This document shows positions 1-64,000 of a stretch of DNA of 64,000 nucleotides, in pieces. The DNA is taken from assembly GCF_041361345.1 (NCBI RefSeq), contig NZ_JBGKAD010000004.1, positions 1-64,000 on the forward strand. The letters run 5' to 3'. The notes under the pieces are model-generated. The model worked only from the letters and a program-made list of their open reading frames with translations, ran no database searches and was not told the origin of the DNA. Origin of the DNA: Halobaculum sp. MBLA0147. Lineage in GTDB: Archaea; Halobacteriota; Halobacteria; Halobacteriales; Haloferacaceae. A program made the translations under genes and the position numbers. Positions within the stretch are counted from its first letter, which is position 1, and each line of letters starts with the position of its first letter.

Positions 1-1035
1 ATGTCCGACGCAATCGAGTCCGTTCAGGAAGTTGTTGAGATGTTCGAAACGACCGACGCCCTCGAGCACATCGAGGACGACGACGAGCGCCGCGAGCAAC
101 TCGTGGACGACATCGGCTCGAAGTTCACCGAGTTCGAGAACTTCGGGTTCGCTGGAGACCAGATGAAGTCGGAGGTGATCTCGGCGATGGAAAGCGAGTA
201 CGGTGTCACCGCTCAGCGGATGGACACTTCGGAGTTCGATCCGCAGCCGCTCTCGGTCGTCACGCCGGAGAACGACGAGATGTGGCTGGACTGCATCGTC
301 ACAGTCGCGCAGTTGTTCGACGGGCTTCACTCGGCAATCGCGGCCAAGGGCGTGTTCCGGGATGAGCACGGGAATTCGGCGTTGTTCGTGGACTTCGACG
401 ACAACAACGTCTTCTCCGAGATCGACATCGAGGAGGGGATGTGCTTCAAGATCGACGGAGCGGTCGTCGAGGACTACGTCAAGGACAACGGTGAGCACTC
501 CACGTCGGTCAAGATCGTCAACACGACCGAGGTCGAAGTGCTGGACGAGGACGCTGTCGAGGGAACGGTCACCCTCGATGGCACGGTCCACGACATCCAG
601 AGTGGCTCGGGCCTGATCAAGCGCTGTTCGCACGACGACTGCACCTACACGGTGGGCGACGACGGACGCTGCACCGAGCACGGCGAGGTCACCGGCGAGT
701 TCGACCTCCGTGCGAAGGCCGTCCTCGACACTGGTGAGAGCGTCGAGACGGTGATCCTCAACGCCGAGATGGTCACCGACCTCACCGGGATCGACCTCGA
801 CGACGCCAAGCAGATGGCGCAGGACGCGCTCGACCGGTCGGTGGTTGAGGCCGAAGTGGCTGATCAGCTCGTCGGCGAGCGACTCCAGGTCAGTGGTGAC
901 CGGCTCAACGACGACGATCCTGCCAACGCGCTGTTCCTCCCTGACGACGCAGACGACGCAATCGTCACGCCCGAGGAGCTTCCGGCCGACCCTGAGGCGC
1001 TGCACGACCGCGCCCAGGTCGAAGTCGAAGCCTGA
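1..1035 (+). CDS. rpa: RPA-type single-stranded DNA-binding protein
   Basis: Archaeal replication protein A homologue of 344 residues, expected to coat single-stranded DNA during replication, repair and recombination. Residues about 90-190 and 190-275 read as OB-fold segments rich in beta strands. Between and within them lies a zinc site, C209, C214, C224 and H227, typical of the haloarchaeal RPA family. The C-terminus is acidic. The ATG is the first base of the window, so the promoter is outside it; the sequence starting MSDAIESV looks like a true N-terminus, but an upstream start cannot be excluded. The next gene encodes an RPA-associated protein, the usual haloarchaeal pairing. Family assignment is firm; the replication role on this element is inferred. 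Confidence 0.88.
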   Translation: MSDAIESVQEVVEMFETTDALEHIEDDDERREQLVDDIGSKFTEFENFGFAGDQMKSEVISAMESEYGVTAQRMDTSEFDPQPLSVVTPENDEMWLDCIVTVAQLFDGLHSAIAAKGVFRDEHGNSALFVDFDDNNVFSEIDIEEGMCFKIDGAVVEDYVKDNGEHSTSVKIVNTTEVEVLDEDAVEGTVTLDGTVHDIQSGSGLIKRCSHDDCTYTVGDDGRCTEHGEVTGEFDLRAKAVLDTGESVETVILNAEMVTDLTGIDLDDAKQMAQDALDRSVVEAEVADQLVGERLQVSGDRLNDDDPANALFLPDDADDAIVTPEELPADPEALHDRAQVEVEA

Positions 1036-1068
1036 CCCGGCCATCCGGGGCCGGCGCGCATCTGGCTA

Positions 1069-1092
1069 TTTGTGAGTCCAGATGTGGATGAG
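1069..1092 (+). promoter_or_regulatory. 24-nt block before RPA-associated gene
   Basis: Reads TTTGTGA-GTC-CAG-ATGTGG-ATGAG, keeping the fixed 7-3-CAG-6-5 layout of the repeated block. It lies 83 nt before the chosen ATG at 1175, so this transcript would have a leader. Confidence 0.5.
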
Positions 1093-1132
1093 AGGCATCG
1101 AGACGAAGCCACTCGCGGTTCACGGTCGTGGT

Positions 1133-1156
1133 GCGGTTGCGGTTGCGGTTGCGGTT
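1133..1156 (+). repeat. (GCGGTT)x4 hexanucleotide repeat
   Basis: Four perfect tandem copies of GCGGTT lie in the leader between the 24-nt block and the ATG at 1175. The frame stays open through the repeat from 1082, but the translation there is low complexity and unlike the family N-terminus. Slippage could change leader length. Confidence 0.8.
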
Positions 1157-1174
1157 CCGATACTGGTGATTCCA

Positions 1175-1873
1175 ATGACTGACAACAACAACGTCATCGA
1201 CGCCGAGGAGGAGTTGAACCTGACCAATCGCACTGTCGCTCGCAAGGCGTTCGGCGAGGAGATCAACGCCGTTCGCGGCTCTGTCGAAGTGCCGGGGGAC
1301 GGTGAGTACGATCGGAAGTTCCACCTGCTCCCGAGCGGTGCTGCTGCCGGGCGTGTCCACATCGTCGGCGCGCTCACCCGCGTCGATGAACTCGACAACG
1401 ACGCGAACACGATCATCGCGGAGGTGAACACGGACCAGCACAGCGGGAAGGTCACGCTGCTCGTCGGGCAGCGCGCCGACGGCGTGCGGTCGCAGATCAC
1501 CAACGCTGACGTGCCCTCGTGGGTGTCCGTGGTCGGGAACCTGAACGTGCGGAACCCCGAGGAAGACGATGTTGACGAGTTCGATGTCTCGCTCGATGTC
1601 GAGTCGTTCGCCGAGGTCGATCAGCAGCGCTACAAGAGTTGGGTGGCGCGGACGGCAGAGCAGACGCTCGATCGGATCGAGCGTCGCGAAGCGGGTGCCC
1701 AGCTCATCCTTGAGAAGGATGGCGAGGAGATGGACCTGATGGTCGGTGCGGAGGCTGGCGATCTGGCCATGCCCGACTTCCGGGACTCCATCGCGAAGCT
1801 GCTCGAAGACGAGTTCGATGTCGGCGGCCCCGATCCCGAGGCGAGCGGGGCGGCGGAGGCGGCCGCAGACTAG
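1175..1873 (+). CDS. RPA-associated protein (RPAP)
   Basis: 232 residues, matching the haloarchaeal RPA-associated protein family (COG3390 type) that is normally co-encoded with RPA and helps form the ssDNA-binding complex. Recognisable features are the TNRTVARKAFGEEIN opening, an OB-like core (KFHLLPSGAAAGRVHIVGAL) and a long C-terminal helical part ending in an Ala/Glu-rich tail. I chose ATG 1175 because the 31 extra codons available from 1082 translate the GCGGTT repeat and look non-coding. It lies 139 nt after the RPA stop. Confidence 0.82.
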   Translation: MTDNNNVIDAEEELNLTNRTVARKAFGEEINAVRGSVEVPGDGEYDRKFHLLPSGAAAGRVHIVGALTRVDELDNDANTIIAEVNTDQHSGKVTLLVGQRADGVRSQITNADVPSWVSVVGNLNVRNPEEDDVDEFDVSLDVESFAEVDQQRYKSWVARTAEQTLDRIERREAGAQLILEKDGEEMDLMVGAEAGDLAMPDFRDSIAKLLEDEFDVGGPDPEASGAAEAAAD

Positions 1874-2325
1874 GGCCGCCTCCAGGGCACGAGTGGTCTT
1901 CCCCTCACCGCTCACTCCCTCCGCTCACCGCGCGATTGCGCGCCGTCTCGCGGCGCACAGATCGCTCGGGTTGCTGCGGTCTCCTGCTGACTGCTCCCTC
2001 CACCCGCCTGAGCGCTGCGCTGCGCCGCTCGCCTCTCACCCCGAAGGTTCATGGTGGCGCTGTTCGCACGCTCTCACTACGGCGATACACCGGCTTCTCG
2101 CCCGGATCTCAGACGCGGACTTCTGTGCCTGGTTGTGGTCGCGCTGCTGGTGAGTAGTTCGCTCCGCGGTCCGTGCCCAATTACACCTGAGGACCTCGCG
2201 AGTGTCTGAAAACGGCAGTGTAGTGGTTCGATTCCAGCGCCAGGCGTGCTCCCTCCGAGGGTGAGCAGGCTCAGTACGATACGGATCTCCACATTAATCA
2301 CTTATCGGAGAACGGTATCCAAACG

Positions 2326-2382
2326 GCTCTGTGCGAGCAAGGTTCGACTCCTGCAGGGAGCGTGGCGGACACTCCCCGCCAC
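2326..2382 (+). ncRNA. tRNA-like minihelix plus hairpin (imperfect)
   Basis: Five-pair acceptor-like stem 2326-2330/2357-2361 (one G-U) encloses a T-arm with stem 2337-2342/2350-2354 (one bulged A) and loop TTCGACT at 2343-2349. It is followed at once by a perfect 7-bp hairpin, 2362-2368/2376-2382. Same layout as the elements near 8.4, 26.5, 27.2 and 27.7 kb but less perfect. There is no anticodon arm, so it is not an ordinary tRNA. Confidence 0.5.
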
Positions 2383-2530
2383 ACACCCGCTGAGAAAGCG
2401 GCGAACCACGGCCGATACACCTCCGTTGCACCCACCCATCTGCCGGGACCGTGAGTCGCTGGGCCCCGGTGGCACCGGGGAGCTCACCCCAGTTCACCAC
2501 GAAAGTGCAAGTTGCAGATGGGCTTCTTCA

Positions 2531-2571
2531 CTCTCCAGAGGCTGACGCTCGGTTCGACTCCGAGCGGAGAG
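2531..2571 (+). ncRNA. tRNA-like minihelix
   Basis: Acceptor-like stem 2531-2536/2566-2571 (6 perfect pairs), a 10-nt linker and a T-arm with stem 2547-2552/2560-2565 and loop TTCGACT (2553-2559). The 3' strand of the T-stem runs directly into the acceptor 3' strand, as in a real tRNA. No D-arm or anticodon arm. A strong hairpin follows (2579-2616). Confidence 0.65.
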
Positions 2572-2578
2572 CATTCCC

Positions 2579-2616
2579 GTCTTCGCGAGAGCTGACCTGT
2601 CGCTCGAAGCGAAGAC
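2579..2616 (+). other. Hairpin after tRNA-like element
   Basis: Eight perfect pairs, 2579-2586 with 2609-2616, enclosing a 22-nt loop. It occupies the same place as the hairpin that follows the other minihelices. No T-tract follows, so a simple terminator is not evident. Confidence 0.5.
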
Positions 2617-2655
2617 CCCACAGTGAGTGCTTTGTGGGGGAGGCAGCGCCTCCCC
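2616..2655 (+). other. Two overlapping GC hairpins
   Basis: CCCCACA (2616-2622) can pair with TGTGGGG (2633-2639), while GGGGAGGC (2637-2644) pairs with GCCTCCCC (2648-2655) around a 3-nt loop. The two share three bases, so both cannot form completely. This may be a terminator or a pause. Confidence 0.45.
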
Positions 2656-2670
2656 GCACCGTCCCGTCCC

Positions 2671-2690
2671 GCACCGCACCGCACCGCACC
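2671..2690 (+). repeat. (GCACC)x4 pentamer repeat
   Basis: Four perfect tandem GCACC units in the non-coding region, with a further unit at 2656-2660. Confidence 0.75.
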
Positions 2691-2703
2691 GCTCCGCTGA
2701 TCT

Positions 2704-2790
2704 GCCTCCCGCCGAGGCCGGAGGCCACTGGCGTGGCCTCCCCCTCCTGCGGTGCTCGCGAGGCTGCGCTCCTCGGCGTGCGCCGGAGGG
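2704..2790 (+). repeat. 87-bp direct repeat, copy A
   Basis: Near-identical to 3333-3419, with about nine differences by eye and no length difference. It contains internal palindromes such as GGAGGCC...GGCCTCC and ends with CTCGGCGTGCGCCGGAGGG. A fragment of the 3' end recurs at 4082-4102. Copy A lies just before the gene at 2852. Confidence 0.8.
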
Positions 2791-2827
2791 ATCAGCTTCT
2801 TTGTGGCGGTAAGCGTTCGCGACGCCA

Positions 2828-2851
2828 TTGGTCCATCCAGAGGAGACTGAG
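2828..2851 (+). promoter_or_regulatory. 24-nt block (diverged 7-mer)
   Basis: TTGGTCC-ATC-CAG-AGGAGA-CTGAG directly before ATG 2852. Spacing is exact although the TTTGTAC part has diverged. Confidence 0.5.
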
Positions 2852-3022
2852 ATGTCTCTCAGCAAGGATGCGGCGACGACCCCGAAGGTGGACCGCGCGG
2901 TGACCAGTACGCACAGCCCGGTTGAGGAGCCGGTGGTGGCAGCGGTCAAGCGGGCACAACAGACTGTTCGGCGACACTTCGAGGCGGACACCCTGCGGGA
3001 CGCGCTCACCCAGGCAGAGTGA
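2852..3022 (+). CDS. Small acidic protein, unknown
   Basis: 56 residues, no recognised family. The start MSLSKDAA is fixed by the 24-nt block that ends on the ATG. The C-terminal half (EEPVVAAVKRAQQTVRRHFEADTLRDALTQAE) is predicted amphipathic helix and could mediate protein contacts. No cysteines and no membrane segment. Confidence 0.6.
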   Translation: MSLSKDAATTPKVDRAVTSTHSPVEEPVVAAVKRAQQTVRRHFEADTLRDALTQAE

Positions 3023-3111
3023 CGGGACTCGGTGTGGGTGAGTGTCGTCAGGCAGGGAGCTAGAGTAGTGTGACATGACCGACATCAGCGTCTCGAACGG
3101 AGGTGATACAC

Positions 3112-3285
3112 ATGAGACAGCCACACCAAGCCAGCGTGACGTGCCAGTCGTGTGACCGGGTGCGTGAGGTGCCAGCGGCCGCCACAGACGCGGTCGGTGG
3201 TGAGTACACCTGTCGGTACTGCCGACGGGACATCCCGACGCCCGAAGACATGCGTCACGAAGAACCGGACAGCATCCGGACGTGA
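3112..3285 (+). CDS. Zinc-ribbon microprotein
   Basis: 57 residues with two CxxC pairs (CQSC and CRYC) about 24 residues apart, a typical small treble-clef or zinc-ribbon fold. A near-perfect Shine-Dalgarno, GGAGGTGAT at 3099-3107, sits 4 nt before ATG 3112, unusual in this window where most genes carry the 24-nt block instead. Function unknown; such proteins often bind nucleic acid or act as adaptors. Confidence 0.65.
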   Translation: MRQPHQASVTCQSCDRVREVPAAATDAVGGEYTCRYCRRDIPTPEDMRHEEPDSIRT

Positions 3286-3699
3286 CGCTCAAGCGGGTGG
3301 ACCGCTCCCGGATGTCCGGTGTATCGTACCGAGCCTCCCGCCGAAGCCGGAGGCCGCTGGCGCGGCCTCCCCCTCCTGCAGTGCTCGCTGCGCTGCGCGC
3401 TTCGGCGTGCGCCGGAGGGGAGGGTTGTGGCCATCGTGCGAACCACTTCCTGGAGGCGCTGGCGACCCAGCCGCCGTCCGCGGTGGCGGCACCGACAGCG
3501 GGGCGGTGCCGCGGCCCGCGGCCGGCGACGGGCTCGCCGCTTCACCCGGAGACCGAACAGGCTCCTCGTTACGAGACGCAGGGGGTGAAGGCGCGGGGTG
3601 GCCTCCCTGCGGTCGGCCACCCCCGGCTTGCGCCGGCCCTCAGACCACGTTCCTCTTCGGGCGCACCATCACTCCCCTGCGTCTCGTGGCCACTCGTCG
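3286..3699 (+). other. Intergenic region with repeat copy B
   Basis: About 410 nt, very GC-rich, with no frame that looks like protein. It holds copy B of the 87-bp repeat and several inverted repeats of the type GGCCGGCGC. Nothing else recognised. Confidence 0.5.
3333..3419 (+). repeat. 87-bp direct repeat, copy B
   Basis: Partner of 2704-2790, about 630 bp downstream. Together they bracket the genes at 2852 and 3112, so recombination between them would delete both genes. Confidence 0.8.
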
Positions 3700-3915
3700 A
3701 TGTTCGGTCTCCTCTACCTTACCGCGTTTCTGATGTCGAGTCACGTGAGCAATGGGTCGCACTCTCGTCGAGAACTCTGCCTGCGGGCACTGCTGTGGAC
3801 AGGCGTGGGGAGTCTGGTGGTGACGACGCTGGTGGTACTCCCACCGATGAAAGCGATACCCGTCCTACTGTCGCTGGCGGGCAGTGCTCTCTTCTATGGT
3901 CTGACCGCACTCTAA
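3700..3915 (+). CDS. Small membrane protein
   Basis: 71 residues from MFGLLYLTAF, with two or three hydrophobic stretches (MFGLLYLTAFLM; ALLWTGVGSLVVTTLVVL; AIPVLLSLAGSALFYGLTAL) split by a basic HSRRELCLR loop. No recognised family. The reading frame extends upstream, but those codons translate repeat-like DNA, so ATG 3700 is preferred. No clear promoter seen. Confidence 0.5.
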   Translation: MFGLLYLTAFLMSSHVSNGSHSRRELCLRALLWTGVGSLVVTTLVVLPPMKAIPVLLSLAGSALFYGLTAL

Positions 3916-4005
3916 TCCTCGCAGGCAGGCGGTACGTGGGCGTGGTGCGACCCATCGAAGCCACGGCGGGACATCCCCCGTATCGATCGCCCTCCCCCGG
4001 CGCCC

Positions 4006-4038
4006 GGAGGGGCGGTGGCTACCGCCACCCGCCCCTCC
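4006..4038 (+). other. Strong hairpin
   Basis: 4006-4019 pairs with 4024-4038 (14 pairs, one bulged C) around a TACC loop. No T-tract follows. Possibly a terminator for the membrane gene ending at 3915. Confidence 0.45.
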
Positions 4039-4207
4039 CCCCTCCTCGGCGGCGGTCCGGGGGAACGATCCCCCTCCCCTTGCCTCGGCGTGCGCCGGAG
4101 GGCGGTCGTCCGACGACTGCCGATTCGTAGGTCTGCATGGCGACCCGCTGGTTGAACCAGCTCCCGTTCTCAGCAAGCTCTGTGGAGTCATCCACTCACA
4201 CGGTGTC

Positions 4208-4231
4208 TTTCTTCGTGCAGGTACTGATGGC
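4208..4231 (+). promoter_or_regulatory. Diverged 24-nt block without a gene
   Basis: TTTCTTC-GTG-CAG-GTACTG-ATGGC keeps the layout but no credible gene follows, so it may be a relic of a lost gene. Confidence 0.3.
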
Positions 4232-5075
4232 CACGCAGACAGGATCAACTGGGTGTTCTATCCAGCCGAGAGAGGTGACGGCTGCCCGAACAGGCCTGAG
4301 TCGTTTTCCGGGCACATCAGTGCTCGGCTGGAACTCAACTCTCAGGTGATGCTGTTCGTTCTAAGCTGGACAACCTACCCCTCTGAGGTGCGTCCTTTTT
4401 GAACTCGGACATCTCCAGTCCAGAGAATCCGGTCTCAGCTTAATCGCTCCTCTGTGACCGGGAGTGATCTGCCGAAACCTGCCTCTCCTCAGAGGTCAGC
4501 ATCCTACAGATCACTGCTCAGAGGACCCGGGACGCGTCCGTGAACGAACCAGTACCGATCAAGATGGGACCTGCACCACTCAGCGGTCTCGCCCCTGATC
4601 AGGCCACGACGCCCATCGAAGCGACGACCAACCGCAACTACCTGCGGCTAGCCCCACAACGGCATCGCGATCGCTGACTGGCAGCCACGACTGACCGGCG
4701 ACAACTGACACCTGCGACCACAACGAACCGGCACCCAACAGTCGCGACCACAACTACACTTCGACAACGGGGGGTGCAGCAACAGATCGGGTCAGAGATG
4801 CCGGACATCAGGACCAGCCGACTCAACGGGCGACCACACTCCTGACGCCGCCCAAGAGGCCACAACGACTGCGACCACTGGTTTCTCCCTCCAGTGGCGG
4901 GTGAGATGCACTCGCCCAGTGACGACCGGCGCAAACCGCAACAGCAAACCGCGACCACCCACGAAACAGTAGTATCGATGGAGAAGCACCAGTCAGTGCT
5001 GCACAGAGCCGCGACCGCCATCGGCAGCGTCGGCGACGCGACCGGGACGATTCTCATAGCAGAGCAAGGCGGAAA

Positions 5076-5095
5076 CCCACCCCTTCAGGGGTGGG
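5076..5095 (+). repeat. IS left-end hairpin
   Basis: Eight perfect pairs around a TTCA loop, 90 nt before the tnpB start. Confidence 0.75.
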
Positions 5096-5184
5096 AGGAA
5101 GCCGACACGAGCGGGTGACTAACCACCGTCCGGCAACAGGCTGACTCCCCAACACATATGAGTAAGTAACTATACATATGAGAC

Positions 5185-6429
5185 ATGGAAGTGCGCCGGA
5201 CCGTCCCAGTCACGCTTGACGTGGACAGTCCTGACGCTGCACTTCTCGAAGAGACCATTGACCAGTTCCTCTGGGCAGCGCAGTACGTCACCGACCACGC
5301 CTTCCAAGGTGAGTACGTCACCACCAGCAAGACTACCCTCAACGACGAAACCTACGACGATGTTCGGGAGGCCACCGACCTCCACTCGAACCACGTTCAA
5401 TCAGCCCGCAACAAAGCTGCCGAAGCGTGCAAAGGCGTCGTCGAACGCTGGAAACAGGGCAAGAAGGCCTCGAAGCCACAGTTCACCAGCCCACACCTCG
5501 TGTACGAGTCTCGAACAGCCACGTTCCACGACGACTACGTGAGCCTCGCTACCGTCGACGGGCGAATCAAAGCCGACTACGTACTTCCCGAGAACCCGGA
5601 GAACACGCCCCACCAGAAGTACCTCTTCAACGACGACTACGAGATTACCAGCGCGGAACTCCACCGGAAGCACGGTGAGTGGCAACTTCACATCTGTTGC
5701 ACAGCAGACGTGGAGATCGACACGTCGGCGCAGACAGCCACCGAGAACGGAACGGTTCTCGGGGTTGACCTCGGCGTGAACCAGCTTGCCGTCACCAGTA
5801 CGGGCCAGTTCTGGAGTGGTGACGAGTTCGACCACTGGCGACGAGAATACGAGAAACGCCGGGGTGACCTGCAAGAACACGGGACGCGGTGGGCACACGA
5901 GAACATCCAGTCAGTCGGACGGAAAGAAGAAGGTCGATTCAAACAGACGCTCCATCGTATCAGCAACGAGCTGATCGCAGAGGCTCGTGAGAACGGGTGT
6001 ACGGTGATTGCCTTCGAGGACTTGGCCGATATTCGAGAACGGACTGGTGCATCGTGGGGCCACAAGTGGGCGTTCGACCGCCTGTACGAGTACGTCGAGT
6101 ACAAGGCCGAAGCGTACGGGCTAGATGTCCACCAAGTGAACCCGAAGAACACGTCACGGCGCTGTTCTGAGTGTGGGTTCACCCACCCCGACAACCGGAA
6201 CGGTACGGACTTCGAGTGTCTGAAGTGCGAGTATCAGAACGACGCTGACTACAACGCAGCAAAAAACATCGGTTTGCGGTATCTCCGTGGCACTCAAACT
6301 GAGAGCGACGGAGGCGCACCCGTAGGCGTGCGCTTGAACAGCGGGACGCTGAACGTGAACGGTGAGTATGAATCACCTGCCGACGTGTCGGCCAGAACGG
6401 GCGTCCACGCTGAAAGCCCACCCCTTTAG
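5185..6429 (+). CDS. tnpB: TnpB RNA-guided nuclease (IS200/IS605)
   Basis: 414 residues, full length for haloarchaeal TnpB, the ancestor-like relative of Cas12 that cuts DNA guided by an RNA from the element's right end. All catalytic parts are present: RuvC-I D195 in [11 protein letters not shown], RuvC-II E278 in AFEDLADI, RuvC-III D355 in [10 protein letters not shown], and a four-cysteine zinc finger C327/C330/C345/C348. The N-terminal helical domain ([12 protein letters not shown]) starts at ATG 5185, preceded by ACTATACAT as a probable TATA region. The TAG stop lies in the loop of the right-end hairpin, so guide RNA and coding sequence overlap. The gene appears intact. Confidence 0.93.
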
Positions 6430-6436
6430 GGGTGGG
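6417..6436 (+). repeat. IS right-end hairpin overlapping tnpB stop
   Basis: Perfect 8-bp hairpin with TTTA loop. The last codons and TAG of tnpB fall inside it. In this family the guide (omega/re) RNA ends at the right end. Confidence 0.75.
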
Positions 6437-6440
6437 TTAG

Positions 6441-6813
6441 CTTACCTACCTTGTCGGGTTCGTGTATCTCGGGCTGATCGTGCTTGTTGACGCGACCATC
6501 TTCTGACTCGGCACACAGAGCCCTACGAGTGTAGTTGAAGATACGCATCAACCCGCGACCACTCTCTGATCACGTTCTGTGTCGGAAACCGAGGCCGGAG
6601 GCCCCGGCGGGCTGGTCAGGCCCTCGGAAACCACTACGTGCCATATGCGGGCTCACGCAGCATCAGGGTCCGTCTCTGCGAGCGGGCACCGATGCGGGAT
6701 GCGTGACATCAGGTCCGTCTCTGTGTGTCGGCCCTGATGCACCCGGATGTAGCACACGGTCACCAATACCGTTTATGGCTACTCATCCAGCCACACCACT
6801 GACCAACAGTGAG
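6441..6813 (+). other. Intergenic region with imperfect direct repeat
   Basis: About 370 nt with no credible gene. Two imperfect copies of a unit of about 46 bp starting CATCAGGGTCCGTCTCTG (from 6661) and CATCAGGTCCGTCTCTG (from 6707) lie head to tail. GGAGGCC-type words near 6595 resemble the 87-bp repeat. Confidence 0.5.
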
Positions 6814-6819
6814 TTTTAA
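6814..6819 (+). promoter_or_regulatory. TATA-class promoter
   Basis: TTTTAA lies 31 nt before ATG 6845, the position expected for a haloarchaeal TATA box driving a leaderless mRNA. No 24-nt block here. Confidence 0.5.
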
Positions 6820-6844
6820 GACCTACGCCGTGTGTGTGGTGCGT

Positions 6845-7522
6845 ATGTCGAGGCAAGCCACGGCTCCACCAGAGGTAGGTGCGCGCGAGGCGCCTCCTAC
6901 CGAGAGTGAAGCCGTCTTCACGCCCGATTTCGATACTGACATCAAGTTCGCGTATCAGGACATCCTCGGGACCGTCGCTGCCAAGGATGGCGCGTTCTGG
7001 GGGAGGCCAGACCATCCGGTTGGGGACTCCTTCTACGTCGCAGTGGAGGGATACACTCGTGACGACGACGCAGATACAATCAAAGGCGTGATCACTGTCC
7101 CAGACGATCACACGCCGAAAGAGCCGTGGAAGACGCTGTCTCCGCAGGGCCGCGCTGAATCGCTGTTCAACGTCGTCCGCAAACAGATCGCGACCGGCAG
7201 CCTCGGGGCGCCTGCAACCTTCGTCCCAAGCGGCGAAGTGCAGTTCGCGGCCCTGACGCCCAGTTCGGAGGCAGTCAGTACCACGGAAACGGTGTATCGA
7301 CACGCGACCGGCGAGACGCTGCCAGTTGTCGGCGATGCAGCTGTACGACATCCTCGAGCCTGGCACATACAGGCGCCGGACAGTGGCGAGTCGCTGATCA
7401 CCCTCGCGACCAGGCAGACCCGGGCACTCCTTCACGCCGCTCGGAAGCTCAAAACCGACGCCAACTACCAGCAGATGGGAGTCAAATCCGTCCAGTCGGT
7501 GTTCCGGCCAACGACGGAATAG
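6845..7522 (+). CDS. Unknown protein, paralogue A
   Basis: 225 residues, no recognised family. It is a tandem paralogue of the next gene: the shared core includes GDSFYVAVEGYT, then RAESLFNVVRKQIATG and PATFVPSGEVQFA, against VSLEGYT, RARTIVDVARDKLATT and PATFVPAGDAAVA in the partner. ATG 6845 (MSRQATAP) is favoured by the TATA box at the right distance; an in-frame start 12 codons upstream is unlikely. Soluble, acidic, no signal peptide. Confidence 0.75.
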   Translation: MSRQATAPPEVGAREAPPTESEAVFTPDFDTDIKFAYQDILGTVAAKDGAFWGRPDHPVGDSFYVAVEGYTRDDDADTIKGVITVPDDHTPKEPWKTLSPQGRAESLFNVVRKQIATGSLGAPATFVPSGEVQFAALTPSSEAVSTTETVYRHATGETLPVVGDAAVRHPRAWHIQAPDSGESLITLATRQTRALLHAARKLKTDANYQQMGVKSVQSVFRPTTE

Positions 7523-7591
7523 AACCCAACACCCACAGTCTTCACCACTGAAGCGGTGACTCCCACGCAGGCACCCGTTCCTCTAGAGCAA

Positions 7592-7615
7592 TTTGTACTC
7601 CCAGGGAGAAGTGAG
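7592..7615 (+). promoter_or_regulatory. 24-nt block
   Basis: TTTGTAC-TCC-CAG-GGAGAA-GTGAG directly abutting ATG 7616; a consensus copy. Confidence 0.75.
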
Positions 7616-8341
7616 ATGTCGTTGGACTCACCAGCAGACCCGAAGAACTCACCCCCGGGACCGCGACCAGGGGTTCCTCTTCCACACTCGCCGGAACGGT
7701 CTCTCACGTACGAAGCAGTTGTCACCTCAGGCACTGTCAGAGGGGACTCCTGGTTTGGCGGTGTCCAGTCGCTCGTCGAAACCGCGACCGTCTCGCTGGA
7801 AGGCTACACAACTACCGACGAGAAGGTGACTGTCACGGTTTCGCTCGGCGACACTCCCGACGAAGTAGAGGCGCTGCAACCCGAGTACGGCGGATCAGCC
7901 GGCCGGGCACGAACCATCGTCGACGTCGCTCGCGACAAACTGGCCACCACTCGTCTCCCCGATGTCCCTGCGACCTTCGTCCCAGCTGGCGATGCAGCAG
8001 TCGCCATCTCAAGCGACCACGTGTCAGATGGGACCGGGTGGGGACATGATCGGAACAACGAAGCATCGCTCGCGGGCGACCAGATCACGATCGGGACCGC
8101 GACGGTGACACCAGCCCGGGTCATCAGTGTCGCCACCCCTGGGAGCCATCATCGCCGGACGTACCTCACCACCTCAGTAGACCACGCACGCACCGCATTA
8201 GTGCAGGATCTCCACCACACCCCCGACCAGGTGAGAGTTACGTACAACAAGCTTCCGTACGCTGATACCCCAGTAGACCACCATCAAGACCCGTCCGAGA
8301 CACCCGTTGAGTTCACACCACAGGCGACTCACGCAGAGTAG
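7616..8341 (+). CDS. Unknown protein, paralogue B
   Basis: 241 residues. The N-terminus is Pro-rich (DPKNSPPGPRPGVPLP); residues about 28-205 match the preceding gene, with the signature PATFVPAGD and a similar helix before it. The C-terminal tail is His/Asp/Pro-rich. The start is fixed by the abutting 24-nt block. One duplicate uses a TATA-class promoter and the other the block, so the duplication appears to have been followed by a promoter change. Confidence 0.75.
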   Translation: MSLDSPADPKNSPPGPRPGVPLPHSPERSLTYEAVVTSGTVRGDSWFGGVQSLVETATVSLEGYTTTDEKVTVTVSLGDTPDEVEALQPEYGGSAGRARTIVDVARDKLATTRLPDVPATFVPAGDAAVAISSDHVSDGTGWGHDRNNEASLAGDQITIGTATVTPARVISVATPGSHHRRTYLTTSVDHARTALVQDLHHTPDQVRVTYNKLPYADTPVDHHQDPSETPVEFTPQATHAE

Positions 8342-8402
8342 ACGGAACCCCACACACCCAGAAATTATACACGCACAGCATCAGGTAGACCACATCAGAC
8401 CA

Positions 8403-8456
8403 TCCACGTGGCGTACATCGGTTCGACTCCGACGGTGGACTTCGGCCCTCAGGCCG
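8403..8456 (+). ncRNA. tRNA-like minihelix plus hairpin
   Basis: Acceptor-like stem 8403-8407/8435-8439 (5 pairs), 8-nt linker, T-arm stem 8416-8421/8429-8434 (one A-C mismatch) with loop TTCGACT 8422-8428. It is followed by a perfect 5-bp hairpin with CTCA loop (8443-8447/8452-8456), 9 nt before the ATG at 8466. A TTATAC word at 8365-8370 may drive transcription. Confidence 0.6.
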
Positions 8457-8465
8457 TGATCACAT

Positions 8466-8666
8466 ATGGAGATAGAAGTCGAGGACACAGGCGCGACAGC
8501 AGACGTGTACCGTGTGACAAGCGCAGATTCACCCCAACAGGCTATCGCTGCCGCAAAGCGCGAACACGCAGACAAGACCGGAGTAGATGTCGCTGACATC
8601 ACCGCTCGAAAACTCGAAGAAGATGCGATGCTCGGCAACGTAAAGATCGTGGCTATCGCAGAGTGA
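8466..8666 (+). CDS. Small acidic protein, unknown
   Basis: 66 residues: a beta strand, an Ala-rich helix (DSPQQAIAAAKREHADKTG), then ITARKLEEDAM and a final strand NVKIVAIAE. The same order, with helix near the middle and terminal VKIVAI or YKVAVIEV, is seen in the 71-residue protein at 26958, so the two may be distant relatives. The tRNA-like element lies in its leader. Function unknown. Confidence 0.6.
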   Translation: MEIEVEDTGATADVYRVTSADSPQQAIAAAKREHADKTGVDVADITARKLEEDAMLGNVKIVAIAE

Positions 8667-8679
8667 TGAACCACTTACT

Positions 8680-9492
8680 ATGACACACACCTCTTCTGAC
8701 CACCCAGACGTCGTGGAACTGGTAACCAACTCGGATTCCCTCCCCGATGAGACTGAGCTGGGTTCGATCGAAGATGTCGTCCCACGGACCCCCGAAGCCG
8801 TTAGAACGGTTCTGTCCGACCCAGCATCTGAACTCCCCACAGAGTGGAAGGAGGATCTCGCCGCCCTTTCCCACCAAGAACAAGCGATTCTTCTTGGGAT
8901 GACGATGCGCAGCCTTCGAGGAAACTGGCTGGCACCCGGCCGTCGCCTCGCGATCATCAGGTTTCTCGCTGACACGCTCACTATCCTCCCCGATGTCCTC
9001 ACTGCCAGGATTCAGTGGAACGCAGCGTTGTTGGCAACTACCCGCGTAGATGGCCGCATCTTCCGATCAGGGTCTGCCCCTACTGAATTCCCAAAGAACC
9101 CGCCCACTGGCCCTGTAACTCCACCCGAGGCGGTCGACAACGATGACTGGCAGGGAACCTACTACGAAGTCTGGGAACTCGGGTATCCACCCGAAGGAGA
9201 CACATCATACGTGAGGCACGATCCGCCGATGGGTGTTGACGCTGATCTCAAGACATACATTCCAGACGACCTCACCTACACGAAGCAGTGGGAAACCTGC
9301 CGGTGGCGAACCGAGATTCCAGTTGATGATGACGTCCCCCACGAGAAGCCGACGGTAACAGAGATCGCATACGGTCCGAGCTTCGATGGTCGGGCTGTTC
9401 GGATTGCCGACCCTACTGAGGAAAGCCCGATGTTCACCGCTCACGTAATTCGCCCTCGTAGTGATGCACCACCCGTTGTGATCCATCTCTAA
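8680..9492 (+). CDS. Unknown protein
   Basis: 270 residues, soluble and acidic, no recognised domain. Residues 45-105 are predicted helical (LPTEWKEDLAALSHQEQAIL and on); the C-terminal half (from YYEVWELGYPPEG) is predicted beta-rich. It starts 13 nt after the preceding stop without its own block, so it is probably co-transcribed with the 8466 gene. Confidence 0.65.
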   Translation: MTHTSSDHPDVVELVTNSDSLPDETELGSIEDVVPRTPEAVRTVLSDPASELPTEWKEDLAALSHQEQAILLGMTMRSLRGNWLAPGRRLAIIRFLADTLTILPDVLTARIQWNAALLATTRVDGRIFRSGSAPTEFPKNPPTGPVTPPEAVDNDDWQGTYYEVWELGYPPEGDTSYVRHDPPMGVDADLKTYIPDDLTYTKQWETCRWRTEIPVDDDVPHEKPTVTEIAYGPSFDGRAVRIADPTEESPMFTAHVIRPRSDAPPVVIHL

Positions 9493-9548
9493 CGGTATAC
9501 CAACTCACCACCGACACTCGCGAGAACACAGGACCTATCACAACACTG

Positions 9549-9572
9549 TTTGTACAAACAGAGGAGGGTGGT
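9549..9572 (+). promoter_or_regulatory. 24-nt block
   Basis: TTTGTAC-AAA-CAG-AGGAGG-GTGGT, 26 nt from its first T to ATG 9575. Confidence 0.7.
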
Positions 9573-9574
9573 TC

Positions 9575-10666
9575 ATGTTCCGGTTAGAGGACTACAGCCG
9601 CGAGCAGCTCAAATCGGCAGTGTTCCAAACTGGCGGTACCCCTGTTGAACCGGCAGACTTCTGCTATATCGAAGACCTCACGCTCGGTGATGACGCCGAC
9701 ACCTGGGACGAGGCCGTCAAAACGAACGATTACACGATGACTCTCGTTTCCCATCTGACGGACCGGTCCTGGGACCTGAGCCCTACTGAGGAGGGCCACC
9801 GCCAGTTCCCAAACCTCAAGCTCCCGCAATTCGGTGACACAGTGACGCAGTACCTGCGACAGACTCGAAATGGCGGTACCTGGGAGGCGACTAACCGTGG
9901 GATGGGCACCCGAGACAACATTTACCAGAACACTGCCGAAAAGACAAAACCACCCTACCATCCATCCGAAGCCAGGATCATCGAGCGAGAGTACACTGTC
10001 GGCTCGGCCATCGCAAGGACACACTCCATCAGATACGACCGCGACCAACTCGACTGCACGTTCACTGGACGTGGCTCAGTCGAACAGGCTGTTGCGGCCA
10101 TCGACGACGGCAGCTTCGTCGCCGTCGACGTCGACACTGCTGTCCGTCTCAAAGGCGAGGTAGTTGATATAGCGGGTGACTACGAACTACCGGGGGACGA
10201 GAACCGTGTGCATCCTGACACGGACCGCCTCGGAGAGTCATTCATCGGTATCATCGACCTCCCAGACACAACGGCCACCCTCGAGTACAAGGAGGGCGAC
10301 CTCATCGTCAGTAACTGGTCGCACCCAGATCTCGATGGTAGCGGGCCACACCCGGTAACAGGACTGAACACGAGCACGAACATGGAGTGGCGCGATCCTG
10401 ACTGGTTCTCTCGCCTTCACCGCTACATCGACACAGAGGTCGCAGAGGAAGCTGCTGGCGAAGTCGCGACCGTCTTCACCGCGCCTCAGAATCCGTACTA
10501 CGCACTCGGGGTCGACGTCGATATGACATACCGGTCACAGCCAACCAACGACTTCCCTGACGTTGACCACCCGAACAACCTCGCCCGTGCAGCAAACGAA
10601 GATACCATCGCCGGTGGGATCAGCGCAGTCCCAGAACTCACTGTCGTCGGCGAAAAGATGTACTAG
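9575..10666 (+). CDS. Unknown protein
   Basis: 363 residues, no recognised family. The start MFRLEDYSREQLKSAVF is set by the 24-nt block just upstream. Mixed alpha/beta composition with many charged residues, one or two cysteines, no membrane segment and no nucleotide-binding loop seen. It probably forms an operon with the next gene, which starts 5 nt after its stop. Confidence 0.65.
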   Translation: MFRLEDYSREQLKSAVFQTGGTPVEPADFCYIEDLTLGDDADTWDEAVKTNDYTMTLVSHLTDRSWDLSPTEEGHRQFPNLKLPQFGDTVTQYLRQTRNGGTWEATNRGMGTRDNIYQNTAEKTKPPYHPSEARIIEREYTVGSAIARTHSIRYDRDQLDCTFTGRGSVEQAVAAIDDGSFVAVDVDTAVRLKGEVVDIAGDYELPGDENRVHPDTDRLGESFIGIIDLPDTTATLEYKEGDLIVSNWSHPDLDGSGPHPVTGLNTSTNMEWRDPDWFSRLHRYIDTEVAEEAAGEVATVFTAPQNPYYALGVDVDMTYRSQPTNDFPDVDHPNNLARAANEDTIAGGISAVPELTVVGEKMY

Positions 10667-10671
10667 GAGCA

Positions 10672-11307
10672 ATGCCCCTGATTCACCGCCAAAAAGACAC
10701 AGAACGCCGCCCCGATACCGTCATTTACCACTCCGCCGACTGTGCAGACCACCCCACTGCGACGCGAGCCCCAGCAGGAGCCCGTCAACACACGCACCAA
10801 CGGGAGGTGATGATCAACGTTGATCCCGTGGACACTCACGAGCTGTTCATGGAAACCGTCGAAGAGACCTGTTCATGTGGTACAGAAGTGACTGACGACT
10901 ACACCGTCGCCGAGTGGCCAGCGATCCCACTGACTGCAGAAGCAATCGTTGGCTTCCTCCAGCGGATGGACGGGTACGTCACACTCCGGGTGAAGTCGCT
11001 TCGGTATCCCGAGGAGACTCCCGACTGGGAGTCGGTGCTTCCTCTCAAAGACCCAGACCCAACTGAACAGTGGGATCTCGCATTAATTCAGGATCGCTTG
11101 GTCGCCCGGACCAGGTACGGGCATGACCCGATCTGGGACCTTGATGAGTTCACAACGGACACGCTCGAACTCCTGTTCCGGCATCTGCCGTCTGAGCCCC
11201 TTCCGATCTGGAAGTCTTCATTGACAGGGCTCGCCCGGGCTAGCCGCAACGGGGTAGACATCGACGCCGGTATTCCCGTCGACGAGTTGTCGTCTCTCTC
11301 GCTGTAG
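10672..11307 (+). CDS. Unknown protein
   Basis: 211 residues. The start at 10672, 5 nt after the previous stop, gives HRQKDTERRPDTVIYHSADC; an internal ATG at 10810 lies inside a GGGAGGTGATG sequence and could be a secondary start, yielding 165 residues. A CxC pair (EETCSCGTEV) is present. The middle (TAEAIVGFLQRMDGYVTLRV) and the end (WDLDEFTTDTLELLFRHL) are predicted helices. Confidence 0.6.
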   Translation: MPLIHRQKDTERRPDTVIYHSADCADHPTATRAPAGARQHTHQREVMINVDPVDTHELFMETVEETCSCGTEVTDDYTVAEWPAIPLTAEAIVGFLQRMDGYVTLRVKSLRYPEETPDWESVLPLKDPDPTEQWDLALIQDRLVARTRYGHDPIWDLDEFTTDTLELLFRHLPSEPLPIWKSSLTGLARASRNGVDIDAGIPVDELSSLSL

Positions 11308-11341
11308 TGACCGCCGCCCGTACGGGAGCGTCGCTACCTCG

Positions 11342-11365
11342 TTTGTATCCCCAGGATGCGGTGAG
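11342..11365 (+). promoter_or_regulatory. 24-nt block
   Basis: TTTGTAT-CCC-CAG-GATGCG-GTGAG. Ten nucleotides later comes the ATG of a 40-residue ORF, with GAGGTGAT as Shine-Dalgarno at 11363-11370. Confidence 0.7.
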
Positions 11366-11374
11366 GTGATTCAA

Positions 11375-11497
11375 ATGTTGTCAAGCCTCAAGCCGCGTCC
11401 GCCCCCGGAGTGGGCAAAGGAATGGGCGACCCTCCTCGCGAAGCTCGCGACGGCAGGCGGGTTTCTCCTCGCACTGTATATCGAGCTGTTCGCGTAA
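11375..11497 (+). CDS. 40-residue membrane microprotein
   Basis: Very short ORF supported by both a 24-nt block and a Shine-Dalgarno sequence. A Pro/Arg-rich N-terminus (MLSSLKPRPPPEWAKEW) precedes one hydrophobic helix (ATLLAKLATAGGFLLALYIELF). Likely a single-span inner-membrane peptide with the N-terminus in the cytoplasm. Function unknown. Confidence 0.65.
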   Translation: MLSSLKPRPPPEWAKEWATLLAKLATAGGFLLALYIELFA

Positions 11498-11546
11498 CAG
11501 TCCTCTCAGAGGCATCGTCACCAACTATTATCACGCTCTAGCCGGT

Positions 11547-11801
11547 ATGATATGGTACACCCGTATGGCAACCCACACGTCACGCCCACCTGATAGTCCG
11601 CTCACCACGCTTCGATCAGCGGTGCAAGCGGACTGGTGGGTCGCAGGGGTCGTCTGTATGTGGATGCTCCTCGGCGGGTCCGAGTGGCTCCTCGCACAGG
11701 GAGGCTCACCACTGGTGGGGGCCACCCTGGCACTACTCGGGATCGTCGTTTCCTGGGGCATCACAGAAGACATCCTCGCCGTAGCCGACACGAACCTGTA
11801 G
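11547..11801 (+). CDS. Small membrane protein
   Basis: 84 residues with two hydrophobic segments (WWVAGVVCMWMLLGGSEWLL and LVGATLALLGIVVSWGI). The start could be ATG 11547 or 11565; an ACTATTATC word at 11523-11531 suits the first. No recognised family. Confidence 0.55.
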   Translation: MIWYTRMATHTSRPPDSPLTTLRSAVQADWWVAGVVCMWMLLGGSEWLLAQGGSPLVGATLALLGIVVSWGITEDILAVADTNL

Positions 11802-11830
11802 AGTAGCTAACCACCCCACACACGGGGGTT

Positions 11831-11881
11831 CACGCTGCGTGTGGGCGATACCGTCTCTGGCGGCGCTACACACGCAGTGTG
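11831..11881 (+). other. 12-bp inverted repeat
   Basis: 11831-11842 pairs with 11870-11881 (12 pairs, one G-U), separated by 27 nt, between the genes ending at 11801 and starting at 11904. It could be a terminator for the first or an operator for the second. Confidence 0.45.
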
Positions 11882-11903
11882 TTCAACTCACTAAGCGACC
11901 TTT

Positions 11904-12071
11904 ATGCCACGACACATCCATCCAGTACCAGCAGACCAGTCTGATAGTACGTCTGCCCACTCCACTCCCGGGCTAACAAGGTGGCAGCTGTGGCTTGCCG
12001 GATTGTACCTCACCGCACTCTTGGTGATCACCGTGTGGGTCCTGCTGGTCACCCCATCACTTCCACAGTGA
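11904..12071 (+). CDS. 55-residue membrane microprotein
   Basis: A hydrophilic N-terminus (MPRHIHPVPADQSDSTSAHS) is followed by a single strong hydrophobic helix (LWLAGLYLTALLVITVWVLLV) near the C-terminus, giving a tail-anchored topology. The stop immediately precedes the next 24-nt block. Codon composition matches its neighbours, which supports a real gene. Confidence 0.55.
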   Translation: MPRHIHPVPADQSDSTSAHSTPGLTRWQLWLAGLYLTALLVITVWVLLVTPSLPQ

Positions 12072-12095
12072 TTTGTTCCAGCAGGAGAGAATGGA
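12072..12095 (+). promoter_or_regulatory. 24-nt block
   Basis: TTTGTTC-CAG-CAG-GAGAGA-ATGGA, ending 1 nt before ATG 12097. The block's own ATGGAC is the analogue of GTGGAC elsewhere. Confidence 0.6.
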
Positions 12096-12096
12096 C

Positions 12097-12342
12097 ATGA
12101 CTGACGGAATCGACACGATCGAAATTCCTGGACTCGGGAGCGTGCCCGACCCGGCACAGACTGGTGACGAAGTCCACACACCACCGCCCGGCGTCCGGTG
12201 CCCAGTGTCCGACTGTATCGCGGGCCCATTCGAGGAGTACCACCGGCTTACAGGTCACATCAGCGGGAAAGCGAACTCAGGTGACGAACCACATCAAGAG
12301 GTTGAGGTTGATCGCGACTGGTTTACCAGTCAACTCGAATGA
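12097..12342 (+). CDS. C2H2 zinc-finger microprotein
   Basis: 81 residues with one finger, VRCPVSDC-x11-H-x4-H (CPVSDC ... HRLTGH), close to a classical C2H2 layout. An acidic Pro/Gly-rich N-terminus precedes it. ATG 12097 is preferred over 12091 by the usual block-to-ATG spacing. Haloarchaeal C2H2 microproteins often act in nucleic-acid binding; the role here is unknown. Confidence 0.65.
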   Translation: MTDGIDTIEIPGLGSVPDPAQTGDEVHTPPPGVRCPVSDCIAGPFEEYHRLTGHISGKANSGDEPHQEVEVDRDWFTSQLE

Positions 12343-12363
12343 CATCACACCCTGATCAGAGAA

Positions 12364-12561
12364 ATGCCATTTACCGGTATCCACCAAGGAGAAGCAGCAC
12401 AGACTGGTGACCCAGCAGATGCGTCGATCCAAGAACTCACAGGAGTCGCACCGCCGTGTGACGAGTGCGGCAGAGAGCCAGCTGTGACCTGCCAAGACAA
12501 CCGAGAACTCTGTGAGAAGTGCAGCAACGACGAAGCCGACAGCCCACCTTCGAGCAACTGA
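12364..12561 (+). CDS. Zinc-binding microprotein
   Basis: 65 residues with CDECG, a lone C in AVTCQDN and CEKC (CxxC-x8-C-x7-CxxC), resembling a B-box or small zinc ribbon, between disordered ends. Its TGA overlaps the next ATG (TGATG), implying translational coupling with the membrane-anchored zinc protein downstream. Confidence 0.6.
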   Translation: MPFTGIHQGEAAQTGDPADASIQELTGVAPPCDECGREPAVTCQDNRELCEKCSNDEADSPPSSN

Positions 12562-12917
12562 TGCTACTCCCGCTCGTTGTGATCCTCGTCCTCGGGCTTC
12601 TCGCCGGGGTGACGATCGCTGTGGCTAGTGCGATACGCCACCAGCGGTCACGGACTTCCACTGGGGGTCCAGACGTCCCCTGGGAGACCTACGGCCGTGT
12701 TAGTCCAGCGGACCGCACTGGCTCGCACATCGAGGGCATCCCACGGTATCCCGAGAAGATGCCCGCTGACTGGAAGGAACGGTTCACATACTATCCAGAG
12801 GGCTACCAGACAGGTCCCGCAGTCAAGTGTACAGCCTGCGGGGAAACCGGGAACGGCTGGCCTGAACTCTACGACCACACGCGGGCTGTCTGTCCGGGTG
12901 TTCCAACGGAGGAGTAG
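12561..12917 (+). CDS. Membrane-anchored zinc-finger protein
   Basis: 118 residues. An N-terminal hydrophobic helix (MLLPLVVILVLGLLAGVTIA) is followed by a basic stop-transfer and a soluble domain ending in a zinc site CTAC ... H-x4-C (KCTACGETGNGW, DHTRAVC). The start ATG overlaps the upstream stop. Likely inner-membrane with a cytoplasmic zinc domain. No recognised family. Confidence 0.65.
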   Translation: MLLPLVVILVLGLLAGVTIAVASAIRHQRSRTSTGGPDVPWETYGRVSPADRTGSHIEGIPRYPEKMPADWKERFTYYPEGYQTGPAVKCTACGETGNGWPELYDHTRAVCPGVPTEE

Positions 12918-12934
12918 GACTCCGAAACCCTATG

Positions 12935-12958
12935 TTTGTATCTCCAGAGGGGAGTGAG
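12935..12958 (+). promoter_or_regulatory. 24-nt block
   Basis: TTTGTAT-CTC-CAG-AGGGGA-GTGAG directly abutting ATG 12959; consensus copy. Confidence 0.75.
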
Positions 12959-13051
12959 ATGCTCGACTTGGACACCACCCGGTGCCAGCCGCCGCGACCG
13001 ACCAGAGCAGTCACGACGACCACTTCACTCCTCCCGGAGGGAGCCCGATGA
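12959..13051 (+). CDS. 30-residue leader peptide
   Basis: Short ORF opened by a consensus block (MLDLDTTRCQPPRPTRAVTT...). Its TGA overlaps the following ATG (ATGA), and a GGAGGG Shine-Dalgarno lies inside it at 13036-13041. It may serve mainly to couple translation of the membrane microprotein. Confidence 0.45.
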   Translation: MLDLDTTRCQPPRPTRAVTTTTSLLPEGAR

Positions 13052-13182
13052 CTGGAGGTCAGTGGCCAGTCCCCCGTCACACCAGTCGCCAGACCGCGAC
13101 CTGCACGCTTGCAGGGGCACTCATCGCCACGGGACTCGTCGTTGCCATGACGATCCTCGCAATCGCCGTGACAGCGGCGTAA
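13048..13182 (+). CDS. 44-residue membrane microprotein
   Basis: Hydrophilic N-terminus then one hydrophobic helix, TLAGALIATGLVVAMTILAIAV. ATG 13048 overlaps the upstream stop and has GGAGGG 6 nt before it. No recognised family. Confidence 0.55.
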   Translation: MTGGQWPVPRHTSRQTATCTLAGALIATGLVVAMTILAIAVTAA

Positions 13183-13231
13183 CATCGTACAGATCCGCAA
13201 AAGCCTAGGACCGACATCCCCTCTCAGACCA

Positions 13232-13459
13232 ATGCAGGGACCCGCCGACGGCAACATCACTGTCGTACTGGGCCGTACCAACACTGGTCCGACTCGGACT
13301 ATCGAACACGTGGTCACCCTCACGCGAGACGACGAAACCAACGAGCATGTGATTGACCACTACTCTGACCCCGGTCCCGGCGATACGCGATCCACCATCA
13401 GACTTGACACAGATACGTGGAGAGTGATCGAGATTCGCCAGACTGAGGTCCCAGAGTAA
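13232..13459 (+). CDS. Small beta-rich protein, unknown
   Basis: 75 residues, predicted all-beta (NITVVLGRTNTGPTRTIEHV then WRVIEIRQTEVPE). No cysteines, no membrane segment. No block or clear TATA box was found upstream, so it may be expressed with the preceding microproteins. A 7-bp inverted repeat (GCGTCTC/GAGACGC) after the stop may end the transcript. Confidence 0.5.
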   Translation: MQGPADGNITVVLGRTNTGPTRTIEHVVTLTRDDETNEHVIDHYSDPGPGDTRSTIRLDTDTWRVIEIRQTEVPE

Positions 13460-13702
13460 GAGCAGCGTCTCGTCGTCTCGCACGCTCAGAGACAAGAGAC
13501 GCCGACCCAGCTGCAGGGGTGGTGATCAGGGGCCTCGGTCGTACGTCTCCCGAGCTGCATCCACCGCAAGCGCGGGAACGCTTGCAGTCGTAAACGTGGT
13601 ATCGACCGGTATATGCTTGGTGATATCAACTTTCCGCACCACCACTCACCGGCCACCGCCCAGTAAATTCACAACCCCACCGCACCAACCCAGACACACC
13701 AC

Positions 13703-14017
13703 ATGACACCCGATCACGCTTCAGACGCCGCTGACAACGACCCGCCAGAAGACGCCCTCAAGCAGATTGAGGCCATCCGGCGCACATCCGAATTGAACAT
13801 GTATGACCAAGGAGGCGTCCAGCTCGCGGCTGCTGCCGCTGACTTCCATGCCCTCGTCTCGTGGTTGGAGACTGCTTCCACGGAGCAGTACGTTGCTGCA
13901 CTGCGCGCTGCCGCCGATACCTACCAGGGAGACGACGCACCTCCCGTCCCAACAGTCAGTGGCCTCAGTGTTCACGAGACAGCGACCGTCACAGACGTCA
14001 CACCAGAGACTCAATGA
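13703..14017 (+). CDS. Small acidic helical protein, unknown
   Basis: 104 residues, predicted helical from residue 15 to 75 (EDALKQIEAIRRTSELNMYD; QLAAAAADFHALVSWLETAS). No recognised family. Its stop overlaps the ATG of a 21-codon ORF. Confidence 0.55.
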   Translation: MTPDHASDAADNDPPEDALKQIEAIRRTSELNMYDQGGVQLAAAAADFHALVSWLETASTEQYVAALRAAADTYQGDDAPPVPTVSGLSVHETATVTDVTPETQ

Positions 14018-14079
14018 CCCCTGACGGGATGGCTGACGTTGCCGAGAGAGGCATGGACCTGATGGACTCTGACAACTGA
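14014..14079 (+). CDS. 21-residue coupled ORF
   Basis: ATGA overlap with the upstream stop, encoding MTPDGMADVAERGMDLMDSDN. Too short for a family call; may be a real microprotein or a chance ORF. Confidence 0.3.
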   Translation: MTPDGMADVAERGMDLMDSDN

Positions 14080-14144
14080 GAGTCCGGTTGGACCGGCTGT
14101 GGTCGTCAAAAGGGAGGACACTGGCTCACCATCCGCGAGGCAGG

Positions 14145-14169
14145 TTTGTGCATCCAGAATTGAGGTGAG
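14145..14169 (+). promoter_or_regulatory. 24-nt block (one extra base)
   Basis: TTTGTGC-ATC-CAG-AATTGAG-GTGAG abutting ATG 14170, one base longer than usual in the N6 spacer. Confidence 0.7.
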
Positions 14170-15183
14170 ATGTTCCCAGTACGACCACCTACGAGTGACG
14201 GCACTGCCACTGACATCGTCGATCCACGTGCAGTCACACTCCGGGGAGGAATCGCAGATACGCTCCGTCCAAGTACAATCCCAGATACCCCACTGAGTAA
14301 CCAGGCGGACAGTGGTGCCCTCACCGACTCTCCGGTCGGTATGGTCACGCACACAGCGAAACACGTTGTCGATAACCTCAACACGCTGACTGGCGCCTAC
14401 CGGCTCGACGAGGTAACGACCGATTTCATCGAGTATCTATTCACACTCCTCCGGCTGGACGACGTCATCGTTGAACACGCAGACACTGTCGACAAGTACA
14501 CTACAGACTCCCGGTCTCGTGAGGCCGTTGACGAACTGCTCACCGAGGCCGCACTTGATGTCGTCACAGCAAGCCATGAGACCGGACGTGATGTGATCGG
14601 AGAAGTGTACGAGCTCGCCGCGCAACACCGGGGGAAGCAAGAGCATCTCGGGCAGTACTTCACACCCTCAGGAGTCACCGATCTGATGAGTGAGCTCACT
14701 GACGAGTCCAGCACTGAGCCCACGGAAAGCACTGACTACGACCGTGGTGACATGTCTGCTGACGCCATCGAGTCACGCCCGTGGATCGGCGATCTCGGGG
14801 GCTGTGGCTCTGGACGGCTCCTCCTCCCGAAGGCCTTCGAAACCCCGGCCGGGATCTTCTGTGGCATCGACAAGGACCGCATCTGCGCGAAACTCGCTGC
14901 GATCAACCTCGCACTGTGGAATCTTGACGGGCAGGTCATCCACGGGAATGCACTTACCTGTGAGTATCAGAGTGTCTTCAACGTCTATCACGACGAGCAG
15001 TGTGGGGGCTATATCCTTACGAGCCACCCGGAAGACAGCCTGCTGATGGTACCGTCTCGTTCTCACGAAGACGCTGAAGAGCCACAAGCCGACTCCGCAC
15101 AGCATACCGACCTGGATGAAGCCAACTCAGTGCCATCCCATGCGGCACAGGCCTTCGTCGACGACTGGAACACCAGTCAGTGA
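14170..15183 (+). CDS. HsdM-like N6-adenine methyltransferase, motif IV absent
   Basis: 337 residues. It has the N6-methyltransferase entry motif GQYFTPSGVTDLM (residues 161-173) and a SAM-binding motif I, DLGGCGSG (208-215), followed by GIDKDRICAKLAAINLALW, all as in type I/IIG methyltransferase subunits. After the GNAL element, where the catalytic NPPF/NPPY should stand, it reads GGYILTSHPED (about 279-289) and no (N/D)PP(Y/F) is present. The protein may bind SAM or DNA without methylating, or the fold may be co-opted. The next gene, a PP-loop protein, begins 8 nt after its stop. Confidence 0.75.
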   Translation: MFPVRPPTSDGTATDIVDPRAVTLRGGIADTLRPSTIPDTPLSNQADSGALTDSPVGMVTHTAKHVVDNLNTLTGAYRLDEVTTDFIEYLFTLLRLDDVIVEHADTVDKYTTDSRSREAVDELLTEAALDVVTASHETGRDVIGEVYELAAQHRGKQEHLGQYFTPSGVTDLMSELTDESSTEPTESTDYDRGDMSADAIESRPWIGDLGGCGSGRLLLPKAFETPAGIFCGIDKDRICAKLAAINLALWNLDGQVIHGNALTCEYQSVFNVYHDEQCGGYILTSHPEDSLLMVPSRSHEDAEEPQADSAQHTDLDEANSVPSHAAQAFVDDWNTSQ

Positions 15184-15191
15184 TCACCACC

Positions 15192-16673
15192 ATGCCAGAA
15201 CACACTCCTGAGCCAGCGTTGGTCTCGACAGCCAAAGATCCCGACACTATCCTGGAATCTGTCGCGGACAAGTATCCAGACCGGCAGACGTTCGCCCTCG
15301 TGAGCGGCGGTCACGACTCCACGGCAGCTGCACTCGCAGCGATCAACTCGCCGCACGTTACTGTTGACGCAATCCTCTACATCGACACTGGCATCGGTGT
15401 CCCTGAAGCGAAACGCTGGGTCCGAGCGTGGGCACAGACCCACGACGTTCCCTTCAGATCTGTCGGAGCGGAGTACCGCCGGCCGATCGACGAGTATCAC
15501 AACCTCGTCGCGAATTTCGGGTTCCCAGGACCGCCGTCACACGAGAAGATGTGGATTAATCTGAAAGACAAACCACTGCGGGGCTTCATCGCAGCCGAAA
15601 CTGATGATCCACCGGTCCTAATCACCGGCATCCGGAAGCATGAGTCTGACCGCCGAGCTGAGATTGCACCGGACTCCGGCATCAGTACGACCAATCAAGC
15701 AGTCTACGTCTCACCGCTGATCGACTTCACCGACAGCGAGATTGCTGACTATCGCGAGGCGAACGCAGCAGACCTCGAAGTCCCAGCGTACCGCGAGCAC
15801 GATGATGACCGAGGGTTCAACCCCGTCACCGAGAAGCTTCACACAAGTGGTGACTGTCTTTGTGGAGCATTTGGAAGACGCGATGAACTCCGCGAGCTTG
15901 AGCTGTTTTACCCAGCAGTGTACGACTACCTATCGACCCTTGAGGGGCATGTCGTCGACAGCGCTCTTCAGGGTCGCGTCGACCCACGATTCGCACTCTG
16001 GGCACACGGTCAAGACCAGGACGGGTACGATACTGGCGTTGACCACCAGCAGGCAGGTCTTAACCTTTGTTCAGCGTGTTCCAACCGCGCGGACAGCTCC
16101 CACACGACTGAAGGCCCGACCCTGACCCACGCTGAAGACCGGTTACACGAGGAACTCACAAGTGATGCGTCCAACGAGTGTGGCGATCACCTCCAGGCCT
16201 ACTGTTCGCACTGCCAGACGCTCGTCGACGATCCGGTAGAACACCGCGACGAGTGCCCCTCGCCGCCAGCAGGATTGTACGGCAACGCTCGGACCTGGCG
16301 GGACATTCGCGAGATCGATCACCTCGAATCGCAGTACCGAGGGATCTGGATCACAGAGCCCGACCCGACAACCGCTGCCTACTGTCCGACCGAAACCCAA
16401 CACGAGTGGAACCCCCTCTCCGACGACGAACGGATTCACCCTGACACCGATTCCCTCGCAGTGTGTAACACCTGCGGCGCGTATCGGCTCGGCACCGGAG
16501 CAACCCCGGTAGTCCCAGAGTACAGCGCAGTCCCAACAACTCGCTGGAGCGAACACGACCAGCCTGGGACTACGGACACAGACAGTCCCGGCGACTCACC
16601 AGACGCAGACCATCCAGTCCCATCACTAGCTGACTTCATCGAGAAGCCACAAACGGCTCAACAGAACACATGA
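15192..16673 (+). CDS. PAPS-reductase-like PP-loop protein
   Basis: 493 residues. The PP-loop SGGHDST (38-44) marks the PAPS reductase/ATP pyrophosphatase superfamily, whose members activate a substrate by adenylation. GIRKHESDRRAE and the CLCGAFGRRDE cluster (C222, C224) match the phage and DndC-like branch. The C-terminal third adds zinc-like pairs (CSAC, CSHC, CNTC) and a disordered acidic tail. Relatives modify DNA with sulfur (DndC) or act in sulfur metabolism; with a methyltransferase-like gene just upstream, nucleic-acid modification is plausible but unproven. ATG 15192 is 8 nt after the upstream stop, probably one operon. Confidence 0.8.
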   Translation: MPEHTPEPALVSTAKDPDTILESVADKYPDRQTFALVSGGHDSTAAALAAINSPHVTVDAILYIDTGIGVPEAKRWVRAWAQTHDVPFRSVGAEYRRPIDEYHNLVANFGFPGPPSHEKMWINLKDKPLRGFIAAETDDPPVLITGIRKHESDRRAEIAPDSGISTTNQAVYVSPLIDFTDSEIADYREANAADLEVPAYREHDDDRGFNPVTEKLHTSGDCLCGAFGRRDELRELELFYPAVYDYLSTLEGHVVDSALQGRVDPRFALWAHGQDQDGYDTGVDHQQAGLNLCSACSNRADSSHTTEGPTLTHAEDRLHEELTSDASNECGDHLQAYCSHCQTLVDDPVEHRDECPSPPAGLYGNARTWRDIREIDHLESQYRGIWITEPDPTTAAYCPTETQHEWNPLSDDERIHPDTDSLAVCNTCGAYRLGTGATPVVPEYSAVPTTRWSEHDQPGTTDTDSPGDSPDADHPVPSLADFIEKPQTAQQNT

Positions 16674-16954
16674 AGCAGTGGGGTGTCTCCTGAACGATTA
16701 AGTGATCTCATCCCATGCAAAGTGCTGGAGGGTGACTCGCCTGTCACGGAGAGCCCTCTCTGGACAAAGGCGCGCGGCATCGCCAACTGCGGCATGGACG
16801 CACGCTGATAGACTGGGATGGAGACCCGCAACACGACTCCGATCCACGACACACCTCTGATGACTCACACTCTGTCCCGTCTGTCAGCCGGGCCTACGGT
16901 GGCTTGAGATCGCTACTCAGGCCGCCGTAGTAAGCCCGTTGGCGCGTCGCGTTG
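16674..16954 (+). other. Intergenic region
   Basis: About 280 nt without a credible gene, ending in the hairpin at 16895-16929 and the 24-nt block at 16955. Confidence 0.5.
16895..16929 (+). terminator. Strong hairpin, probable terminator
   Basis: 14 pairs (two G-U): 16895-16908 with 16916-16929 around a 7-nt loop. It sits between the PP-loop operon and the block at 16955. No T-run follows, so the terminator role is inferred from position. Confidence 0.45.
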
Positions 16955-16978
16955 TTTATACGACCAGATTGGGGTGAG
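16955..16978 (+). promoter_or_regulatory. 24-nt block
   Basis: TTTATAC-GAC-CAG-ATTGGG-GTGAG abutting ATG 16979. The 7-mer has A in place of G at position 4. Confidence 0.75.
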
Positions 16979-17323
16979 ATGAGTCAGTCCCACCCCGCGA
17001 CCACCTCGACTTCACTACACCGACCCGACTCTCGCGACCGATCAGCAGCGCTGAAGCGGTTGCGGAACTGGGTCGCGACCACAGACTGGACACTGCGTGT
17101 TCTTCGCGACCGCCCCGATCGGCCAGAGACAATCCGACTGACCACCGAAGACGCAGAGACCGCGACCACTCACACACTCACACTGACACCAGTGGATGAC
17201 GGGGCTACCTATCGAGTCACTGCCACCACCGCCCCAGGTGCGACCCCGTTCTCACTCGTCGGCGACACACTCCCGCTGGTGACGGCTGTCTCCCAGCTGA
17301 TCGCGAACGCCCGCCAACTGTAG
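16979..17323 (+). CDS. Small Thr-rich protein, unknown
   Basis: 114 residues. Basic N-terminal half (SAALKRLRNWVATTDWTLRVLRDRPDRP), then a Thr-rich beta-hairpin region and a C-terminal helix (LPLVTAVSQLIANARQL). The pattern of strands then a final helix resembles the N-terminal part of the RNase HI protein at 18508, perhaps a shared small domain. Confidence 0.55.
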   Translation: MSQSHPATTSTSLHRPDSRDRSAALKRLRNWVATTDWTLRVLRDRPDRPETIRLTTEDAETATTHTLTLTPVDDGATYRVTATTAPGATPFSLVGDTLPLVTAVSQLIANARQL

Positions 17324-17337
17324 CCCCCGTGTGCGAG

Positions 17338-17580
17338 ATGAAAATTCCTATGTCAACGAAACCCACTGCCCACGTAGACTCCTCGAAGCTCCCGATTCAG
17401 GTCAACGACCACCAACTCGCCGCCCGTCCGACACCCAGCGCAGTGTCCGGAAACGCAGCAGACCAAGAGTACGTCTGTCTCAAGTGCGGTGAAGTCGTCA
17501 CACCTCCAGCCAATAAATCGACCCCGCCAGTGGAGTGGGCAAAGAACAACTTCTCCTACATCCCCTGCGAGGGCGAGTAG
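17338..17580 (+). CDS. Zinc-ribbon-like microprotein
   Basis: 80 residues; CLKCGEVV near residue 51 and a C-terminal IPCEGE provide three cysteines, a partial zinc ribbon. Two starts are possible, ATG 17338 or 17350; the sequence GTGTGCGAGATG at the first resembles the end of the 24-nt block. It follows the previous gene by 14 nt, probably the same transcript. Confidence 0.55.
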   Translation: MKIPMSTKPTAHVDSSKLPIQVNDHQLAARPTPSAVSGNAADQEYVCLKCGEVVTPPANKSTPPVEWAKNNFSYIPCEGE

Positions 17581-17634
17581 TAGCCGGAGACAAGCTTTAA
17601 AATTGATTCACCACCCCTCAGCTACCGGAGAACA

Positions 17635-17640
17635 TTAGTA
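17635..17640 (+). promoter_or_regulatory. TATA-class promoter
   Basis: TTAGTA lies 28 nt before ATG 17663; a TTTAAAATT tract lies further upstream at 17596-17604. Weak evidence. Confidence 0.35.
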
Positions 17641-17662
17641 TCTGCTTCTCTGAGTACATCGT

Positions 17663-17944
17663 ATGCCATCTGATACTCCTAGCCGCGACCATGACCACCC
17701 AGAAGACACTGCAGAGGATCGGCCTATTCCAGACTGGGCAACAGAGCCGCCTCACGGTCCGGGTGGCCACGTTGAACCCGACACTGACCCTGCTATGACT
17801 CACAGCGGAGACGATAGTGATCCAGCGCACACACCCCGCGCAGTTGACTACGACAGTCCTGGAGATGAGGCTCAGGATGCCGAGTATATAGATACACCCA
17901 CGCTCGATCCACTCACCAATAGTGACCCGGGGGACCAGCGATGA
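17663..17944 (+). CDS. Acidic disordered protein
   Basis: 93 residues, about a third Asp/Glu with many Pro, Gly and His; no hydrophobic core, so probably disordered. TGA overlaps the next ATG (ATGA), and the downstream protein also starts with an acidic disordered stretch. Confidence 0.55.
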   Translation: MPSDTPSRDHDHPEDTAEDRPIPDWATEPPHGPGGHVEPDTDPAMTHSGDDSDPAHTPRAVDYDSPGDEAQDAEYIDTPTLDPLTNSDPGDQR

Positions 17945-18465
17945 CCCACATGGGAGACGACAAATCCACTGACCCTGATCGCGACGAGTCTACCTCATCA
18001 GCCGACACTAGACCACCATCAGATCACCCTGACGTCCCCGACTCGCGCAGTCCAGACATTCCACCGCTAAGCGGTGATGATCTTGAGACCACAGATGCAA
18101 CACCCCCAGACTCGATCTCCACTCCGGATGGCCTCCTTCACCACACGCTCCACAGTCGCATCAGTTCAGAAGGGGCAACAGCAATGATCCGGTGGCTCCA
18201 CTCAGAGCGGAGTACACTCCCTGAACCCGTCTTCTCCTACACCGTCGAGACTGTCGATACAGGGACAGTAGCCTACGACAACGCTACGTTCATCGTCGGC
18301 ACCGAATCGGCTGATGGTGTCTTTTTCGGCGTCAAAACACCCAATCAGAAAGCCGGCGCAATCATCGAACCGGATACCGCTCACGCGATTTTCACGCATC
18401 TACTCGATACCGAGTCTGCAGCAGTGATGTCGACGAACGAGTGGCTGGCGGATCGACTAGAGTAG
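17941..18465 (+). CDS. Unknown protein with disordered N-terminus
   Basis: 174 residues. The first 65 are Asp/Ser/Pro-rich; the rest (LLHHTLHSRISSEGATAMIRWL then YTVETVDTGTVAYDNATFIV) looks like a small folded domain. Translationally coupled to the previous gene. No recognised family. Confidence 0.55.
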   Translation: MTHMGDDKSTDPDRDESTSSADTRPPSDHPDVPDSRSPDIPPLSGDDLETTDATPPDSISTPDGLLHHTLHSRISSEGATAMIRWLHSERSTLPEPVFSYTVETVDTGTVAYDNATFIVGTESADGVFFGVKTPNQKAGAIIEPDTAHAIFTHLLDTESAAVMSTNEWLADRLE

Positions 18466-18483
18466 CACCCATCGTACGGCATC

Positions 18484-18507
18484 TTTGTTCTTCCAGGGGG
18501 CAGTGGC
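18484..18507 (+). promoter_or_regulatory. 24-nt block
   Basis: TTTGTTC-TTC-CAG-GGGGCA-GTGGC abutting ATG 18508. Confidence 0.7.
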
Positions 18508-19332
18508 ATGTCCTCCACTGCTTCACACTCCTCGCACCGCCAGCTGCGGAACCCCCACGATGAGCACTCGTCTTTCACGACGCAAGTCTCAGCTGCAGTC
18601 AGGAATCAGGACAGCACCACGCTCGGGCGGGCACTCGAAGTCGCATTCAGCAACGCCACCTCCCCCGAGAACACACCGCCGCCGACCGATAGCCCCGATA
18701 TCGAGATCACGATTCAGCCGACTGACCACGTGATCACCGCAACAGTCGCACAGCCATCACTCCTCACACTCACTGATCAATCTGGACAACGTCTGACTGT
18801 CCCGGTAACTCCGAGCACAGTAGCAACTCTCGTTAGCGATCTCACAGCACATACAGCCACTGATCCCGTCACCATTCCAGAGTTAGTCGTCAAAGCACCA
18901 GAGTACACGTATACGGATCTAACCGTTGCCTTCGACGGAGCGTCACACGGGAATCCAGGACCGTCAGGCGCAGGCTGGGTGATCATCGATCAGCCGTCAG
19001 GCGTCACACTCACCGAAGATACCCGCCCACTCGGCAAGACGACCGCGCTCCGAGCAGAATTCGAGGCGCTCATCTGCGGCCTCCACGCTGTTTCCCAATA
19101 CAATCCCGACGCCGTCACCATCGTTGGCGACTGCCATGCAGTATTTGAGCGTCTCAACGATAGCAACACGGATGGAACCTACGGGCCACTCGTCGAGCGA
19201 GTCCTCCCTCTCCTAGAGACGTTCTCCACAGTCACGCACCGACCAGTCCCCAGATGTCGCAACACCACAGCCGATCGTCTCGCGACGACAGCTGCTGAGG
19301 CATCCCACCGCCAGACGGGTGGCTCGGCTTGA
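18508..19332 (+). CDS. rnhA: Ribonuclease HI with N-terminal extension
   Basis: 274 residues. The C-terminal domain (about 138-265) is RNase HI, which cleaves RNA in RNA-DNA hybrids. The catalytic acids are visible: D143 in AFDGASHGNPGPSGAG, E184 in LRAEFEAL, D208 in VGDCHAV and D256 in NTTADRLA. The first 135 residues are unrelated to RNase H, beta-rich and Thr-rich, and may bind nucleic acid or a partner. The 24-nt block fixes the start. A role in removing R-loops or replication primers is likely. Confidence 0.88.
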   Translation: MSSTASHSSHRQLRNPHDEHSSFTTQVSAAVRNQDSTTLGRALEVAFSNATSPENTPPPTDSPDIEITIQPTDHVITATVAQPSLLTLTDQSGQRLTVPVTPSTVATLVSDLTAHTATDPVTIPELVVKAPEYTYTDLTVAFDGASHGNPGPSGAGWVIIDQPSGVTLTEDTRPLGKTTALRAEFEALICGLHAVSQYNPDAVTIVGDCHAVFERLNDSNTDGTYGPLVERVLPLLETFSTVTHRPVPRCRNTTADRLATTAAEASHRQTGGSA

Positions 19333-19389
19333 CCTCGAGTCACCGCGATCCCACCGTGTCAAACCCAACGGGCTCGCCCTTTCCAAGGA

Positions 19390-19413
19390 TTTGTACGGCC
19401 AGTCTCCAGTGAG
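19390..19413 (+). promoter_or_regulatory. 24-nt block followed by leader hairpin
   Basis: TTTGTAC-GGC-CAG-TCTCCA-GTGAG. GTGAG (19409-19413) pairs with CTCAC (19419-19423), a 5-bp hairpin just before ATG 19429. Confidence 0.7.
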
Positions 19414-19428
19414 CGGCTCTCACAACTC

Positions 19429-20421
19429 ATGGCTACTCTGACTCGATCCTCCTCACCGACACGACAGTCGCACAGACTCATCTACCGCGGTGAAACGACC
19501 GACCACGAAACAACCGGACTCACGATTCCCGCTGGCACCGACAAGCTAACCGACACGGACGGCGATCCTGTCGTCCAACTCAAAGAAATCATCAGCGAAC
19601 ACGGAATCGTCGAACCCACGTTGCCACAGCGAACGGCCTACGACACACTCGACCGATTCCAACTCGGCGAGTACCAACTCACCGTCGCAGAATACCCGTC
19701 GACAGCACCGACAGAATACCTTCTAATCTGGCGATCGACACAAACGGATGATGCAGGCGCGGCGACTGTCTCCAACGACGTCGCAATCGCGCTCAGTGCT
19801 GACCTCGCAACCCGTCCAGACACTCGCCTTCTCCCCGATGGAGGCTGGGCAGCCCACGCTGTCGTCCCTGAATTACAGGAAGCTGATCCGACCACGCTCT
19901 TCACCACTGATCGGCTGACGACAACACTTCCCGACCGCGTTGCGTTGGTCAGCGAGATCTGGGACTACTTGGCAAGTCGGGCAACCTCCGAAGTTCCAGC
20001 GTCCGGGTCCGAGCTCATCACCACGACAACCGCTCGTGATGTTGCAGCACTCCTCCAAGCTGGGCTCCTCCCGTGGCCGCACTCCGTGTTCCCAACTGCA
20101 ACCGGCAACGGCCATCACGACCCACTCCCAGAGCACGATCTACTAGCGTCCATTCTCGACACCCTTCTCGAGTTCGCGGCCCACGACCTCACGGTCCGGA
20201 ACTGGATTCACGAAGGCGCTGCTCAGTCAGTCCTCGGTGATCCCCCGGAAGCAACCGGACTAGTACAAACCCCGGCCGACCACATCGCATGGGAATGGAT
20301 CGCTGGAATCAACAACCAGACACAGTGGATGGCAACGCCAAACCTCACCGGCGCACCGCCAGGGTGGACCCCACGTACAGTCACAATCTCACCTGCCGAT
20401 GATGTCACTGTCACCCCCTAA
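19429..20421 (+). CDS. Unknown protein
   Basis: 330 residues, soluble and acidic, no recognised domain. The C-terminal half contains helices and tryptophan-rich stretches (HIAWEWIAGINNQTQWMATP). Start chosen at the ATG just after the block and its leader hairpin. Confidence 0.65.
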   Translation: MATLTRSSSPTRQSHRLIYRGETTDHETTGLTIPAGTDKLTDTDGDPVVQLKEIISEHGIVEPTLPQRTAYDTLDRFQLGEYQLTVAEYPSTAPTEYLLIWRSTQTDDAGAATVSNDVAIALSADLATRPDTRLLPDGGWAAHAVVPELQEADPTTLFTTDRLTTTLPDRVALVSEIWDYLASRATSEVPASGSELITTTTARDVAALLQAGLLPWPHSVFPTATGNGHHDPLPEHDLLASILDTLLEFAAHDLTVRNWIHEGAAQSVLGDPPEATGLVQTPADHIAWEWIAGINNQTQWMATPNLTGAPPGWTPRTVTISPADDVTVTP

Positions 20422-20635
20422 CTATCACTCTTAGGACACTTCTGAACCCGCTCCTTCCCACCGCCTTCTCAACCCGTCACCTGACAAACATATACTATCT
20501 TTGACGTTTTACACCTACACCGTAAAACCACAGAGCAATCTCGCTGAATCTAAGTCAAGAAACTTAAGCATTCCTCCTATTCACCCAGCACAGGTGAATC
20601 GAAAGGAGATGGTAAGAGCTAAGTCCCGTCACAAA

Positions 20636-20642
20636 TAATATA
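20636..20642 (+). promoter_or_regulatory. TATA-class promoter
   Basis: TAATATA lies 32 nt before ATG 20668, in an AT-rich 245-nt intergenic region that is unusual for this window. Confidence 0.5.
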
Positions 20643-20667
20643 CGTGTAGGCACGAAGCCACCTCAGC

Positions 20668-21177
20668 ATGACTACCACCTCGCCAACTGTTCGGACTGTT
20701 GACACAAACACAGCTATGTCAATCACGTCACCAGACCTAGCCGACATCGTTCAACCAGGAGACTGGATCCACGTTGACGGCGCATCAAACGTCGCCGAGT
20801 ATCTCATCATCGCTGGGATCGAGGACGGCACACTCGCCGCAAATTCAGCCTACAATACGACTGTTACTGTTGATCTAGAGAAAGCAGAGCGACTGTATGA
20901 TCAGGGCCGCCTGGAGGTACTCATCGGGAACCCCGATGACCTATGGATACTCGACGTAGAGGTTGAGTCGAACCCAGTCGTCACCTGGGATGGCCATCCA
21001 GAGTTCAACAACCCTAGCACTGTGCGCTTGTACGGTATTCTTGACGGAGAGGCGATCTTCAAACGGCAGACCGATCCAGATGCGGATGTCGACATGTTCG
21101 TTGCCGACGGCCGCGAGATCCAAGAAGCATACGAGGCCGGCGATTTCAAAGTGCACTCTTCCGACACTGAGGAGTAA
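20668..21177 (+). CDS. Unknown protein
   Basis: 169 residues, acidic, largely beta-strand by inspection (GDWIHVDGASNVAEYLIIAG; DLWILDVEVESNPVVTWDG). Helical, strongly acidic C-terminus. TATA-class promoter. No recognised family. Confidence 0.6.
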   Translation: MTTTSPTVRTVDTNTAMSITSPDLADIVQPGDWIHVDGASNVAEYLIIAGIEDGTLAANSAYNTTVTVDLEKAERLYDQGRLEVLIGNPDDLWILDVEVESNPVVTWDGHPEFNNPSTVRLYGILDGEAIFKRQTDPDADVDMFVADGREIQEAYEAGDFKVHSSDTEE

Positions 21178-21244
21178 GCACTCTCGCAACGGATCGACAC
21201 CAAGTACTGTGAGTACAGCGGACGTTTCTCTTACCAATCCACAA

Positions 21245-21268
21245 TTTATGCCAGCAGAGATGAGTGGC
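21245..21268 (+). promoter_or_regulatory. 24-nt block
   Basis: TTTATGC-CAG-CAG-AGATGA-GTGGC, one base before ATG 21270. Confidence 0.6.
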
Positions 21269-21269
21269 T

Positions 21270-21677
21270 ATGGCTCGTCAGGAGACGGACGCACGAGACA
21301 GCACAAACTCCGTGCGTCAAACACTCGCAACAATCCGAGACAGGTTAGCAGAGATCGGTGTCGAAGCCGAGATCACGGCAGAAGCGATCAACATCGCTCG
21401 GATTCCAACCGGCAGTCCCTACCTCAAGGTCACTGTCCCGTACGTCCAGCGGCAAGCTGTTCACAGTACCATTCTCGGCTTGGATCTCCCGACCGAGATC
21501 ACGATCGTGACGGCAGCAGAGCACGATCCGTGGCCAACTGAGAGTGCCCTCGCCAAGAGTGACACCCCGCGCCACAAGGTGACCCGGGAGATATACGTAG
21601 CTCCAAAACGCAACGTAGCCTTCATCAACGGAGATCCTAGCGGAAACGCAGACACCACCTCTACGTCCGCAGAGTAG
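21270..21677 (+). CDS. Small protein, unknown
   Basis: 135 residues. N-terminal helix (SVRQTLATIRDRLAEIGVEA) then beta strands. Start ATG 21270 follows the block; a GTG two codons earlier is possible. No recognised family. Confidence 0.6.
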   Translation: MARQETDARDSTNSVRQTLATIRDRLAEIGVEAEITAEAINIARIPTGSPYLKVTVPYVQRQAVHSTILGLDLPTEITIVTAAEHDPWPTESALAKSDTPRHKVTREIYVAPKRNVAFINGDPSGNADTTSTSAE

Positions 21678-21718
21678 TCACACGACAGTCACCCCCACAC
21701 ACGATTGACCGATCAATA

Positions 21719-21742
21719 TTTGTACGCACAGATATGAGTGAG
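21719..21742 (+). promoter_or_regulatory. 24-nt block upstream of tRNA genes
   Basis: TTTGTAC-GCA-CAG-ATATGA-GTGAG ends 26 nt before tRNA-Ser. This consensus copy precedes RNA genes with no start codon, so the block cannot be only a translation signal. Confidence 0.75.
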
Positions 21743-21768
21743 GGGTACGGCAAAAAACACACGCTCAA

Positions 21769-21852
21769 GGGGAGATGGCAGAGTGGACTATTGCGCCTGC
21801 TTTGAGAGCAGGTGGCCGTTCGGCCTCCTGGGTTCGAATCCCAGTCTCCCCG
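21769..21852 (+). tRNA. tRNA-Ser(UGA)
   Basis: Complete class II tRNA: acceptor 21769-21775/21845-21851 (7 perfect pairs), anticodon stem CCTGC/GCAGG with loop TTTGAGA and anticodon TGA at 21803-21805, a long variable arm (GGCC-GTTC-GGCC core), T-arm CTGGG-TTCGAAT-CCCAG, and discriminator G, the expected serine identity base. CCA is not encoded. It reads UCA codons and is transcribed with tRNA-Gln 15 nt downstream. Confidence 0.93.
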
Positions 21853-21867
21853 TAGTCCCAACTGTAC

Positions 21868-21988
21868 AGTTCCGTGGGGTAGTGGCCAATCCTTCGGGCC
21901 TTTGGTGGGGCTGACCGCTTGTTGGATACCCAGCAAGTGGTCATCCCGAGGTAAGCCCGAGACCTCGGTTCGAATCCGAGCGGAACTA
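21868..21988 (+). tRNA. tRNA-Gln(UUG) with 48-nt intron
   Basis: Acceptor 21868-21874 pairs perfectly with 21981-21987; discriminator A21988. The D-arm (GGGGTAGTGGCCAATCC) and T-arm (CTCGG-TTCGAAT-CCGAG) match haloarchaeal tRNA-Gln. Anticodon stem CGGGC (21895-21899) pairs with GCCCG (21955-21959); anticodon TTG is 21902-21904. A 48-nt insertion (21906-21953) after position 37 is the canonical site for an archaeal intron removed by the bulge-helix-bulge endonuclease. The intron itself folds (GACCGCTTG/CAAGTGGTC). Confidence 0.9.
21906..21953 (+). other. tRNA-Gln intron
   Basis: 48-nt insertion between anticodon-loop positions 37 and 38, with a 9-pair internal stem (one G-U) and GGGG/TCCC pairing near the splice sites. 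Splicing would need the host tRNA endonuclease and ligase. Exact ends depend on the bulge-helix-bulge and are given by the tRNA alignment. Confidence 0.75.
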
Positions 21989-21990
21989 TC

Positions 21991-22014
21991 GGCTGCAGGG
22001 GCCACCCTGTAGCC
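21991..22014 (+). terminator. Hairpin after the tRNA pair
   Basis: Ten pairs (one G-U), 21991-22000 with 22005-22014, around GCCA, only 2 nt after the tRNA-Gln discriminator. Probably ends the tRNA transcript or guides 3' processing. Confidence 0.55.
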
Positions 22015-22070
22015 ACATCCCATTCCCTCTCAACCAATACCCGACTAAACGCTCCGACAGCTCACAATCC

Positions 22071-22245
22071 ATGTCAAAAGAGAAACTCCCACAACGAGTG
22101 CGGTGTCGTACAGGAGATCGAACTCGAAAAGAGAGACGCTTCTCTTCCTGGAAGCGATGATGATGACGTGAGAACGGGTTGGGCAACAACCGGCACGTGC
22201 CCTGTCTGTGGAAACGACCACGAACAGAACCCTCCAACCGTTTGA
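22071..22245 (+). pseudogene. Possible frameshifted zinc-ribbon microgene
   Basis: From ATG 22071 the frame gives only 29 residues (MSKEKLPQ...). A second frame, closed by TGA at 22243-22245, reads like protein (ECGVVQEIELEKRDA ... GTCPVCGNDHEQ) but has no ATG. A single frameshift near 22095 would join them into a protein of about 57 residues with C and CPVCG zinc ligands. It lies directly before the next gene. Could also be chance. Confidence 0.33.
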
Positions 22246-22257
22246 AATCTCAACCCA

Positions 22258-22539
22258 GTGCCCGACAGTTCACTCCCTAACACCTGGGAACCACTCAGCG
22301 CAGACGAACTACCCGAGTCGTTCCCAGATCACGTGACTCCAGATGATGGCCCGTTCGCGTGGCGCCAGACCGACGACTCAGATAAGATTCTGTACGTTCA
22401 GCGCCGCGTCGGCCACTCACGCTGGGTGCTCACAGGCGGAAACTCAGTTGTCCAAACAGCGGATACACTTTCCGAAATCCAAGAGAAGGCACGAGAGTAC
22501 ATCGCAGAAAACCCAGATCCCTCGGCGATGGTCGGCTGA
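22258..22539 (+). CDS. Small protein, unknown (GTG start)
   Basis: 93 residues from a GTG codon; no in-frame ATG lies nearby. Central part (FAWRQTDDSDKILYVQRRVGHSRWVLTGG) is beta-rich with a basic patch and ends in a helix (LSEIQEKAREYIAEN). No recognised family. Expression probably follows the short frame upstream. Confidence 0.5.
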   Translation: MPDSSLPNTWEPLSADELPESFPDHVTPDDGPFAWRQTDDSDKILYVQRRVGHSRWVLTGGNSVVQTADTLSEIQEKAREYIAENPDPSAMVG

Positions 22540-22562
22540 CGGGTGGTCCGTTCAGAGAGTCA

Positions 22563-22586
22563 TTTGTACTCCCAGCAATAACTGGA
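22563..22586 (+). promoter_or_regulatory. 24-nt block, diverged end
   Basis: TTTGTAC-TCC-CAG-CAATAA-CTGGA. The 3' part deviates, and the next ATG (22683) is 96 nt beyond the block. Could be a relic or give a leader to the TbsP-like gene. Confidence 0.4.
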
Positions 22587-22682
22587 GGCTCCACCTAGCC
22601 GTACCGACCCACCGAAAAAGCCAGACACCGACAACCGGAGAAACGTTTTACCTAAACGCACCCGGCCTCGATTGACCAATAT

Positions 22683-23492
22683 ATGGTAAACACGACAACA
22701 GCAGACACTCCAGCAGACGCATTAGACAGCATTCTTCAGGAAACTTCAGCAGAAGCAACGCTCGTCACCACATCAACAGACGTGTTGGCAGGGCTTGCAG
22801 ATGGACTCGCGAGTCCCCGTCACGACGGAGAAAACCTCACCGTCATCAGTATCCCGTCAGCCCTCAAAGACGTCAGAGATGACTATATCATCGCAGGGAA
22901 ACTCGCTGATAGTGGTGTGACTCTCCGTGCTGCAGAAGGAGACCTCAGCAACTACCTCGTGGACGACACTCACATCTGGACACTCATCCCCACTGCCAGC
23001 ACCACAGTTGTTACGCGAGCCGACGAAACCACTGCCGACCACGTCAGAGAGATCACAGACACAATCGCTCAAGACAGTGAAGAATTCTCCCTTCGAACTG
23101 CTGGACATGCTGAGCTCATCGACGACCTACAGTCCGAGGCTGCAGATGAGACTGCAAAGTACTTTGATGCAGCCCTCAAGTATCTCGATACAGTCCCATC
23201 AGGAAGGGGGAGCAAGATGAACGAGATAGTCTTGCTCATTGCTGCCGGGGTGGCAGCCAACGAGCAGCTGTTCACGGTAGGAAAAGCCGCAGAAAACACG
23301 CAACTAGGCTCACGTGCAACAGTCTCGCGGACGAAGGGCGATCTTGAGGACAACGGACTCATCACCACCGAGAAGGTCCCAACCGATGTAGGGCGGCCAC
23401 GACTGCGTCTGCTCCCACCCGAGGAAACAGAGATCACGAGCGAAGCCGACTTCAAAGACTACCTCGACGATCTCAAAGCCGCACTTCAATAG
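22683..23492 (+). CDS. TbsP-family transcriptional regulator
   Basis: 269 residues similar in layout to haloarchaeal TbsP (DUF5821), a DNA-binding regulator known from Haloferax volcanii where it acts with TrmB on gluconeogenic genes. An N-terminal alpha/beta domain (ATLVTTSTDVLAGLADGL) is followed by a winged helix at about 170-240 with LGSRATVSRTKGDLEDNGLITTEKVPTDVGRPRLRL, the family signature. A GTTTTA word (22645-22650) could be its promoter. On this element it may control early genes or host metabolism; the target is unknown. Confidence 0.82.
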   Translation: MVNTTTADTPADALDSILQETSAEATLVTTSTDVLAGLADGLASPRHDGENLTVISIPSALKDVRDDYIIAGKLADSGVTLRAAEGDLSNYLVDDTHIWTLIPTASTTVVTRADETTADHVREITDTIAQDSEEFSLRTAGHAELIDDLQSEAADETAKYFDAALKYLDTVPSGRGSKMNEIVLLIAAGVAANEQLFTVGKAAENTQLGSRATVSRTKGDLEDNGLITTEKVPTDVGRPRLRLLPPEETEITSEADFKDYLDDLKAALQ

Positions 23493-23585
23493 AGAATCTC
23501 TTTTTTTCACGAAGAACCCACATACGGTAATAATAGCTGACACAGACCGCTTCGGAGGAGGACGTGGTCACCAGACACTTGTGTG

Positions 23586-23609
23586 TTTGTGCCGCCAGAG
23601 GAGAGTGAG
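23586..23609 (+). promoter_or_regulatory. 24-nt block
   Basis: TTTGTGC-CGC-CAG-AGGAGA-GTGAG abutting ATG 23610. Confidence 0.75.
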
Positions 23610-24029
23610 ATGAGTTCACTCACAGGCTCCGACGGTGAACAAGGAACCGTCACAGTTCGGATTCGTGAGACCGTCGACGATGACAGCCCCCGTGGAGAGG
23701 CCTACTCTGACGATCGGACAACCCTCGCGTATGTGTACAGGGGGGCAGAACTCCTTCAGACGGTCCACGCAACATCGGCGCTGAAGGCACTGATCGACGA
23801 TCCACCGCGTGCAGCCACCGAGATCTCGACGACGCCAGCTGGGACACTCCGGCTATCCGATGCGTATCTCGAGGCTGACCTTGTTGTCGCCTCAAGCGTC
23901 CCTGATGCGGTAACGGAGGCTCCGCCGGAAGCATCGACAGTCGAAGTACAGGTGTCATCCAGCGCCTCTCTGGACACGGAACCCGGCCCCGGTCAAGAAC
24001 AGATCGCCAGCTACCTGTCCGACGAGTAA
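23610..24029 (+). CDS. Small acidic protein, unknown
   Basis: 139 residues, predicted beta-rich N-terminus (GTVTVRIRETVDDD) and Ala/Ser-rich C-terminus. No cysteines or membrane segment. It precedes the nucleotidyltransferase by 11 nt, so the two are likely co-transcribed from the block. Confidence 0.6.
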   Translation: MSSLTGSDGEQGTVTVRIRETVDDDSPRGEAYSDDRTTLAYVYRGAELLQTVHATSALKALIDDPPRAATEISTTPAGTLRLSDAYLEADLVVASSVPDAVTEAPPEASTVEVQVSSSASLDTEPGPGQEQIASYLSDE

Positions 24030-24040
24030 CATCACCACCG

Positions 24041-24982
24041 ATGGCTATCTTCAACTCCGAAATGAATCAAGCCCTCGGTGCTATCGAACACGAACACGAC
24101 TTGCAGATCATCGGCGCCTGGAACACTGGGAGCCGAGCGTGGGGCCTCAGTCACCCCGACAGCGACCATGATATCGCCTTCATCTACGCACAGCCGCTGA
24201 GCCACTACCAAACGATGTCCAACTACACCGCTTCTCTCCAGGGGGACGGCACCGAGCTCGATTCATTCGACTCAACACGCAGGGTTGCACAGGAAGACAT
24301 CGACTTCGAAGGGTGGGACATCAAGCGGTTCCTCGAACTCCTCGCGGACTCAAACGCGACTGCGATGGAAGCGCTCAATTCCCCGATCTCGTACTCAACA
24401 CACCCGATTCTCGACGACATCAGAGCGTACGTTAATGACCACTTCGAGGTAATCTCGCTGTACGACCACTATCGGAGTTTCGCGAAGACGCACTACTACG
24501 AGTACCTAGCAGATAGCGACCGACCAACAGTAGACAAGAACCTCTACACCGTTCGAGCGTGCCTTCTCGGCCTGTACATCCTCGAGACTCACGAGTATCC
24601 ACCGCTCAACTTCAACGACTTCCTCGACGAGGCCCCTGACAACGTGCTAGACGGGTGGGACGTCAACGAAATTCGCTGGCTGGCTGAGCTCAAGCAAGAC
24701 GGTGAAGGGGCCAGAGAGTGCGGGACGCCGTTCAACGAAACCATCGAATCACAAGTTCTCCAGCGGACCCTTACCCATACGGATCACGTCCGGTCTCCCC
24801 ACGAGTTTTCCGAGGAGGCCCGGACCCACCACGGGAACTACCAGCATAAGAACGTTCCACACGAGGAACACCCACCCGATGGGTACACGTGTTGGCCACC
24901 TCACTGCAACGGCCACACGGACAGCATCGAGCTGGACCGATACGTACAGCAGCTGATCCAGTCAACAACGCTGTTCCAGTGA
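24041..24982 (+). CDS. RlaP-like nucleotidyltransferase
   Basis: 313 residues of the predicted nucleotidyltransferase family COG3541 (RlaP, RNA-ligase-associated protein). The pol-beta-type active site is clear: GSRAWGLSHPDSDHD at 30-44, with the metal-binding acids D42 and D44. Helical C-terminal domain follows. Relatives occur in phages and in RNA-repair gene clusters. Together with the tRNAs and tRNA-like RNAs of this window, action on RNA ends is an attractive inference; the substrate is not known. Confidence 0.85.
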   Translation: MAIFNSEMNQALGAIEHEHDLQIIGAWNTGSRAWGLSHPDSDHDIAFIYAQPLSHYQTMSNYTASLQGDGTELDSFDSTRRVAQEDIDFEGWDIKRFLELLADSNATAMEALNSPISYSTHPILDDIRAYVNDHFEVISLYDHYRSFAKTHYYEYLADSDRPTVDKNLYTVRACLLGLYILETHEYPPLNFNDFLDEAPDNVLDGWDVNEIRWLAELKQDGEGARECGTPFNETIESQVLQRTLTHTDHVRSPHEFSEEARTHHGNYQHKNVPHEEHPPDGYTCWPPHCNGHTDSIELDRYVQQLIQSTTLFQ

Positions 24983-25123
24983 CTCGCATCCGGTAGCTCA
25001 CGATCCTCCCGCTTGGTTCGACTAGTACCCACTTCCAGAGATCCACTGCTGCCCGCCACGGTGTCACAGCAACACGGCCGTCACCAGTTCGTCCCACCGT
25101 AGAAGCTAAACACCTCACACGAG

Positions 25124-25147
25124 TTTTTGCCGACAGGTGAGAGTGGA
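25124..25147 (+). promoter_or_regulatory. 24-nt block (diverged 7-mer)
   Basis: TTTTTGC-CGA-CAG-GTGAGA-GTGGA, two bases before ATG 25150. Confidence 0.55.
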
Positions 25148-25149
25148 TC

Positions 25150-25542
25150 ATGTTCAAAGAAGGCGACCGGGAAGACCCAGCGCACCGACACGCAGTCGTT
25201 CACCTCCTACAGAAAGCCCCGAAGTCGGCGCTCGCGCTCGCAATCGGAACGAACGGCTCGCGGACCCCTGACGACCTAGACGGCGAAGAGTGGGCCAAGG
25301 GGATCATGGAGGTGGGAGGCGCTGTAGCAGCGCAGATCGAGCGCGACCACAGGGATTTCCCGATGTACGCAGTCGCAGGAAGGAATGGCTTCGAATTGGT
25401 ATCTATGGGATCCACGGAGACTGATGAAGAAGCGAAACTCGTGCTGGACAACATACTCGGTCAAGAAGACACTCGCATCACCCTGGTCCACGTAGACCAC
25501 ACCGCCGAAGAAATCGTAAGTCGGACGACGAAAGGTAAGTAA
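25150..25542 (+). CDS. Small protein, unknown
   Basis: 130 residues. Alternating helices and strands (HAVVHLLQKAPKSALALAIGT; DFPMYAVAGRNGFELVSMG; DTRITLVHVDHTAEEIV) suggest a compact alpha/beta fold. No motif recognised. Confidence 0.6.
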   Translation: MFKEGDREDPAHRHAVVHLLQKAPKSALALAIGTNGSRTPDDLDGEEWAKGIMEVGGAVAAQIERDHRDFPMYAVAGRNGFELVSMGSTETDEEAKLVLDNILGQEDTRITLVHVDHTAEEIVSRTTKGK

Positions 25543-25604
25543 GACCACATCACACTCCGAGTTTTCGCACAGCCACCTCACACTGACGAACACACCTACT
25601 CCAC

Positions 25605-26471
25605 ATGGTCGACACATCACTCATCCCCGACACTCCGTCAATCCCCCCAGCCGAACCGCTGATCGAACGATTCCTTCTGAAACTCGGGATCGGTGCAGTG
25701 TACTCCGAAGAGACACTGACCAAGGTTCACCTCCCCGCAGTGAGGAGCTACCTCCTGGATAACGGTCTCGACGTCGACGAAGACGGATTCATCGTCCACA
25801 CGGACTCCGGTGACTACGCCGAGCCATACGGATTCAGCGATGACACTTGGGAAGCGGCAGACAGTCCAAGTGACTCCCCGCTCGACGACTACTTTGTCGG
25901 CCTCTCCGACACCTCAGACTGGCTTCTGACCGAGCAGGACCGTCTCCATCTGACCGATCTTCACGCTCTCTGTGATGCCGGTGACGGTGACGGTTCGCAT
26001 CCAGTCCCAGACGACACAACGATGCTGGACAGATTCCACCGTCGGACTGGACGCCACTTCCACACCGTCATGGATTGGAGTGACACTCTTTCTCGCCTCC
26101 CGAAATACGAACGGATCGAAGACATCGCCCCGACGGTGGAGGTCCATCAAGATACGTGGACAAGCGAAGACTACCCGGTACAGCTCAACTGCATCGCACC
26201 CTCCTGCCAGTACACCGGACCAGCCGATCACTGGCTTGGTGATTCGGACGATCCAGTGTGCCCCGAGTGTGGGGGTGCGTGGACCGACAATGTCACCGTC
26301 TGCACCGGCTGCGGCGACTGGCATCGTGGACCCCACTTCGAAGGAAAAAGCAGGCACGCCAAGCCTTCGTGCCCGAACTGTAATGCCGGGACAAACCTTC
26401 TCCACCCCCGGACTCATTACACTGAGATCGACACTGAGCCGGTCGCTCTCGCCCCAGAGTGTCACGACTGA
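25605..26471 (+). CDS. Multi-zinc-ribbon protein
   Basis: 288 residues. The N-terminal 180 are acidic and unknown; the C-terminal 90 contain four cysteine sites, NCIAPSC, CPECGG, CTGCGDW and CPNCNAG, probably two zinc ribbons. Likely nucleic-acid binding. Lies 62 nt after the previous gene; no block seen. Confidence 0.65.
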   Translation: MVDTSLIPDTPSIPPAEPLIERFLLKLGIGAVYSEETLTKVHLPAVRSYLLDNGLDVDEDGFIVHTDSGDYAEPYGFSDDTWEAADSPSDSPLDDYFVGLSDTSDWLLTEQDRLHLTDLHALCDAGDGDGSHPVPDDTTMLDRFHRRTGRHFHTVMDWSDTLSRLPKYERIEDIAPTVEVHQDTWTSEDYPVQLNCIAPSCQYTGPADHWLGDSDDPVCPECGGAWTDNVTVCTGCGDWHRGPHFEGKSRHAKPSCPNCNAGTNLLHPRTHYTEIDTEPVALAPECHD

Positions 26472-26505
26472 AGGAAACTGGCTGACATCTTCTCTATGCT
26501 GTGCC

Positions 26506-26560
26506 TACCCACAGTGGTACGACACTGGTTCGACTCCAGTGGTGGGTATCCCGCAAGGGA
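26506..26560 (+). ncRNA. tRNA-like minihelix plus GNRA hairpin
   Basis: The best example of the family. Acceptor 26506-26512/26542-26548 has 7 perfect pairs, exactly a tRNA length; linker 26513-26522; T-arm 26523-26528/26536-26541 with loop TTCGACT. The T-stem runs directly into the acceptor as in tRNA. It is followed at once by TCCC-GCAA-GGGA (26549-26560), a GNRA tetraloop hairpin, 13 nt before ATG 26574. No D or anticodon arm. Confidence 0.75.
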
Positions 26561-26573
26561 ATGTGATAGCACG

Positions 26574-26948
26574 ATGCTAACCGAATTGGAAGTCACCGAA
26601 TCCAGGTGGGTCACCAGCACCCCGTTCCAGACCGAGAAGACGCCAGACAAGCATAGTGATTACAAGATTCCCGCACCCATCGCCAGTGTACTGGAGTACA
26701 TTCAGGAGCACACTGATGTGGATGTTGTCGCAACCTGCTGTAGTAGCTGTGCCGTGTCGTCACTAGGGGAAACCACTGGAGTGTACTTCACCTGTCAAAG
26801 CCCCAACACGGTCCCGATCTTGGTCGGGCACACCGACTCAACGGCTGTTGACGCGCTCCAGGAGGCCTGCGAGGAGCACGATGTTCCCTACGACTGGAAC
26901 GGTACCGAGCATAAACGAATCGCAGTTGGAACACCCGACTACTACTGA
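26574..26948 (+). CDS. Small Cys-containing protein, unknown
   Basis: 124 residues with a cysteine cluster CCSSC near residue 60 and another C in YFTCQSP; mixed alpha/beta. ATG 26574 is chosen because the upstream codons of the frame overlap the tRNA-like element. No block; expression may depend on processing of that element. Confidence 0.6.
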   Translation: MLTELEVTESRWVTSTPFQTEKTPDKHSDYKIPAPIASVLEYIQEHTDVDVVATCCSSCAVSSLGETTGVYFTCQSPNTVPILVGHTDSTAVDALQEACEEHDVPYDWNGTEHKRIAVGTPDYY

Positions 26949-26957
26949 ATTTCACCC

Positions 26958-27173
26958 ATGTCAGACACAGAGTCTCCCTCCCCACGATCGTCAGTCAAGC
27001 GTCAGACCGATGCCGCTGCCGTAGTCCGAGTCGACAACGTCGAGAGTGCCGGACAAGCAAAAGAGAAAGCAGAAGCGACCTATCAAGACGAAGTGAACGA
27101 TGCCCCTGTCATCACCGTCACTGAGGACCTGATGCCGTCGGGGGCTTATAAGGTGGCCGTGATCGAGGTGTAA
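26958..27173 (+). CDS. Small acidic protein, unknown
   Basis: 71 residues: disordered N-terminus, strand, Ala/Glu helix (SAGQAKEKAEATYQDEV), then ITVTEDLMPSGAYKVAVIEV. Layout resembles the 66-residue protein at 8466, which also neighbours a tRNA-like element. Confidence 0.6.
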   Translation: MSDTESPSPRSSVKRQTDAAAVVRVDNVESAGQAKEKAEATYQDEVNDAPVITVTEDLMPSGAYKVAVIEV

Positions 27174-27195
27174 GGCACACTCTACGGTCACCAGT

Positions 27196-27269
27196 ACCTG
27201 TTTTGGTTCAGACGCCGGTTCGACTCCGGCGGCAGGTCTTCCCTGGAGGGGGAACCGCTTCCTCCAGGG
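27196..27269 (+). ncRNA. tRNA-like minihelix plus hairpin
   Basis: Acceptor 27196-27201/27232-27237 (6 pairs, one G-U), 11-nt linker, T-arm 27213-27218/27226-27231 (6 perfect pairs) with loop TTCGACT. A perfect 9-bp hairpin follows, 27241-27249/27261-27269, 14 nt before ATG 27283. Confidence 0.72.
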
Positions 27270-27282
27270 GCTCCGATCACTT

Positions 27283-27438
27283 ATGTACGGACGAACCCCA
27301 CCCCAGCGACAGATGAACTTCAAGGACGTACCGCCTCGGAGAGATGGAACTAACTGCATCGCCACCTGCCCCGACTGTGGCGACGAACTCACCCCATACG
27401 AGGAAGTCGGAGATGAACCCCACGAGTGCACCAACTGA
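27283..27438 (+). CDS. 51-residue zinc-ribbon microprotein
   Basis: Four cysteines: C in TNCIATCPDCGDEL (C29, C33, C36) and one near the end (HECTN). Likely one zinc site. ATG 27283 (MYGRTPPQ) or 27313 (MNFKDVPP) may start it. It overlaps the next reading frame by 26 nt. Confidence 0.5.
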   Translation: MYGRTPPQRQMNFKDVPPRRDGTNCIATCPDCGDELTPYEEVGDEPHECTN

Positions 27439-27689
27439 CAGAACCAACACCAGCTGCCCCCACTGTGGGTCCGACATGGATCTACTGGAGAGTCTAGGGA
27501 GTATCAGCGTGCTTCAGTGTAGCAACTCTGAGTGTCAGCACACCCTCAGAGGAGCGTCGTGTCCAACCTGCGAAGGGCCCACAGAACACACCTGGATCGG
27601 GCTGTTCAGGCTCCGGTTTTCAGTGCACTGATGAGAAGTGCGGGGACTTCATAATCTACGAGCGCAAGCCGATCCCACGTTCGCCTTAG
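27413..27689 (+). pseudogene. Zinc-ribbon gene with apparent frameshift
   Basis: From ATG 27413 the frame gives CPHCGSDMDLL, CSNSEC and CPTCEGPTEHTW, then loses protein character and stops at 27631. Another frame continues sensibly from about 27600 (SGSGFQCTDEKCGDF, IIYERKPIPRSP) to TAG 27687-27689. Joined, they make a two-zinc-ribbon protein of about 91 residues with a matching CxxC/CxxxxC set. A single-base lesion, a sequencing error or programmed frameshifting could explain it. Confidence 0.5.
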
Positions 27690-27712
27690 AGGAACGTCAG
27701 ATCACAAATTCA

Positions 27713-27764
27713 CCCATATGGTATACCACGGTTCGATTCCGTGGATGGGCATCCCCGCAAGGGG
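27713..27764 (+). ncRNA. tRNA-like minihelix plus GNRA hairpin
   Basis: Acceptor CCCAT/ATGGG (27713-27717/27745-27749), 8-nt linker, T-arm CCACGG/CCGTGG (27726-27731/27739-27744) with loop TTCGATT, then CCCC-GCAA-GGGG (27753-27764). Ends 13 nt before ATG 27777. The linker ATGGTATA resembles AGTGGTACGA in the 26.5-kb element. Confidence 0.72.
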
Positions 27765-27776
27765 TAGGCGTCACCA

Positions 27777-28325
27777 ATGACGGTACACGCGTTCGAAAGC
27801 GAAGGTAGTATCGGCCGATTCACCAGTCCTGAGCAGCCGGAAGGGATCGACGTACCGGCAACATTCGATTCCGACGTACTCCATGCTGAACACGGCCACC
27901 TCCCTCAAGAGTGGTACACTCAGATGGTCTTCGTTCGGAACGGAACTCTGCGTGCCGCAGCGATCGTGAACAAGGACAAGTATGTCGAAGCAGTGTACAA
28001 ACAGACTCCAGCCGATCCGACATTCGGATCACGCGAGTGGGGCTGGGTCGGATACGTGTCTGAGGGAGACTACGAAGATCTCACCCCAGGCGATGTCCCC
28101 GCTGACGAACTGAAGTGGGTTGACGACAACTACATCAGAGACGACGAGGTGGTAGAGGAAAGTGAACTCACCCGCCTTGGAACAAGCGACTACAGCGATG
28201 ATCCGGTATATAGGTGCCCTCGCTGTGGAGATGGACAGATGGAAAAGTATCTCGACTGCCCGATCTGCGGTTGGGCAGGGATGTGCCAACCAGGCTTCGA
28301 GCCCGACCGCTGTCCTGCAGAGTAG
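27777..28325 (+). CDS. Protein with C-terminal zinc ribbon
   Basis: 182 residues. An unknown N-terminal domain (about 130 residues) is followed by a zinc ribbon CPRCGDG ... CPICGWAG plus two further cysteines near the end. The tRNA-like element occupies its leader. No recognised family. Confidence 0.62.
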   Translation: MTVHAFESEGSIGRFTSPEQPEGIDVPATFDSDVLHAEHGHLPQEWYTQMVFVRNGTLRAAAIVNKDKYVEAVYKQTPADPTFGSREWGWVGYVSEGDYEDLTPGDVPADELKWVDDNYIRDDEVVEESELTRLGTSDYSDDPVYRCPRCGDGQMEKYLDCPICGWAGMCQPGFEPDRCPAE

Positions 28326-28374
28326 CAGCCACAACTAGTAATACGCTCTAGAATCAACCGAACAATACAAACAA

Positions 28375-28596
28375 ATGAGCGCTCCTAACAAGTCAAAAGG
28401 CGACTCTGACTTCGTTATCACTGCCTGTGAGGATTGTGACGCCCGGTTCCAAGGGAGTTCGCCGGAAAAAGTCGAAACCCTCGGGTTGAATCACTCTTCG
28501 AAGACACTGCACACAGTGGCTGTAAAGAGCGGTCATTCCCGACTGGCCGCTGTGTCCAAACTCAAGGAAGACGAAGCTCTGTCACACCACCACTAA
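28375..28596 (+). CDS. Small zinc-binding-like protein
   Basis: 73 residues with CEDC near residue 18 and histidines (NHSSKTLH) about 20 residues later, a possible CCHH site; Lys/Glu-rich C-terminus ending in HHH. No recognised family. Confidence 0.5.
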   Translation: MSAPNKSKGDSDFVITACEDCDARFQGSSPEKVETLGLNHSSKTLHTVAVKSGHSRLAAVSKLKEDEALSHHH

Positions 28597-28646
28597 TCAG
28601 CTCACTCCTTCTCTATTTTAATACGTCAATAGGACCACAACTGTTA

Positions 28647-28670
28647 TTTATACCCACAGATGTGGTTGGA
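28647..28670 (+). promoter_or_regulatory. 24-nt block, TATA-like variant
   Basis: TTTATAC-CCA-CAG-ATGTGG-TTGGA, 27 nt from first T to ATG 28674. It could serve as a TATA box as well as a block. Confidence 0.6.
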
Positions 28671-28673
28671 CCT

Positions 28674-29039
28674 ATGGTTGATCCATCTGCCCCCGTCCAG
28701 CAGACGGAAACGGTGACTGAAGACGATGTCCGAGAGTACAGAGAGAAAATCGACAAAGCTGTCGACGGCATCATCGAGCAACTGAGTGACAATCCTGCTC
28801 GAGACATCGACGAAGAGATCCTCGAGGCAGCACGGTGGGCCGATGCTGGATACGGAGACATGGAGTACGTAGCCCTTCTGGCATCACGAAACGATGTCCC
28901 CCAACTGCAAGTAGGGGGGCGGACAGAGTGGCCCGTCATCGTCGGTGAAGCAACCAGAGAACTAGTTGAGGCAGACATCAAAGATCGTCTCGAAGAACGG
29001 CGTGAAAAACTCCCGGAGTCAGCTGCAGATCACTTCTAA
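28674..29039 (+). CDS. Small acidic helical protein, unknown
   Basis: 121 residues, mostly predicted helix (VREYREKIDKAVDGIIEQL; TRELVEADIKDRLEERREKL). ATG 28674 preferred over the GTG at 28662 from promoter spacing. No recognised family. Confidence 0.62.
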   Translation: MVDPSAPVQQTETVTEDDVREYREKIDKAVDGIIEQLSDNPARDIDEEILEAARWADAGYGDMEYVALLASRNDVPQLQVGGRTEWPVIVGEATRELVEADIKDRLEERREKLPESAADHF

Positions 29040-29051
29040 AACCGTCACTCG

Positions 29052-29058
29052 TTATTTA
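29052..29058 (+). promoter_or_regulatory. TATA-class promoter
   Basis: TTATTTA lies 28 nt before ATG 29080, just downstream of the previous stop. Confidence 0.5.
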
Positions 29059-29079
29059 CCAGCCGTTCCTCGCACACCG

Positions 29080-30318
29080 ATGAGCTACCAAAGCACGCTT
29101 AGTCACAACCACAGCGGTGAAACCTGCGAAAAGGACTGGATCGACATCTCCGACCACACGACACTCGACATCACCGACCTGAGGTACCCGAACGCCCTGA
29201 CCGGTACTCACAGCAAATATCCCGACATCGACGGCTTCAGCTACCACAACCCCCACACACGCGGAGAAGCGACTCTTGTCGACCTATGGCAGAATACAGC
29301 TCCCTCCCGCATAGCTACTCGGGATGACCCTGATCCTGAGCGTATCCCTGGGAGTGCGTCGCTGATCACTGAAGGAACGCGAGAGTTCGTTCGACACCGC
29401 GGCATCCACGTCATCGATTTTCCGCGCTACTACTCTCGGTTCGACGAGTACCAGCGGGTCGCTCACCTCTCGACTGGCGGTGGGGTGATTTCGCCGGACT
29501 ACCTTGAGCGAATCGTCCGACTCGCAAACGGCAGTGGTCGGATCGACACAGATACAGTGGCACTCGTACTCACCGATCAGGGCGACGTTGTCGCAGTTGG
29601 AGAGCGTGGCGCGTGGCTCATCGACCCCATCTATTCGACGCCCTACGCAGACCCGCTTACCTCAGATACCGGCCACTACGAAGAGCTCCAGCACTCGCCT
29701 GTCTCCGAGGTAACTGGTCCAACTGGGATCGCTGTCCCCGAGATCGATCCCACCCGTCGCAATGGGGTCCAGGTCCTTCTGACACTCTGTTGGCGGAGCG
29801 ACCGGCTCCCAACGCTAACTAGGTGCGAGGCTGAATCGCCGACTGACTGTTCAACCCTCCCGTCGTGGGTTCAGGAGGGCACCCACAGATTCGAGGCAGA
29901 AGGAACAAATGACACGCTCAGTGTGACCGGCGGCACACTCGCGCGTCTCGGGGGCGACTGGCAGTCGAAACACCGTGTCACTGCGGGAAGCTACAGCGAG
30001 ACCTTCTATATCAACGGTAGTTCTGACAAGTTCTTCGAGAGAGTCCCAGTTACAGCACCTCCAGCACGTATCGGGGAATGGGTTGCTCTAGATCCCAATC
30101 GAACAGCCGACGAGTTCGATAACGTCTCATCCCCGTTCACTGCAAACCCATTTCCGCTTAGAGGGGTCGTCGTCGGCTACGACACCATCTGGCGGTCATC
30201 TGAAAGAGTCGCTCGGAATACGACATATGCAGTCGGCTTTGGGCTCGAAATCTGTGTGCTTACCCCGGAGCTTCAAACCCAGACAGCGATCCTCCCGATC
30301 ATGACGACCAAGGTCTGA
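29080..30318 (+). CDS. Unknown protein
   Basis: 412 residues, soluble. ATG 29080 (MSYQSTLSHNHSGETC) is favoured by the TATA box and because the 38 upstream codons overlap the preceding gene. Mixed alpha/beta, with HLSTGGGVISPDYLERIV and GTLARLGGDWQSKHRVTAG as glycine-rich patches, but no recognised motif. Confidence 0.65.
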   Translation: MSYQSTLSHNHSGETCEKDWIDISDHTTLDITDLRYPNALTGTHSKYPDIDGFSYHNPHTRGEATLVDLWQNTAPSRIATRDDPDPERIPGSASLITEGTREFVRHRGIHVIDFPRYYSRFDEYQRVAHLSTGGGVISPDYLERIVRLANGSGRIDTDTVALVLTDQGDVVAVGERGAWLIDPIYSTPYADPLTSDTGHYEELQHSPVSEVTGPTGIAVPEIDPTRRNGVQVLLTLCWRSDRLPTLTRCEAESPTDCSTLPSWVQEGTHRFEAEGTNDTLSVTGGTLARLGGDWQSKHRVTAGSYSETFYINGSSDKFFERVPVTAPPARIGEWVALDPNRTADEFDNVSSPFTANPFPLRGVVVGYDTIWRSSERVARNTTYAVGFGLEICVLTPELQTQTAILPIMTTKV

Positions 30319-30338
30319 CCTCTCACCCGGCACTAGCG

Positions 30339-30362
30339 TTTGTACTTCCAGAGAGGGGCGAG
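30339..30362 (+). promoter_or_regulatory. 24-nt block
   Basis: TTTGTAC-TTC-CAG-AGAGGG-GCGAG, 28 nt from first T to ATG 30367. Confidence 0.65.
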
Positions 30363-30366
30363 ACCT

Positions 30367-31800
30367 ATGGCGAAGAACTCACACAGCGAGGACTCCGTCC
30401 CCCCAGACATCGCAATCGTGGACCTGTTCGCGGGTGGCGGGGGGTTCTCCACCGGCCTGATCCAGAGTCTCGTCCAGACACACCGGTCACAGATCGCGGC
30501 AGCTCAGGACATCCCAGAGCCAACTGTTCAGTGGACGCATCCCGCAGTCGAAGACTGGCTCGCAGAACACCTGAGCTACGTCGCAGTCAACCACGACTCG
30601 GACGCCGTCGCGACGCTTCGTGCTAACCACGGCGAGTACGGGACGATCCACAACTCGCGTGTCCAGTCACTACATCCACCGAGTGCTGTCGGCGATGTTG
30701 ATGTCGACATCCTCATTGGCGGCCCGTCGTGCGTTCCGTGGTCGCACCAACAGGACGGCAACGCGAGCGATCAACTCCGCGCCTCCCCACGTGCCGTCAC
30801 TGACTGGGTGTCGCACCTCCAGCCTGATGCGTTCCTACTGGAAAACGTCGAGGGCATCCAGCGGTGGGGCGCCGAGATCGACGACACCGACACGGGTGAG
30901 ATGTTCCGCCACTGGGAACGGTCGTTCGAACTTCTCGGGTATGACCTCGATACGGCAGTGATCAACGCGGAGACGTACGGCGTCCCCCAGACTCGCAAAC
31001 GGTTCTTCCTCCAAGGCCGTCGCGACGGCGAGCCCAGGTGGCCCGAGCCGTCGACGCCGACCAGCCACCCGGCCGCGGCGACGATCCTCGACAAGAGCAA
31101 CATCGGCACCTGTCTGTGGGAACGCGATCCGCTCGCGGCCGGAACGACGTCCCGACTTGCACGGTACCCGCGTGAGTATGGCGACCACGCAGCCTGCCGT
31201 CCGCTCGCGGACGCGCTCGACGCCGTCACTCCAGGGACGCACAGACAGCTCACGCACCGCTCACTGGACACGTTCGACTGTGGTGAAGCCGTCCCCGATG
31301 GTGGCGACCTCCGCGTCGCCTACGGAACGGTAGCACCGACACAGGCTCCTGATGCCACAGGCCGCGACCTCCCACCGCTCACGATGGCCGGTGGCAGCGG
31401 CGGAATCCCCCATCCGGTGACTGACCCGGTCCCGACAGTGACCGCGTCCGGAGCGGTCCACGTCGCGTTCATGAACCTCTACGAGATCGCGTCGACGCCC
31501 GCAGGAACGCGGCTCTTCCCACTGGCCAATCCCGATTCAGACCCGTACCTCCCGCCAGCAGGCGAGACGACCGGCGTTCTCACCACCCCGACTACCGACG
31601 TCGGCCTCGAAGTCCGCTACCGGCTTCTACAACCCCGTGAAGCAGCCGCAGCCCAGGGCTTCCCTGAGGAGTACGTCTTCACCCCGAGTACGAAGGGGGA
31701 CACAGAGACCCTGATCGGGAATGCGGTTCCCATCCCCCTCGCTCGCCAACTGACGACTCCGCTCGTTGAGGCTACTACGAGCGTCACCGCAGAAGACTAA
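30367..31800 (+). CDS. DNA cytosine-C5 methyltransferase
   Basis: 477 residues. Conserved m5C-methyltransferase motifs occur in order: I DLFAGGGGFSTG (19-30), IV GGPSCVPWS with catalytic C122 (PSC rather than the usual PPC), VI ENV with E159, VIII QTRKRFFLQGR, and X IGNAVPIP near the end. A variable target-recognition region of about 190 residues lies between VIII and the C-terminus. Paralogue of the methyltransferase at 32579. No restriction endonuclease gene is adjacent, so a protective or regulatory modification is likely. Confidence 0.93.
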   Translation: MAKNSHSEDSVPPDIAIVDLFAGGGGFSTGLIQSLVQTHRSQIAAAQDIPEPTVQWTHPAVEDWLAEHLSYVAVNHDSDAVATLRANHGEYGTIHNSRVQSLHPPSAVGDVDVDILIGGPSCVPWSHQQDGNASDQLRASPRAVTDWVSHLQPDAFLLENVEGIQRWGAEIDDTDTGEMFRHWERSFELLGYDLDTAVINAETYGVPQTRKRFFLQGRRDGEPRWPEPSTPTSHPAAATILDKSNIGTCLWERDPLAAGTTSRLARYPREYGDHAACRPLADALDAVTPGTHRQLTHRSLDTFDCGEAVPDGGDLRVAYGTVAPTQAPDATGRDLPPLTMAGGSGGIPHPVTDPVPTVTASGAVHVAFMNLYEIASTPAGTRLFPLANPDSDPYLPPAGETTGVLTTPTTDVGLEVRYRLLQPREAAAAQGFPEEYVFTPSTKGDTETLIGNAVPIPLARQLTTPLVEATTSVTAED

Positions 31801-31824
31801 CTACCCCAATCCGTTCTCCTCACT

Positions 31825-32136
31825 ATGTCAGACGACACCCCCACCGACCTCGGCAGTGTAGCGTTTCAGCCAGACAGCGAAGACCTGCGCGTGGTTGTCC
31901 AATGCCTCGCGAAAGCTCGTGAGACGACTGCCCTCACGAGCGAAAAGACAGCCATTCAGCAAGCGATGACGGCTCTCGACCCAGGAAACTCTGATCCTCC
32001 TGAACTCCCGGCAGACCTCGTGCCAGTCGTCGACGACGTGCTTGAGCAGTGCCGGAACAACCGGGTGTACACGGAGCGCGGCCGCCAACGCATCGACGGC
32101 GCGCTCGCCTACCTCCGTGACCAAGCTGCCGAGTGA
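31825..32136 (+). CDS. Small helical protein, unknown
   Basis: 103 residues, predicted helical (LRVVVQCLAKARETTALTSE; LVPVVDDVLEQCRNNRVYTE). Starts 24 nt after the methyltransferase stop, probably same transcript. May be an accessory factor; no family recognised. Confidence 0.6.
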   Translation: MSDDTPTDLGSVAFQPDSEDLRVVVQCLAKARETTALTSEKTAIQQAMTALDPGNSDPPELPADLVPVVDDVLEQCRNNRVYTERGRQRIDGALAYLRDQAAE

Positions 32137-32168
32137 CCTCACGCGGGTCTGTCGATTCGCCCGGACTG

Positions 32169-32192
32169 TTTGTACGTCCAGGGCAGGGTGAG
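32169..32192 (+). promoter_or_regulatory. 24-nt block
   Basis: TTTGTAC-GTC-CAG-GGCAGG-GTGAG abutting ATG 32193; consensus copy. Confidence 0.75.
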
Positions 32193-32582
32193 ATGCCACA
32201 CGACGCGCCTGGCGACTCGGACAACCAGACACGGATTGAACTGAGTCGTAGCGAACTCAGAGCGAAGACAACAGACTACACCTACCTCGGGCGCACGCTT
32301 GACGGCGCAGTCTATCACCTATCGCCGCACCTCGGGCCAGACGGCGTCGCGGTAATCTGGAAGCTCACCGGCCCGGACGGCGAGATTGTCGATATGGAAG
32401 CGGTCAAGTCCGATCCACACTCCCAGCGGGACCGCACGCTCGAATTTGTAGAGGAAATTGACGACACCGTTGGCTGGGAGGAGTGTCGGTACAGTGGGCC
32501 TGAATGGGTGGAGAACTTGGCGGCCGCAATCACCTCACACACGCCCCAGAACACGAACGCGGACACGGAGACGCAACCATGA
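32193..32582 (+). CDS. Small protein, unknown
   Basis: 129 residues. Beta-rich middle (TYLGRTLDGAVYHLSPHLG; VAVIWKLTGPDGEIVDMEAV). Its TGA overlaps the start of the next methyltransferase (ATGA), so the two are translationally coupled and the methyltransferase is under this block. Confidence 0.62.
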   Translation: MPHDAPGDSDNQTRIELSRSELRAKTTDYTYLGRTLDGAVYHLSPHLGPDGVAVIWKLTGPDGEIVDMEAVKSDPHSQRDRTLEFVEEIDDTVGWEECRYSGPEWVENLAAAITSHTPQNTNADTETQP

Positions 32583-34159
32583 CTGACGATCACTCTGACC
32601 GCGTGGTAGCCGTCGACCTCTTTGCTGGGGCTGGCGGGTTCTCCGAAGCGCTCACGCAGGTCTGTAGCGACCTCGGCTACGACCTCCAGCTCGCTGCGAT
32701 CAACCACGATGAAACCGCCATCGCAACGCACGAGCAGGCCCATCCCGAGGCAGTCCAGTACCACTCGAAGGCACAACAACTGCATCCGCCGAATGTGATT
32801 GACGACCTCGTCGAGGAACCCGTCGACGATGTTCATCAGGCCGACGTGTCGGTGGATCTCCTCATCGCGGGGCCCGAGTGCACGCACTTCTCACGTGCTC
32901 GCGGCGGCAAACCTGTTCGCGAACAGAAGCGAATGCCGGCGTGGCACGTCTTGGAGTGGGTCGGCGCACTCGCGCCCGACACCATCTTGATCGAGAACAC
33001 ACCAGAGATCCAGACGTGGGGGCCTGTCGTCGACGGCGAACCGACCCGTAACGGTGACCTCTTCGAGATTTGGACTGATGCGTTCGCGTCCTACGGGTAC
33101 GCGCTGGATGTCGCGGAGTTGAACGCAGCCGACTACGGGGCTCCACAGAGGCGGAGTCGGTTCTTCCTGCACGCACGTCGCGACGGCCGACCAACGTTCC
33201 CCAGCCCGACACACGGTCCTGACAGTTCGGACGATACTAGCTATCGGACGGCCGCTGACATCATCGACTGGTCGGACCTCGGCACATCCATCTGGACGCG
33301 AGACCTCACAGAATCCCGAGTGCATTCGCCGCCGGCTGACTCAACGATGGATCGGATCGCTCAGGGGCTACGTGAGTTCGGCCCACCAGCACTCACGCCG
33401 TTCGCTGACGCGCTCGCCGGCCTTGATCGAGACCGGATCAAAACGCTACGAGAAGACATCGTTCCCCTCTCCGAGAACCCGGCCGCTGTGCACCGCCGAG
33501 ACGAGCCATTCCTCGTCGACACTGCCTCCGTCAACTCAGAGGATTCCGACAGCACCTCGCTGTCGCTGATGCTCCCCGCCTCTGTGACCGACGCTGCCAC
33601 CAGTCGTGAGCACGACAGCCCCTCTACGTCCGACGGTGATCGTCTGCCGACGTACCTGTGCCCCCTCTACAACAGCACCGGGGACCAGCCGCCACGGACG
33701 CGGAGTATCGATCGCCCGCTGATGACGGTCACGGCCTCGAAGCCGGCGCCGTCGATGCTCGCCTCGCCCGTCCTCACTCCGTTCATCGACGACGCACAAG
33801 CTGCACCGAGCGGCATCCGCGAGCCACTGCACACGCAGACGACAACAGAGACACACTCACTCGTCGTCCCAAGCCTCCACCGCTACGGCCTCGACATCAA
33901 ATACCGGATGCTCCAACCGGCTGAACTGAAACAAGCGCAGGGCTTCCCAAGCGAGTACCCAATTCAAGGCACGAAGTCTGAGCAGACGACGCAGATCGGG
34001 AACGCGGTTCCAGTTCCTCTTGCGAAGGCACTTCTCAGGCACGCACTCACGGAGTCGGCACCCAACCTCCGGTCGTACGGTGGTGGGATACCGGATCATG
34101 ATCCCGATGAGGTTGCTGTCCCCGCGTACGACGAAGTCCTCGCAGAAGTCTCAGACTGA
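32579..34159 (+). CDS. DNA cytosine-C5 methyltransferase (second)
   Basis: 526 residues. Motif I DLFAGAGGFSEA (13-24); IV AGPECTHFSRARGG with catalytic C101; motif VI is IENTPEI with E139 (ENT in place of ENV); VIII PQRRSRFFLHAR; X IGNAVPVP. Overall arrangement and length resemble the 30367 gene, but sequence divergence suggests a different target site. Start overlaps the upstream stop. Confidence 0.92.
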   Translation: MTDDHSDRVVAVDLFAGAGGFSEALTQVCSDLGYDLQLAAINHDETAIATHEQAHPEAVQYHSKAQQLHPPNVIDDLVEEPVDDVHQADVSVDLLIAGPECTHFSRARGGKPVREQKRMPAWHVLEWVGALAPDTILIENTPEIQTWGPVVDGEPTRNGDLFEIWTDAFASYGYALDVAELNAADYGAPQRRSRFFLHARRDGRPTFPSPTHGPDSSDDTSYRTAADIIDWSDLGTSIWTRDLTESRVHSPPADSTMDRIAQGLREFGPPALTPFADALAGLDRDRIKTLREDIVPLSENPAAVHRRDEPFLVDTASVNSEDSDSTSLSLMLPASVTDAATSREHDSPSTSDGDRLPTYLCPLYNSTGDQPPRTRSIDRPLMTVTASKPAPSMLASPVLTPFIDDAQAAPSGIREPLHTQTTTETHSLVVPSLHRYGLDIKYRMLQPAELKQAQGFPSEYPIQGTKSEQTTQIGNAVPVPLAKALLRHALTESAPNLRSYGGGIPDHDPDEVAVPAYDEVLAEVSD

Positions 34160-34207
34160 CCACGAACGCAGGCTGCGAGAAGACACTAACCCACCACCTC
34201 AGAGCGG

Positions 34208-34231
34208 TTTGTATCCACAGAAGTAGGTGAG
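34208..34231 (+). promoter_or_regulatory. 24-nt block plus leader hairpin
   Basis: TTTGTAT-CCA-CAG-AAGTAG-GTGAG; GGGG (34231-34234) pairs with CCCC (34242-34245) just after it. ATG 34254 follows. Confidence 0.68.
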
Positions 34232-34253
34232 GGGTTCCGAGCCCCAAACACCC

Positions 34254-34571
34254 ATGAGCTCTCGAAGAACTCACACCGAGCCTGGAGCACAGCCTAGCAC
34301 TCAGCCAGCCTCACGGAAGCCGTCCATCGACGCACATTCGGTCGCAGCGACGCTCCCCAGAGACTTCTTCGACGATGTCTCCGTGACCGGCCCGGGTCGA
34401 ACTGACACGGCGCCGACGCTCGCGAGTCGTCTTGCGGCCCAGCTCTCCGTCCCGCTCGAGGACGTCGACGAACTGTGTGTTCGTGCAGACGACGCAGAGC
34501 GCGCGCTTCTCCAGCGGACGTTCGATGCAGAACCAGGCGTCGACATCACTGTCCTCAACTGGGGGCTCTGA
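34254..34571 (+). CDS. Small protein, unknown
   Basis: 105 residues; disordered basic N-terminus (MSSRRTHTEPGAQPSTQP), then a helical domain (LASRLAAQLSVPLEDVDELC; DDAERALLQRTFD). No recognised family. Confidence 0.58.
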   Translation: MSSRRTHTEPGAQPSTQPASRKPSIDAHSVAATLPRDFFDDVSVTGPGRTDTAPTLASRLAAQLSVPLEDVDELCVRADDAERALLQRTFDAEPGVDITVLNWGL

Positions 34572-34616
34572 GTCTAGCGATCAATCGCGCACGTCACCGA
34601 CCACTGACCACCACAA

Positions 34617-34640
34617 TTTGTACCGGCAGATACAGACGGC
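34617..34640 (+). promoter_or_regulatory. 24-nt block, diverged end
   Basis: TTTGTAC-CGG-CAG-ATACAG-ACGGC, two bases before ATG 34643. Confidence 0.58.
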
Positions 34641-34642
34641 CC

Positions 34643-35146
34643 ATGTCTCAAGCCACAAATCGCGAACAACAGAGACATCAACTTGACGCAAAGAAACTCC
34701 CAGAGAACGGACCACGAGACGTTCCATATCTCGTGGTCGCTCGATCAGAAACGGTCTCAGCCGATGTATCTGTCGAGTGGGATACTACCCAGGGGTGGGT
34801 GGTAAACATCGACCCTGTTGGCGATACCGACACCAAGAGTGTTCTCGTCGACGAGGAAGCCGCAAAACAGATCGCTGAAGCTGCGGCACCAGCAAGCACC
34901 AACGGAGAGAGCTTCTCCACTGGCGATGAGGCACGGGTCGCCCTCCAGCTTGAGTGGACTCGATTCACTCCGGAACATGCAGAGACAGATGGGTGGCGGT
35001 ACCGCATCCGAACATCTCCATCTCGAAGCGGATCGTTCCGAACCGTTTCAGCGGAAACCGAAGCTGCGCGCCAGGCTGCTCGAGTGCTTCCCTTCGTCTG
35101 GAACTACGAACTGTCCTTCGAGTCTTCCGAAGCAGAGGCTGAGTAG
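34643..35146 (+). CDS. Unknown protein
   Basis: 167 residues with two similar beta-plus-helix halves (VSVEWDTTQGWVVNIDPVG then EEAAKQIAEAAA; LQLEWTRFTPEHAETDGWRY then ETEAARQAARVL), suggesting an internal duplication. Acidic tail. No recognised family. Confidence 0.6.
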   Translation: MSQATNREQQRHQLDAKKLPENGPRDVPYLVVARSETVSADVSVEWDTTQGWVVNIDPVGDTDTKSVLVDEEAAKQIAEAAAPASTNGESFSTGDEARVALQLEWTRFTPEHAETDGWRYRIRTSPSRSGSFRTVSAETEAARQAARVLPFVWNYELSFESSEAEAE

Positions 35147-35173
35147 CTGACCAGCATCACCCGACCGAGTAGA

Positions 35174-35178
35174 TTTAA
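35174..35178 (+). promoter_or_regulatory. TATA-class promoter
   Basis: TTTAA (in AGATTTAACA) lies 30 nt before ATG 35204. Confidence 0.5.
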
Positions 35179-35203
35179 CACGAGTCACCCCGACACTTCC
35201 ACC

Positions 35204-36073
35204 ATGACCGACAAACTCGTCTACGACCACATAACCGGATACGGCGAACCGGCAGACACCAACGACTTGAACTTCGACCCTGTCGTTTTCGACCGGGCCA
35301 CCAAGGGACTACAAAGGTACCTCACAGACCTGTACGGGTTCTCGAAAGGTGCAACACCAGTGTCAGAAACCTTCGACGTGAAAGAGCATCCAGTATTCAA
35401 GCCTGGGAACGGAGACGTCGAACTGCATGACTCAGAGGCAGAAGGTATCTTCCCAGTGAAAGGGACGTTACTGAAGAGGATTCTCGACGCCGTTCCCGGC
35501 TGGTGGGACGTTACCGTTATCGATGACGCACGTCGGGAGGAATCCAACAGCTACGCTGTTCGCGCCCGGGCGGACTGTGGTGGTGAGGTGACAATCGGGA
35601 CTGCGCTGTACGTGTCCGAAGGCTCGTTCACTGAGGTTCTAGTTGACCATACGGACCTCGTCCATACAGACACTCAACACGAGGTCGGCAAGGTGGACAT
35701 GTTCTCTCCGGCCGACTTCCCACAGATCACTGCCTACTTCTACCGGCTCGTCCAGTACGCGTACACTGATCAACTCGATTCGCGCCCCGTAGCACGCGAC
35801 TACACCGCTACTAAACCGCATATGAACGCCAAGGGAAAGACCCGAACGCGTCGCGGGCTCCAGGTGTCCCACGACTATCCGACCTGGGGGCACATGATCG
35901 GCATCAAATCGGACACTGTAAAAGAAAACGCATTCGACGGCAGAAGAGAGTTCACCAACTGCGGCCTCAGTGAAACGCGAAGAAGTCCTCCGGCGGACCT
36001 CAAGGCACGCCCAGCGCTTGAAAAGGCTGAGCCGAAAGAACAGATCGTCACTGGCTCTGTTCGCCTGAGGTAG
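35204..36073 (+). CDS. Unknown protein
   Basis: 289 residues, alpha/beta composition, soluble. The C-terminal 80 residues are basic (AKGKTRTRRGLQ, DLKARPALEKAEPKEQ), unusual here, so nucleic-acid contact is possible. TATA-class promoter. No recognised family. Confidence 0.62.
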   Translation: MTDKLVYDHITGYGEPADTNDLNFDPVVFDRATKGLQRYLTDLYGFSKGATPVSETFDVKEHPVFKPGNGDVELHDSEAEGIFPVKGTLLKRILDAVPGWWDVTVIDDARREESNSYAVRARADCGGEVTIGTALYVSEGSFTEVLVDHTDLVHTDTQHEVGKVDMFSPADFPQITAYFYRLVQYAYTDQLDSRPVARDYTATKPHMNAKGKTRTRRGLQVSHDYPTWGHMIGIKSDTVKENAFDGRREFTNCGLSETRRSPPADLKARPALEKAEPKEQIVTGSVRLR

Positions 36074-36096
36074 CGTCGCTGCTTCACACGCGGTTG

Positions 36097-36120
36097 TTTG
36101 TGCTCGCAGTGATCAGTGGA
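36097..36120 (+). promoter_or_regulatory. 24-nt block plus leader hairpin
   Basis: TTTGTGC-TCG-CAG-TGATCA-GTGGA. AGTGGAC (36115-36121) pairs with GTCCCACT (36130-36137, one bulged C). ATG 36148 follows. Confidence 0.7.
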
Positions 36121-36147
36121 CATCCTACAGTCCCACTACGACAAACC

Positions 36148-37032
36148 ATGATGGTACACGATGTAAGCACCGACTCGACTCGCACCGTTCCCTCAGTTGA
36201 ACGCATTCACGACGCGATTACCGGCTCACCCGAGGTTTCCGCTGACGATGTCTTTGCCGCTGAAACTCCCGATACCGGCGGCGTCCAAGCGATGTACGCC
36301 CCCAAGATCGGGAAGATCGCCTTCGAGGAAGACGCCACGTTCACCGACGTTCGAGTCGTAAGCCTGCTTCTCGATGGATCAGCCGAAGAACTCTCCCTCA
36401 ACGGGTACGACAATGCCTCTGTCGAAGTAAGCAACGACATCACGGAGTTCAGATCCGGTCGTGACAGGGTCACCGTTGAGCCAGCTGACGCACACGGACA
36501 CGCCTCTGGTGACTACATCGTCGCCGGAAGCTACGAAGGAGACGAGGGGAAAGTCTTCGACGAGCAGATCGTCAACGGACACGGTCGTGCACTCCTTCGG
36601 GCACTCCACGTGCTCGATACGCTCGTAGACGAACGGGACAGCCCAGAGCCAGATCGTAAAGCGGCAGTCAAGAACGCCCTCCGAGCGGGGAAGCCTCCTG
36701 CACCTGACTCTCACACGGATGAGTGGGAACTAAAAGTACTGTACCGCGAGGAAACGCTAAAATTCCGACTCCGCCAGCAGTCTGATCCTGATGGGACGGA
36801 GTTCAAGATCACGCCGGCCCCCCAGCAAACCGCAGACCAGCTTCTGACGACACTCACTGACGACCGAGCTGGCTACACTGTAGGTGAAGACGAGTGGGAA
36901 CCAGTAGAAGTTGAGAGCATATCACGCAGTGGGAACGACCGAGACCTACTTCTGGTCACGACTCCAGTTGGCGCAACCTACGAGTTCACCGTTGCCACGG
37001 GGGACATCCCTGCCCCTGTAAAAGAAGAGTAG
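36148..37032 (+). CDS. Unknown acidic protein
   Basis: 294 residues; start at ATG 36148 or 36151. Acidic with repeated beta-rich segments (VSLLLDGSAEELSLNGYDNA; LKVLYREETLKFRLRQQSD). No cysteine motif or membrane segment. No recognised family. Confidence 0.62.
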   Translation: MMVHDVSTDSTRTVPSVERIHDAITGSPEVSADDVFAAETPDTGGVQAMYAPKIGKIAFEEDATFTDVRVVSLLLDGSAEELSLNGYDNASVEVSNDITEFRSGRDRVTVEPADAHGHASGDYIVAGSYEGDEGKVFDEQIVNGHGRALLRALHVLDTLVDERDSPEPDRKAAVKNALRAGKPPAPDSHTDEWELKVLYREETLKFRLRQQSDPDGTEFKITPAPQQTADQLLTTLTDDRAGYTVGEDEWEPVEVESISRSGNDRDLLLVTTPVGATYEFTVATGDIPAPVKEE

Positions 37033-37081
37033 AGACAATATCCCACCTGCACTGATTACCTCACTAAGAATAATCAGAGCC

Positions 37082-37088
37082 TTTATTA
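37082..37088 (+). promoter_or_regulatory. TATA-class promoter
   Basis: TTTATTA lies 33 nt before ATG 37115, in an AT-rich gap. Confidence 0.5.
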
Positions 37089-37114
37089 TCTACTATCACC
37101 TACTTTCCAATGCA

Positions 37115-37549
37115 ATGCAACGACAAGTCTTCGTGTTCGTTCAAGGTGTCGGTCTACCAAGTTTGCTAGCACTAGGGGTTATCCTCTTGGTCACACCCTC
37201 AGTTGAGGTCCTTGGTGATGCCGCTGAGGTGTGGGGTAACTCAACTGCAGGTGCTGACAGTGGCGTTGAGATGGATGCTGGCACGGCCCTTGCACTGTTT
37301 GAGGCTCTGACCACAGCCCTATCGCAGGTCCTCACAGTTGGGGGATTCGTCGCATCGGTCTCCATCGGGTGGAAGACCCTGGGTAAAGGAGGCGTGGTCC
37401 TCGCTGCAATGGGAGCTTTGCTCACAGATGTCGCTACCTTGCTGATTACAGCCGTTACTGTCGGAGCAGCGCGTGCTGACGTAGGAGTCTTCGTACTACT
37501 CCTTGCTGCCACGCTTCTGTTCTGGCGGTACTTTCCGTCACAGTTCTAA
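37115..37549 (+). CDS. Membrane protein, four spans
   Basis: 144 residues with four hydrophobic segments: LPSLLALGVILLVTPSVEVL, ALFEALTTALSQVLTVGGFV, VVLAAMGALLTDVATLLITA and VGVFVLLLAATLLFWRYF. Short loops, no recognised family. Own TATA-class promoter. Possibly an envelope or superinfection-related protein, but nothing in the sequence shows this. Confidence 0.65.
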   Translation: MQRQVFVFVQGVGLPSLLALGVILLVTPSVEVLGDAAEVWGNSTAGADSGVEMDAGTALALFEALTTALSQVLTVGGFVASVSIGWKTLGKGGVVLAAMGALLTDVATLLITAVTVGAARADVGVFVLLLAATLLFWRYFPSQF

Positions 37550-37627
37550 TCATCCAGTTGAGCCCATACCACCTTAGTCAGCTCACCAGATAAACTAGAG
37601 TACTGGCCACTCTCCATCCTGGACCAG

Positions 37628-37651
37628 TTTCTATTCGCAGTGGAAAGTGGA
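37628..37651 (+). promoter_or_regulatory. 24-nt block
   Basis: TTTCTAT-TCG-CAG-TGGAAA-GTGGA, ending 8 nt before ATG 37660. Confidence 0.6.
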
Positions 37652-37659
37652 CGATAACG

Positions 37660-38238
37660 ATGAGTAACGCACCACAGCAGCGACTCAATCTCGACGAGTG
37701 GTACGAGGACGCACTCACTGACAGCACACTCTCACAGTCTGACACACGAGAGTTGGCCGACCATCTGGTGGACCAAGCGATCGATGTGGCCCTCTGCAAC
37801 TACTACGATGACGTTATGTGGGACGCCGAGTGTTCAGCGATCACTCACGCAGCAGCAACCGCCAACGTGGACATGGAAGTGCAGATGTTCGTGGAACGGC
37901 TCCCAGATGGCGTCCCCTCACCAGCCCAGACAATCCAAGGGAGATCGCTCACCGAGCAGTGTGAGTCCCTACTGCCGGTCGGCATCGCACGTCGTGTCTC
38001 TGACGAACCAATCCACATCCTCACACCTGAGCAGGTTGCCGTCCTCACCGACGAGCAACACCGCCGGCTCGTGAAGAACGATATCACCGATGAATTCGTT
38101 GACGAGGTCTTCGCTCGTCTCGCAGACGGTGACTTCGACGACACACTCGAAGACATTCGAACTCAGAGAGTGCGAGCGCACGATTTGAACGCTGATGATG
38201 TCCGGTGGCCAGACACGTGGGAAACCGCAGATCAGTAA
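37660..38238 (+). CDS. Unknown protein
   Basis: 192 residues, acidic, mostly helical (LNLDEWYEDALTDSTLSQSD; ITDEFVDEVFARLADGDFDD). It starts the transcription unit that includes the Mom/GNAT-like gene 2 nt downstream. May be an accessory of that enzyme. No recognised family. Confidence 0.6.
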   Translation: MSNAPQQRLNLDEWYEDALTDSTLSQSDTRELADHLVDQAIDVALCNYYDDVMWDAECSAITHAAATANVDMEVQMFVERLPDGVPSPAQTIQGRSLTEQCESLLPVGIARRVSDEPIHILTPEQVAVLTDEQHRRLVKNDITDEFVDEVFARLADGDFDDTLEDIRTQRVRAHDLNADDVRWPDTWETADQ

Positions 38239-38240
38239 CC

Positions 38241-39734
38241 ATGTCCGCAGACAGAGACGAGCTTTCTCACCTGCCAACGATTTCTCCGGCCGCCGGGATG
38301 AGAGCAGGCCGCGCCGTCTCTGATCCGGCAACCACCAACCAGCGCGACTCATCGGCTGACCCAGTACACCTCCGGGGCGGCGATCTCGTTCGATGGAGGC
38401 CCAATCCCCACACCTCGCGTTTCATCTGGCTGCAATCATCAGCCGGCGTCATCATCGTTCAGGCGCCAGAGTGTTCTCGCCGCCCTGACATCCAAACACT
38501 CGACGTCCTCGTCGAACGGGGCCGTGCAGCAATCGTCGCCCGTAACATCAACTCTGAACAGCAGGCAGCTGCTGTCGCGCACGAAACAGAAACGGCTCCA
38601 GAAGACCGTCCGCCACTGTCCACTTACGGGCCAGTCGATCACTTCGTCGCCGATCGAATTCGATCACAGACCGTCGCCAACGAGTTCCTCGCATCGCCGT
38701 ATGTCGGCCACCCGCTGGGATCTCAGCACTGTGCGATCGCGTATCTGGTGTTGCGCGATGGTGGGATCAACGGCGACATCGTCGCGCTCGCGACCGTCGA
38801 GAACCGGACGAATCCCGCTGCCGACGACGGCACCAGCGCTCAGTTGAGTCGCCTCGCTGTCCTTCCGACGACGCCGAAGAACACTGCATCACGGCTCCTC
38901 GGGGTGGTCAAGCAGTGGGCAGCGCTCGCAGGCTTTCGAAAGCTTGTCACACACTCCGGCGTCGGTGCGAACGACGGAACGATCTACAAGGCCGCCGAGT
39001 TCGAACCGGGTCCAATCACGGAGCGCTCAACTGACTGGGGAAACCGAGACGGACGCACCGTCGTCGACAATTTCGAGCGCCAGCGGTGGACGTACGAGCC
39101 GACTGTCAACGGCCGTCAGCCAGTACGTCCTACAGAAACCTACTCCCCTGAGACCACACTCGCCGATTTCACCCCAGACATCACTGATGGAGCGCCGGCA
39201 TCAACGTGGGCGTTGGCACGATACGATCGTGCACCTGACGCTGTCTCAGATCTCCTAGACACAGCTATCGACGCCGCCAAGACACCACCGAACACATCCC
39301 ACACAGAGGAGATCCAGAAGACAGTCGAGTCAGCAAGTGGCACCGAGAACCCCGCCGACCATCACGCTCTCTTCGGCGCTGTCCACGCGCCTACCGGGAC
39401 GCCCATCGCACTGGCGCCGGTCACTCGCCCACTCTGGCGCTGTGACCGTCGTGTGACGATCGACGGGCTCGTCACCCATCCGAGTGTTGACCACGCTGCA
39501 AACCTCGGCTCGTGGCTCTTCGCGCGGATCAGAGACTGGGCGCAACTCCTTGGCGCACCAGAGGCACAGCCGACACTCAGCGCCCCAGCGATCGATCCAG
39601 ACGACTCACCGCGTCGACTCACCTCCCAGTCATCGATCACTCACGAGGCAGCAAAGCAAGCGAGCATTCCCCACACAACAGACACAGCCGACAGTCCTTC
39701 GGAGGAGACTACTCCCATCCCGGCAACGGTCTAG
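38241..39734 (+). CDS. Mom/GNAT-like protein, putative DNA modification
   Basis: 497 residues. Residues about 160-300 look like a GNAT fold of the Mom type: CAIAYLVLRDGG, VALATVENR, then LSRLAVLPTTPKNTASRLLG (from 202), KLVTHSGVGANDGTIYKAA and ERQRWTYEP. Phage Mu Mom adds a carbamoylmethyl group to adenine and blocks restriction. A second, shorter GNAT-like stretch (residues about 375-440; TIDGLVTHPSVDHAANLGSW) suggests an internal duplication. Near the methyltransferases, DNA hypermodification is a reasonable inference but not shown. Confidence 0.62.
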   Translation: MSADRDELSHLPTISPAAGMRAGRAVSDPATTNQRDSSADPVHLRGGDLVRWRPNPHTSRFIWLQSSAGVIIVQAPECSRRPDIQTLDVLVERGRAAIVARNINSEQQAAAVAHETETAPEDRPPLSTYGPVDHFVADRIRSQTVANEFLASPYVGHPLGSQHCAIAYLVLRDGGINGDIVALATVENRTNPAADDGTSAQLSRLAVLPTTPKNTASRLLGVVKQWAALAGFRKLVTHSGVGANDGTIYKAAEFEPGPITERSTDWGNRDGRTVVDNFERQRWTYEPTVNGRQPVRPTETYSPETTLADFTPDITDGAPASTWALARYDRAPDAVSDLLDTAIDAAKTPPNTSHTEEIQKTVESASGTENPADHHALFGAVHAPTGTPIALAPVTRPLWRCDRRVTIDGLVTHPSVDHAANLGSWLFARIRDWAQLLGAPEAQPTLSAPAIDPDDSPRRLTSQSSITHEAAKQASIPHTTDTADSPSEETTPIPATV

Positions 39735-39752
39735 CTCACACCGGGTAGAGCA

Positions 39753-39776
39753 TTTGTACGTGCAGGTGAGAGTGGA
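39753..39776 (+). promoter_or_regulatory. 24-nt block plus leader hairpin
   Basis: TTTGTAC-GTG-CAG-GTGAGA-GTGGA. Just after it, ACACC (39776-39780) pairs with GGTGT (39785-39789). ATG 39835 lies 58 nt beyond the block. Confidence 0.72.
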
Positions 39777-39834
39777 CACCTTGCGGTGTTTCCCGCACCA
39801 GTATCGAATTCCAACTGCCACCGAAGACTGATCC

Positions 39835-40221
39835 ATGCCAGAAGTACGACTTGAGCTCCCAGAATCGGGGCTCACCGAATCCGCAGTCCGTGCCCAGTTA
39901 GCAGACCAATTCCCTGACGCCACAGTCGAGGTCAGCGAGGACGGCCGATTCCTCCACATCGGTTCTGATCAGGAATCTCTCGTCAGTACGGCTCCCCCAA
40001 CAGAGCTCAACGAAGGCTGCCCAGAGTGCGACTCTACCGCGTTCAAAGCGTCTACCAGCAACCTCGCTCAGGACCACTTCACTGCAACAGGGGATCGGCT
40101 AGAGTACGCCGAGACAACTGGTACCAGTGAAACCGTCGGCTTCATCGCCCTAGAGTGCGCCGAGTGCGCCGAAGTATTCATCGAAGACGGCGAAGTCGTG
40201 TGGGGGGACTCCAATGAGTAG
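39835..40221 (+). CDS. Zinc-ribbon protein
   Basis: 128 residues with CPECDS and CAECAE separated by about 43 residues, a stretched zinc ribbon; N-terminal half beta/alpha (VRLELPESGLTESAVRAQL). Leader of about 60 nt. Overlaps the following ATG by 8 nt. Confidence 0.62.
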   Translation: MPEVRLELPESGLTESAVRAQLADQFPDATVEVSEDGRFLHIGSDQESLVSTAPPTELNEGCPECDSTAFKASTSNLAQDHFTATGDRLEYAETTGTSETVGFIALECAECAEVFIEDGEVVWGDSNE

Positions 40222-40479
40222 CGAGCAACACAAAGAGACGACCGAGGTGGAGGTGACAATCTCAGGATGGGGCTCTGTGTCTGTAGTCGGTCCACGACGA
40301 CCACCGTTCCCGTCGACGAAGAAAGTTCTCCACAGACGGATAATCCCAGTGCGTACCCAGGACGAGAAGAAGAGGTTGAAGTACTGGCCAACGCCATCGA
40401 AGACATCCCACCAGAAGAACTGAAAGGCCGTCTCTTGGAGGACCTCGAGATCGAAGCCACCACCTTTGGAGACGAGTAG
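40214..40479 (+). pseudogene. Acidic small gene with apparent frameshift
   Basis: ATG 40214 opens MSSEQHKETTEVEVTISGWG; after about 40270 that frame becomes Arg/Pro-rich and runs to a stop at 40423, while another frame continues with typical acidic protein (TDNPSAYPGREEEVEVLANA, IPPEELKGRLLEDLEI) to 40479. A frameshift near 40270-40310 would give one protein of about 88 residues. Otherwise two overlapping ORFs with a second start at 40267. Confidence 0.5.
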
Positions 40480-40599
40480 GACACACGAGCCAGACATCCC
40501 TGCACAGCCTTTGCAGGAAACGTGGATAGCCCTCAGAGACAGCAACCATCACCAGCCCCGACCTTTAATCACCTCTCCCAGAAAGAAGAACTCACAAGG

Positions 40600-41253
40600 A
40601 TGTCAGACGATAGCTCACACACAGACGAGACGGATAAGCCCATGCCCGACGCAGGCAACTCCGAAAAGCCAGTTGGAGACACCCTCAGCGATCCTAGTGT
40701 GCCAGAATTGAACACACGGATGGCCGAGCGCACGATCAACGAGATTACCGGCCAGATGATCGAACGTGCCCATATCGCCTTCGAGACTCACGAGGTCCAC
40801 CCGATCACCCCCGACGGGGGACGATTCGACACCGCAAAACGAGAGGAGTGGAAGATCGTGTTCAATCAGACAACAGGCACTCACGGCTGGCAAATAGAAG
40901 ATGGAACACTTGCAGAAGGTGCCTACGTCGAAGATGTCGGACTCCTAGTATTCGAAAACGGGTGGCTCTTCAAGAGTGCAGAAGGCTGGGTCAAGTCCGA
41001 TGCTGCTATCGAGCGAATTCAAGCCCTCAAGCAGAGACGCGAAGGGTGGTACGAAACCCTTGACGAGACGAAAGCCGAAGTGTTCACCGGAGACTCGAGA
41101 GTGAACTTCGCAGTCAGACGCAATGGCGACGTGTTGCCCGGGTTCTGGCAGTTCACTCCAGGTGAATTCGAAGGGCCGCCAGAACATGTAGTCGCATTCC
41201 GAGACGGCTGGGATGCAGCTCGCGAAGACAGTGACAGCACTTCACAGGACTAG
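40600..41253 (+). CDS. Unknown protein
   Basis: 217 residues from MSDDSSHTDE. Acidic disordered N-terminus, then a domain with several Trp (EEWKIVFNQTTGTHGWQIED; NGWLFKSAEGWVKSDAA). TTTAAT at 40564 may be a TATA box 36 nt upstream. No recognised family. Confidence 0.6.
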   Translation: MSDDSSHTDETDKPMPDAGNSEKPVGDTLSDPSVPELNTRMAERTINEITGQMIERAHIAFETHEVHPITPDGGRFDTAKREEWKIVFNQTTGTHGWQIEDGTLAEGAYVEDVGLLVFENGWLFKSAEGWVKSDAAIERIQALKQRREGWYETLDETKAEVFTGDSRVNFAVRRNGDVLPGFWQFTPGEFEGPPEHVVAFRDGWDAAREDSDSTSQD

Positions 41254-41342
41254 TGCAATGGTCGCTCGCCTGAGAAGCCAACAGAGCAGAAACCCGGGTC
41301 AAAGAACCGGCAGTTGATTCTCTGTCCACCAAGAACTCACGA

Positions 41343-42314
41343 ATGACAGACGACACAAGTTCCCAGACGAATCTCTCGGGATTCGACTCAGCACAACCAG
41401 CATCGTCGACGCCCACCAGTTCCACCTCATCGTCCACGGATGCACTGGCATCGTCTTCCAGTCCTCTCGCAGACGAACTCTCGGGACTGTACAACGATGT
41501 CGCCTCGCTCGCTGAGTCACAGCTCCCGAGTAGTCTCGCTGACCTCCCCGACGTGACGTCGCTAGCACCCACGACTCAGACAGGGCGAACGAACGCTGTG
41601 CCAGACTGTGTCTCAGTCGCACCATCCACCGTTGGCCCATTCACCCTTGCGACGCACAGTGAGGACCACCTCCAATACCAGACTACCGGCCCGGCGTACG
41701 AACCTGACAACGGCCACGGAGGGAGTATTCTCACAATCAAATTGTACCGGCAGGGTGACGAGTACCACCGACGGACCACCTGTATCGTCGGCTTCGAAAA
41801 CCCAGACACTGTTCGCAACCAGACCGTCTCAGGCCCTCTCTCTGGAACAGTCCGCGGTCACGATCCCAAAGAGAATCCTGGCGACTTCTCGGTGACTCAC
41901 GCCGCTGAACCCTTCGAACCAGAAGACGCGAATCCGATGACAGCATTCATCCTGTATCTTCATCACCATCCGGGCGCACTCAGCCAGAGCCTCCCACAAG
42001 ATCCCGACAACTGGACCTGCGCCAGACTCACAGCAAATACGGGCTGGTGGAGCGCTGCTGCTCCCGAGTCCATTCCAGGGGACCAGCTCCGTCTGATTTT
42101 GAGAGACGACACACTGACGCTCTTCACCCACTCACCGGCAACCGATGTCATCAGCCGCTCATATCAGTCGGTCACTGCTCTTCCTGATCCCCTGGATGAC
42201 ATCTGCACGACCGTATCCGAGGGGGAATACCGATTCCCAACACCAGCAGCAGCCACAGAAGCAGCCCGCACCCTCCTGTCGGCGTCACCAAAGTCTATCA
42301 TCAAGACAGACTGA
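41343..42314 (+). CDS. Unknown protein with Ser-rich N-terminus
   Basis: 323 residues. Residues 8-55 are Ser/Thr-rich (STPTSSTSSSTDALASSSSP) and probably disordered; the rest is beta-rich with HHHPGALSQS. No membrane segment. No recognised family, and no promoter motif identified in the 89-nt gap upstream. Confidence 0.6.
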   Translation: MTDDTSSQTNLSGFDSAQPASSTPTSSTSSSTDALASSSSPLADELSGLYNDVASLAESQLPSSLADLPDVTSLAPTTQTGRTNAVPDCVSVAPSTVGPFTLATHSEDHLQYQTTGPAYEPDNGHGGSILTIKLYRQGDEYHRRTTCIVGFENPDTVRNQTVSGPLSGTVRGHDPKENPGDFSVTHAAEPFEPEDANPMTAFILYLHHHPGALSQSLPQDPDNWTCARLTANTGWWSAAAPESIPGDQLRLILRDDTLTLFTHSPATDVISRSYQSVTALPDPLDDICTTVSEGEYRFPTPAAATEAARTLLSASPKSIIKTD

Positions 42315-42339
42315 TCACGCTTCGTTCTCGCCCAGGGCC

Positions 42340-42363
42340 TTTATACTCGCATGATGGGGTGAC
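42340..42363 (+). promoter_or_regulatory. 24-nt block (CAT variant)
   Basis: TTTATAC-TCG-CAT-GATGGG-GTGAC, 29 nt from first T to ATG 42369. Confidence 0.5.
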
Positions 42364-42368
42364 CCGTA

Positions 42369-44096
42369 ATGCCAGATCAATCCGCCGATAATCCTGCCCG
42401 GCCCACGTCCGCGGCCGACACAGATCACCCAGCGTACGAGCCAAAACCAGACCGTGGCGTCCCACAGGAGCTCGTCCGCGATCCATCACCGGACCTCGTT
42501 GCTGAAACCGTGTGGCCGGTTCCGGTTTCGCAGCGCCAACGCGATCTTCACTCAGTGAGTGTTTCAGCGGGCCCTGACGCCGGGGAAATCACTGTCCGGC
42601 CTGGTGATGTTCTCGAGTACATCGCTGACCACCGCAAAGAACTGTTGCTCGTCCAGTCGGTTCTTCCAGCCCCTGATGGGGTTCGGCTCGGCACTGTCGC
42701 CGAGACAGACGGGCTCCTTCTCACGTTCTCCAACCGGCTCAACGACTTTCGCACCCTCGATCTTTCGGCACACCGGGGTCACGCCTCTGACGCCCACTCG
42801 CTCGAGATCAACGCCCCCCTGTTGACGACTGGCGAGCATACCCTCATCGTCCACGAAGAGGCCGTCACGCCGACAACTGGGATCACGTGGCCGTCGTTCA
42901 ACGAGATGTATCGGTACAAGCGGGACGGTAAAGACTCGGTCACGACCAAGTCCGACCGCCAGACACGCAGTGATCTAACGCCCGATCCACCAGTCCCTGA
43001 CACCCCGGCGTACGAAGCCGACGACCTTCGCAACGAGATCATCACCGGTGACGTCCGCGATGTCCTTCCACAGATCGCAACGAACAGCGTCGACGCCTGG
43101 GTCACGTCGCCGCCGTACTACGACCAGCGTGACTACGACCACCGAGATCAACTGGGCCGAGAGGACACAGCAGAGGACTATCTCACCGAACTCCTCTCCG
43201 TGATCCAGCAGTTGATGCGGGTCACCAAGCCGACGGGGATGGGGTGGCTCGTCATCGACGACACGTTCACCAACGGGGCTCGGAAGACGATCCCCCAGCG
43301 GCTCCAAGTCGAACTCACACGACTGGGGTACGACATCTTCGCCAGCGGCCCGTGGGTGAAAGAATCAACAATGCCCGATCCCGCTCCAAACCGGCCATCT
43401 CACACGCACGAGACCGTCATCGGTATCGCGGATAGTGATATACAACCTGCCGAGCGGTACTTCACGAAGGAGTGTGCCGACACCACCGACGACACGTTTG
43501 ACGCGACACCTGGCCAGTCCGGCCGCGACCACGACGCGGTCTTCCCAGTCGAACTCCCGGAACGACTGATCAAGTGGTCCGTTCCCGACCGCGTGTGTGG
43601 TGAGTGTGGAGCGCCACTGCAGCCCGAGTACGCAGTGACCGACATCCGCGACCTCGACACGTCACGCCCACAAGCCCGTCGCGCACTCGAGATCGCTGAT
43701 GAGGAAGACTTGAGCGACGCCGACCTCCGCGCTCTCCGTGCGGTCGGCCTCTCAGCAACCGGGCAAGGCAGTCGCGTCCAAGATGGTGCCGGACAAAACG
43801 CGACCGAGACAGAACAACGGGCCGCTACGGCACGGGAGACACTCGGTAGCTATGCCCGTGAATTCACCGCCCCACTGAAGAACCATGCTCACACCTCTCG
43901 GACATGTGACTGCCAGACGTGGAGAACGCAGCCAGGCCTGGTGTTCGACCCGTTCATCGGCAGTGGGACCACAGGGCTCGCCGCAAACAAACAACAGGTG
44001 GACTGGAGTGGCATTGAACTGAACGCAGAGACGGCCGCCTCAGCGCGCGACACACTCACCACACATACGCCGCAACTTGACCTGACACAGTTTTAA
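42369..44096 (+). CDS. DNA methyltransferase, TSPPY class (beta)
   Basis: 575 residues. The catalytic motif IV TSPPYY (246-251) precedes motif I FDPFIGSGTTGLAANK (D527), the circular order of beta-class amino-methyltransferases; TSPPY usually indicates cytosine-N4. The first 210 residues are an extra domain without recognised motifs. Between the motifs lie CGECGAPLQPEY and CDCQTW, a zinc site split by a helical insertion of about 90 residues. No cognate endonuclease is visible. Confidence 0.9.
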   Translation: MPDQSADNPARPTSAADTDHPAYEPKPDRGVPQELVRDPSPDLVAETVWPVPVSQRQRDLHSVSVSAGPDAGEITVRPGDVLEYIADHRKELLLVQSVLPAPDGVRLGTVAETDGLLLTFSNRLNDFRTLDLSAHRGHASDAHSLEINAPLLTTGEHTLIVHEEAVTPTTGITWPSFNEMYRYKRDGKDSVTTKSDRQTRSDLTPDPPVPDTPAYEADDLRNEIITGDVRDVLPQIATNSVDAWVTSPPYYDQRDYDHRDQLGREDTAEDYLTELLSVIQQLMRVTKPTGMGWLVIDDTFTNGARKTIPQRLQVELTRLGYDIFASGPWVKESTMPDPAPNRPSHTHETVIGIADSDIQPAERYFTKECADTTDDTFDATPGQSGRDHDAVFPVELPERLIKWSVPDRVCGECGAPLQPEYAVTDIRDLDTSRPQARRALEIADEEDLSDADLRALRAVGLSATGQGSRVQDGAGQNATETEQRAATARETLGSYAREFTAPLKNHAHTSRTCDCQTWRTQPGLVFDPFIGSGTTGLAANKQQVDWSGIELNAETAASARDTLTTHTPQLDLTQF

Positions 44097-44290
44097 AACC
44101 GGATCTCTGCGTGATCCACCCAATAGATACTGCAAGCACATGACGAACAACCTAGCATCTGACAAACCGCTGCCAGCACTTGAGCAGTGCAACTTGCTCC
44201 TCAGTGCGCTTACTCGTTTCGGCGCGTAAGGCCATCTACTACCCCCTTTACCACCCCAGAGGCCAACACTCCGAGTGGAAGCACTACACT
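44097..44290 (+). other. Intergenic gap
   Basis: 194 nt, less GC-rich than average. A weak TTTACCA-CCC-CAG word at 44248-44260 keeps part of the block but lacks GTGAG. Nothing else recognised. Confidence 0.3.
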
Positions 44291-46216
44291 ATGTCCCAAA
44301 ACGCTGACAGACGACACAGCACCAAGAAGAATAGATCCGAGAACCCATCGCTCCCAGCCAGACCAGCTCTCTCAATAGAAGACCCGTCATCATACAGTGT
44401 CGATCATAACCGTATCCTGGGGTACGTCCGTCAGAATCCCGAAGGTATCCGATCAACAGTACTCGCTGAGCAACTCGACATAGCGAAGAGTACAGCACGA
44501 GACGCTCTCGATCGACTAGTGAGTCAAGGTGTGATCGCGAAAACGAAACTAAGTCACATGGTCACTCTGTACTACGATCCCGCGGGGAAGTACGCTGACC
44601 AAGAGTACATTGGGGGGACTTCTATCCTTTCACAATCTGAGCGGCAGTATCTGTTGACCGGAGAAGCGGACAACCCCCCATCGGTAATTCTCAACAACAT
44701 CACCGAGATACCACTACTGGAGGATTTCTGGGAGATGAAGGTGAGCGAACTTCCGTCACGTCTTGATTTAGAACTCTTGGCTGCTCGCGCAGGTGTAGAA
44801 GACCCATTTAGCGTGTCAGTGAGGACGCTCGCCAGTCAACTAGAACAACAGGCATCAGAACGAGACACACCACTCAGTGCTCTATCAACTTCTTCCTCAT
44901 CCTCAGTAACAAGACTTCAGCTTCAACAGATCCGGCTCTGGCTCGGTCTCTCCGAAGACCAGATAACAGAGTTGTTCTTGGAAAACGGAGAATCGCCCTC
45001 TATCCCTGGCCCTGTCGCAACAGACAAGATCCTCAACGAGGTCGAACCGAGATCAACTCCAGACCCTTCACCGGTGTCCACATCATCTAGAGTTGAAAAC
45101 AAGTTCGAACGTCCACCTGAAGAGAATTACGTGACTGAAGAAGACGTTGACCCACACGAAGCCTCACCAACCGATGCCTACGCCAGTGCTCTCATGGAGT
45201 TCTATCGAAGGTTTGCTCTAGAGCACGGGTTCTTCTCAGAGAATCCATCATGGACAGCCCGTATTCCATCTGAGTTTCAGTACTGGTGGTCTCTATCAGC
45301 GTGTGAGTACACAGTGCATCGAGAGACAGGAGACACACCTCCACTCCCGGACAAGGAAGACCTCCCATACCAGATTCCTGAAATCCCACAGATCAGCGGC
45401 TCATCTCTCTCTGCTTCCCTATCAACCCAGGCGCAGCTCCGTGAGATACTAGAACTGGCCCATCTAGAGCCCCACGCTCTCACTGCCCCACATGTGGAGA
45501 CCCGGCTTTCTGTCCCCAGACGGGACGCCAACAAGGCGCTGAATCACCTCGTTGAGCTTGGGCTTCTCCAGTGTAGGTCAGAAGGACCAAAAGCGACTCT
45601 CTTCTACCCCACTTCTGTAGAAGAAGGTACAGCAGAGATAGTCACCCCGCAGTTAGACAGGGCGATAAATGAACCGAGCGGTCCACTCCCCGTAGGGACT
45701 CGCGCCAGTATGGTCGCCGATACACTGGTCGACGAGATGTTCGCTGTCCCGTTTAGCCAGACCCTATCAGAGAGCTTCATTACTACGCTACTTCAGCTTG
45801 CCACTGAGGTCCAGAGTCGCAAAGCAGAGCGAGCTCCACTCACCGATCTTCCTGATTTGAGTGGTGACCCCCGTGATGACCTCTCTCGTGCCGACTGTAC
45901 CACTGTATTCAGTCTGTCTGGAGATAGCCCCCCTGTCGAGAAGTTCGCAGGCTATACAGCAACCGACTGGAGAGATTGGGCAAACACCCTAGAAACAAAC
46001 AGAGCCCTGATCCAGTACGCCCATGACGAAGACCTCACCTCGAACGAACTGATAGCAGCTGTTGATCCACTGGAATTCGATACCCCTCCGAAGTTCATGG
46101 AACGGAAGATCAAGACGATGGTAGACGACAAAAGACCCGACGTTGGTCTTCGGTACCCTACTGTGTCTTGGGCACTCAAGAGTGCACTGGTAGTACACTG
46201 GAGGGAGTCTCCTTGA
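44291..46216 (+). CDS. Large protein with two winged-helix domains
   Basis: 641 residues from MSQNADRRHS. The first winged helix (38-95) reads NRILGYVRQNPEGIRSTVLA, LDIAKSTARDALDRLVSQG; a second lies at about 378-440 (LSVPRRDANKALNHLVELG). The long middle and C-terminal parts are helical and unrecognised. Likely a DNA-binding regulator or partition-type protein. Codon use has more AGA, TCT and ACT than the neighbours, and an IS-end relic touches its stop codon, both hints of a separate origin. Confidence 0.65.
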   Translation: MSQNADRRHSTKKNRSENPSLPARPALSIEDPSSYSVDHNRILGYVRQNPEGIRSTVLAEQLDIAKSTARDALDRLVSQGVIAKTKLSHMVTLYYDPAGKYADQEYIGGTSILSQSERQYLLTGEADNPPSVILNNITEIPLLEDFWEMKVSELPSRLDLELLAARAGVEDPFSVSVRTLASQLEQQASERDTPLSALSTSSSSSVTRLQLQQIRLWLGLSEDQITELFLENGESPSIPGPVATDKILNEVEPRSTPDPSPVSTSSRVENKFERPPEENYVTEEDVDPHEASPTDAYASALMEFYRRFALEHGFFSENPSWTARIPSEFQYWWSLSACEYTVHRETGDTPPLPDKEDLPYQIPEIPQISGSSLSASLSTQAQLREILELAHLEPHALTAPHVETRLSVPRRDANKALNHLVELGLLQCRSEGPKATLFYPTSVEEGTAEIVTPQLDRAINEPSGPLPVGTRASMVADTLVDEMFAVPFSQTLSESFITTLLQLATEVQSRKAERAPLTDLPDLSGDPRDDLSRADCTTVFSLSGDSPPVEKFAGYTATDWRDWANTLETNRALIQYAHDEDLTSNELIAAVDPLEFDTPPKFMERKIKTMVDDKRPDVGLRYPTVSWALKSALVVHWRESP

Positions 46217-46250
46217 CATCCTCCCACCCCTAAAGGGGTGGGCTTTCTCC
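46216..46250 (-). mobile_element. Solitary IS200/IS605 right-end relic
   Basis: CCCACCCC-TAAA-GGGGTGGG at 46223-46242; on the minus strand this is the same hairpin as the right end of the 5-6.4 kb element, with the same GAAAG flank. No tnpB lies next to it. It could be a leftover end or a terminator acquired from one. Confidence 0.6.
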
Positions 46251-46337
46251 TTGCTACCACTGTAACCGCCCAGTAGAATCCTACTCCCGTCAAACCACAA
46301 GCTAAACAATCTCTGTACAGTTAACACGCACAGACGA

Positions 46338-46559
46338 ATGAGTAACCGACTCCAGAACATCGCTACTGCCGGCTTCGCCATCGGACTGTTGATAGTCGCC
46401 CCAACAATCCCCTCACCACACTTTCTCACCGGTGACCCTATCGGCGCCATCATAGGCATCCCACCTACGATCATCACCGGACTGCGAACCACAGGAGTCA
46501 CCGTAATCGCTCTATCAGTGATCGCTGGAACACTCAACCATGATCCCGAACCTGAATAG
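46338..46559 (+). CDS. Small membrane protein
   Basis: 73 residues with two hydrophobic spans (IATAGFAIGLLIVAPTIP; GVTVIALSVIAGTL). No recognised family. No clear promoter; TAAACAA at about -35. Confidence 0.55.
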   Translation: MSNRLQNIATAGFAIGLLIVAPTIPSPHFLTGDPIGAIIGIPPTIITGLRTTGVTVIALSVIAGTLNHDPEPE

Positions 46560-46592
46560 GCTCAGATAGCCGCTATCCCTCACGTCAGTACG

Positions 46593-46616
46593 TTTGTCCC
46601 CACAGGGGACAGTGGA
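46593..46616 (+). promoter_or_regulatory. 24-nt block with long leader
   Basis: TTTGTCC-CCA-CAG-GGGACA-GTGGA; GTGG (46612-46615) can pair with CCAC (46633-46636). ATG 46689 is 72 nt beyond the block. Confidence 0.62.
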
Positions 46617-46688
46617 CTCAAGGTAGCACAGACCACCCGCGCCGACAGCACCGGCTGACGACCATCACACACCACTCACCCACACACT

Positions 46689-47207
46689 ATGACAGTCCGC
46701 CTTGGCGACCGCTACAGATTCGAACGCACCGATGAGTTCATGAACCACCTCGATGTCGATCATCAGGAGATCGCGTCAGCTGCCCCCGAAGACGATCAGG
46801 AAATGATACTCAAGATGGCAACCGAATTGTCAGACCGGTCTCCGGATTCCATCGCTGATCTGACTGAAGAGGACATCAACGAGTACGTCCGCGAAGTCGG
46901 GCTCACTCAAGTGGTCATCCAGACACTCGATGCCAGAGACGCTGAATATGTCCACCTCCGAGACAACTCACTCCACACCGTCGTCGAACTCCACCCTGAG
47001 CGCGAAGGCAGATCCCGTCCGCTGTACGACGGCGAAGAGTACACTGTTGACGGACGTATCGTTGATGAGGGCATCTCCGTAAGTGTGTACGACAGTGACA
47101 ACGCCGTTGTCAATGAAACATGGGTCACTGACGCTGAAATCGAAGACTTGCGGGATCGAGACGGGAGCGCCTTCACGTTCTCGATCCCACGAACATCGGA
47201 CGCCTGA
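46689..47207 (+). CDS. Unknown acidic protein
   Basis: 172 residues. Helical N-terminal half (DQEMILKMATELSDRSPDSI) and beta-rich C-terminal half (YTVDGRIVDEGISVSVYD). No recognised family; leader of about 75 nt. Confidence 0.6.
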   Translation: MTVRLGDRYRFERTDEFMNHLDVDHQEIASAAPEDDQEMILKMATELSDRSPDSIADLTEEDINEYVREVGLTQVVIQTLDARDAEYVHLRDNSLHTVVELHPEREGRSRPLYDGEEYTVDGRIVDEGISVSVYDSDNAVVNETWVTDAEIEDLRDRDGSAFTFSIPRTSDA

Positions 47208-47287
47208 GTCTGACGTAGTTGGAACAGGCCCGTCACGGCCAGCATTCTGAATACAGCCCACCCACACACCCCACACAGGAGCCCACA

Positions 47288-48061
47288 ATGGCAGAATCCG
47301 AACCATCAGACCCCCTCGAAACACACCGCGAGGCCGTCCTTGAAGCAGTAGCCGACCAGGCCGACCCACTCGCGACAGCACTCGCCACTGTCCACAGCGG
47401 TAAGTACTTCACGCGGACAGTCCAGACCCCGACTGGAAAATACACCATCAAAGCCGAGTCCGGGGACCCACAGTGGCTCCGGTTCGAACCCGGTGACGAG
47501 GACGACATTTACCTGATCTCGTCCCGTGATGGACCTGAGGAAGACCCTCGAAAGGTTGCCCGCGCCGTCGATGACTGGGAAGAGTTCTTGACGGCCGTCG
47601 AAGACCTCCTCACCGCCAAAGCCGAGACGGCTGAGACGGCGCGCGAAACTCTCGCCGAGATCGACACCACCAGTCTCGAAGAGGCCTCCGAGCGCGCACT
47701 CGCTGCTCGCGACGACTACGTCGATACCCTAGAGAGCGCACTCACCCCCATCGCTGAAGCATGGCAACAGATTAGCGACGATCGCTACCCGTCGCTCAAA
47801 CTGAAGATCGGGGATGATGAGACACTCTGGGAGCTCTCCATCGAGAACGGGGCCCCCAGCTACCTCCGGTATGGTGGGAGAGGTGGAACCTACCTGTACG
47901 GGGATCACGATCCAGGACTAGACACCGTCGTTGCCAACCAGAAGGACATCGCCGCGTTCATTCAGAAGGCCGTCCGCGTCATCAAGAACCGAGAAGAGAC
48001 TGCATCTGATCTTGACCTCCTTGATCAGATCACTGAGATAGCCGGAGAAGACGATGACTGA
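47288..48061 (+). CDS. Unknown protein with internal duplication
   Basis: 257 residues. Two halves share strands then helix: KYTIKAESGDPQWLRFEPGD ... WEEFLTAVEDLL (40-115) and LWELSIENGAPSYLRYGGRG ... IAAFIQKAVRVI (180-240), joined by a long charged helix (116-170). Overlaps the next gene by 8 nt, so they are coupled. No recognised family. Confidence 0.62.
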   Translation: MAESEPSDPLETHREAVLEAVADQADPLATALATVHSGKYFTRTVQTPTGKYTIKAESGDPQWLRFEPGDEDDIYLISSRDGPEEDPRKVARAVDDWEEFLTAVEDLLTAKAETAETARETLAEIDTTSLEEASERALAARDDYVDTLESALTPIAEAWQQISDDRYPSLKLKIGDDETLWELSIENGAPSYLRYGGRGGTYLYGDHDPGLDTVVANQKDIAAFIQKAVRVIKNREETASDLDLLDQITEIAGEDDD

Positions 48062-49280
48062 GGATCTAGTGACTGCGTTCCTCGAAAAGACGAGCCCGGT
48101 TCTCGACAGTCGTGCCGCGCTCAATAGCCAACTCGGTCGGACAGGTCCGTCAGACGATGTCCGTGTCACCACCCACGACCCCGACGCCATCCCTGATGGG
48201 CTCTCAGAACTCCACAAGGCCATCACCCGTGGCCACGAAGCGACGCTCATCACAGCGTTCGGCGGGGGAGAGGACATCGAGGAAACCATCGACAAGTGGT
48301 ACCGCGCCCTCAAACCGGGCGGTGACTCAGAAACGACTCCCCCGACGGTGACCTACATCGACGGCAGCTCCGCTCCAAGCGACTTGATCGTCGTTGAGTC
48401 TAAGATGTACTCCGCGCGGAAGGCTGACACCGGAGACGAAGATGATGACGGCTGGTACACGGCCGTCTGGGTCGTTGGCGAAGCCACTGACATCCCCGAT
48501 CAGCGGTTCTGGGTCCATCGGTTTGAATGGGACAGCTCCTTCGAGAGCGACGAGCCGTGGACACGTGACCGAGTCCAATCCCATCTCGGCTTCGACGCGT
48601 ATCTCGCCCCTGATGAGTCTGTTGAGTACGGCATCCGATATCACGTCGTCGGAGACATCGTCATCCAAGTTGATGAGCTAGACCCGCTCATCACCGATTA
48701 CGTCTCCTCGGCCACCACGCAGGACAAGCGAGAGGCACAACGGAATCAGCGCGCAGACGTCGCAAAGTCGTTGTACGGCGACGTCGATGGCATCAAGGTC
48801 AATCGTGGCTTCAGCCGTCTCAAGCTCCGCATCCGCCCGACTGACACTGACTCACTGAAGAACCTCCAGGAAGAACTCGGCTTCACCGAAGAGGAAGTCC
48901 GAGATGCGATGAAAGACGACTGGGACCGCCTCACCGCAAACCGGCGAGAGGGTATCCTGAAACGCCTGATGAAACAGGAAGTCAAATCACACACTGACGA
49001 CGTCGATACTGACCCATTCAGAGAGCAGGCACGGACTCAAGTCGAATCCGAGCTTGCGGAGGCGGGGACGATGTATCGCCAGATCGACAACCACCTCGTG
49101 GTAATCGGGAATGGCGTCACCTCACGGCGCCTCGCCACGCCGAGAACCGGACTCGATACCGTGTTCGTCCCGACGAAGACACAGATCACCTTCGATCACG
49201 ACGAACACGACACCCGAACCATCACAGTCCCTCGCGGCCGTATCACGTTCGACCTGCATGACCGCCACCAGAACGCCTAA
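48054..49280 (+). CDS. Unknown protein
   Basis: 408 residues, acidic N-terminal half and a helical, more charged region at about 220-330 (TTQDKREAQRNQRADVAKSL; LGFTEEEVRDAMKDDWDRLT). The start overlaps the preceding stop. Possibly forms a complex with the 47288 product. No recognised family. Confidence 0.65.
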   Translation: MTEDLVTAFLEKTSPVLDSRAALNSQLGRTGPSDDVRVTTHDPDAIPDGLSELHKAITRGHEATLITAFGGGEDIEETIDKWYRALKPGGDSETTPPTVTYIDGSSAPSDLIVVESKMYSARKADTGDEDDDGWYTAVWVVGEATDIPDQRFWVHRFEWDSSFESDEPWTRDRVQSHLGFDAYLAPDESVEYGIRYHVVGDIVIQVDELDPLITDYVSSATTQDKREAQRNQRADVAKSLYGDVDGIKVNRGFSRLKLRIRPTDTDSLKNLQEELGFTEEEVRDAMKDDWDRLTANRREGILKRLMKQEVKSHTDDVDTDPFREQARTQVESELAEAGTMYRQIDNHLVVIGNGVTSRRLATPRTGLDTVFVPTKTQITFDHDEHDTRTITVPRGRITFDLHDRHQNA

Positions 49281-49299
49281 CCACCGCACACCACCCACT

Positions 49300-49626
49300 A
49301 TGCCAGACACGCACGCAGAAGACAAGACGCCCGCAACAGCACCGTCGATCCCAATCACACGAGCACTCAGTCACCTCCCTGCCAGTCGTCTCACCGATGT
49401 CACGCTGTTCAGGGTCACCGGCACCGACAAGTTGATTTTCGCCACCCAGACTGACAACAGTGCTACCGCCGTCACCTACGACCCAGACGCAGACGAATTC
49501 CAGTCCACACCTGTTTCGACTGTCACACGTGGACTCACAGGCAAGCCTGTGGCAGAGTTCGACGAGTACGACAGCGACGACATCGAGGTGATCAACAACC
49601 TCGCAACGGAGTCTCTCCATGACTGA
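49300..49626 (+). CDS. Small acidic protein, unknown
   Basis: 108 residues from MPDTHAEDKT. Beta-rich middle (LTDVTLFRVTGTDKLIFATQ), acidic C-terminus. 19 nt after the previous stop, likely the same transcript. Confidence 0.58.
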   Translation: MPDTHAEDKTPATAPSIPITRALSHLPASRLTDVTLFRVTGTDKLIFATQTDNSATAVTYDPDADEFQSTPVSTVTRGLTGKPVAEFDEYDSDDIEVINNLATESLHD

Positions 49627-49654
49627 GCCGAAGACCACTTGGTTCCTCTGACAG

Positions 49655-49678
49655 TTTGTACTCGCAGGGCTGAGTGGC
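49655..49678 (+). promoter_or_regulatory. 24-nt block
   Basis: TTTGTAC-TCG-CAG-GGCTGA-GTGGC abutting ATG 49679. Confidence 0.75.
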
Positions 49679-50314
49679 ATGGCTACAGTCAACCTCGCCA
49701 CCGTGTCGAACGACGCACAACTCGATCAATCGGCAGACCTTGACGAACTCCGTTCACTCCTAGCGGAGTGGGACCTCGGAACTGGACCGGCTGACACGAC
49801 ATCTTTCGAGATTCTCGAATCACCGCCTCAGTTGCGTATCTTCGGGTACGCAGACTTTCGACCGACCACACCATCGGGACCCGATTCTGGGGAGGCATGT
49901 GTCCCAGATCTCCCCCAGTTCGCAGAGGCCATCGCTCCGTACCTCGTTGAACCGCTCGTGGTCCGTACCGTCGTATACGAGAAGCTTCGACACCGACCGA
50001 GCGCTGGACAGGTCCGTATCATGCCTGATGGCACAGTCGTCACTGAAGACCTCGAACACACTGGAACAACTGTCGGCGTTCCAAGGGCCCCGCAAGACCT
50101 AGCAGACAGGGACTCTTCGTTCGAGATGAACGCTGGACTCAAAGTGACCATTCTTGACCCGGCCAGGGACGAAGAGCACACTGAAACTGGCGTGAAAGAC
50201 GTTGATACGGACTACGGGTCGGAGAACACGGTCACTGTAACATATCTCGACGACAGCACACAGACGTTCGAAGGCCCCGGCGTGGGCATCACCAATGTCG
50301 AGACCCCTGAGTAA
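49679..50314 (+). CDS. Unknown protein
   Basis: 211 residues, soluble, alpha/beta (FAEAIAPYLVEPLVVRTVVY; GQVRIMPDGTVVTEDLEHTG). First gene of a cluster with the next two, which follow with 2-nt spacing and an 8-nt overlap. No recognised family. Confidence 0.6.
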   Translation: MATVNLATVSNDAQLDQSADLDELRSLLAEWDLGTGPADTTSFEILESPPQLRIFGYADFRPTTPSGPDSGEACVPDLPQFAEAIAPYLVEPLVVRTVVYEKLRHRPSAGQVRIMPDGTVVTEDLEHTGTTVGVPRAPQDLADRDSSFEMNAGLKVTILDPARDEEHTETGVKDVDTDYGSENTVTVTYLDDSTQTFEGPGVGITNVETPE

Positions 50315-50316
50315 GG

Positions 50317-50700
50317 ATGACTGAGTTCGACATCCCCGAAGACGCACGGGACATCAAGCCTGCCCCGCTCGGCGAAGAGCCCCGGTTCAACGATGGGTTT
50401 TGGCAGGTCATCGCCCACCTGTCCGCAGCAGCCCGCGAACGTGACGACTCCCCCCCGAAGCACATCGCTCGCATCGCTGTTAAGGCACCAGCGGAAAACA
50501 TCCCGGGTGATGCCATTCGGTATAACGGGGAACCGTACGTTCTCGACCGCTACGCCCCAGAGGCAGTAATCAATACCTCACCTCTTCCTGACAACCTAGC
50601 GGGCAGCGGCATCAATCACTGGGTCCGAGCAGCTGGGCACATCCAACGAGGCATCGACATCTACCGGTATCGCACACGCTCTCAGGAGACACATGAGTAG
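50317..50700 (+). CDS. Unknown protein
   Basis: 127 residues, starts 2 nt after the previous stop. Mixed helix and strand (FNDGFWQVIAHLSAAARERD; HIARIAVKAPAENIPGDAIR). No recognised family. Confidence 0.58.
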   Translation: MTEFDIPEDARDIKPAPLGEEPRFNDGFWQVIAHLSAAARERDDSPPKHIARIAVKAPAENIPGDAIRYNGEPYVLDRYAPEAVINTSPLPDNLAGSGINHWVRAAGHIQRGIDIYRYRTRSQETHE

Positions 50701-50854
50701 CGAAAACACCACCGATCGGGCCTTCACACCAACGGGAACCTGGGATAGCGCTGATCGCGCTGCTGCAGTCGGCTGGCTCCCATCCAACACTGACGGCGAC
50801 GACGGTGAAGACGACGACACAGACGAAGAAAACACCACCAGCAAGTCAAACTGA
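50693..50854 (+). CDS. 53-residue acidic microprotein
   Basis: ATG overlaps the end of the previous gene by 8 nt. Encodes MSSENTTDRAFTPTGTWDSA followed by a very acidic Asp/Glu-rich tail. Probably disordered. Similar MSSE-type starts follow overlapping stops at 40214. Confidence 0.5.
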   Translation: MSSENTTDRAFTPTGTWDSADRAAAVGWLPSNTDGDDGEDDDTDEENTTSKSN

Positions 50855-50926
50855 TTCTCTCTTCATCCCTCGTAGTCGCCTCACCATCCGTAATCTTCTT
50901 TTGAACGCTCACCCATTGGCGTCTGT

Positions 50927-51310
50927 ATGATGCCAAACCTCAGCAGTGGTGAAACCACCAGTATACCGAGAGTGGTGAGCATCCTAATGTTGAGAGCCGC
51001 AGTGTTCGGCACGTTCATGGTCGGTATCGGAATTCTCTTCCTTGGAGGCCCAGCGTTCACAGTTGAGTCAGTTCGCACGTCGCCGTTCTTGTGGCTGATG
51101 GACACACTGGGCTACGCCACTGAAGTAGAACCAGTCACAGGCCGCAGTTCCACAGGCAATTTCGCACTCATCACTGTGATCACATTAATAACGTGGATCT
51201 ACACTCTGCTGAAAACGTACGTTGAGATCCTGAAAATCATCGGCTTCCTGTACGATCAGTACAGGATCATCACCAACAGAGAGATAGTGAGAGCCGCTTG
51301 GGGAGAGTAG
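50927..51310 (+). CDS. Membrane protein
   Basis: 127 residues with two clear spans (RAAVFGTFMVGIGILFLGGP; FALITVITLITWIYTLLKTY) and an amphipathic C-terminus. TCTTTTGAACG at 50896 may be its TATA region. No recognised family. Confidence 0.6.
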   Translation: MMPNLSSGETTSIPRVVSILMLRAAVFGTFMVGIGILFLGGPAFTVESVRTSPFLWLMDTLGYATEVEPVTGRSSTGNFALITVITLITWIYTLLKTYVEILKIIGFLYDQYRIITNREIVRAAWGE

Positions 51311-51473
51311 CCCAGTAGTCATTCAATTCTACAGCGATTGTTACGTGAGGCTGGATTCCCCCACCTCACAGAGGTCTTGAAAACCCCTAGAGGCGGTCAG
51401 TCGCAGCAAGTTTTTGAGAATCCTACGAGGTACATCTCCAGCGTGAAGAACCCACAACGGAGTGTGGCAGGGA

Positions 51474-51497
51474 TTTCTTCTGGCAGAGTTGAGCGAG
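51474..51497 (+). promoter_or_regulatory. 24-nt block (diverged)
   Basis: TTTCTTC-TGG-CAG-AGTTGA-GCGAG abutting ATG 51498, exact spacing. Confidence 0.6.
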
Positions 51498-53141
51498 ATG
51501 CCAGAGAATCGACAGACACTCCACCAGACTGCCTCCGCACGGTCATCACTGCCACATAAGGACTGCCCACTTGCTTCGGCAGTCGCTTCGGACACACCAA
51601 CAGTCACGTACTGGACCGGCGATCAGGAAGCGACCACGTTCGGCTCTGAGCAACTCCACCACTGGGTCACGCTCCAGATCGATGCGGACGACCGCGTCCT
51701 TAATCCGTGTGCCGGCCCGACTGAGCTTCGTACGGCTGCACCAGTTGACCGGATTGATGTGAAAGACCTCCCATCAATCGACTACCAGGGAGACTTCCGC
51801 GAGATCGTCCCTACACTCCCAGCAGACACCTACGACGTGATCGTCTATGATCCGCCCTACACACCGCACCAAGCCCGTCAGAAGTACGACCTTGATCTGA
51901 CCGACGCAGAATTCGACTACTTCGACCGACACATCTACGACGAGTTCGCTCGCGTTCTGACTAGTGGCGGCCGTCTGATCCAGTTTGGCTACGAACCGCA
52001 CACTGCTGGCCATCCGAACTACACCCCGACAGATGTAGCGGTGTTCAACAAGCTGGGGGCGCAAAACGACTACCTCGGAGTCACGGCAACGTACGATGCA
52101 CCGACAGACACGGCCACCCGACGCCGGCTGTCGGGATCGTGTGAACCAAATCCGTTCGCTCCTCCCAGTACAGGAGGCTCCCCCTCTGTCGGGGGAAACA
52201 ACGGAACTGCCATCGACATCACGTACCAGCTCCTTGCGGACGAGGGAGGTCAAAAGTGGAACCACGCAGTCACACAGCTCGTCAACGATCATCTCACGTC
52301 ACAAGCCACTGAGACGACGAACGCGGCAGCGCTCGTCACCCTCGACGGGTTCGAACACGTCCGGCCCGCCGCTCTCAGTGCGGACATGTTCGAAATCGAT
52401 GTTCGGCTGTCTCAAGATGCACCAGTCAGCACCAACTCACCGCCGGACACAGTGGCAACCGTCAATGCTGAAGACTACGCGGCTGTCCAGATCCAGCCGA
52501 CTGACGGAGTCGCTGCTCGCGTGACACTTCCGGTGTGGCGTCTCAGCGACTATCTCGGCGACAGCGTGTTCGATCAGGCAATCCTCGACCTGCCAGCGAG
52601 CGCTCATCAGCGAACAGTCCCGGTGGACTCCCCGACGGATTCGACCAAGACCCACGTTCACGCGCTGATCAAAGACCACATCGCCGATAGCATCCGCCCG
52701 GGAGGCCGCGTGACGGAGATCAGCCAAACAGCAACCGTCATGAACTCTCACCGGTACCCCTACGTCCGACAGCAGGTCTCTCTCCTCGCTGCTCCCGATC
52801 GCCAAGCGCAGTTCATCACCTCCGACAAAACAAACCATCGGGGAATCTCGACAGCGGGCTACAACCTCGGGCCGACAGCGCCCGGCCTCGCGTCGCGACC
52901 AATCCACACGCACTCACGAGAGCAAGCTGGCTCACAGTCGTTCCACACCGGCTGGCGCTGTCCTCGCTGTGGTGTCGGCGTTCCAGTCCATCCGGCGCTA
53001 TCGGCCCCCTGCAGTACGTGCGGCGCTGCCCACGACACGCGGTGCAGTGGGTTCACCACACCGGCCCGCGTCCACACTTCCCGACTCGTCGACGGGATCA
53101 GCTATCATCTCCGTGGCGCGTGCCTCTCTGATCACTCCTAG
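51498..53141 (+). CDS. DNA N6-adenine-type methyltransferase, DPPY class
   Basis: 547 residues. YDVIVYDPPYTPHQARQKYD (catalytic DPPY 118-121) with an upstream VLNPCAGPTEL in the place of the SAM motif, then a Rossmann-like RVLTSGGRLIQFGY. The C-terminal half, about 330 residues, contains a second domain of unknown type and a zinc site (CPRCGVGVPV, CSTCGAA). The start is set by the 24-nt block. Likely modifies adenine in DNA; target site unknown. Confidence 0.8.
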   Translation: MPENRQTLHQTASARSSLPHKDCPLASAVASDTPTVTYWTGDQEATTFGSEQLHHWVTLQIDADDRVLNPCAGPTELRTAAPVDRIDVKDLPSIDYQGDFREIVPTLPADTYDVIVYDPPYTPHQARQKYDLDLTDAEFDYFDRHIYDEFARVLTSGGRLIQFGYEPHTAGHPNYTPTDVAVFNKLGAQNDYLGVTATYDAPTDTATRRRLSGSCEPNPFAPPSTGGSPSVGGNNGTAIDITYQLLADEGGQKWNHAVTQLVNDHLTSQATETTNAAALVTLDGFEHVRPAALSADMFEIDVRLSQDAPVSTNSPPDTVATVNAEDYAAVQIQPTDGVAARVTLPVWRLSDYLGDSVFDQAILDLPASAHQRTVPVDSPTDSTKTHVHALIKDHIADSIRPGGRVTEISQTATVMNSHRYPYVRQQVSLLAAPDRQAQFITSDKTNHRGISTAGYNLGPTAPGLASRPIHTHSREQAGSQSFHTGWRCPRCGVGVPVHPALSAPCSTCGAAHDTRCSGFTTPARVHTSRLVDGISYHLRGACLSDHS

Positions 53142-53189
53142 GCGAAACACAACGCTCTTGAGTTCGCCTGCCCGGACACTCACCCATAC

Positions 53190-53432
53190 ATGCCATCCAT
53201 CGGTAGTCCCCCGTTTGCCGATTCCTCTCCGTTCCCGGAGTATCCGATCATTTCATCAACACTCGGAGTCCTCACCGTCCTCTCTCTCGCTCTTGGTGTC
53301 GCTACTGTGTTCGATCTCATCCCCGGTGCCGTCGTGGTCATCTTCGTGACTGCATCTGTACTCACCGCTGTCGGGCTCGGGCTTGGGCTCACACTCCTTC
53401 AAGTCGCACTCGCAGTCGAGAGTGCACTCTAG
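53190..53432 (+). CDS. Small membrane protein
   Basis: 80 residues, two or three hydrophobic spans (STLGVLTVLSLALGVATVFD; VVVIFVTASVLTAVGLGLGL) with a short Pro-rich N-terminus. No recognised family. Confidence 0.58.
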   Translation: MPSIGSPPFADSSPFPEYPIISSTLGVLTVLSLALGVATVFDLIPGAVVVIFVTASVLTAVGLGLGLTLLQVALAVESAL

Positions 53433-53448
53433 CCGGTGTGACATCGGG

Positions 53449-53472
53449 TTTGTACCTGCAGAGTACAGTGGA
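53449..53472 (+). promoter_or_regulatory. 24-nt block
   Basis: TTTGTAC-CTG-CAG-AGTACA-GTGGA, one base before ATG 53474. Confidence 0.75.
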
Positions 53473-53473
53473 C

Positions 53474-54253
53474 ATGGGTAGCAACTCAACCTCCCTCGAC
53501 GAGTACCAACCCTCACGCGCAACCGACCTCTCAGCTCCCACGTCGGAACCTCTCGCAGACCGGGTGGCCACCTGCTCCAGTTGGGAGACCGTTCTCACGA
53601 TCAACGGGACAGGCCCGTACGTCCTCGGTAGCCCGACAGACGGTCGCGCATCACACCATCTGTACGACATCGAGACGACGGCGTACCGCGGCTTTCTCGA
53701 ACTCGACAGCGACTACACCCAGAATGATGGGGCGATCGACGAAGACAGGTACGTCGCACTCGCACAGGGGCAGACGCCAGAGGCGGCTCGCGACAGCCCC
53801 GTGGTCGGCGTAGACAGCGTCACCATCACCGAGGACCGCAATCCATGTGCCGGACTCGACGCTGCTGTATGGGCGCTTCGAGACGCTCTCACGACATACG
53901 ACCACGACCCATCTGAGGCCAATCCTCGCCTCCGAACTGACTACGGTGACTGGATCGAGGCCATCAACGAAGTGGCAACCTTCACCGATAACGAGGTGTC
54001 CACCGGTAACGCTACGGCCCCACTCGTCCGTCCCGACTTCCTCCAGACGCCCAAAGTGATGCACGCGCTGTTCCGCCATCCACTGGACGGAAGCGATGTC
54101 ATCAGCCAGATCAGTACCAAGTGCCATCGCTCCAACTCCCTCACCGCAGACGATCCCGTTACGCCGGAAGGGGTTCGACAGGCACTCGTCAGAGCCGCTG
54201 CCGAACTCGCAGACTGTGACCTGCCAACTCCAGTGACGGGTGATCTCGAGTGA
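53474..54253 (+). CDS. Unknown protein
   Basis: 259 residues, acidic, mixed alpha/beta. Helical C-terminus (TPEGVRQALVRAAAELADCD). TGA overlaps the GTG start of the next gene (GTGA). No recognised family. Confidence 0.62.
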   Translation: MGSNSTSLDEYQPSRATDLSAPTSEPLADRVATCSSWETVLTINGTGPYVLGSPTDGRASHHLYDIETTAYRGFLELDSDYTQNDGAIDEDRYVALAQGQTPEAARDSPVVGVDSVTITEDRNPCAGLDAAVWALRDALTTYDHDPSEANPRLRTDYGDWIEAINEVATFTDNEVSTGNATAPLVRPDFLQTPKVMHALFRHPLDGSDVISQISTKCHRSNSLTADDPVTPEGVRQALVRAAAELADCDLPTPVTGDLE

Positions 54254-54900
54254 CCGAGTACGCACCCGGCGTTGATCCTGAACCCAGAGAAACGTACACA
54301 ACAGATCTCGGCACTGAGGTCACCGTCGGCGAGGCCTACTGGGTGAAGCCAACGAACGTTGATCGACGTCTTCGTGCTGAGTGTACGAGCATCCGCTCAG
54401 ACCGGCTCAGTGGCACACTGGCAGCGTGGTTCACCTTCCGTCCAGATGCCGACGCCTGGGACCACCTCACCGGATCACAACGGCAGGTTGCTGTGCATGA
54501 CCTAGACTTCGTCGTCGGCGACGGTCCGCGTGTCCGTCGCGATCGGGCGAACTGCAAGGTTGCTGCACCCAGTGCTATCTCAAACGGCTACGATCCGACG
54601 AGAGAGTCCCTACCGACGCCAACATCGCCGGCCCCGTCGGACTTCGAAGAGATCAACGATCCAGCAACCGACGAGCGCGTGACCATCTCCTGTCCGAGCT
54701 GCGGAAAGCAATGTGACCGTGTGTACCCGACAGGCGACTGTGAAGATGCAGGCCTCACCCACATCTGCCGAACGCGTGACTGTGACTTCCGAGGGGAGCG
54801 GATCGCTCAAGCGGTCCACTCACTCTGCAGCCACTCCATCCAGCACTGGGGAGACGCCCCACAGTGTTACGTCTGCAGTATCTGCGGGAGAACCTCCTGA
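54250..54900 (+). CDS. Zinc-finger protein (GTG start)
   Basis: 216 residues from a GTG that overlaps the preceding stop. The C-terminal 75 residues hold several zinc ligands: CPSCGKQC, C in GDCEDAG, HICRTRDC, CSH and CYVCSICGRTS. Probably two or three zinc sites; nucleic-acid binding is likely. The N-terminal domain is beta-rich and unknown. Confidence 0.62.
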   Translation: MTEYAPGVDPEPRETYTTDLGTEVTVGEAYWVKPTNVDRRLRAECTSIRSDRLSGTLAAWFTFRPDADAWDHLTGSQRQVAVHDLDFVVGDGPRVRRDRANCKVAAPSAISNGYDPTRESLPTPTSPAPSDFEEINDPATDERVTISCPSCGKQCDRVYPTGDCEDAGLTHICRTRDCDFRGERIAQAVHSLCSHSIQHWGDAPQCYVCSICGRTS

Positions 54901-54951
54901 TCCGTTCCATACCGCTCTTTCCCCCTGGACAGGAACGTCGTGAGCGAGGTG

Positions 54952-54975
54952 TTTGTACCCGCAGAATCGATTGAG
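54952..54975 (+). promoter_or_regulatory. 24-nt block plus leader hairpin
   Basis: TTTGTAC-CCG-CAG-AATCGA-TTGAG. TGAGG (54972-54976) pairs with CCTCA (54982-54986). ATG 55081 lies 105 nt beyond. Confidence 0.68.
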
Positions 54976-55080
54976 GTGTACCCTCAGCTCCACTTCAACC
55001 GACACCACAGGCCCTGCCAGAGTCGATTCCCAGTCTCCACACTGGCGAACTGAACTCCGATACCTAACCCACTTCCCAAC

Positions 55081-55731
55081 ATGGACATCATCCAGAACCT
55101 CAAGACCGGCGACAAACAAACCGTCAACGTACTGGCCCACGAGTACAGCACTGATCAAGTACGACCTGACGACTTCGAGACTGACCTCCACGAACTGCAA
55201 CATCACGTCCTCCAGATCCTGAAGGTCACCGGCACCGACATTTTCGACGATAACGCGCAGTGGTATCTGTACAAGCATCTACTCGCTGCCCTCCAGATAG
55301 TTGACCGGGAACTCGAAGGTGACGAGTCACGTTCACTGGAACAACACGGGATCGAGAAGCCAGCCCCCGGCAACTACAACCCCCTTGGAGAGCTCAACGA
55401 TCTCATCGCTCCAACGGTCGAACGGCTAGCAGACCGCTACAGCGCCGACGAGGTCCTTGAGGAGACCCCCGAAGACAATCCATCGATGGCACTTCAACAG
55501 TCGCTAGGCGGCGCGCTCGTCAACATCGCTGACCAAACCCCTACGAGAGAACTGCTCGTCAAGCGACATCTCCTCGCTGCTATGGCCTGTACCGACGCCC
55601 ACTACGACACCACGACTGTCCTCGGAGCCTCCCAAGTAACGAAAACCTCCATCTTCGACGGCGAAGAGTACGAGTACGAGACGGTTGAGGTAACGTTCGA
55701 ACAAGACTTACAGCCGGACAACACTTCGTGA
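55081..55731 (+). CDS. Unknown helical protein
   Basis: 216 residues, mostly helix (QVRPDDFETDLHELQHHVLQ; YKHLLAALQIVDRELEG; LVKRHLLAAMACTDAHY). Two similar helical segments KHLLAALQ and RHLLAAMA suggest a repeated unit. Leader of about 105 nt. No recognised family. Confidence 0.6.
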   Translation: MDIIQNLKTGDKQTVNVLAHEYSTDQVRPDDFETDLHELQHHVLQILKVTGTDIFDDNAQWYLYKHLLAALQIVDRELEGDESRSLEQHGIEKPAPGNYNPLGELNDLIAPTVERLADRYSADEVLEETPEDNPSMALQQSLGGALVNIADQTPTRELLVKRHLLAAMACTDAHYDTTTVLGASQVTKTSIFDGEEYEYETVEVTFEQDLQPDNTS

Positions 55732-55765
55732 CCACACCACCGGCAGACACCCTCTGAAACCAGTA

Positions 55766-55789
55766 TTTGTACGCACAGAGGTGGGTGGA
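55766..55789 (+). promoter_or_regulatory. 24-nt block
   Basis: TTTGTAC-GCA-CAG-AGGTGG-GTGGA, 11 nt before ATG 55801. Confidence 0.72.
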
Positions 55790-55800
55790 GGTACACAGAA

Positions 55801-55947
55801 ATGAGCACGCACCCGATCGACTTCACCGGTCACGACAACAACGGACGGTACTACGAGCTCACCGACGACGCCCCCATTGATGGAGTGACCATCAACGAAG
55901 TCGATGGAACCATCACGTTCCACGGGGCCTCGGCACTCACTGAGTAG
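55801..55947 (+). CDS. 48-residue acidic microprotein
   Basis: Short ORF supported by its own block. Encodes MSTHPIDFTGHDNNGRYYEL followed by alternating strands (DGVTINEVDGTITFHG). A small beta-hairpin protein; no recognised family. Confidence 0.55.
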   Translation: MSTHPIDFTGHDNNGRYYELTDDAPIDGVTINEVDGTITFHGASALTE

Positions 55948-56040
55948 ACCACAACACCCCACGATGTCCGCTGTTCTCGAACAGTAGAACCACTGGACGA
56001 CGTGGGCAAACGCCCACCCACACTACAGCCCCACCACTAC

Positions 56041-56757
56041 ATGCCCGACAAGACTGACCTGCCGTTCGATGTACAGGACGTCAAGCAATTTCGCAGCAGT
56101 GTCGCAACGGTCACGGATGGTACTCACGACACGCTGTTCAACAAGCTCAAAACCTGGGAACTGACTGCATCTGGCTTCAACTTGGCCGATGCAGCCGTTC
56201 TCATCACCGACGGTGACCGGCCAGAACTGTACTTCGCTGCCCCAGACGTGTTCGATCCGATCCGAACCGACGAGGGGCCTGAAGACAGAGACGACGATGC
56301 CCAGCTCGAAGACTTCGCAACAACGCTGGCCGAACACCTCCAGAGCGACATCAAGATCCAGTCCGTGTCCGGTCTGGACGGCCACAACCCGATGCTCACC
56401 ACGCAGGTGAGGATCACTCCGGCCGGCGACATCGACTACACCGAACTCGGTGCAAGCGACGGCCTGTCGATGTGGAGTCGCGCAGGGCCTCATCGGCCCG
56501 GCACCGCATCGCGTATCGCCTCCCATCGACGCTCCACCGTCGGAGAAACACTGGTCGGGGTGACGGAGGATGTCCACGTTGCAGAGGTCCTCAGCGACTC
56601 AGAGTTCGACCGCACGCTCGTCGGCAGTGACGCCGACGGCGGTCGCGGGGAACTGCTCACGTTCCCCCACCACCAGGACGAGCTACCACTCGGCAACGCA
56701 CTGCAGGCACCTCAGACCTCCGCAACCGAGGAAGATTCCGATCAAAGTAGCGCCTGA
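56041..56757 (+). CDS. Unknown protein
   Basis: 238 residues from MPDKTDLPFD; an in-frame GTG at 56002 is possible. Alpha/beta, with a long acidic loop (DEGPEDRDDDAQLEDFATTL). The C-terminus is disordered. No recognised family or promoter motif. Confidence 0.58.
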   Translation: MPDKTDLPFDVQDVKQFRSSVATVTDGTHDTLFNKLKTWELTASGFNLADAAVLITDGDRPELYFAAPDVFDPIRTDEGPEDRDDDAQLEDFATTLAEHLQSDIKIQSVSGLDGHNPMLTTQVRITPAGDIDYTELGASDGLSMWSRAGPHRPGTASRIASHRRSTVGETLVGVTEDVHVAEVLSDSEFDRTLVGSDADGGRGELLTFPHHQDELPLGNALQAPQTSATEEDSDQSSA

Positions 56758-56785
56758 ATCAGTGACTCACCGGCCACACACTCAC

Positions 56786-57241
56786 ATGCCACAACACGAA
56801 ACCGACCTCCTCAGCGAGCACGGCAGAGAAATCGCACAGATCCTTCTTGGCGACGACTGGAAAAACGAACTCCTCGAACGGCCCGAACTCCAGTTCGGCC
56901 AACCAGAGAGCAAAGGCGCGAACGCCGTCGCACTCGACTCACTAATCGAACAAGGCATCATTCCTGGAGAGACCCCAGCACTGGACACCTTCTCACCACT
57001 GGTCATCCGCAACTTCGCGCTCGACATCAAGCGGGACTACGACGATGCAGACCTCACCGTCACGATCAGTGGATGCTTCGCGACCACCGCGGACCAACCG
57101 CTCCGAATCACAGGCGTTGACATCCACGCCGAGGACGGGCCCATTCCCCGAGAAGCGGAGCGAGAACTCGTCCGCTACTTCGAATCCGCAACCGGATACG
57201 TACTGACCGACAGCCGAGCCGGGGCCTACTTCCGACGATGA
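56786..57241 (+). CDS. Unknown protein
   Basis: 151 residues. Helical start (LLSEHGREIAQILLGDDWKN), beta-rich middle (ADLTVTISGCFATTADQPLR). TGA overlaps the next ATG (ATGA), a coupled pair. No recognised family. Confidence 0.6.
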   Translation: MPQHETDLLSEHGREIAQILLGDDWKNELLERPELQFGQPESKGANAVALDSLIEQGIIPGETPALDTFSPLVIRNFALDIKRDYDDADLTVTISGCFATTADQPLRITGVDIHAEDGPIPREAERELVRYFESATGYVLTDSRAGAYFRR

Positions 57242-58074
57242 CACTCAACACGACCACTACCGACAAGATCAGTGACGACGCCTTCCTCAGCGAGTGCCAC
57301 CAGTTCATCACGACCACCAAAAAGGCGATGGACGACGTCAAGCAGGCAAACAAGAGTCCTGACCTGATCGAGAAAGCACACCGAGTCGTGGACGACCGCT
57401 CCATCAACAAGTGGAACCACGCCCAGCGGCTGTTCGCTGTGGCTGTGTTCAGCGACTTCACGCCGGGGAAGTACAATCTCCACGAATTCGATGAGATCAC
57501 AGCACCGCAATCGCTGGATGATCTCACTGACAGACTCGCTACTCAAGTGCTGACTGTCACCTGCTACGAAGCACTCGCGGACGCACGAGAAGGGGACTCA
57601 CAGTACCTCACCAACGCCCACGCTGAACTCACCACCCGGTACGGTGAGGTCCTATCGGTCCACGGTTCGGTCGCCCCCAGTGACGGAGAGATCGAAGAAA
57701 CCATCCTCGAACTCGGAACACTCGCTTTCAGAGACGATGTCGCTGTTGATGACTTCTACGCCGTCTACCAGCACATCCTCGAGTATCGACGGGGTGACGA
57801 GAAGTATGCACCTGTCACGGACAACCCAACACTCCGGTGTACCGGTGAAGCCGGCTCACTCCCGCAGATGGGGATTCTTCTTGACAGGTTCGAGGAACAC
57901 GAAGAACAGCTCCTACCGACAGCCCTGTCTAGTGAGGCGTTCAACCCCGACGCTGCTATCGGGTCTCCGGACGGCCCGACGATCGCACGCACTCAAGGGC
58001 CAGCCGGCATCGTCTCACAAATGGCTGTTCTCCCACTCCTCGCGACGGCAACCAGCACATCGGCTACCGCCTGA
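57238..58074 (+). CDS. Unknown helical protein
   Basis: 278 residues, mostly helix (TTKKAMDDVKQANKSPDLIE; LTDRLATQVLTVTCYEALAD). It has an interrupted glycine-rich part near 215. Coupled to the previous gene by the ATGA overlap. No recognised family. Confidence 0.6.
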   Translation: MTLNTTTTDKISDDAFLSECHQFITTTKKAMDDVKQANKSPDLIEKAHRVVDDRSINKWNHAQRLFAVAVFSDFTPGKYNLHEFDEITAPQSLDDLTDRLATQVLTVTCYEALADAREGDSQYLTNAHAELTTRYGEVLSVHGSVAPSDGEIEETILELGTLAFRDDVAVDDFYAVYQHILEYRRGDEKYAPVTDNPTLRCTGEAGSLPQMGILLDRFEEHEEQLLPTALSSEAFNPDAAIGSPDGPTIARTQGPAGIVSQMAVLPLLATATSTSATA

Positions 58075-58157
58075 CCGATACCGGTAACTCCCCCAAACCG
58101 GGTATCTCCTACGTACCCAATCACGCCCACACAAAGTAACAGCGGTCCCAGGCGGTT

Positions 58158-58206
58158 GACCCTCGAAGCTGGCGCTAGTCTGAAGTTCGATTCTTCAGCG
58201 GGGGTT
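58158..58206 (+). ncRNA. tRNA-like minihelix abutting a methyltransferase start
   Basis: Acceptor-like stem 58158-58165/58199-58206 (8 pairs, two G-U), 14-nt linker, T-arm 58080-type geometry at 58180-58185/58193-58198 (6 perfect pairs) with loop TTCGATT. The 3' end is 2 nt from ATG 58209, so cleavage after the acceptor would leave an almost leaderless mRNA. No second hairpin here. Confidence 0.65.
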
Positions 58207-58208
58207 TC

Positions 58209-59036
58209 ATGACGCAGATTCGGACCTCGCCCCGGTTCGACAGGTCGCACTGGCCACAAACGTGGACAGAGAAGTGGCGACCACAGGTTGCCGACTTCTT
58301 CTGTGGCCGTGGCGGCGTCGGTCAGACGTTAAGCCAGTGGTTTCCACGGAATCAGTATTTCGGGGTGGACATCGAACCGTATGGCGACGAATATCCAGGC
58401 CAGTTCATCCAGGCTGACTTGCTCGCAGACGGTAGTCCACCGTTCGATGGAGTCGTCGCAGATCTGATCTGGGTGTCGTGGCCCTGCACGGCCTACTCAT
58501 CGTTGTCCGCGACACACTACGGGAGTGCTGAAGCCGCACTCGAAGAGAACCCACGGATCACTGATGCTTTTCGTGAGTGGTTGCTGGACCACGCCGCTCA
58601 CTACGTGATCGAGAACGTTCCCGGTGCCACACGGCACGGCGACCTAGATGCGAACTGCCGCTGTAATGGCCTGTTCTTCGGGGAACCCTATGACCTTGAG
58701 CGCCACTTCGAGACGACGTTTGAGGTTCCCGATGCGTACGTGGACGGCTCTGCTTCCGTCACGATCGACACGCGAGACGATCAATCGATCAGTAACCTCG
58801 CCGAAGCAAAAGGCGTCCCGCAGTCGTGGGGAAAGCAATCCGTCCGCGAAGCTGTCCCTCAGGAGTTTGTCGGGTGGCTCCTCGGCCATTGTCCCTCCGT
58901 TCCGTTCCCGGTCCCCCCGCTCAAACAGCGCCCACTCACAGAGTTCTCAGAAGACGGCCTCGGTCACCACCGGAGACACCCAGAGTCCCGACTCGGAGGA
59001 ACTGATGTGGAGCCAGGTGACGAACTCTCAACCTAG
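58209..59036 (+). CDS. Small DNA cytosine-C5 methyltransferase
   Basis: 275 residues, the compact phage type. Motif I DFFCGRGGVGQT (29-40), motif IV WPCTAYSSLS with catalytic C93, motif VI IENVPGA with E135, and a C-terminal GVPQSWGKQSVREAVPQEFV that replaces motifs IX-X as in phage enzymes. Short variable region, so its target may be simple. Its leader is a tRNA-like element rather than a 24-nt block. Confidence 0.85.
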   Translation: MTQIRTSPRFDRSHWPQTWTEKWRPQVADFFCGRGGVGQTLSQWFPRNQYFGVDIEPYGDEYPGQFIQADLLADGSPPFDGVVADLIWVSWPCTAYSSLSATHYGSAEAALEENPRITDAFREWLLDHAAHYVIENVPGATRHGDLDANCRCNGLFFGEPYDLERHFETTFEVPDAYVDGSASVTIDTRDDQSISNLAEAKGVPQSWGKQSVREAVPQEFVGWLLGHCPSVPFPVPPLKQRPLTEFSEDGLGHHRRHPESRLGGTDVEPGDELST

Positions 59037-59047
59037 CAGAGAAGGGA

Positions 59048-59070
59048 TTTGTGCCATCAGAGGAGAGTGG
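59048..59070 (+). promoter_or_regulatory. 24-nt block (one base short)
   Basis: TTTGTGC-CAT-CAG-AGGAGA-GTGG abutting ATG 59071. Confidence 0.72.
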
Positions 59071-60258
59071 ATGAGCGCGACACTCGACGACTTCATCGGC
59101 GAGGATACAGCACAGAGCGATGACAAACACGAGCCTGATCCGAGTGACGAGGCCCAAATCCCACCGGAAGACGAGATCACACCGCCCAACATTCGTGGGG
59201 TGACGTGGCGCTGGGGCCCGGACCAGCTTACTGACACCTTCGGCGTTCTACACGGTTGCTCAACCGACAGCGAGGACTTCTCAGGAGACACACTCCACCC
59301 GCCAGGAATCGGCTACGTGGTTTCAACCGCGACTCCCCGCGAACTCAAAGAGATCACGTGTGACACCAGCCTCCTTCCCCCTTCGTCGCTCACAGACGCA
59401 GGCTCACTCAACACTGTCTACCACGAAGTGTCGGCAGGGCGGAATCGGAGGGGTCCGTACGCCTATGGCTACAGCCCGACACTCCAGCGAGAACTCGTCA
59501 AAACCCTCGTCCCTGACAACAAGCAGTACCGACCGGCCGATCTATCGTTATGGTATAACGACGAATTCGGTCTGTTCGCGTCGTACCACGGGACAACGCT
59601 CGTCTGTGCTCCAGAAGGACTCAGTGAACCAGCAGACACCACGCCGGTGACGACGACAACGGTCGAAGACACATCCGTCGAGGACGAAACTCACGAAGAC
59701 ACGCTTACAGGGCTCGCACAGGTGATCGGTGGGCTCCGAGACGCGTTCGGTATCCAAACTGACAGGGTCACCCGAGTAGAGAACGATCTCCAGCTCCACA
59801 CCGACCGGTACGAGGAACCACTTGTGGTGACGGCGTATGACCTCAGCGACATCGAAGCAGCCGAGACCGACCCCGAGGCTCTTGTCGGTGAACAGACGAT
59901 CCCAAAGCACCGGGGCTGCCCAGAACTAACCTATTCGGTCGCTCCTGACACGCTGGAGCGACCCATCGACATCCCTGACCACGATGCGCGCAACGGGGAA
60001 CCGAGATTCAACGTCGGATACAAAATCAACGTGGATCGCCAGACGACTCGGGACACAGACCCGCCAACGTGGGTCGAAGCAACCGTCCGGTACGCTCACG
60101 TCTCGTGGTACGTATCCACCAGAGGAAGCCGCCCCGAACTGAATATCCGAACAACAAACCCGTTCAAGCTGGAAGTCGCCTCGGTCTCGTTCAACGACCC
60201 CCACCCAGTCACGGACCCGAGTTCCCTGTCCACCATCAAGTACCCGGGGATGGGCTGA
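59071..60258 (+). CDS. Unknown protein
   Basis: 395 residues. Acidic disordered N-terminus (DKHEPDPSDEAQIPPEDE), a beta-rich body and a middle acidic linker (TTTTVEDTSVEDETHEDTLT) splitting two domains. The frame stays open far upstream inside the methyltransferase, but the block fixes the start. No recognised family. Confidence 0.62.
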   Translation: MSATLDDFIGEDTAQSDDKHEPDPSDEAQIPPEDEITPPNIRGVTWRWGPDQLTDTFGVLHGCSTDSEDFSGDTLHPPGIGYVVSTATPRELKEITCDTSLLPPSSLTDAGSLNTVYHEVSAGRNRRGPYAYGYSPTLQRELVKTLVPDNKQYRPADLSLWYNDEFGLFASYHGTTLVCAPEGLSEPADTTPVTTTTVEDTSVEDETHEDTLTGLAQVIGGLRDAFGIQTDRVTRVENDLQLHTDRYEEPLVVTAYDLSDIEAAETDPEALVGEQTIPKHRGCPELTYSVAPDTLERPIDIPDHDARNGEPRFNVGYKINVDRQTTRDTDPPTWVEATVRYAHVSWYVSTRGSRPELNIRTTNPFKLEVASVSFNDPHPVTDPSSLSTIKYPGMG

Positions 60259-60270
60259 TGAACTGCAGCG

Positions 60271-60294
60271 TTTGTACCCACAGTGGAGAGTGAG
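60271..60294 (+). promoter_or_regulatory. 24-nt block
   Basis: TTTGTAC-CCA-CAG-TGGAGA-GTGAG abutting ATG 60295; consensus copy. Confidence 0.76.
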
Positions 60295-61536
60295 ATGTCT
60301 GGACAAGCACCACTCGCAGCCTTCACCGACTCAACCAGCGAGGCCGACGAAATCATCTCAGACCAGACTCGGTGTATCGCCGTACGCATCGATAGCCAGT
60401 CGCTCAGGCGATGCAAGAACGATGCACCAACGGGAACTGAGACCTGCCACGAACACGACAACCCAGAGCACACGATCAACGACGAGGGGCTCTCGCTCGT
60501 CAACTTCCTCCTTCGGCGAACTAGTGCCGTCCAGTGTGCCGCTCGTCAGACAGACGGTGAACGATGCCCGAATGGCGCTGGCCTCAACGGCGTCTGCGGG
60601 ATTCACACTGGAGCGACTGATCGAGTGACCCGCCCGCCAACGGAACTCGACCCCCACGCGGTCAAGACCGCTCTCACAACCACACCCAGCCCAGAAGAGA
60701 CGACTCAAAACGACGAGGAGACAGGGCCGCTTTTTACAGCGCCGACACAGATCAGTCCTATTTACGCCAACGAAGTCCCGTTCGCTTCAAACGAACTCGA
60801 GAGGCTCAAGACTGATGTCGGACTGTCCACCGGCATCGAGGTGACACCGCCAGACGATGCGATCGGCACCACGCTCCCGTGCGATCCGCTCCAAGCGCGC
60901 CGCATTGATCTCGCAGAGCGAATCCTCGGTCGTGGCGGAGCTGTAACCGGTTACAGCCACCACACCAGCGTCACCCGCTCAATCTGTAACTGGTATCATG
61001 ACGACAACGGCACGTTCCTACCATCGGCTCCCTCCTGGCTCGAATCTCCTGAAACCGCTTTCCGGCCAGCTGAAATCCGGATAGCGACGTTGAAGGGAGA
61101 TCTCGACGACATCATCGCGAAGGCCGAAACGGTCCTCGCATGGGCTGCCGAAAGTATCGAACAGACTGTCCTCAAAGAGACCGAACAAAACCAGTTTGAG
61201 GCGATGCGAGACCGGTGGGAGAAAGCAGTTGCTGAAGCGAAAGCTGACATCGAACGAGACCGCCTCAGACAGGACCCACCAAAAGAAGTCGAAGGATGGG
61301 AGTGGTACAACACCGAGGACCCAGCAGTCACGGTCGCATATCGCGGGGTGTATCGTGATGAGGAGGTCTTCGCAATCCTTGCCGCAGAGCATGATCGCCT
61401 CGTCATCGTGAACCAAGACGTCGCCGCGTCTGCCGACAGCCCGCTCAGTGAAGTCCCAGCCGACTGCCACATCCCGGCACAAGAGACGGTCCGAGGTCTC
61501 GTCCGGTACCTCCGAGACCACCCCAGTGAGTTCTGA
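60295..61536 (+). CDS. Protein with two N-terminal Cys/His zinc motifs
   Basis: 413 residues. Two tandem zinc-like repeats at 27-56 and 81-106: TRCIAVRI...RRCKNDAPTG-TETCHEH and VQCAARQT-GERCPNGAGL-GVCGIH. Each gives C-x-C-C-x2-H, close to the zinc module in the RPA at 1-1035. A long helical middle (about 255-325) follows. May bind nucleic acid. No recognised family beyond the zinc repeats. Confidence 0.65.
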   Translation: MSGQAPLAAFTDSTSEADEIISDQTRCIAVRIDSQSLRRCKNDAPTGTETCHEHDNPEHTINDEGLSLVNFLLRRTSAVQCAARQTDGERCPNGAGLNGVCGIHTGATDRVTRPPTELDPHAVKTALTTTPSPEETTQNDEETGPLFTAPTQISPIYANEVPFASNELERLKTDVGLSTGIEVTPPDDAIGTTLPCDPLQARRIDLAERILGRGGAVTGYSHHTSVTRSICNWYHDDNGTFLPSAPSWLESPETAFRPAEIRIATLKGDLDDIIAKAETVLAWAAESIEQTVLKETEQNQFEAMRDRWEKAVAEAKADIERDRLRQDPPKEVEGWEWYNTEDPAVTVAYRGVYRDEEVFAILAAEHDRLVIVNQDVAASADSPLSEVPADCHIPAQETVRGLVRYLRDHPSEF

Positions 61537-61557
61537 CTCCCACACACTCTCTCAGTG

Positions 61558-61581
61558 TTTGTATCTGCAGATGAGAGTGGA
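61558..61581 (+). promoter_or_regulatory. 24-nt block
   Basis: TTTGTAT-CTG-CAG-ATGAGA-GTGGA abutting ATG 61582. Confidence 0.75.
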
Positions 61582-61929
61582 ATGACTGAAGGCAATCCAG
61601 TAGCAACCATCGAGTGTACCGACAGTCCCGACGGACGTGAGACAGCCGCCACCCTGCGCCAGACGCTAGACGCACTCGGCTTCACGGCTGAAGAAACCGA
61701 CGAGGGACTTGCCGTCTCACTTCCAGAAGAATCCCATCCCCCAAGTGAACAGGCACACATCATCGTAAACCTCGCAGCCAACGCTCCCCACTCTGCAGGT
61801 GATCCAGAAAGCGTACTGGACCACCTAGCGGACGCACCTGGCTTCGACTGGATCGATGTATCGGTTCTTGACGCCGAAGTCGAAACTGGCAACTCACACA
61901 TCGTGACAGCAACCAACCCGACCCAGTAG
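61582..61929 (+). CDS. Small acidic protein, unknown
   Basis: 115 residues; alpha/beta (ETAATLRQTLDALGFTAEET; AHIIVNLAANAPHSAGDPES). First of a cluster with the next gene and TFB. No recognised family. Confidence 0.6.
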   Translation: MTEGNPVATIECTDSPDGRETAATLRQTLDALGFTAEETDEGLAVSLPEESHPPSEQAHIIVNLAANAPHSAGDPESVLDHLADAPGFDWIDVSVLDAEVETGNSHIVTATNPTQ

Positions 61930-61986
61930 GACAGAGTGTCCAGCTAGCAGCATACTGAGCCATCCAAACACTCCGATCCACCACCC

Positions 61987-62346
61987 ATGAGTACGCTAAC
62001 CGGCTCCCGCCCGACCGCACTGAACTGTCGAGAATCGATCTTCAGGGTCACGCTCGCCGTGGCTGCCGCTGAAACCGCCCTAGAAGCAATGCACGAAGAA
62101 TTGCCTAACTGGGAAGTCGACGTTGACGAGTCGTCGACTCCACAGGTAGAACTGACCAAACAGACTGTCGCCCGCTCGCAGGCGCAAGCGCTTCATCGGG
62201 TCCACGAAGCACTCGACGCGCAGATGGAAGTCGGCGCCGAAGCCGGAGCTGAGTACGTCGTGACTGGCGTCAAAGTAATTGCCGTCAGTGGGCCAGTCGC
62301 AAAGCAAGAAGACGACTATCGAAACTCCCTCGACATCTCTGAGTGA
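61987..62346 (+). CDS. Small helical protein, unknown
   Basis: 119 residues, two long Ala-rich helices (LAVAAAETALEAMHEELPNW; AQALHRVHEALDAQMEVGAE) and a final strand YVVTGVKVIAVSG. Lies 12 nt before the TFB gene, likely co-transcribed. No recognised family. Confidence 0.6.
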   Translation: MSTLTGSRPTALNCRESIFRVTLAVAAAETALEAMHEELPNWEVDVDESSTPQVELTKQTVARSQAQALHRVHEALDAQMEVGAEAGAEYVVTGVKVIAVSGPVAKQEDDYRNSLDISE

Positions 62347-62358
62347 CCACTCCCCCCG

Positions 62359-63309
62359 ATGCACAGTCTCTCCCGACAGGACTCACCGGCCGCAGGGCTC
62401 GACGCAGCCCAAGCAGACACGTGCGACGAGTGTGGCGGCACCATCGTGCAACAGGACGGCGACCTCCTGTGTGAGGAGTGTGGCCTCCTTATAACCGACA
62501 CGCAGATCGACCACGGTCCTGAATGGAGGGCGTTTTCCTACGAAAAAGGCCAGTCCCGATCACGAACCGGCCCGCCAGTCACGCATACGTACCACGACAA
62601 CGGATTCTCAACGAAGATCGGTGGTGATAGTGAAAAGATCGGCGGCGACCGGCCATCCGGCCACGAGCAGTTGTTCAAACGGCTCAACAAGGAGAACGAG
62701 ACAGAAGAGAAGTTTGGGAACGGCGAGATCATTCGTATCAGCACGGCAGTCGGGTCGTCTGATGTCGTCACCGAGACGGCAGCCAAGCTTTTCAGCCAAT
62801 TTCGAGACCAGAGTAACCTCAAAGGACGATCCATCGAAGCCTTCGCAACTGCAACGGTATGGGCCGCAACACGCATTCACGACGAACCGCTTGTGAAGTC
62901 GCGGCTCAACCGCGTCGCCCGAATCTCAGAACAACGCTGGATGCGAGCGTATCGGGATCTCTCAGAAACGCTCTCAGTCGGAATCCCCCCAGTCAACCCA
63001 CAGCAACTACTCGGCCAGGCGCAGGAGATGGTCGGGTTCGGGATCGAGACTCGACAGTACGCAGAGTCGCTCATCGCAGAGTTTCCCGCTGCAAAAATGA
63101 CAGGCTCCCCGCGATCTATCGTGGCCGGAGCAGTGTACCTCGCCAGCCGTCTTGCATCACCGACAGAAACACTCACTCAGAGGGAAGTCGCCACCAGCAT
63201 GGATTGCTCCGCCACGACGGTTCGGAACTGGTACCGGAAGCTTCTGGCCAGCACAGGACGACAGGCAAAACTAGACAGAGAACAGACGACCATTCAGGTG
63301 TATGCCTGA
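62359..63309 (+). CDS. tfb: Transcription factor B (TFIIB homologue)
   Basis: 316 residues, typical TFB length. N-terminal zinc ribbon C22/C25/C38/C41 (CDECGG, CEECG); B-reader/linker with GPEWRAFSYEKG and RTGPPVTHTYHDNGFSTKIG; two cyclin-like repeats (about 115-205 and 210-305), the second ending in a helix-turn-helix TQREVATSMDCSATTVRNWYRKLL that in this family contacts the BRE next to the TATA box. TFB recruits RNA polymerase. It may redirect transcription to the element's own promoters. Its stop overlaps the next ATG. Confidence 0.92.
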   Translation: MHSLSRQDSPAAGLDAAQADTCDECGGTIVQQDGDLLCEECGLLITDTQIDHGPEWRAFSYEKGQSRSRTGPPVTHTYHDNGFSTKIGGDSEKIGGDRPSGHEQLFKRLNKENETEEKFGNGEIIRISTAVGSSDVVTETAAKLFSQFRDQSNLKGRSIEAFATATVWAATRIHDEPLVKSRLNRVARISEQRWMRAYRDLSETLSVGIPPVNPQQLLGQAQEMVGFGIETRQYAESLIAEFPAAKMTGSPRSIVAGAVYLASRLASPTETLTQREVATSMDCSATTVRNWYRKLLASTGRQAKLDREQTTIQVYA

Positions 63310-63751
63310 CCGCTCCCAGTCCGTCGTGGAGAAGATGAGGGCCGCCGTTTCAGAAGAGCTCACAGAAGCGGGGGGGAAGCAAGACACCGCCGGTGGAACA
63401 GACACCGGCAGCGACACCGTTGATCAACAGCAGGTGGCAACACAATCGACACTCCTCACTGGCGTTGCACGCGGTCTCCCGGGTGAATCCCCACCTGACC
63501 TTGCTGAGCACTACTATCTCAAAACGAGTTCGCCACTCCGCACTCCAACTCCAGTGAAACTCCTGTTCGGTGGGACTGCTCTCCTCATCGGCGTGTGGTA
63601 TACCTCCGTGTGGCTCAACCTCCCGACAGAGCCGTTCTATCTCATCGCTCTCGTTCTCGCTCCACTCCTCCTCGTCGCGATCGCCGTCGACATCAGTCTC
63701 CGCTGTGGAGGACTTCTGTTCCGACATACTGAGATCGGCGACACGGAGTAG
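63302..63751 (+). CDS. Membrane protein with cytoplasmic N-terminus
   Basis: 149 residues: a charged, partly helical N-terminus of about 80 residues, then two spans (LLFGGTALLIGVWYTSVWLN; FYLIALVLAPLLLVAIAVDI). Start overlaps the TFB stop by 8 nt, so it is coupled to TFB. No recognised family. Confidence 0.6.
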   Translation: MPDRSQSVVEKMRAAVSEELTEAGGKQDTAGGTDTGSDTVDQQQVATQSTLLTGVARGLPGESPPDLAEHYYLKTSSPLRTPTPVKLLFGGTALLIGVWYTSVWLNLPTEPFYLIALVLAPLLLVAIAVDISLRCGGLLFRHTEIGDTE

Positions 63752-63763
63752 GCGCGAACAGCG

Positions 63764-63787
63764 TTTGTGCTGGCAGGTGACAGTGGA
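63764..63787 (+). promoter_or_regulatory. 24-nt block plus leader hairpin
   Basis: TTTGTGC-TGG-CAG-GTGACA-GTGGA. GTGGAC (63783-63788) pairs perfectly with GTCCAC (63795-63800). ATG 63808 follows. Confidence 0.74.
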
Positions 63788-63807
63788 CTTCGGTGTCCAC
63801 GGAAATC

Positions 63808-64000
63808 ATGTCAACGACGAACACAGATTCGACAGCGCAGAGTCCCGCCTCAGATCAACCACACAGCGAGGCCAGCGCTCCAGACACGACCTCGGACGCT
63901 GTCTCCGAAGCAACCGGGTTCGTCGGCGATGCGGATACGCCGTTGGGGACGGCAGAGCAGGACTTCGACCAACCGGGCTACTTGCTGCCGGGCGACACCG
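63808..64000 (+). CDS. Partial protein, disordered N-terminus
   Basis: 64 codons before the window ends. Ser/Thr/Asp/Ala-rich (MSTTNTDSTAQSPASDQP), then GFVGDADTPLGTAEQDFDQP. The body of the protein lies outside the window, so no family can be given. Confidence 0.6.
   Translation, partial: MSTTNTDSTAQSPASDQPHSEASAPDTTSDAVSEATGFVGDADTPLGTAEQDFDQPGYLLPGDT

Follow-up and report, generated by a model that had tools for sequence, protein, structure and literature searches.

A rigid sequence block recurs before genes along one arc of a large extrachromosomal element of Halobaculum sp. MBLA0147, and its function as a promoter is well supported. The window analysed here is the first 64 kb of the 226,510-bp contig C4, which is probably a circular plasmid of conjugative type. 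On balance, we think that the block is an element-wide alternative core promoter for host RNA polymerase, which would most likely act with a TFIIB-like factor encoded on C4.

The pattern TTTGTAC-N3-CAG-N6-GTGRR, with <=3 mismatches, had 41 matches in the window, 39 of them on the + strand. Dinucleotide shuffles of the window (n=100) contained 3.9 +/- 1.95 matches, with a maximum of 9. A matrix of the block located 79 sites over the whole of C4, all on the + strand, and the 37 within the window bear out the original prediction of about 35 rigid + strand copies between 1069 and 63764. At a matrix score of >=16 there were 74 sites on the + strand of C4 and 0 on the - strand. Moreover, a matrix built from the 42 sites outside the window recovered 36 of the 37 window sites (score 16), again with 0 on the - strand. 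The original prediction had hinged on how often such a matrix would match host sequence. Scanning the whole element and 600 kb of host sequence returned 79 sites on C4 and at most 3 in the host (at a score of >=16, the chromosome yielded 2 over 380 kb and plasmid C5 yielded 1 over 220 kb). The block is rigid, specific to one strand and one arc, and nearly absent from host sequence.

Refinement extended the block to ~25 bp, RTTT[G/C]TAC-N3-CAG-RGG-N-GRG-TG-RR. It gains one upstream base (R in 91% of copies), the fourth base of TTTGTAC may be C, and the 3' end is GTGAG, GTGGA or GTGGC. Three conserved clusters are spaced ~10 bp apart, placing them on one face of the helix. Conservation is almost flat in both the upstream and downstream flanks, and therefore the copies are maintained individually rather than carried in large duplications.

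The blocks occupy a single 118-kb arc that holds DNA-modification, replication and unknown genes. Within the window, where all copies are on the + strand, the ATG follows immediately (+0) at 2828..2851, 4882..4905, 7592..7615, 12935..12958, 16955..16978, 18484..18507 (an RNase H-like gene), 23586..23609, 32169..32192, 49655..49678, 51474..51497, 60271..60294 and 61558..61581; the block at 12935..12958 precedes either a 30-codon ORF or a leader to a later gene. The ATG lies at +1 for 12072..12095, 14145..14168, 21245..21268 and 53449..53472, and at +2 for 9549..9572, 25124..25147 and 34617..34640. Other short spacings are +3 (28647..28670), +4 (30339..30362, a C5 DNA methylase gene), +5 (42340..42363, an N6/N4 methylase gene), +8 (37628..37651), +11 (55766..55789), +15 (19390..19413), +20 (63764..63787), +22 (34208..34231) and +27 (36097..36120). 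At 59048..59071 the ATG overlaps the last base of the block (-1), at 11342..11365 the start is either GTG at +0 or ATG at +9, and the weak copy at 4208..4231 has no clear ORF. Across C4, 17/79 sites have the ATG at +0 and another 17/79 at +2, with 0.7 expected for each (p about 6e-19), and the spacing ranges from -1 to 105 nt. For ten places the original prediction gave a distance of exactly 24 nt between the first T and the ATG; this is borne out in 10/10, although the ATG at 12935 opens just the 30-codon ORF. As a fixed distance this does not hold, being one of the two commonest arrangements rather than a rule.

Blocks sit at the starts of transcription units, as the original prediction of a position at the transcript start would have it. 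Among + strand genes of the 118-kb arc, only 1/63 of those with a block lies <=25 nt from the upstream gene, vs 30/69 of those without (p = 3e-9). The same placement is seen before a non-coding gene: the block at 21719..21742 (+) is located 26 nt upstream of tRNA-Ser(TGA) (21769..21852, +), where no ORF starts. Approximately 26 arc genes without a block have upstream gaps of >60 nt and must use another start signal.

A repeated element of this kind might also be an operator, at which a plasmid-encoded repressor or activator acts over a weak start site and switches establishment genes together, as on the Bacillus plasmid p576. We consider this unlikely, even though repeats before many methyltransferase-bearing operons resemble the repressor-controlled regulon of pLS20 family clade II (PMC8708921). 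Further DNA-binding proteins are indeed encoded on C4, including one TbsP-like regulator and another protein that gave winged-helix matches. However, no second conserved element (TATA/BRE) was found at any fixed position around the blocks, and therefore the block would need to be operator and promoter at once. It is also asymmetric, with neither palindrome nor inverted repeat, and it often starts only 12-20 nt past the preceding stop codon; both features argue against an operator.

The general view of an archaeal promoter is a TATA box with a BRE, recognised by TBP and TFB, and the canonical haloarchaeal TATA box is an A+T-rich stretch ~27 nt upstream of the start. Genes on C1, on C5 and on the other arc of C4 are preceded by such an A+T bump at ~-32 to -26, and the host and the remaining genes of C4 use this ordinary box, at ~-28. 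In contrast, the bump before block genes is confined to the block itself, with no canonical box at ~-27. There are therefore two promoter classes on one molecule. It is distinctly improbable that TTTGTAC is a variant TATA box, placed at an unusual distance but still read by host TBP and TFBs and assisted by CAG and GTGRR as accessory elements. The stretch does begin with TTT, is the sole A+T-rich stretch available, and lies 24-26 nt from the ATG in leaderless genes. However, the fourth base, A/T in TTTAWA, is G/C in 69/79 copies (87%) and A/T in just 10, and the TTT stretch is 5-7 bp nearer the start codon than the A+T window of host genes, at ~-31 to -26. Copies are moreover nearly lacking from host sequence; scanning the chromosome and C5 with the matrix, together with a genome-wide pattern search, led us to reject the block as a host promoter. 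The original prediction that the block is unlike an ordinary haloarchaeal promoter is thus supported both by its fourth base and by the lack of a host-type A+T box before block genes.

An RNA-level role seems very unlikely, be it as a cleavage site or as a translation enhancer through which long polycistronic transcripts become leaderless mRNAs. It would suit the nearly uniform gene direction, the position of most blocks inside short intergenic gaps, and the purine-rich 3' half, which resembles a ribosome-binding site. Against it stand the variable spacing to the ATG and the tRNA case. Leaders of 50-105 nt follow some blocks, as at 1069..1092 (~82 nt, to ATG 1175), 22563..22586 (~96 nt) and 54952..54975 (~105 nt). 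Seven genes have a leader with an in-frame stop between block and ATG, among them those after 39753..39776 (~58 nt) and 46593..46616 (~72 nt). The GTG end is still conserved in copies whose ATG is distant, and ATGs inside blocks open segments that resemble non-coding DNA. The long leaders and the tRNA gene also argue against a ribosome-binding or start-codon signal, which would always precede an ORF at a fixed short distance, whereas the offsets run from -1 to 105 nt. The spacing of its clusters by about one helical turn fits recognition of DNA.

We give little credence to a single-stranded-DNA promoter (Frpo/ssi type) on the strand entering a conjugation recipient. The genes on one strand, the methyltransferase genes and the giant coupling-protein-like ORF of C4 resemble leading regions (PMC11541004), but Frpo needs a hairpin and folding of the block region (mean z -0.35) is like that at random positions (-0.38), which already weakens this reading. 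Scarcely credible is a dedicated polymerase concealed on C4, for which a contiguous asymmetric 24 bp would be of T7-promoter-like size and many C4 proteins lack a family, because a genome-wide search for Rpb1-type rather than T7-like (PF00940) polymerases gave a sole, chromosomal match and the C4 proteins scanned showed neither a convincing catalytic motif nor an RNA polymerase family match.

The original prediction had favoured either a promoter for a dedicated polymerase or factor or a specialised RNA signal. A dedicated initiation factor is plausible, given the divergent TFIIB-like protein that C4 encodes. Its gene (62359..63309, +) lies within the operon headed by the block at 61558..61581. 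The product matches the zinc ribbon (PF08271, E=5e-11) and the TFIIB repeat (PF00382, E=1e-12), and it matches archaeal and human TFB cores (phmmer). The zinc-ribbon cysteines C22, C25, C38 and C41 are invariant, and a helical core is predicted with moderate confidence. Judged by its sequence, it is a divergent yet complete member of the TFIIB/TFB family, with a ribbon and two cyclin-type repeats. Its best TFB matches among 392 genomes of the order share only 35-40% identity with it. It retains 53/90 residues invariant across five host TFBs, and its linker region is shorter by about 9 residues. No close relatives were found; four distant ones are on viral contigs too short for motif work, and no relative was found carrying both factor and block. 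Co-occurrence on C4 makes the factor a candidate for recognising the block. Another C4 protein could also read it, since the majority of those encoded on C4 belong to no known family.

As an alternative core promoter, the block would be a double-stranded DNA signal of ~25 bp heading an element-specific regulon. It would position host RNA polymerase so that transcription starts at or just upstream of its 3' edge. An ATG at 0-5 nt would then yield leaderless or very short-leader mRNAs, whilst a more distant ATG would leave a longer leader and a downstream tRNA gene would yield a tRNA precursor. Recognition of the block by the host TBP/TFB pair would be poor because of the G/C at the fourth base and the shorter distance to the start codon. 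The likeliest reader would be the 62359-63309 factor on host RNA polymerase, with or without TBP. Because its gene sits in a block-headed operon, this arrangement could form a self-reinforcing switch for the 118-kb arc through positive feedback, and may have a role in establishment after transfer. More tentatively, C4 may represent a TATA-less class of archaeal core promoter, in which a plasmid TFB, possibly acting without TBP and with a changed geometry between promoter and start, recognises a contiguous block of 25 bp and thereby redirects host RNA polymerase to the 118-kb regulon.

Haloarchaea have many TFB genes, some of them plasmid-borne, whose promoter preferences are hard to distinguish. 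C4, a large element, appears to have swapped the TATA/BRE grammar for its own, 79 times, beside genes on the same molecule with an ordinary promoter. C4 therefore offers a clean natural test of the role of TFB in promoter choice and start-site distance, and the blocks could possibly serve as orthogonal promoters in haloarchaeal genetics.

Lastly, similar blocks were sought elsewhere. In a de novo gapped-pair search the C4 block emerged immediately (log10 p -33), whereas C5, C6, the chromosome and two relative plasmids yielded nothing of the kind. In eight plasmids with the same VWA protein, and in six that have the giant transfer protein or PolB in common, matches with 2-3 mismatches were only scattered and fell on both strands. 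Viral contigs and 84,980 species genomes, scanned for the exact pattern, gave isolated matches only, with no array. One exact match recurs in haloarchaea, in a conserved chromosomal stretch where it is apparently antisense within a coding gene. No description of the C4 block was found in the literature, and no comparable repeated block was found in the examined stretch of a tailed haloarchaeal virus (HRTV) with a similar short-linker TFB, which speaks against a link between factor and block, though at low power (45 genes).

Parts of the arrangement do have counterparts. Like C4, HRTV-DL1 (ORF43) and Acidianus rod-shaped viruses 2 and 3 are mobile elements with their own TFB-like protein, and that of HRTV-DL1 has been proposed to recruit host RNA polymerase (PMC10544981). 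Identity to the C4 factor is only ~27%, and the HRTV relative shares that factor's shortened linker. Poxvirus VITF-3 is described as an element-encoded, TBP/TFIIB-like partner involved in promoter recognition (PMC12917281), but there it works with a viral RNA polymerase, whereas for C4 only the host enzyme was found. In the pLS20 family, EGeRS1 and EGeRS2 are repeated regulatory sequences through which a conjugative element coordinates many of its operons (PMC8708921). These are bacterial, however, EGeRS1 being 400-600 bp with inverted repeats and EGeRS2 repressor-dependent, whereas the C4 block is 24 bp, lacks an inverted repeat and has ~79 copies. The GTC element of SIRV1/SIRV2 is found in most promoters of one archaeal element and has been proposed to be element-specific (PMC5569661). 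In SIRV, however, a canonical TATA box is present upstream of the motif, whereas the C4 block appears to replace both TATA and BRE.

The repeated 24-nt block of the original prediction (TTTGTAC-N3-CAG-N6-GTGRR) is real, its plain consensus matching 41 times in the window against approximately 4 in shuffled sequence. A matrix refined on the whole contig (C4) found 79 sites, all on the + strand and 37 of them in the window, whilst a matrix trained solely outside the window recovered 36 of these 37 and none on the opposite strand. Counting the first T as 0, the near-invariant positions are 0-2 (TTT), 4 (T), 10-12 (CAG) and 20-21 (TG), and a purine lies immediately 5′ of the block. The 40 bases on each side are almost unconserved, except for the ATG itself. 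Therefore, the copies are maintained singly by selection and are not pieces of a long repeat.

The predicted spacing of 24 nt from first T to ATG was found for 17 of the 79 blocks (ATG at +0 from the 3′ end), but it is not a fixed distance, since a further 17 have ATG at +2 (0.7 expected at each offset). Altogether 48 blocks have an ATG between -1 and +5; for others the leader measures 15-105 nt and in several cases contains in-frame stops before the ATG, and one block precedes a tRNA-Ser gene by 26 nt. The 3′ GTG is conserved with both near and far ATGs, and segments opened by in-block ATGs score as non-coding. Moreover, block genes almost never abut the preceding gene, whereas block-less genes often do (p = 3e-9). 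A ribosome-binding site was rejected on the variable leaders, in-frame stops, tRNA-Ser case and retention of GTG irrespective of distance; taken with the offsets and gene spacing, the pattern is that of a transcription start signal.

This signal is distinct from an ordinary haloarchaeal promoter, as had been proposed. Host chromosomal genes, genes of plasmid C5 and C4 genes outside the block-bearing arc show an A+T peak at approximately -32 to -26 before the ATG. Block genes lack this peak, their sole A+T-rich positions being the block's own, 5-7 bp closer to the ATG. At the fourth block base, 87% of copies have G or C, the opposite of what a TATA box needs. No second conserved element was found upstream of the block.

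Scanning host sequence with the matrix, the check suggested with the original prediction, showed the block to be near-absent there: at score 16, C4 has 74 sites on the + strand and 0 on the - strand, compared with 2 in 380 kb of chromosome (C1) and 1 in 220 kb of C5. A whole-genome pattern search placed 52 of 57 matches on C4. Three of the other five precede homologous small regulator-like genes, putatively PadR-like by eye (C1:1508308, C2:159460, C5:13491), and possibly reflect an older use of the signal. Each has a near-perfect block, a conserved stretch and an ATG ~30 nt downstream. Another of the five is a single block at C6:34787; the gene that follows it has a start similar to that of the C4:208896 block gene, a likeness that suggests plasmid-to-plasmid exchange. 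On C4 itself, blocks occupy one arc from ~207 kb, across the contig ends, to ~98 kb; in the other arc, 2 + strand genes have a block and 46 do not.

C4, whose bases 1-64000 form the window, comprises 226,510 bp of a haloarchaeal genome of 4.29 Mb in six contigs. Its first base is exactly that of an ATG start, and this points to a circular molecule whose sequence was rotated to begin at a gene. Among its products are a family B DNA polymerase, a PCNA-like protein, a primase, a PilB-like ATPase, several DNA methyltransferases and a protein of 3375 residues (C4:195926-206053) in which TraG/TraD-type motifs and weak primase-like ones were seen; this last protein has similar-sized relatives on Halobaculum plasmids. 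Capsid and terminase families were absent from the C4 proteins scanned, and single C4 proteins have relatives on many haloarchaeal plasmids. We read C4 as a large conjugative-type plasmid. DNA-modification genes are unusually dense at 14170-46216 of the window and among other arc genes, comprising two C5 methylases, N6, N6/N4 and D12-type methylases, and weak Mom-like, TGT-like and DpdC-like matches. The block-bearing arc also holds a TnpB-type protein (window 5185-6429; Cas12f1-like TNB and OrfB_IS605 domains) without its own block.

Of the dedicated polymerase or factor originally envisaged, the polymerase was not borne out: no RNA polymerase emerged when C4 proteins were scanned for motifs and families, and the genome's one Rpb1-type match is chromosomal. 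A candidate factor does exist: C4 has a single TFIIB-like gene (62359-63309, +), and the 61558 block stands at the head of its operon. The divergent protein that it encodes has a zinc ribbon and both repeats, and no TFB across 392 genomes of the order is more than ~40% identical to it. Of 90 positions common to five host TFBs it retains 53, and ~9 residues are missing from the linker joining ribbon and core. That the shortened linker pairs with the shortened promoter-to-start distance is speculation, because no block was detected for a viral TFB whose linker is also shortened. The motif HDNGFST[KR]IG and a shortened linker are common to the C4 protein and another element-borne TFB, that of OP630575.1 (19941-20873), unlike the five host TFBs aligned. 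C5, another plasmid of the same cell, carries a divergent TBP-like match with a single repeat detected (C5:193642-193854).

We propose that the block would be recognised by the TFIIB-like factor bound to host RNA polymerase, whether or not a TBP takes part, with transcription starting near the block's 3′ edge. Recognition would be of double-stranded DNA from one face, because the conserved clusters lie approximately one helical turn apart and folding of the block surroundings revealed no hairpin. Among the products of the block regulon are methyltransferases, RNase H-like and RlaP-like proteins and many unknowns. In bacterial conjugative plasmids, the leading regions, with their co-directional genes, likewise carry methyltransferases and anti-defence genes (PMC11541004), and it is therefore a reasonable guess that the regulon serves establishment of the element after transfer.

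A second block array was sought in viral contigs, in species genomes and in 14 plasmid records, and none was found. Element-encoded initiation factors are already known in principle, and the nearest ideas are virus-encoded archaeal TFBs (PMC10544981), the SIRV GTC motif (PMC5569661) and the establishment regulons of Bacillus plasmids (PMC8708921). All three lack the pairing of a self-contained non-TATA block with a TFB carried by the element. Were the factor shown to act without TBP, the C4 system would be more than a variation on such known ones.
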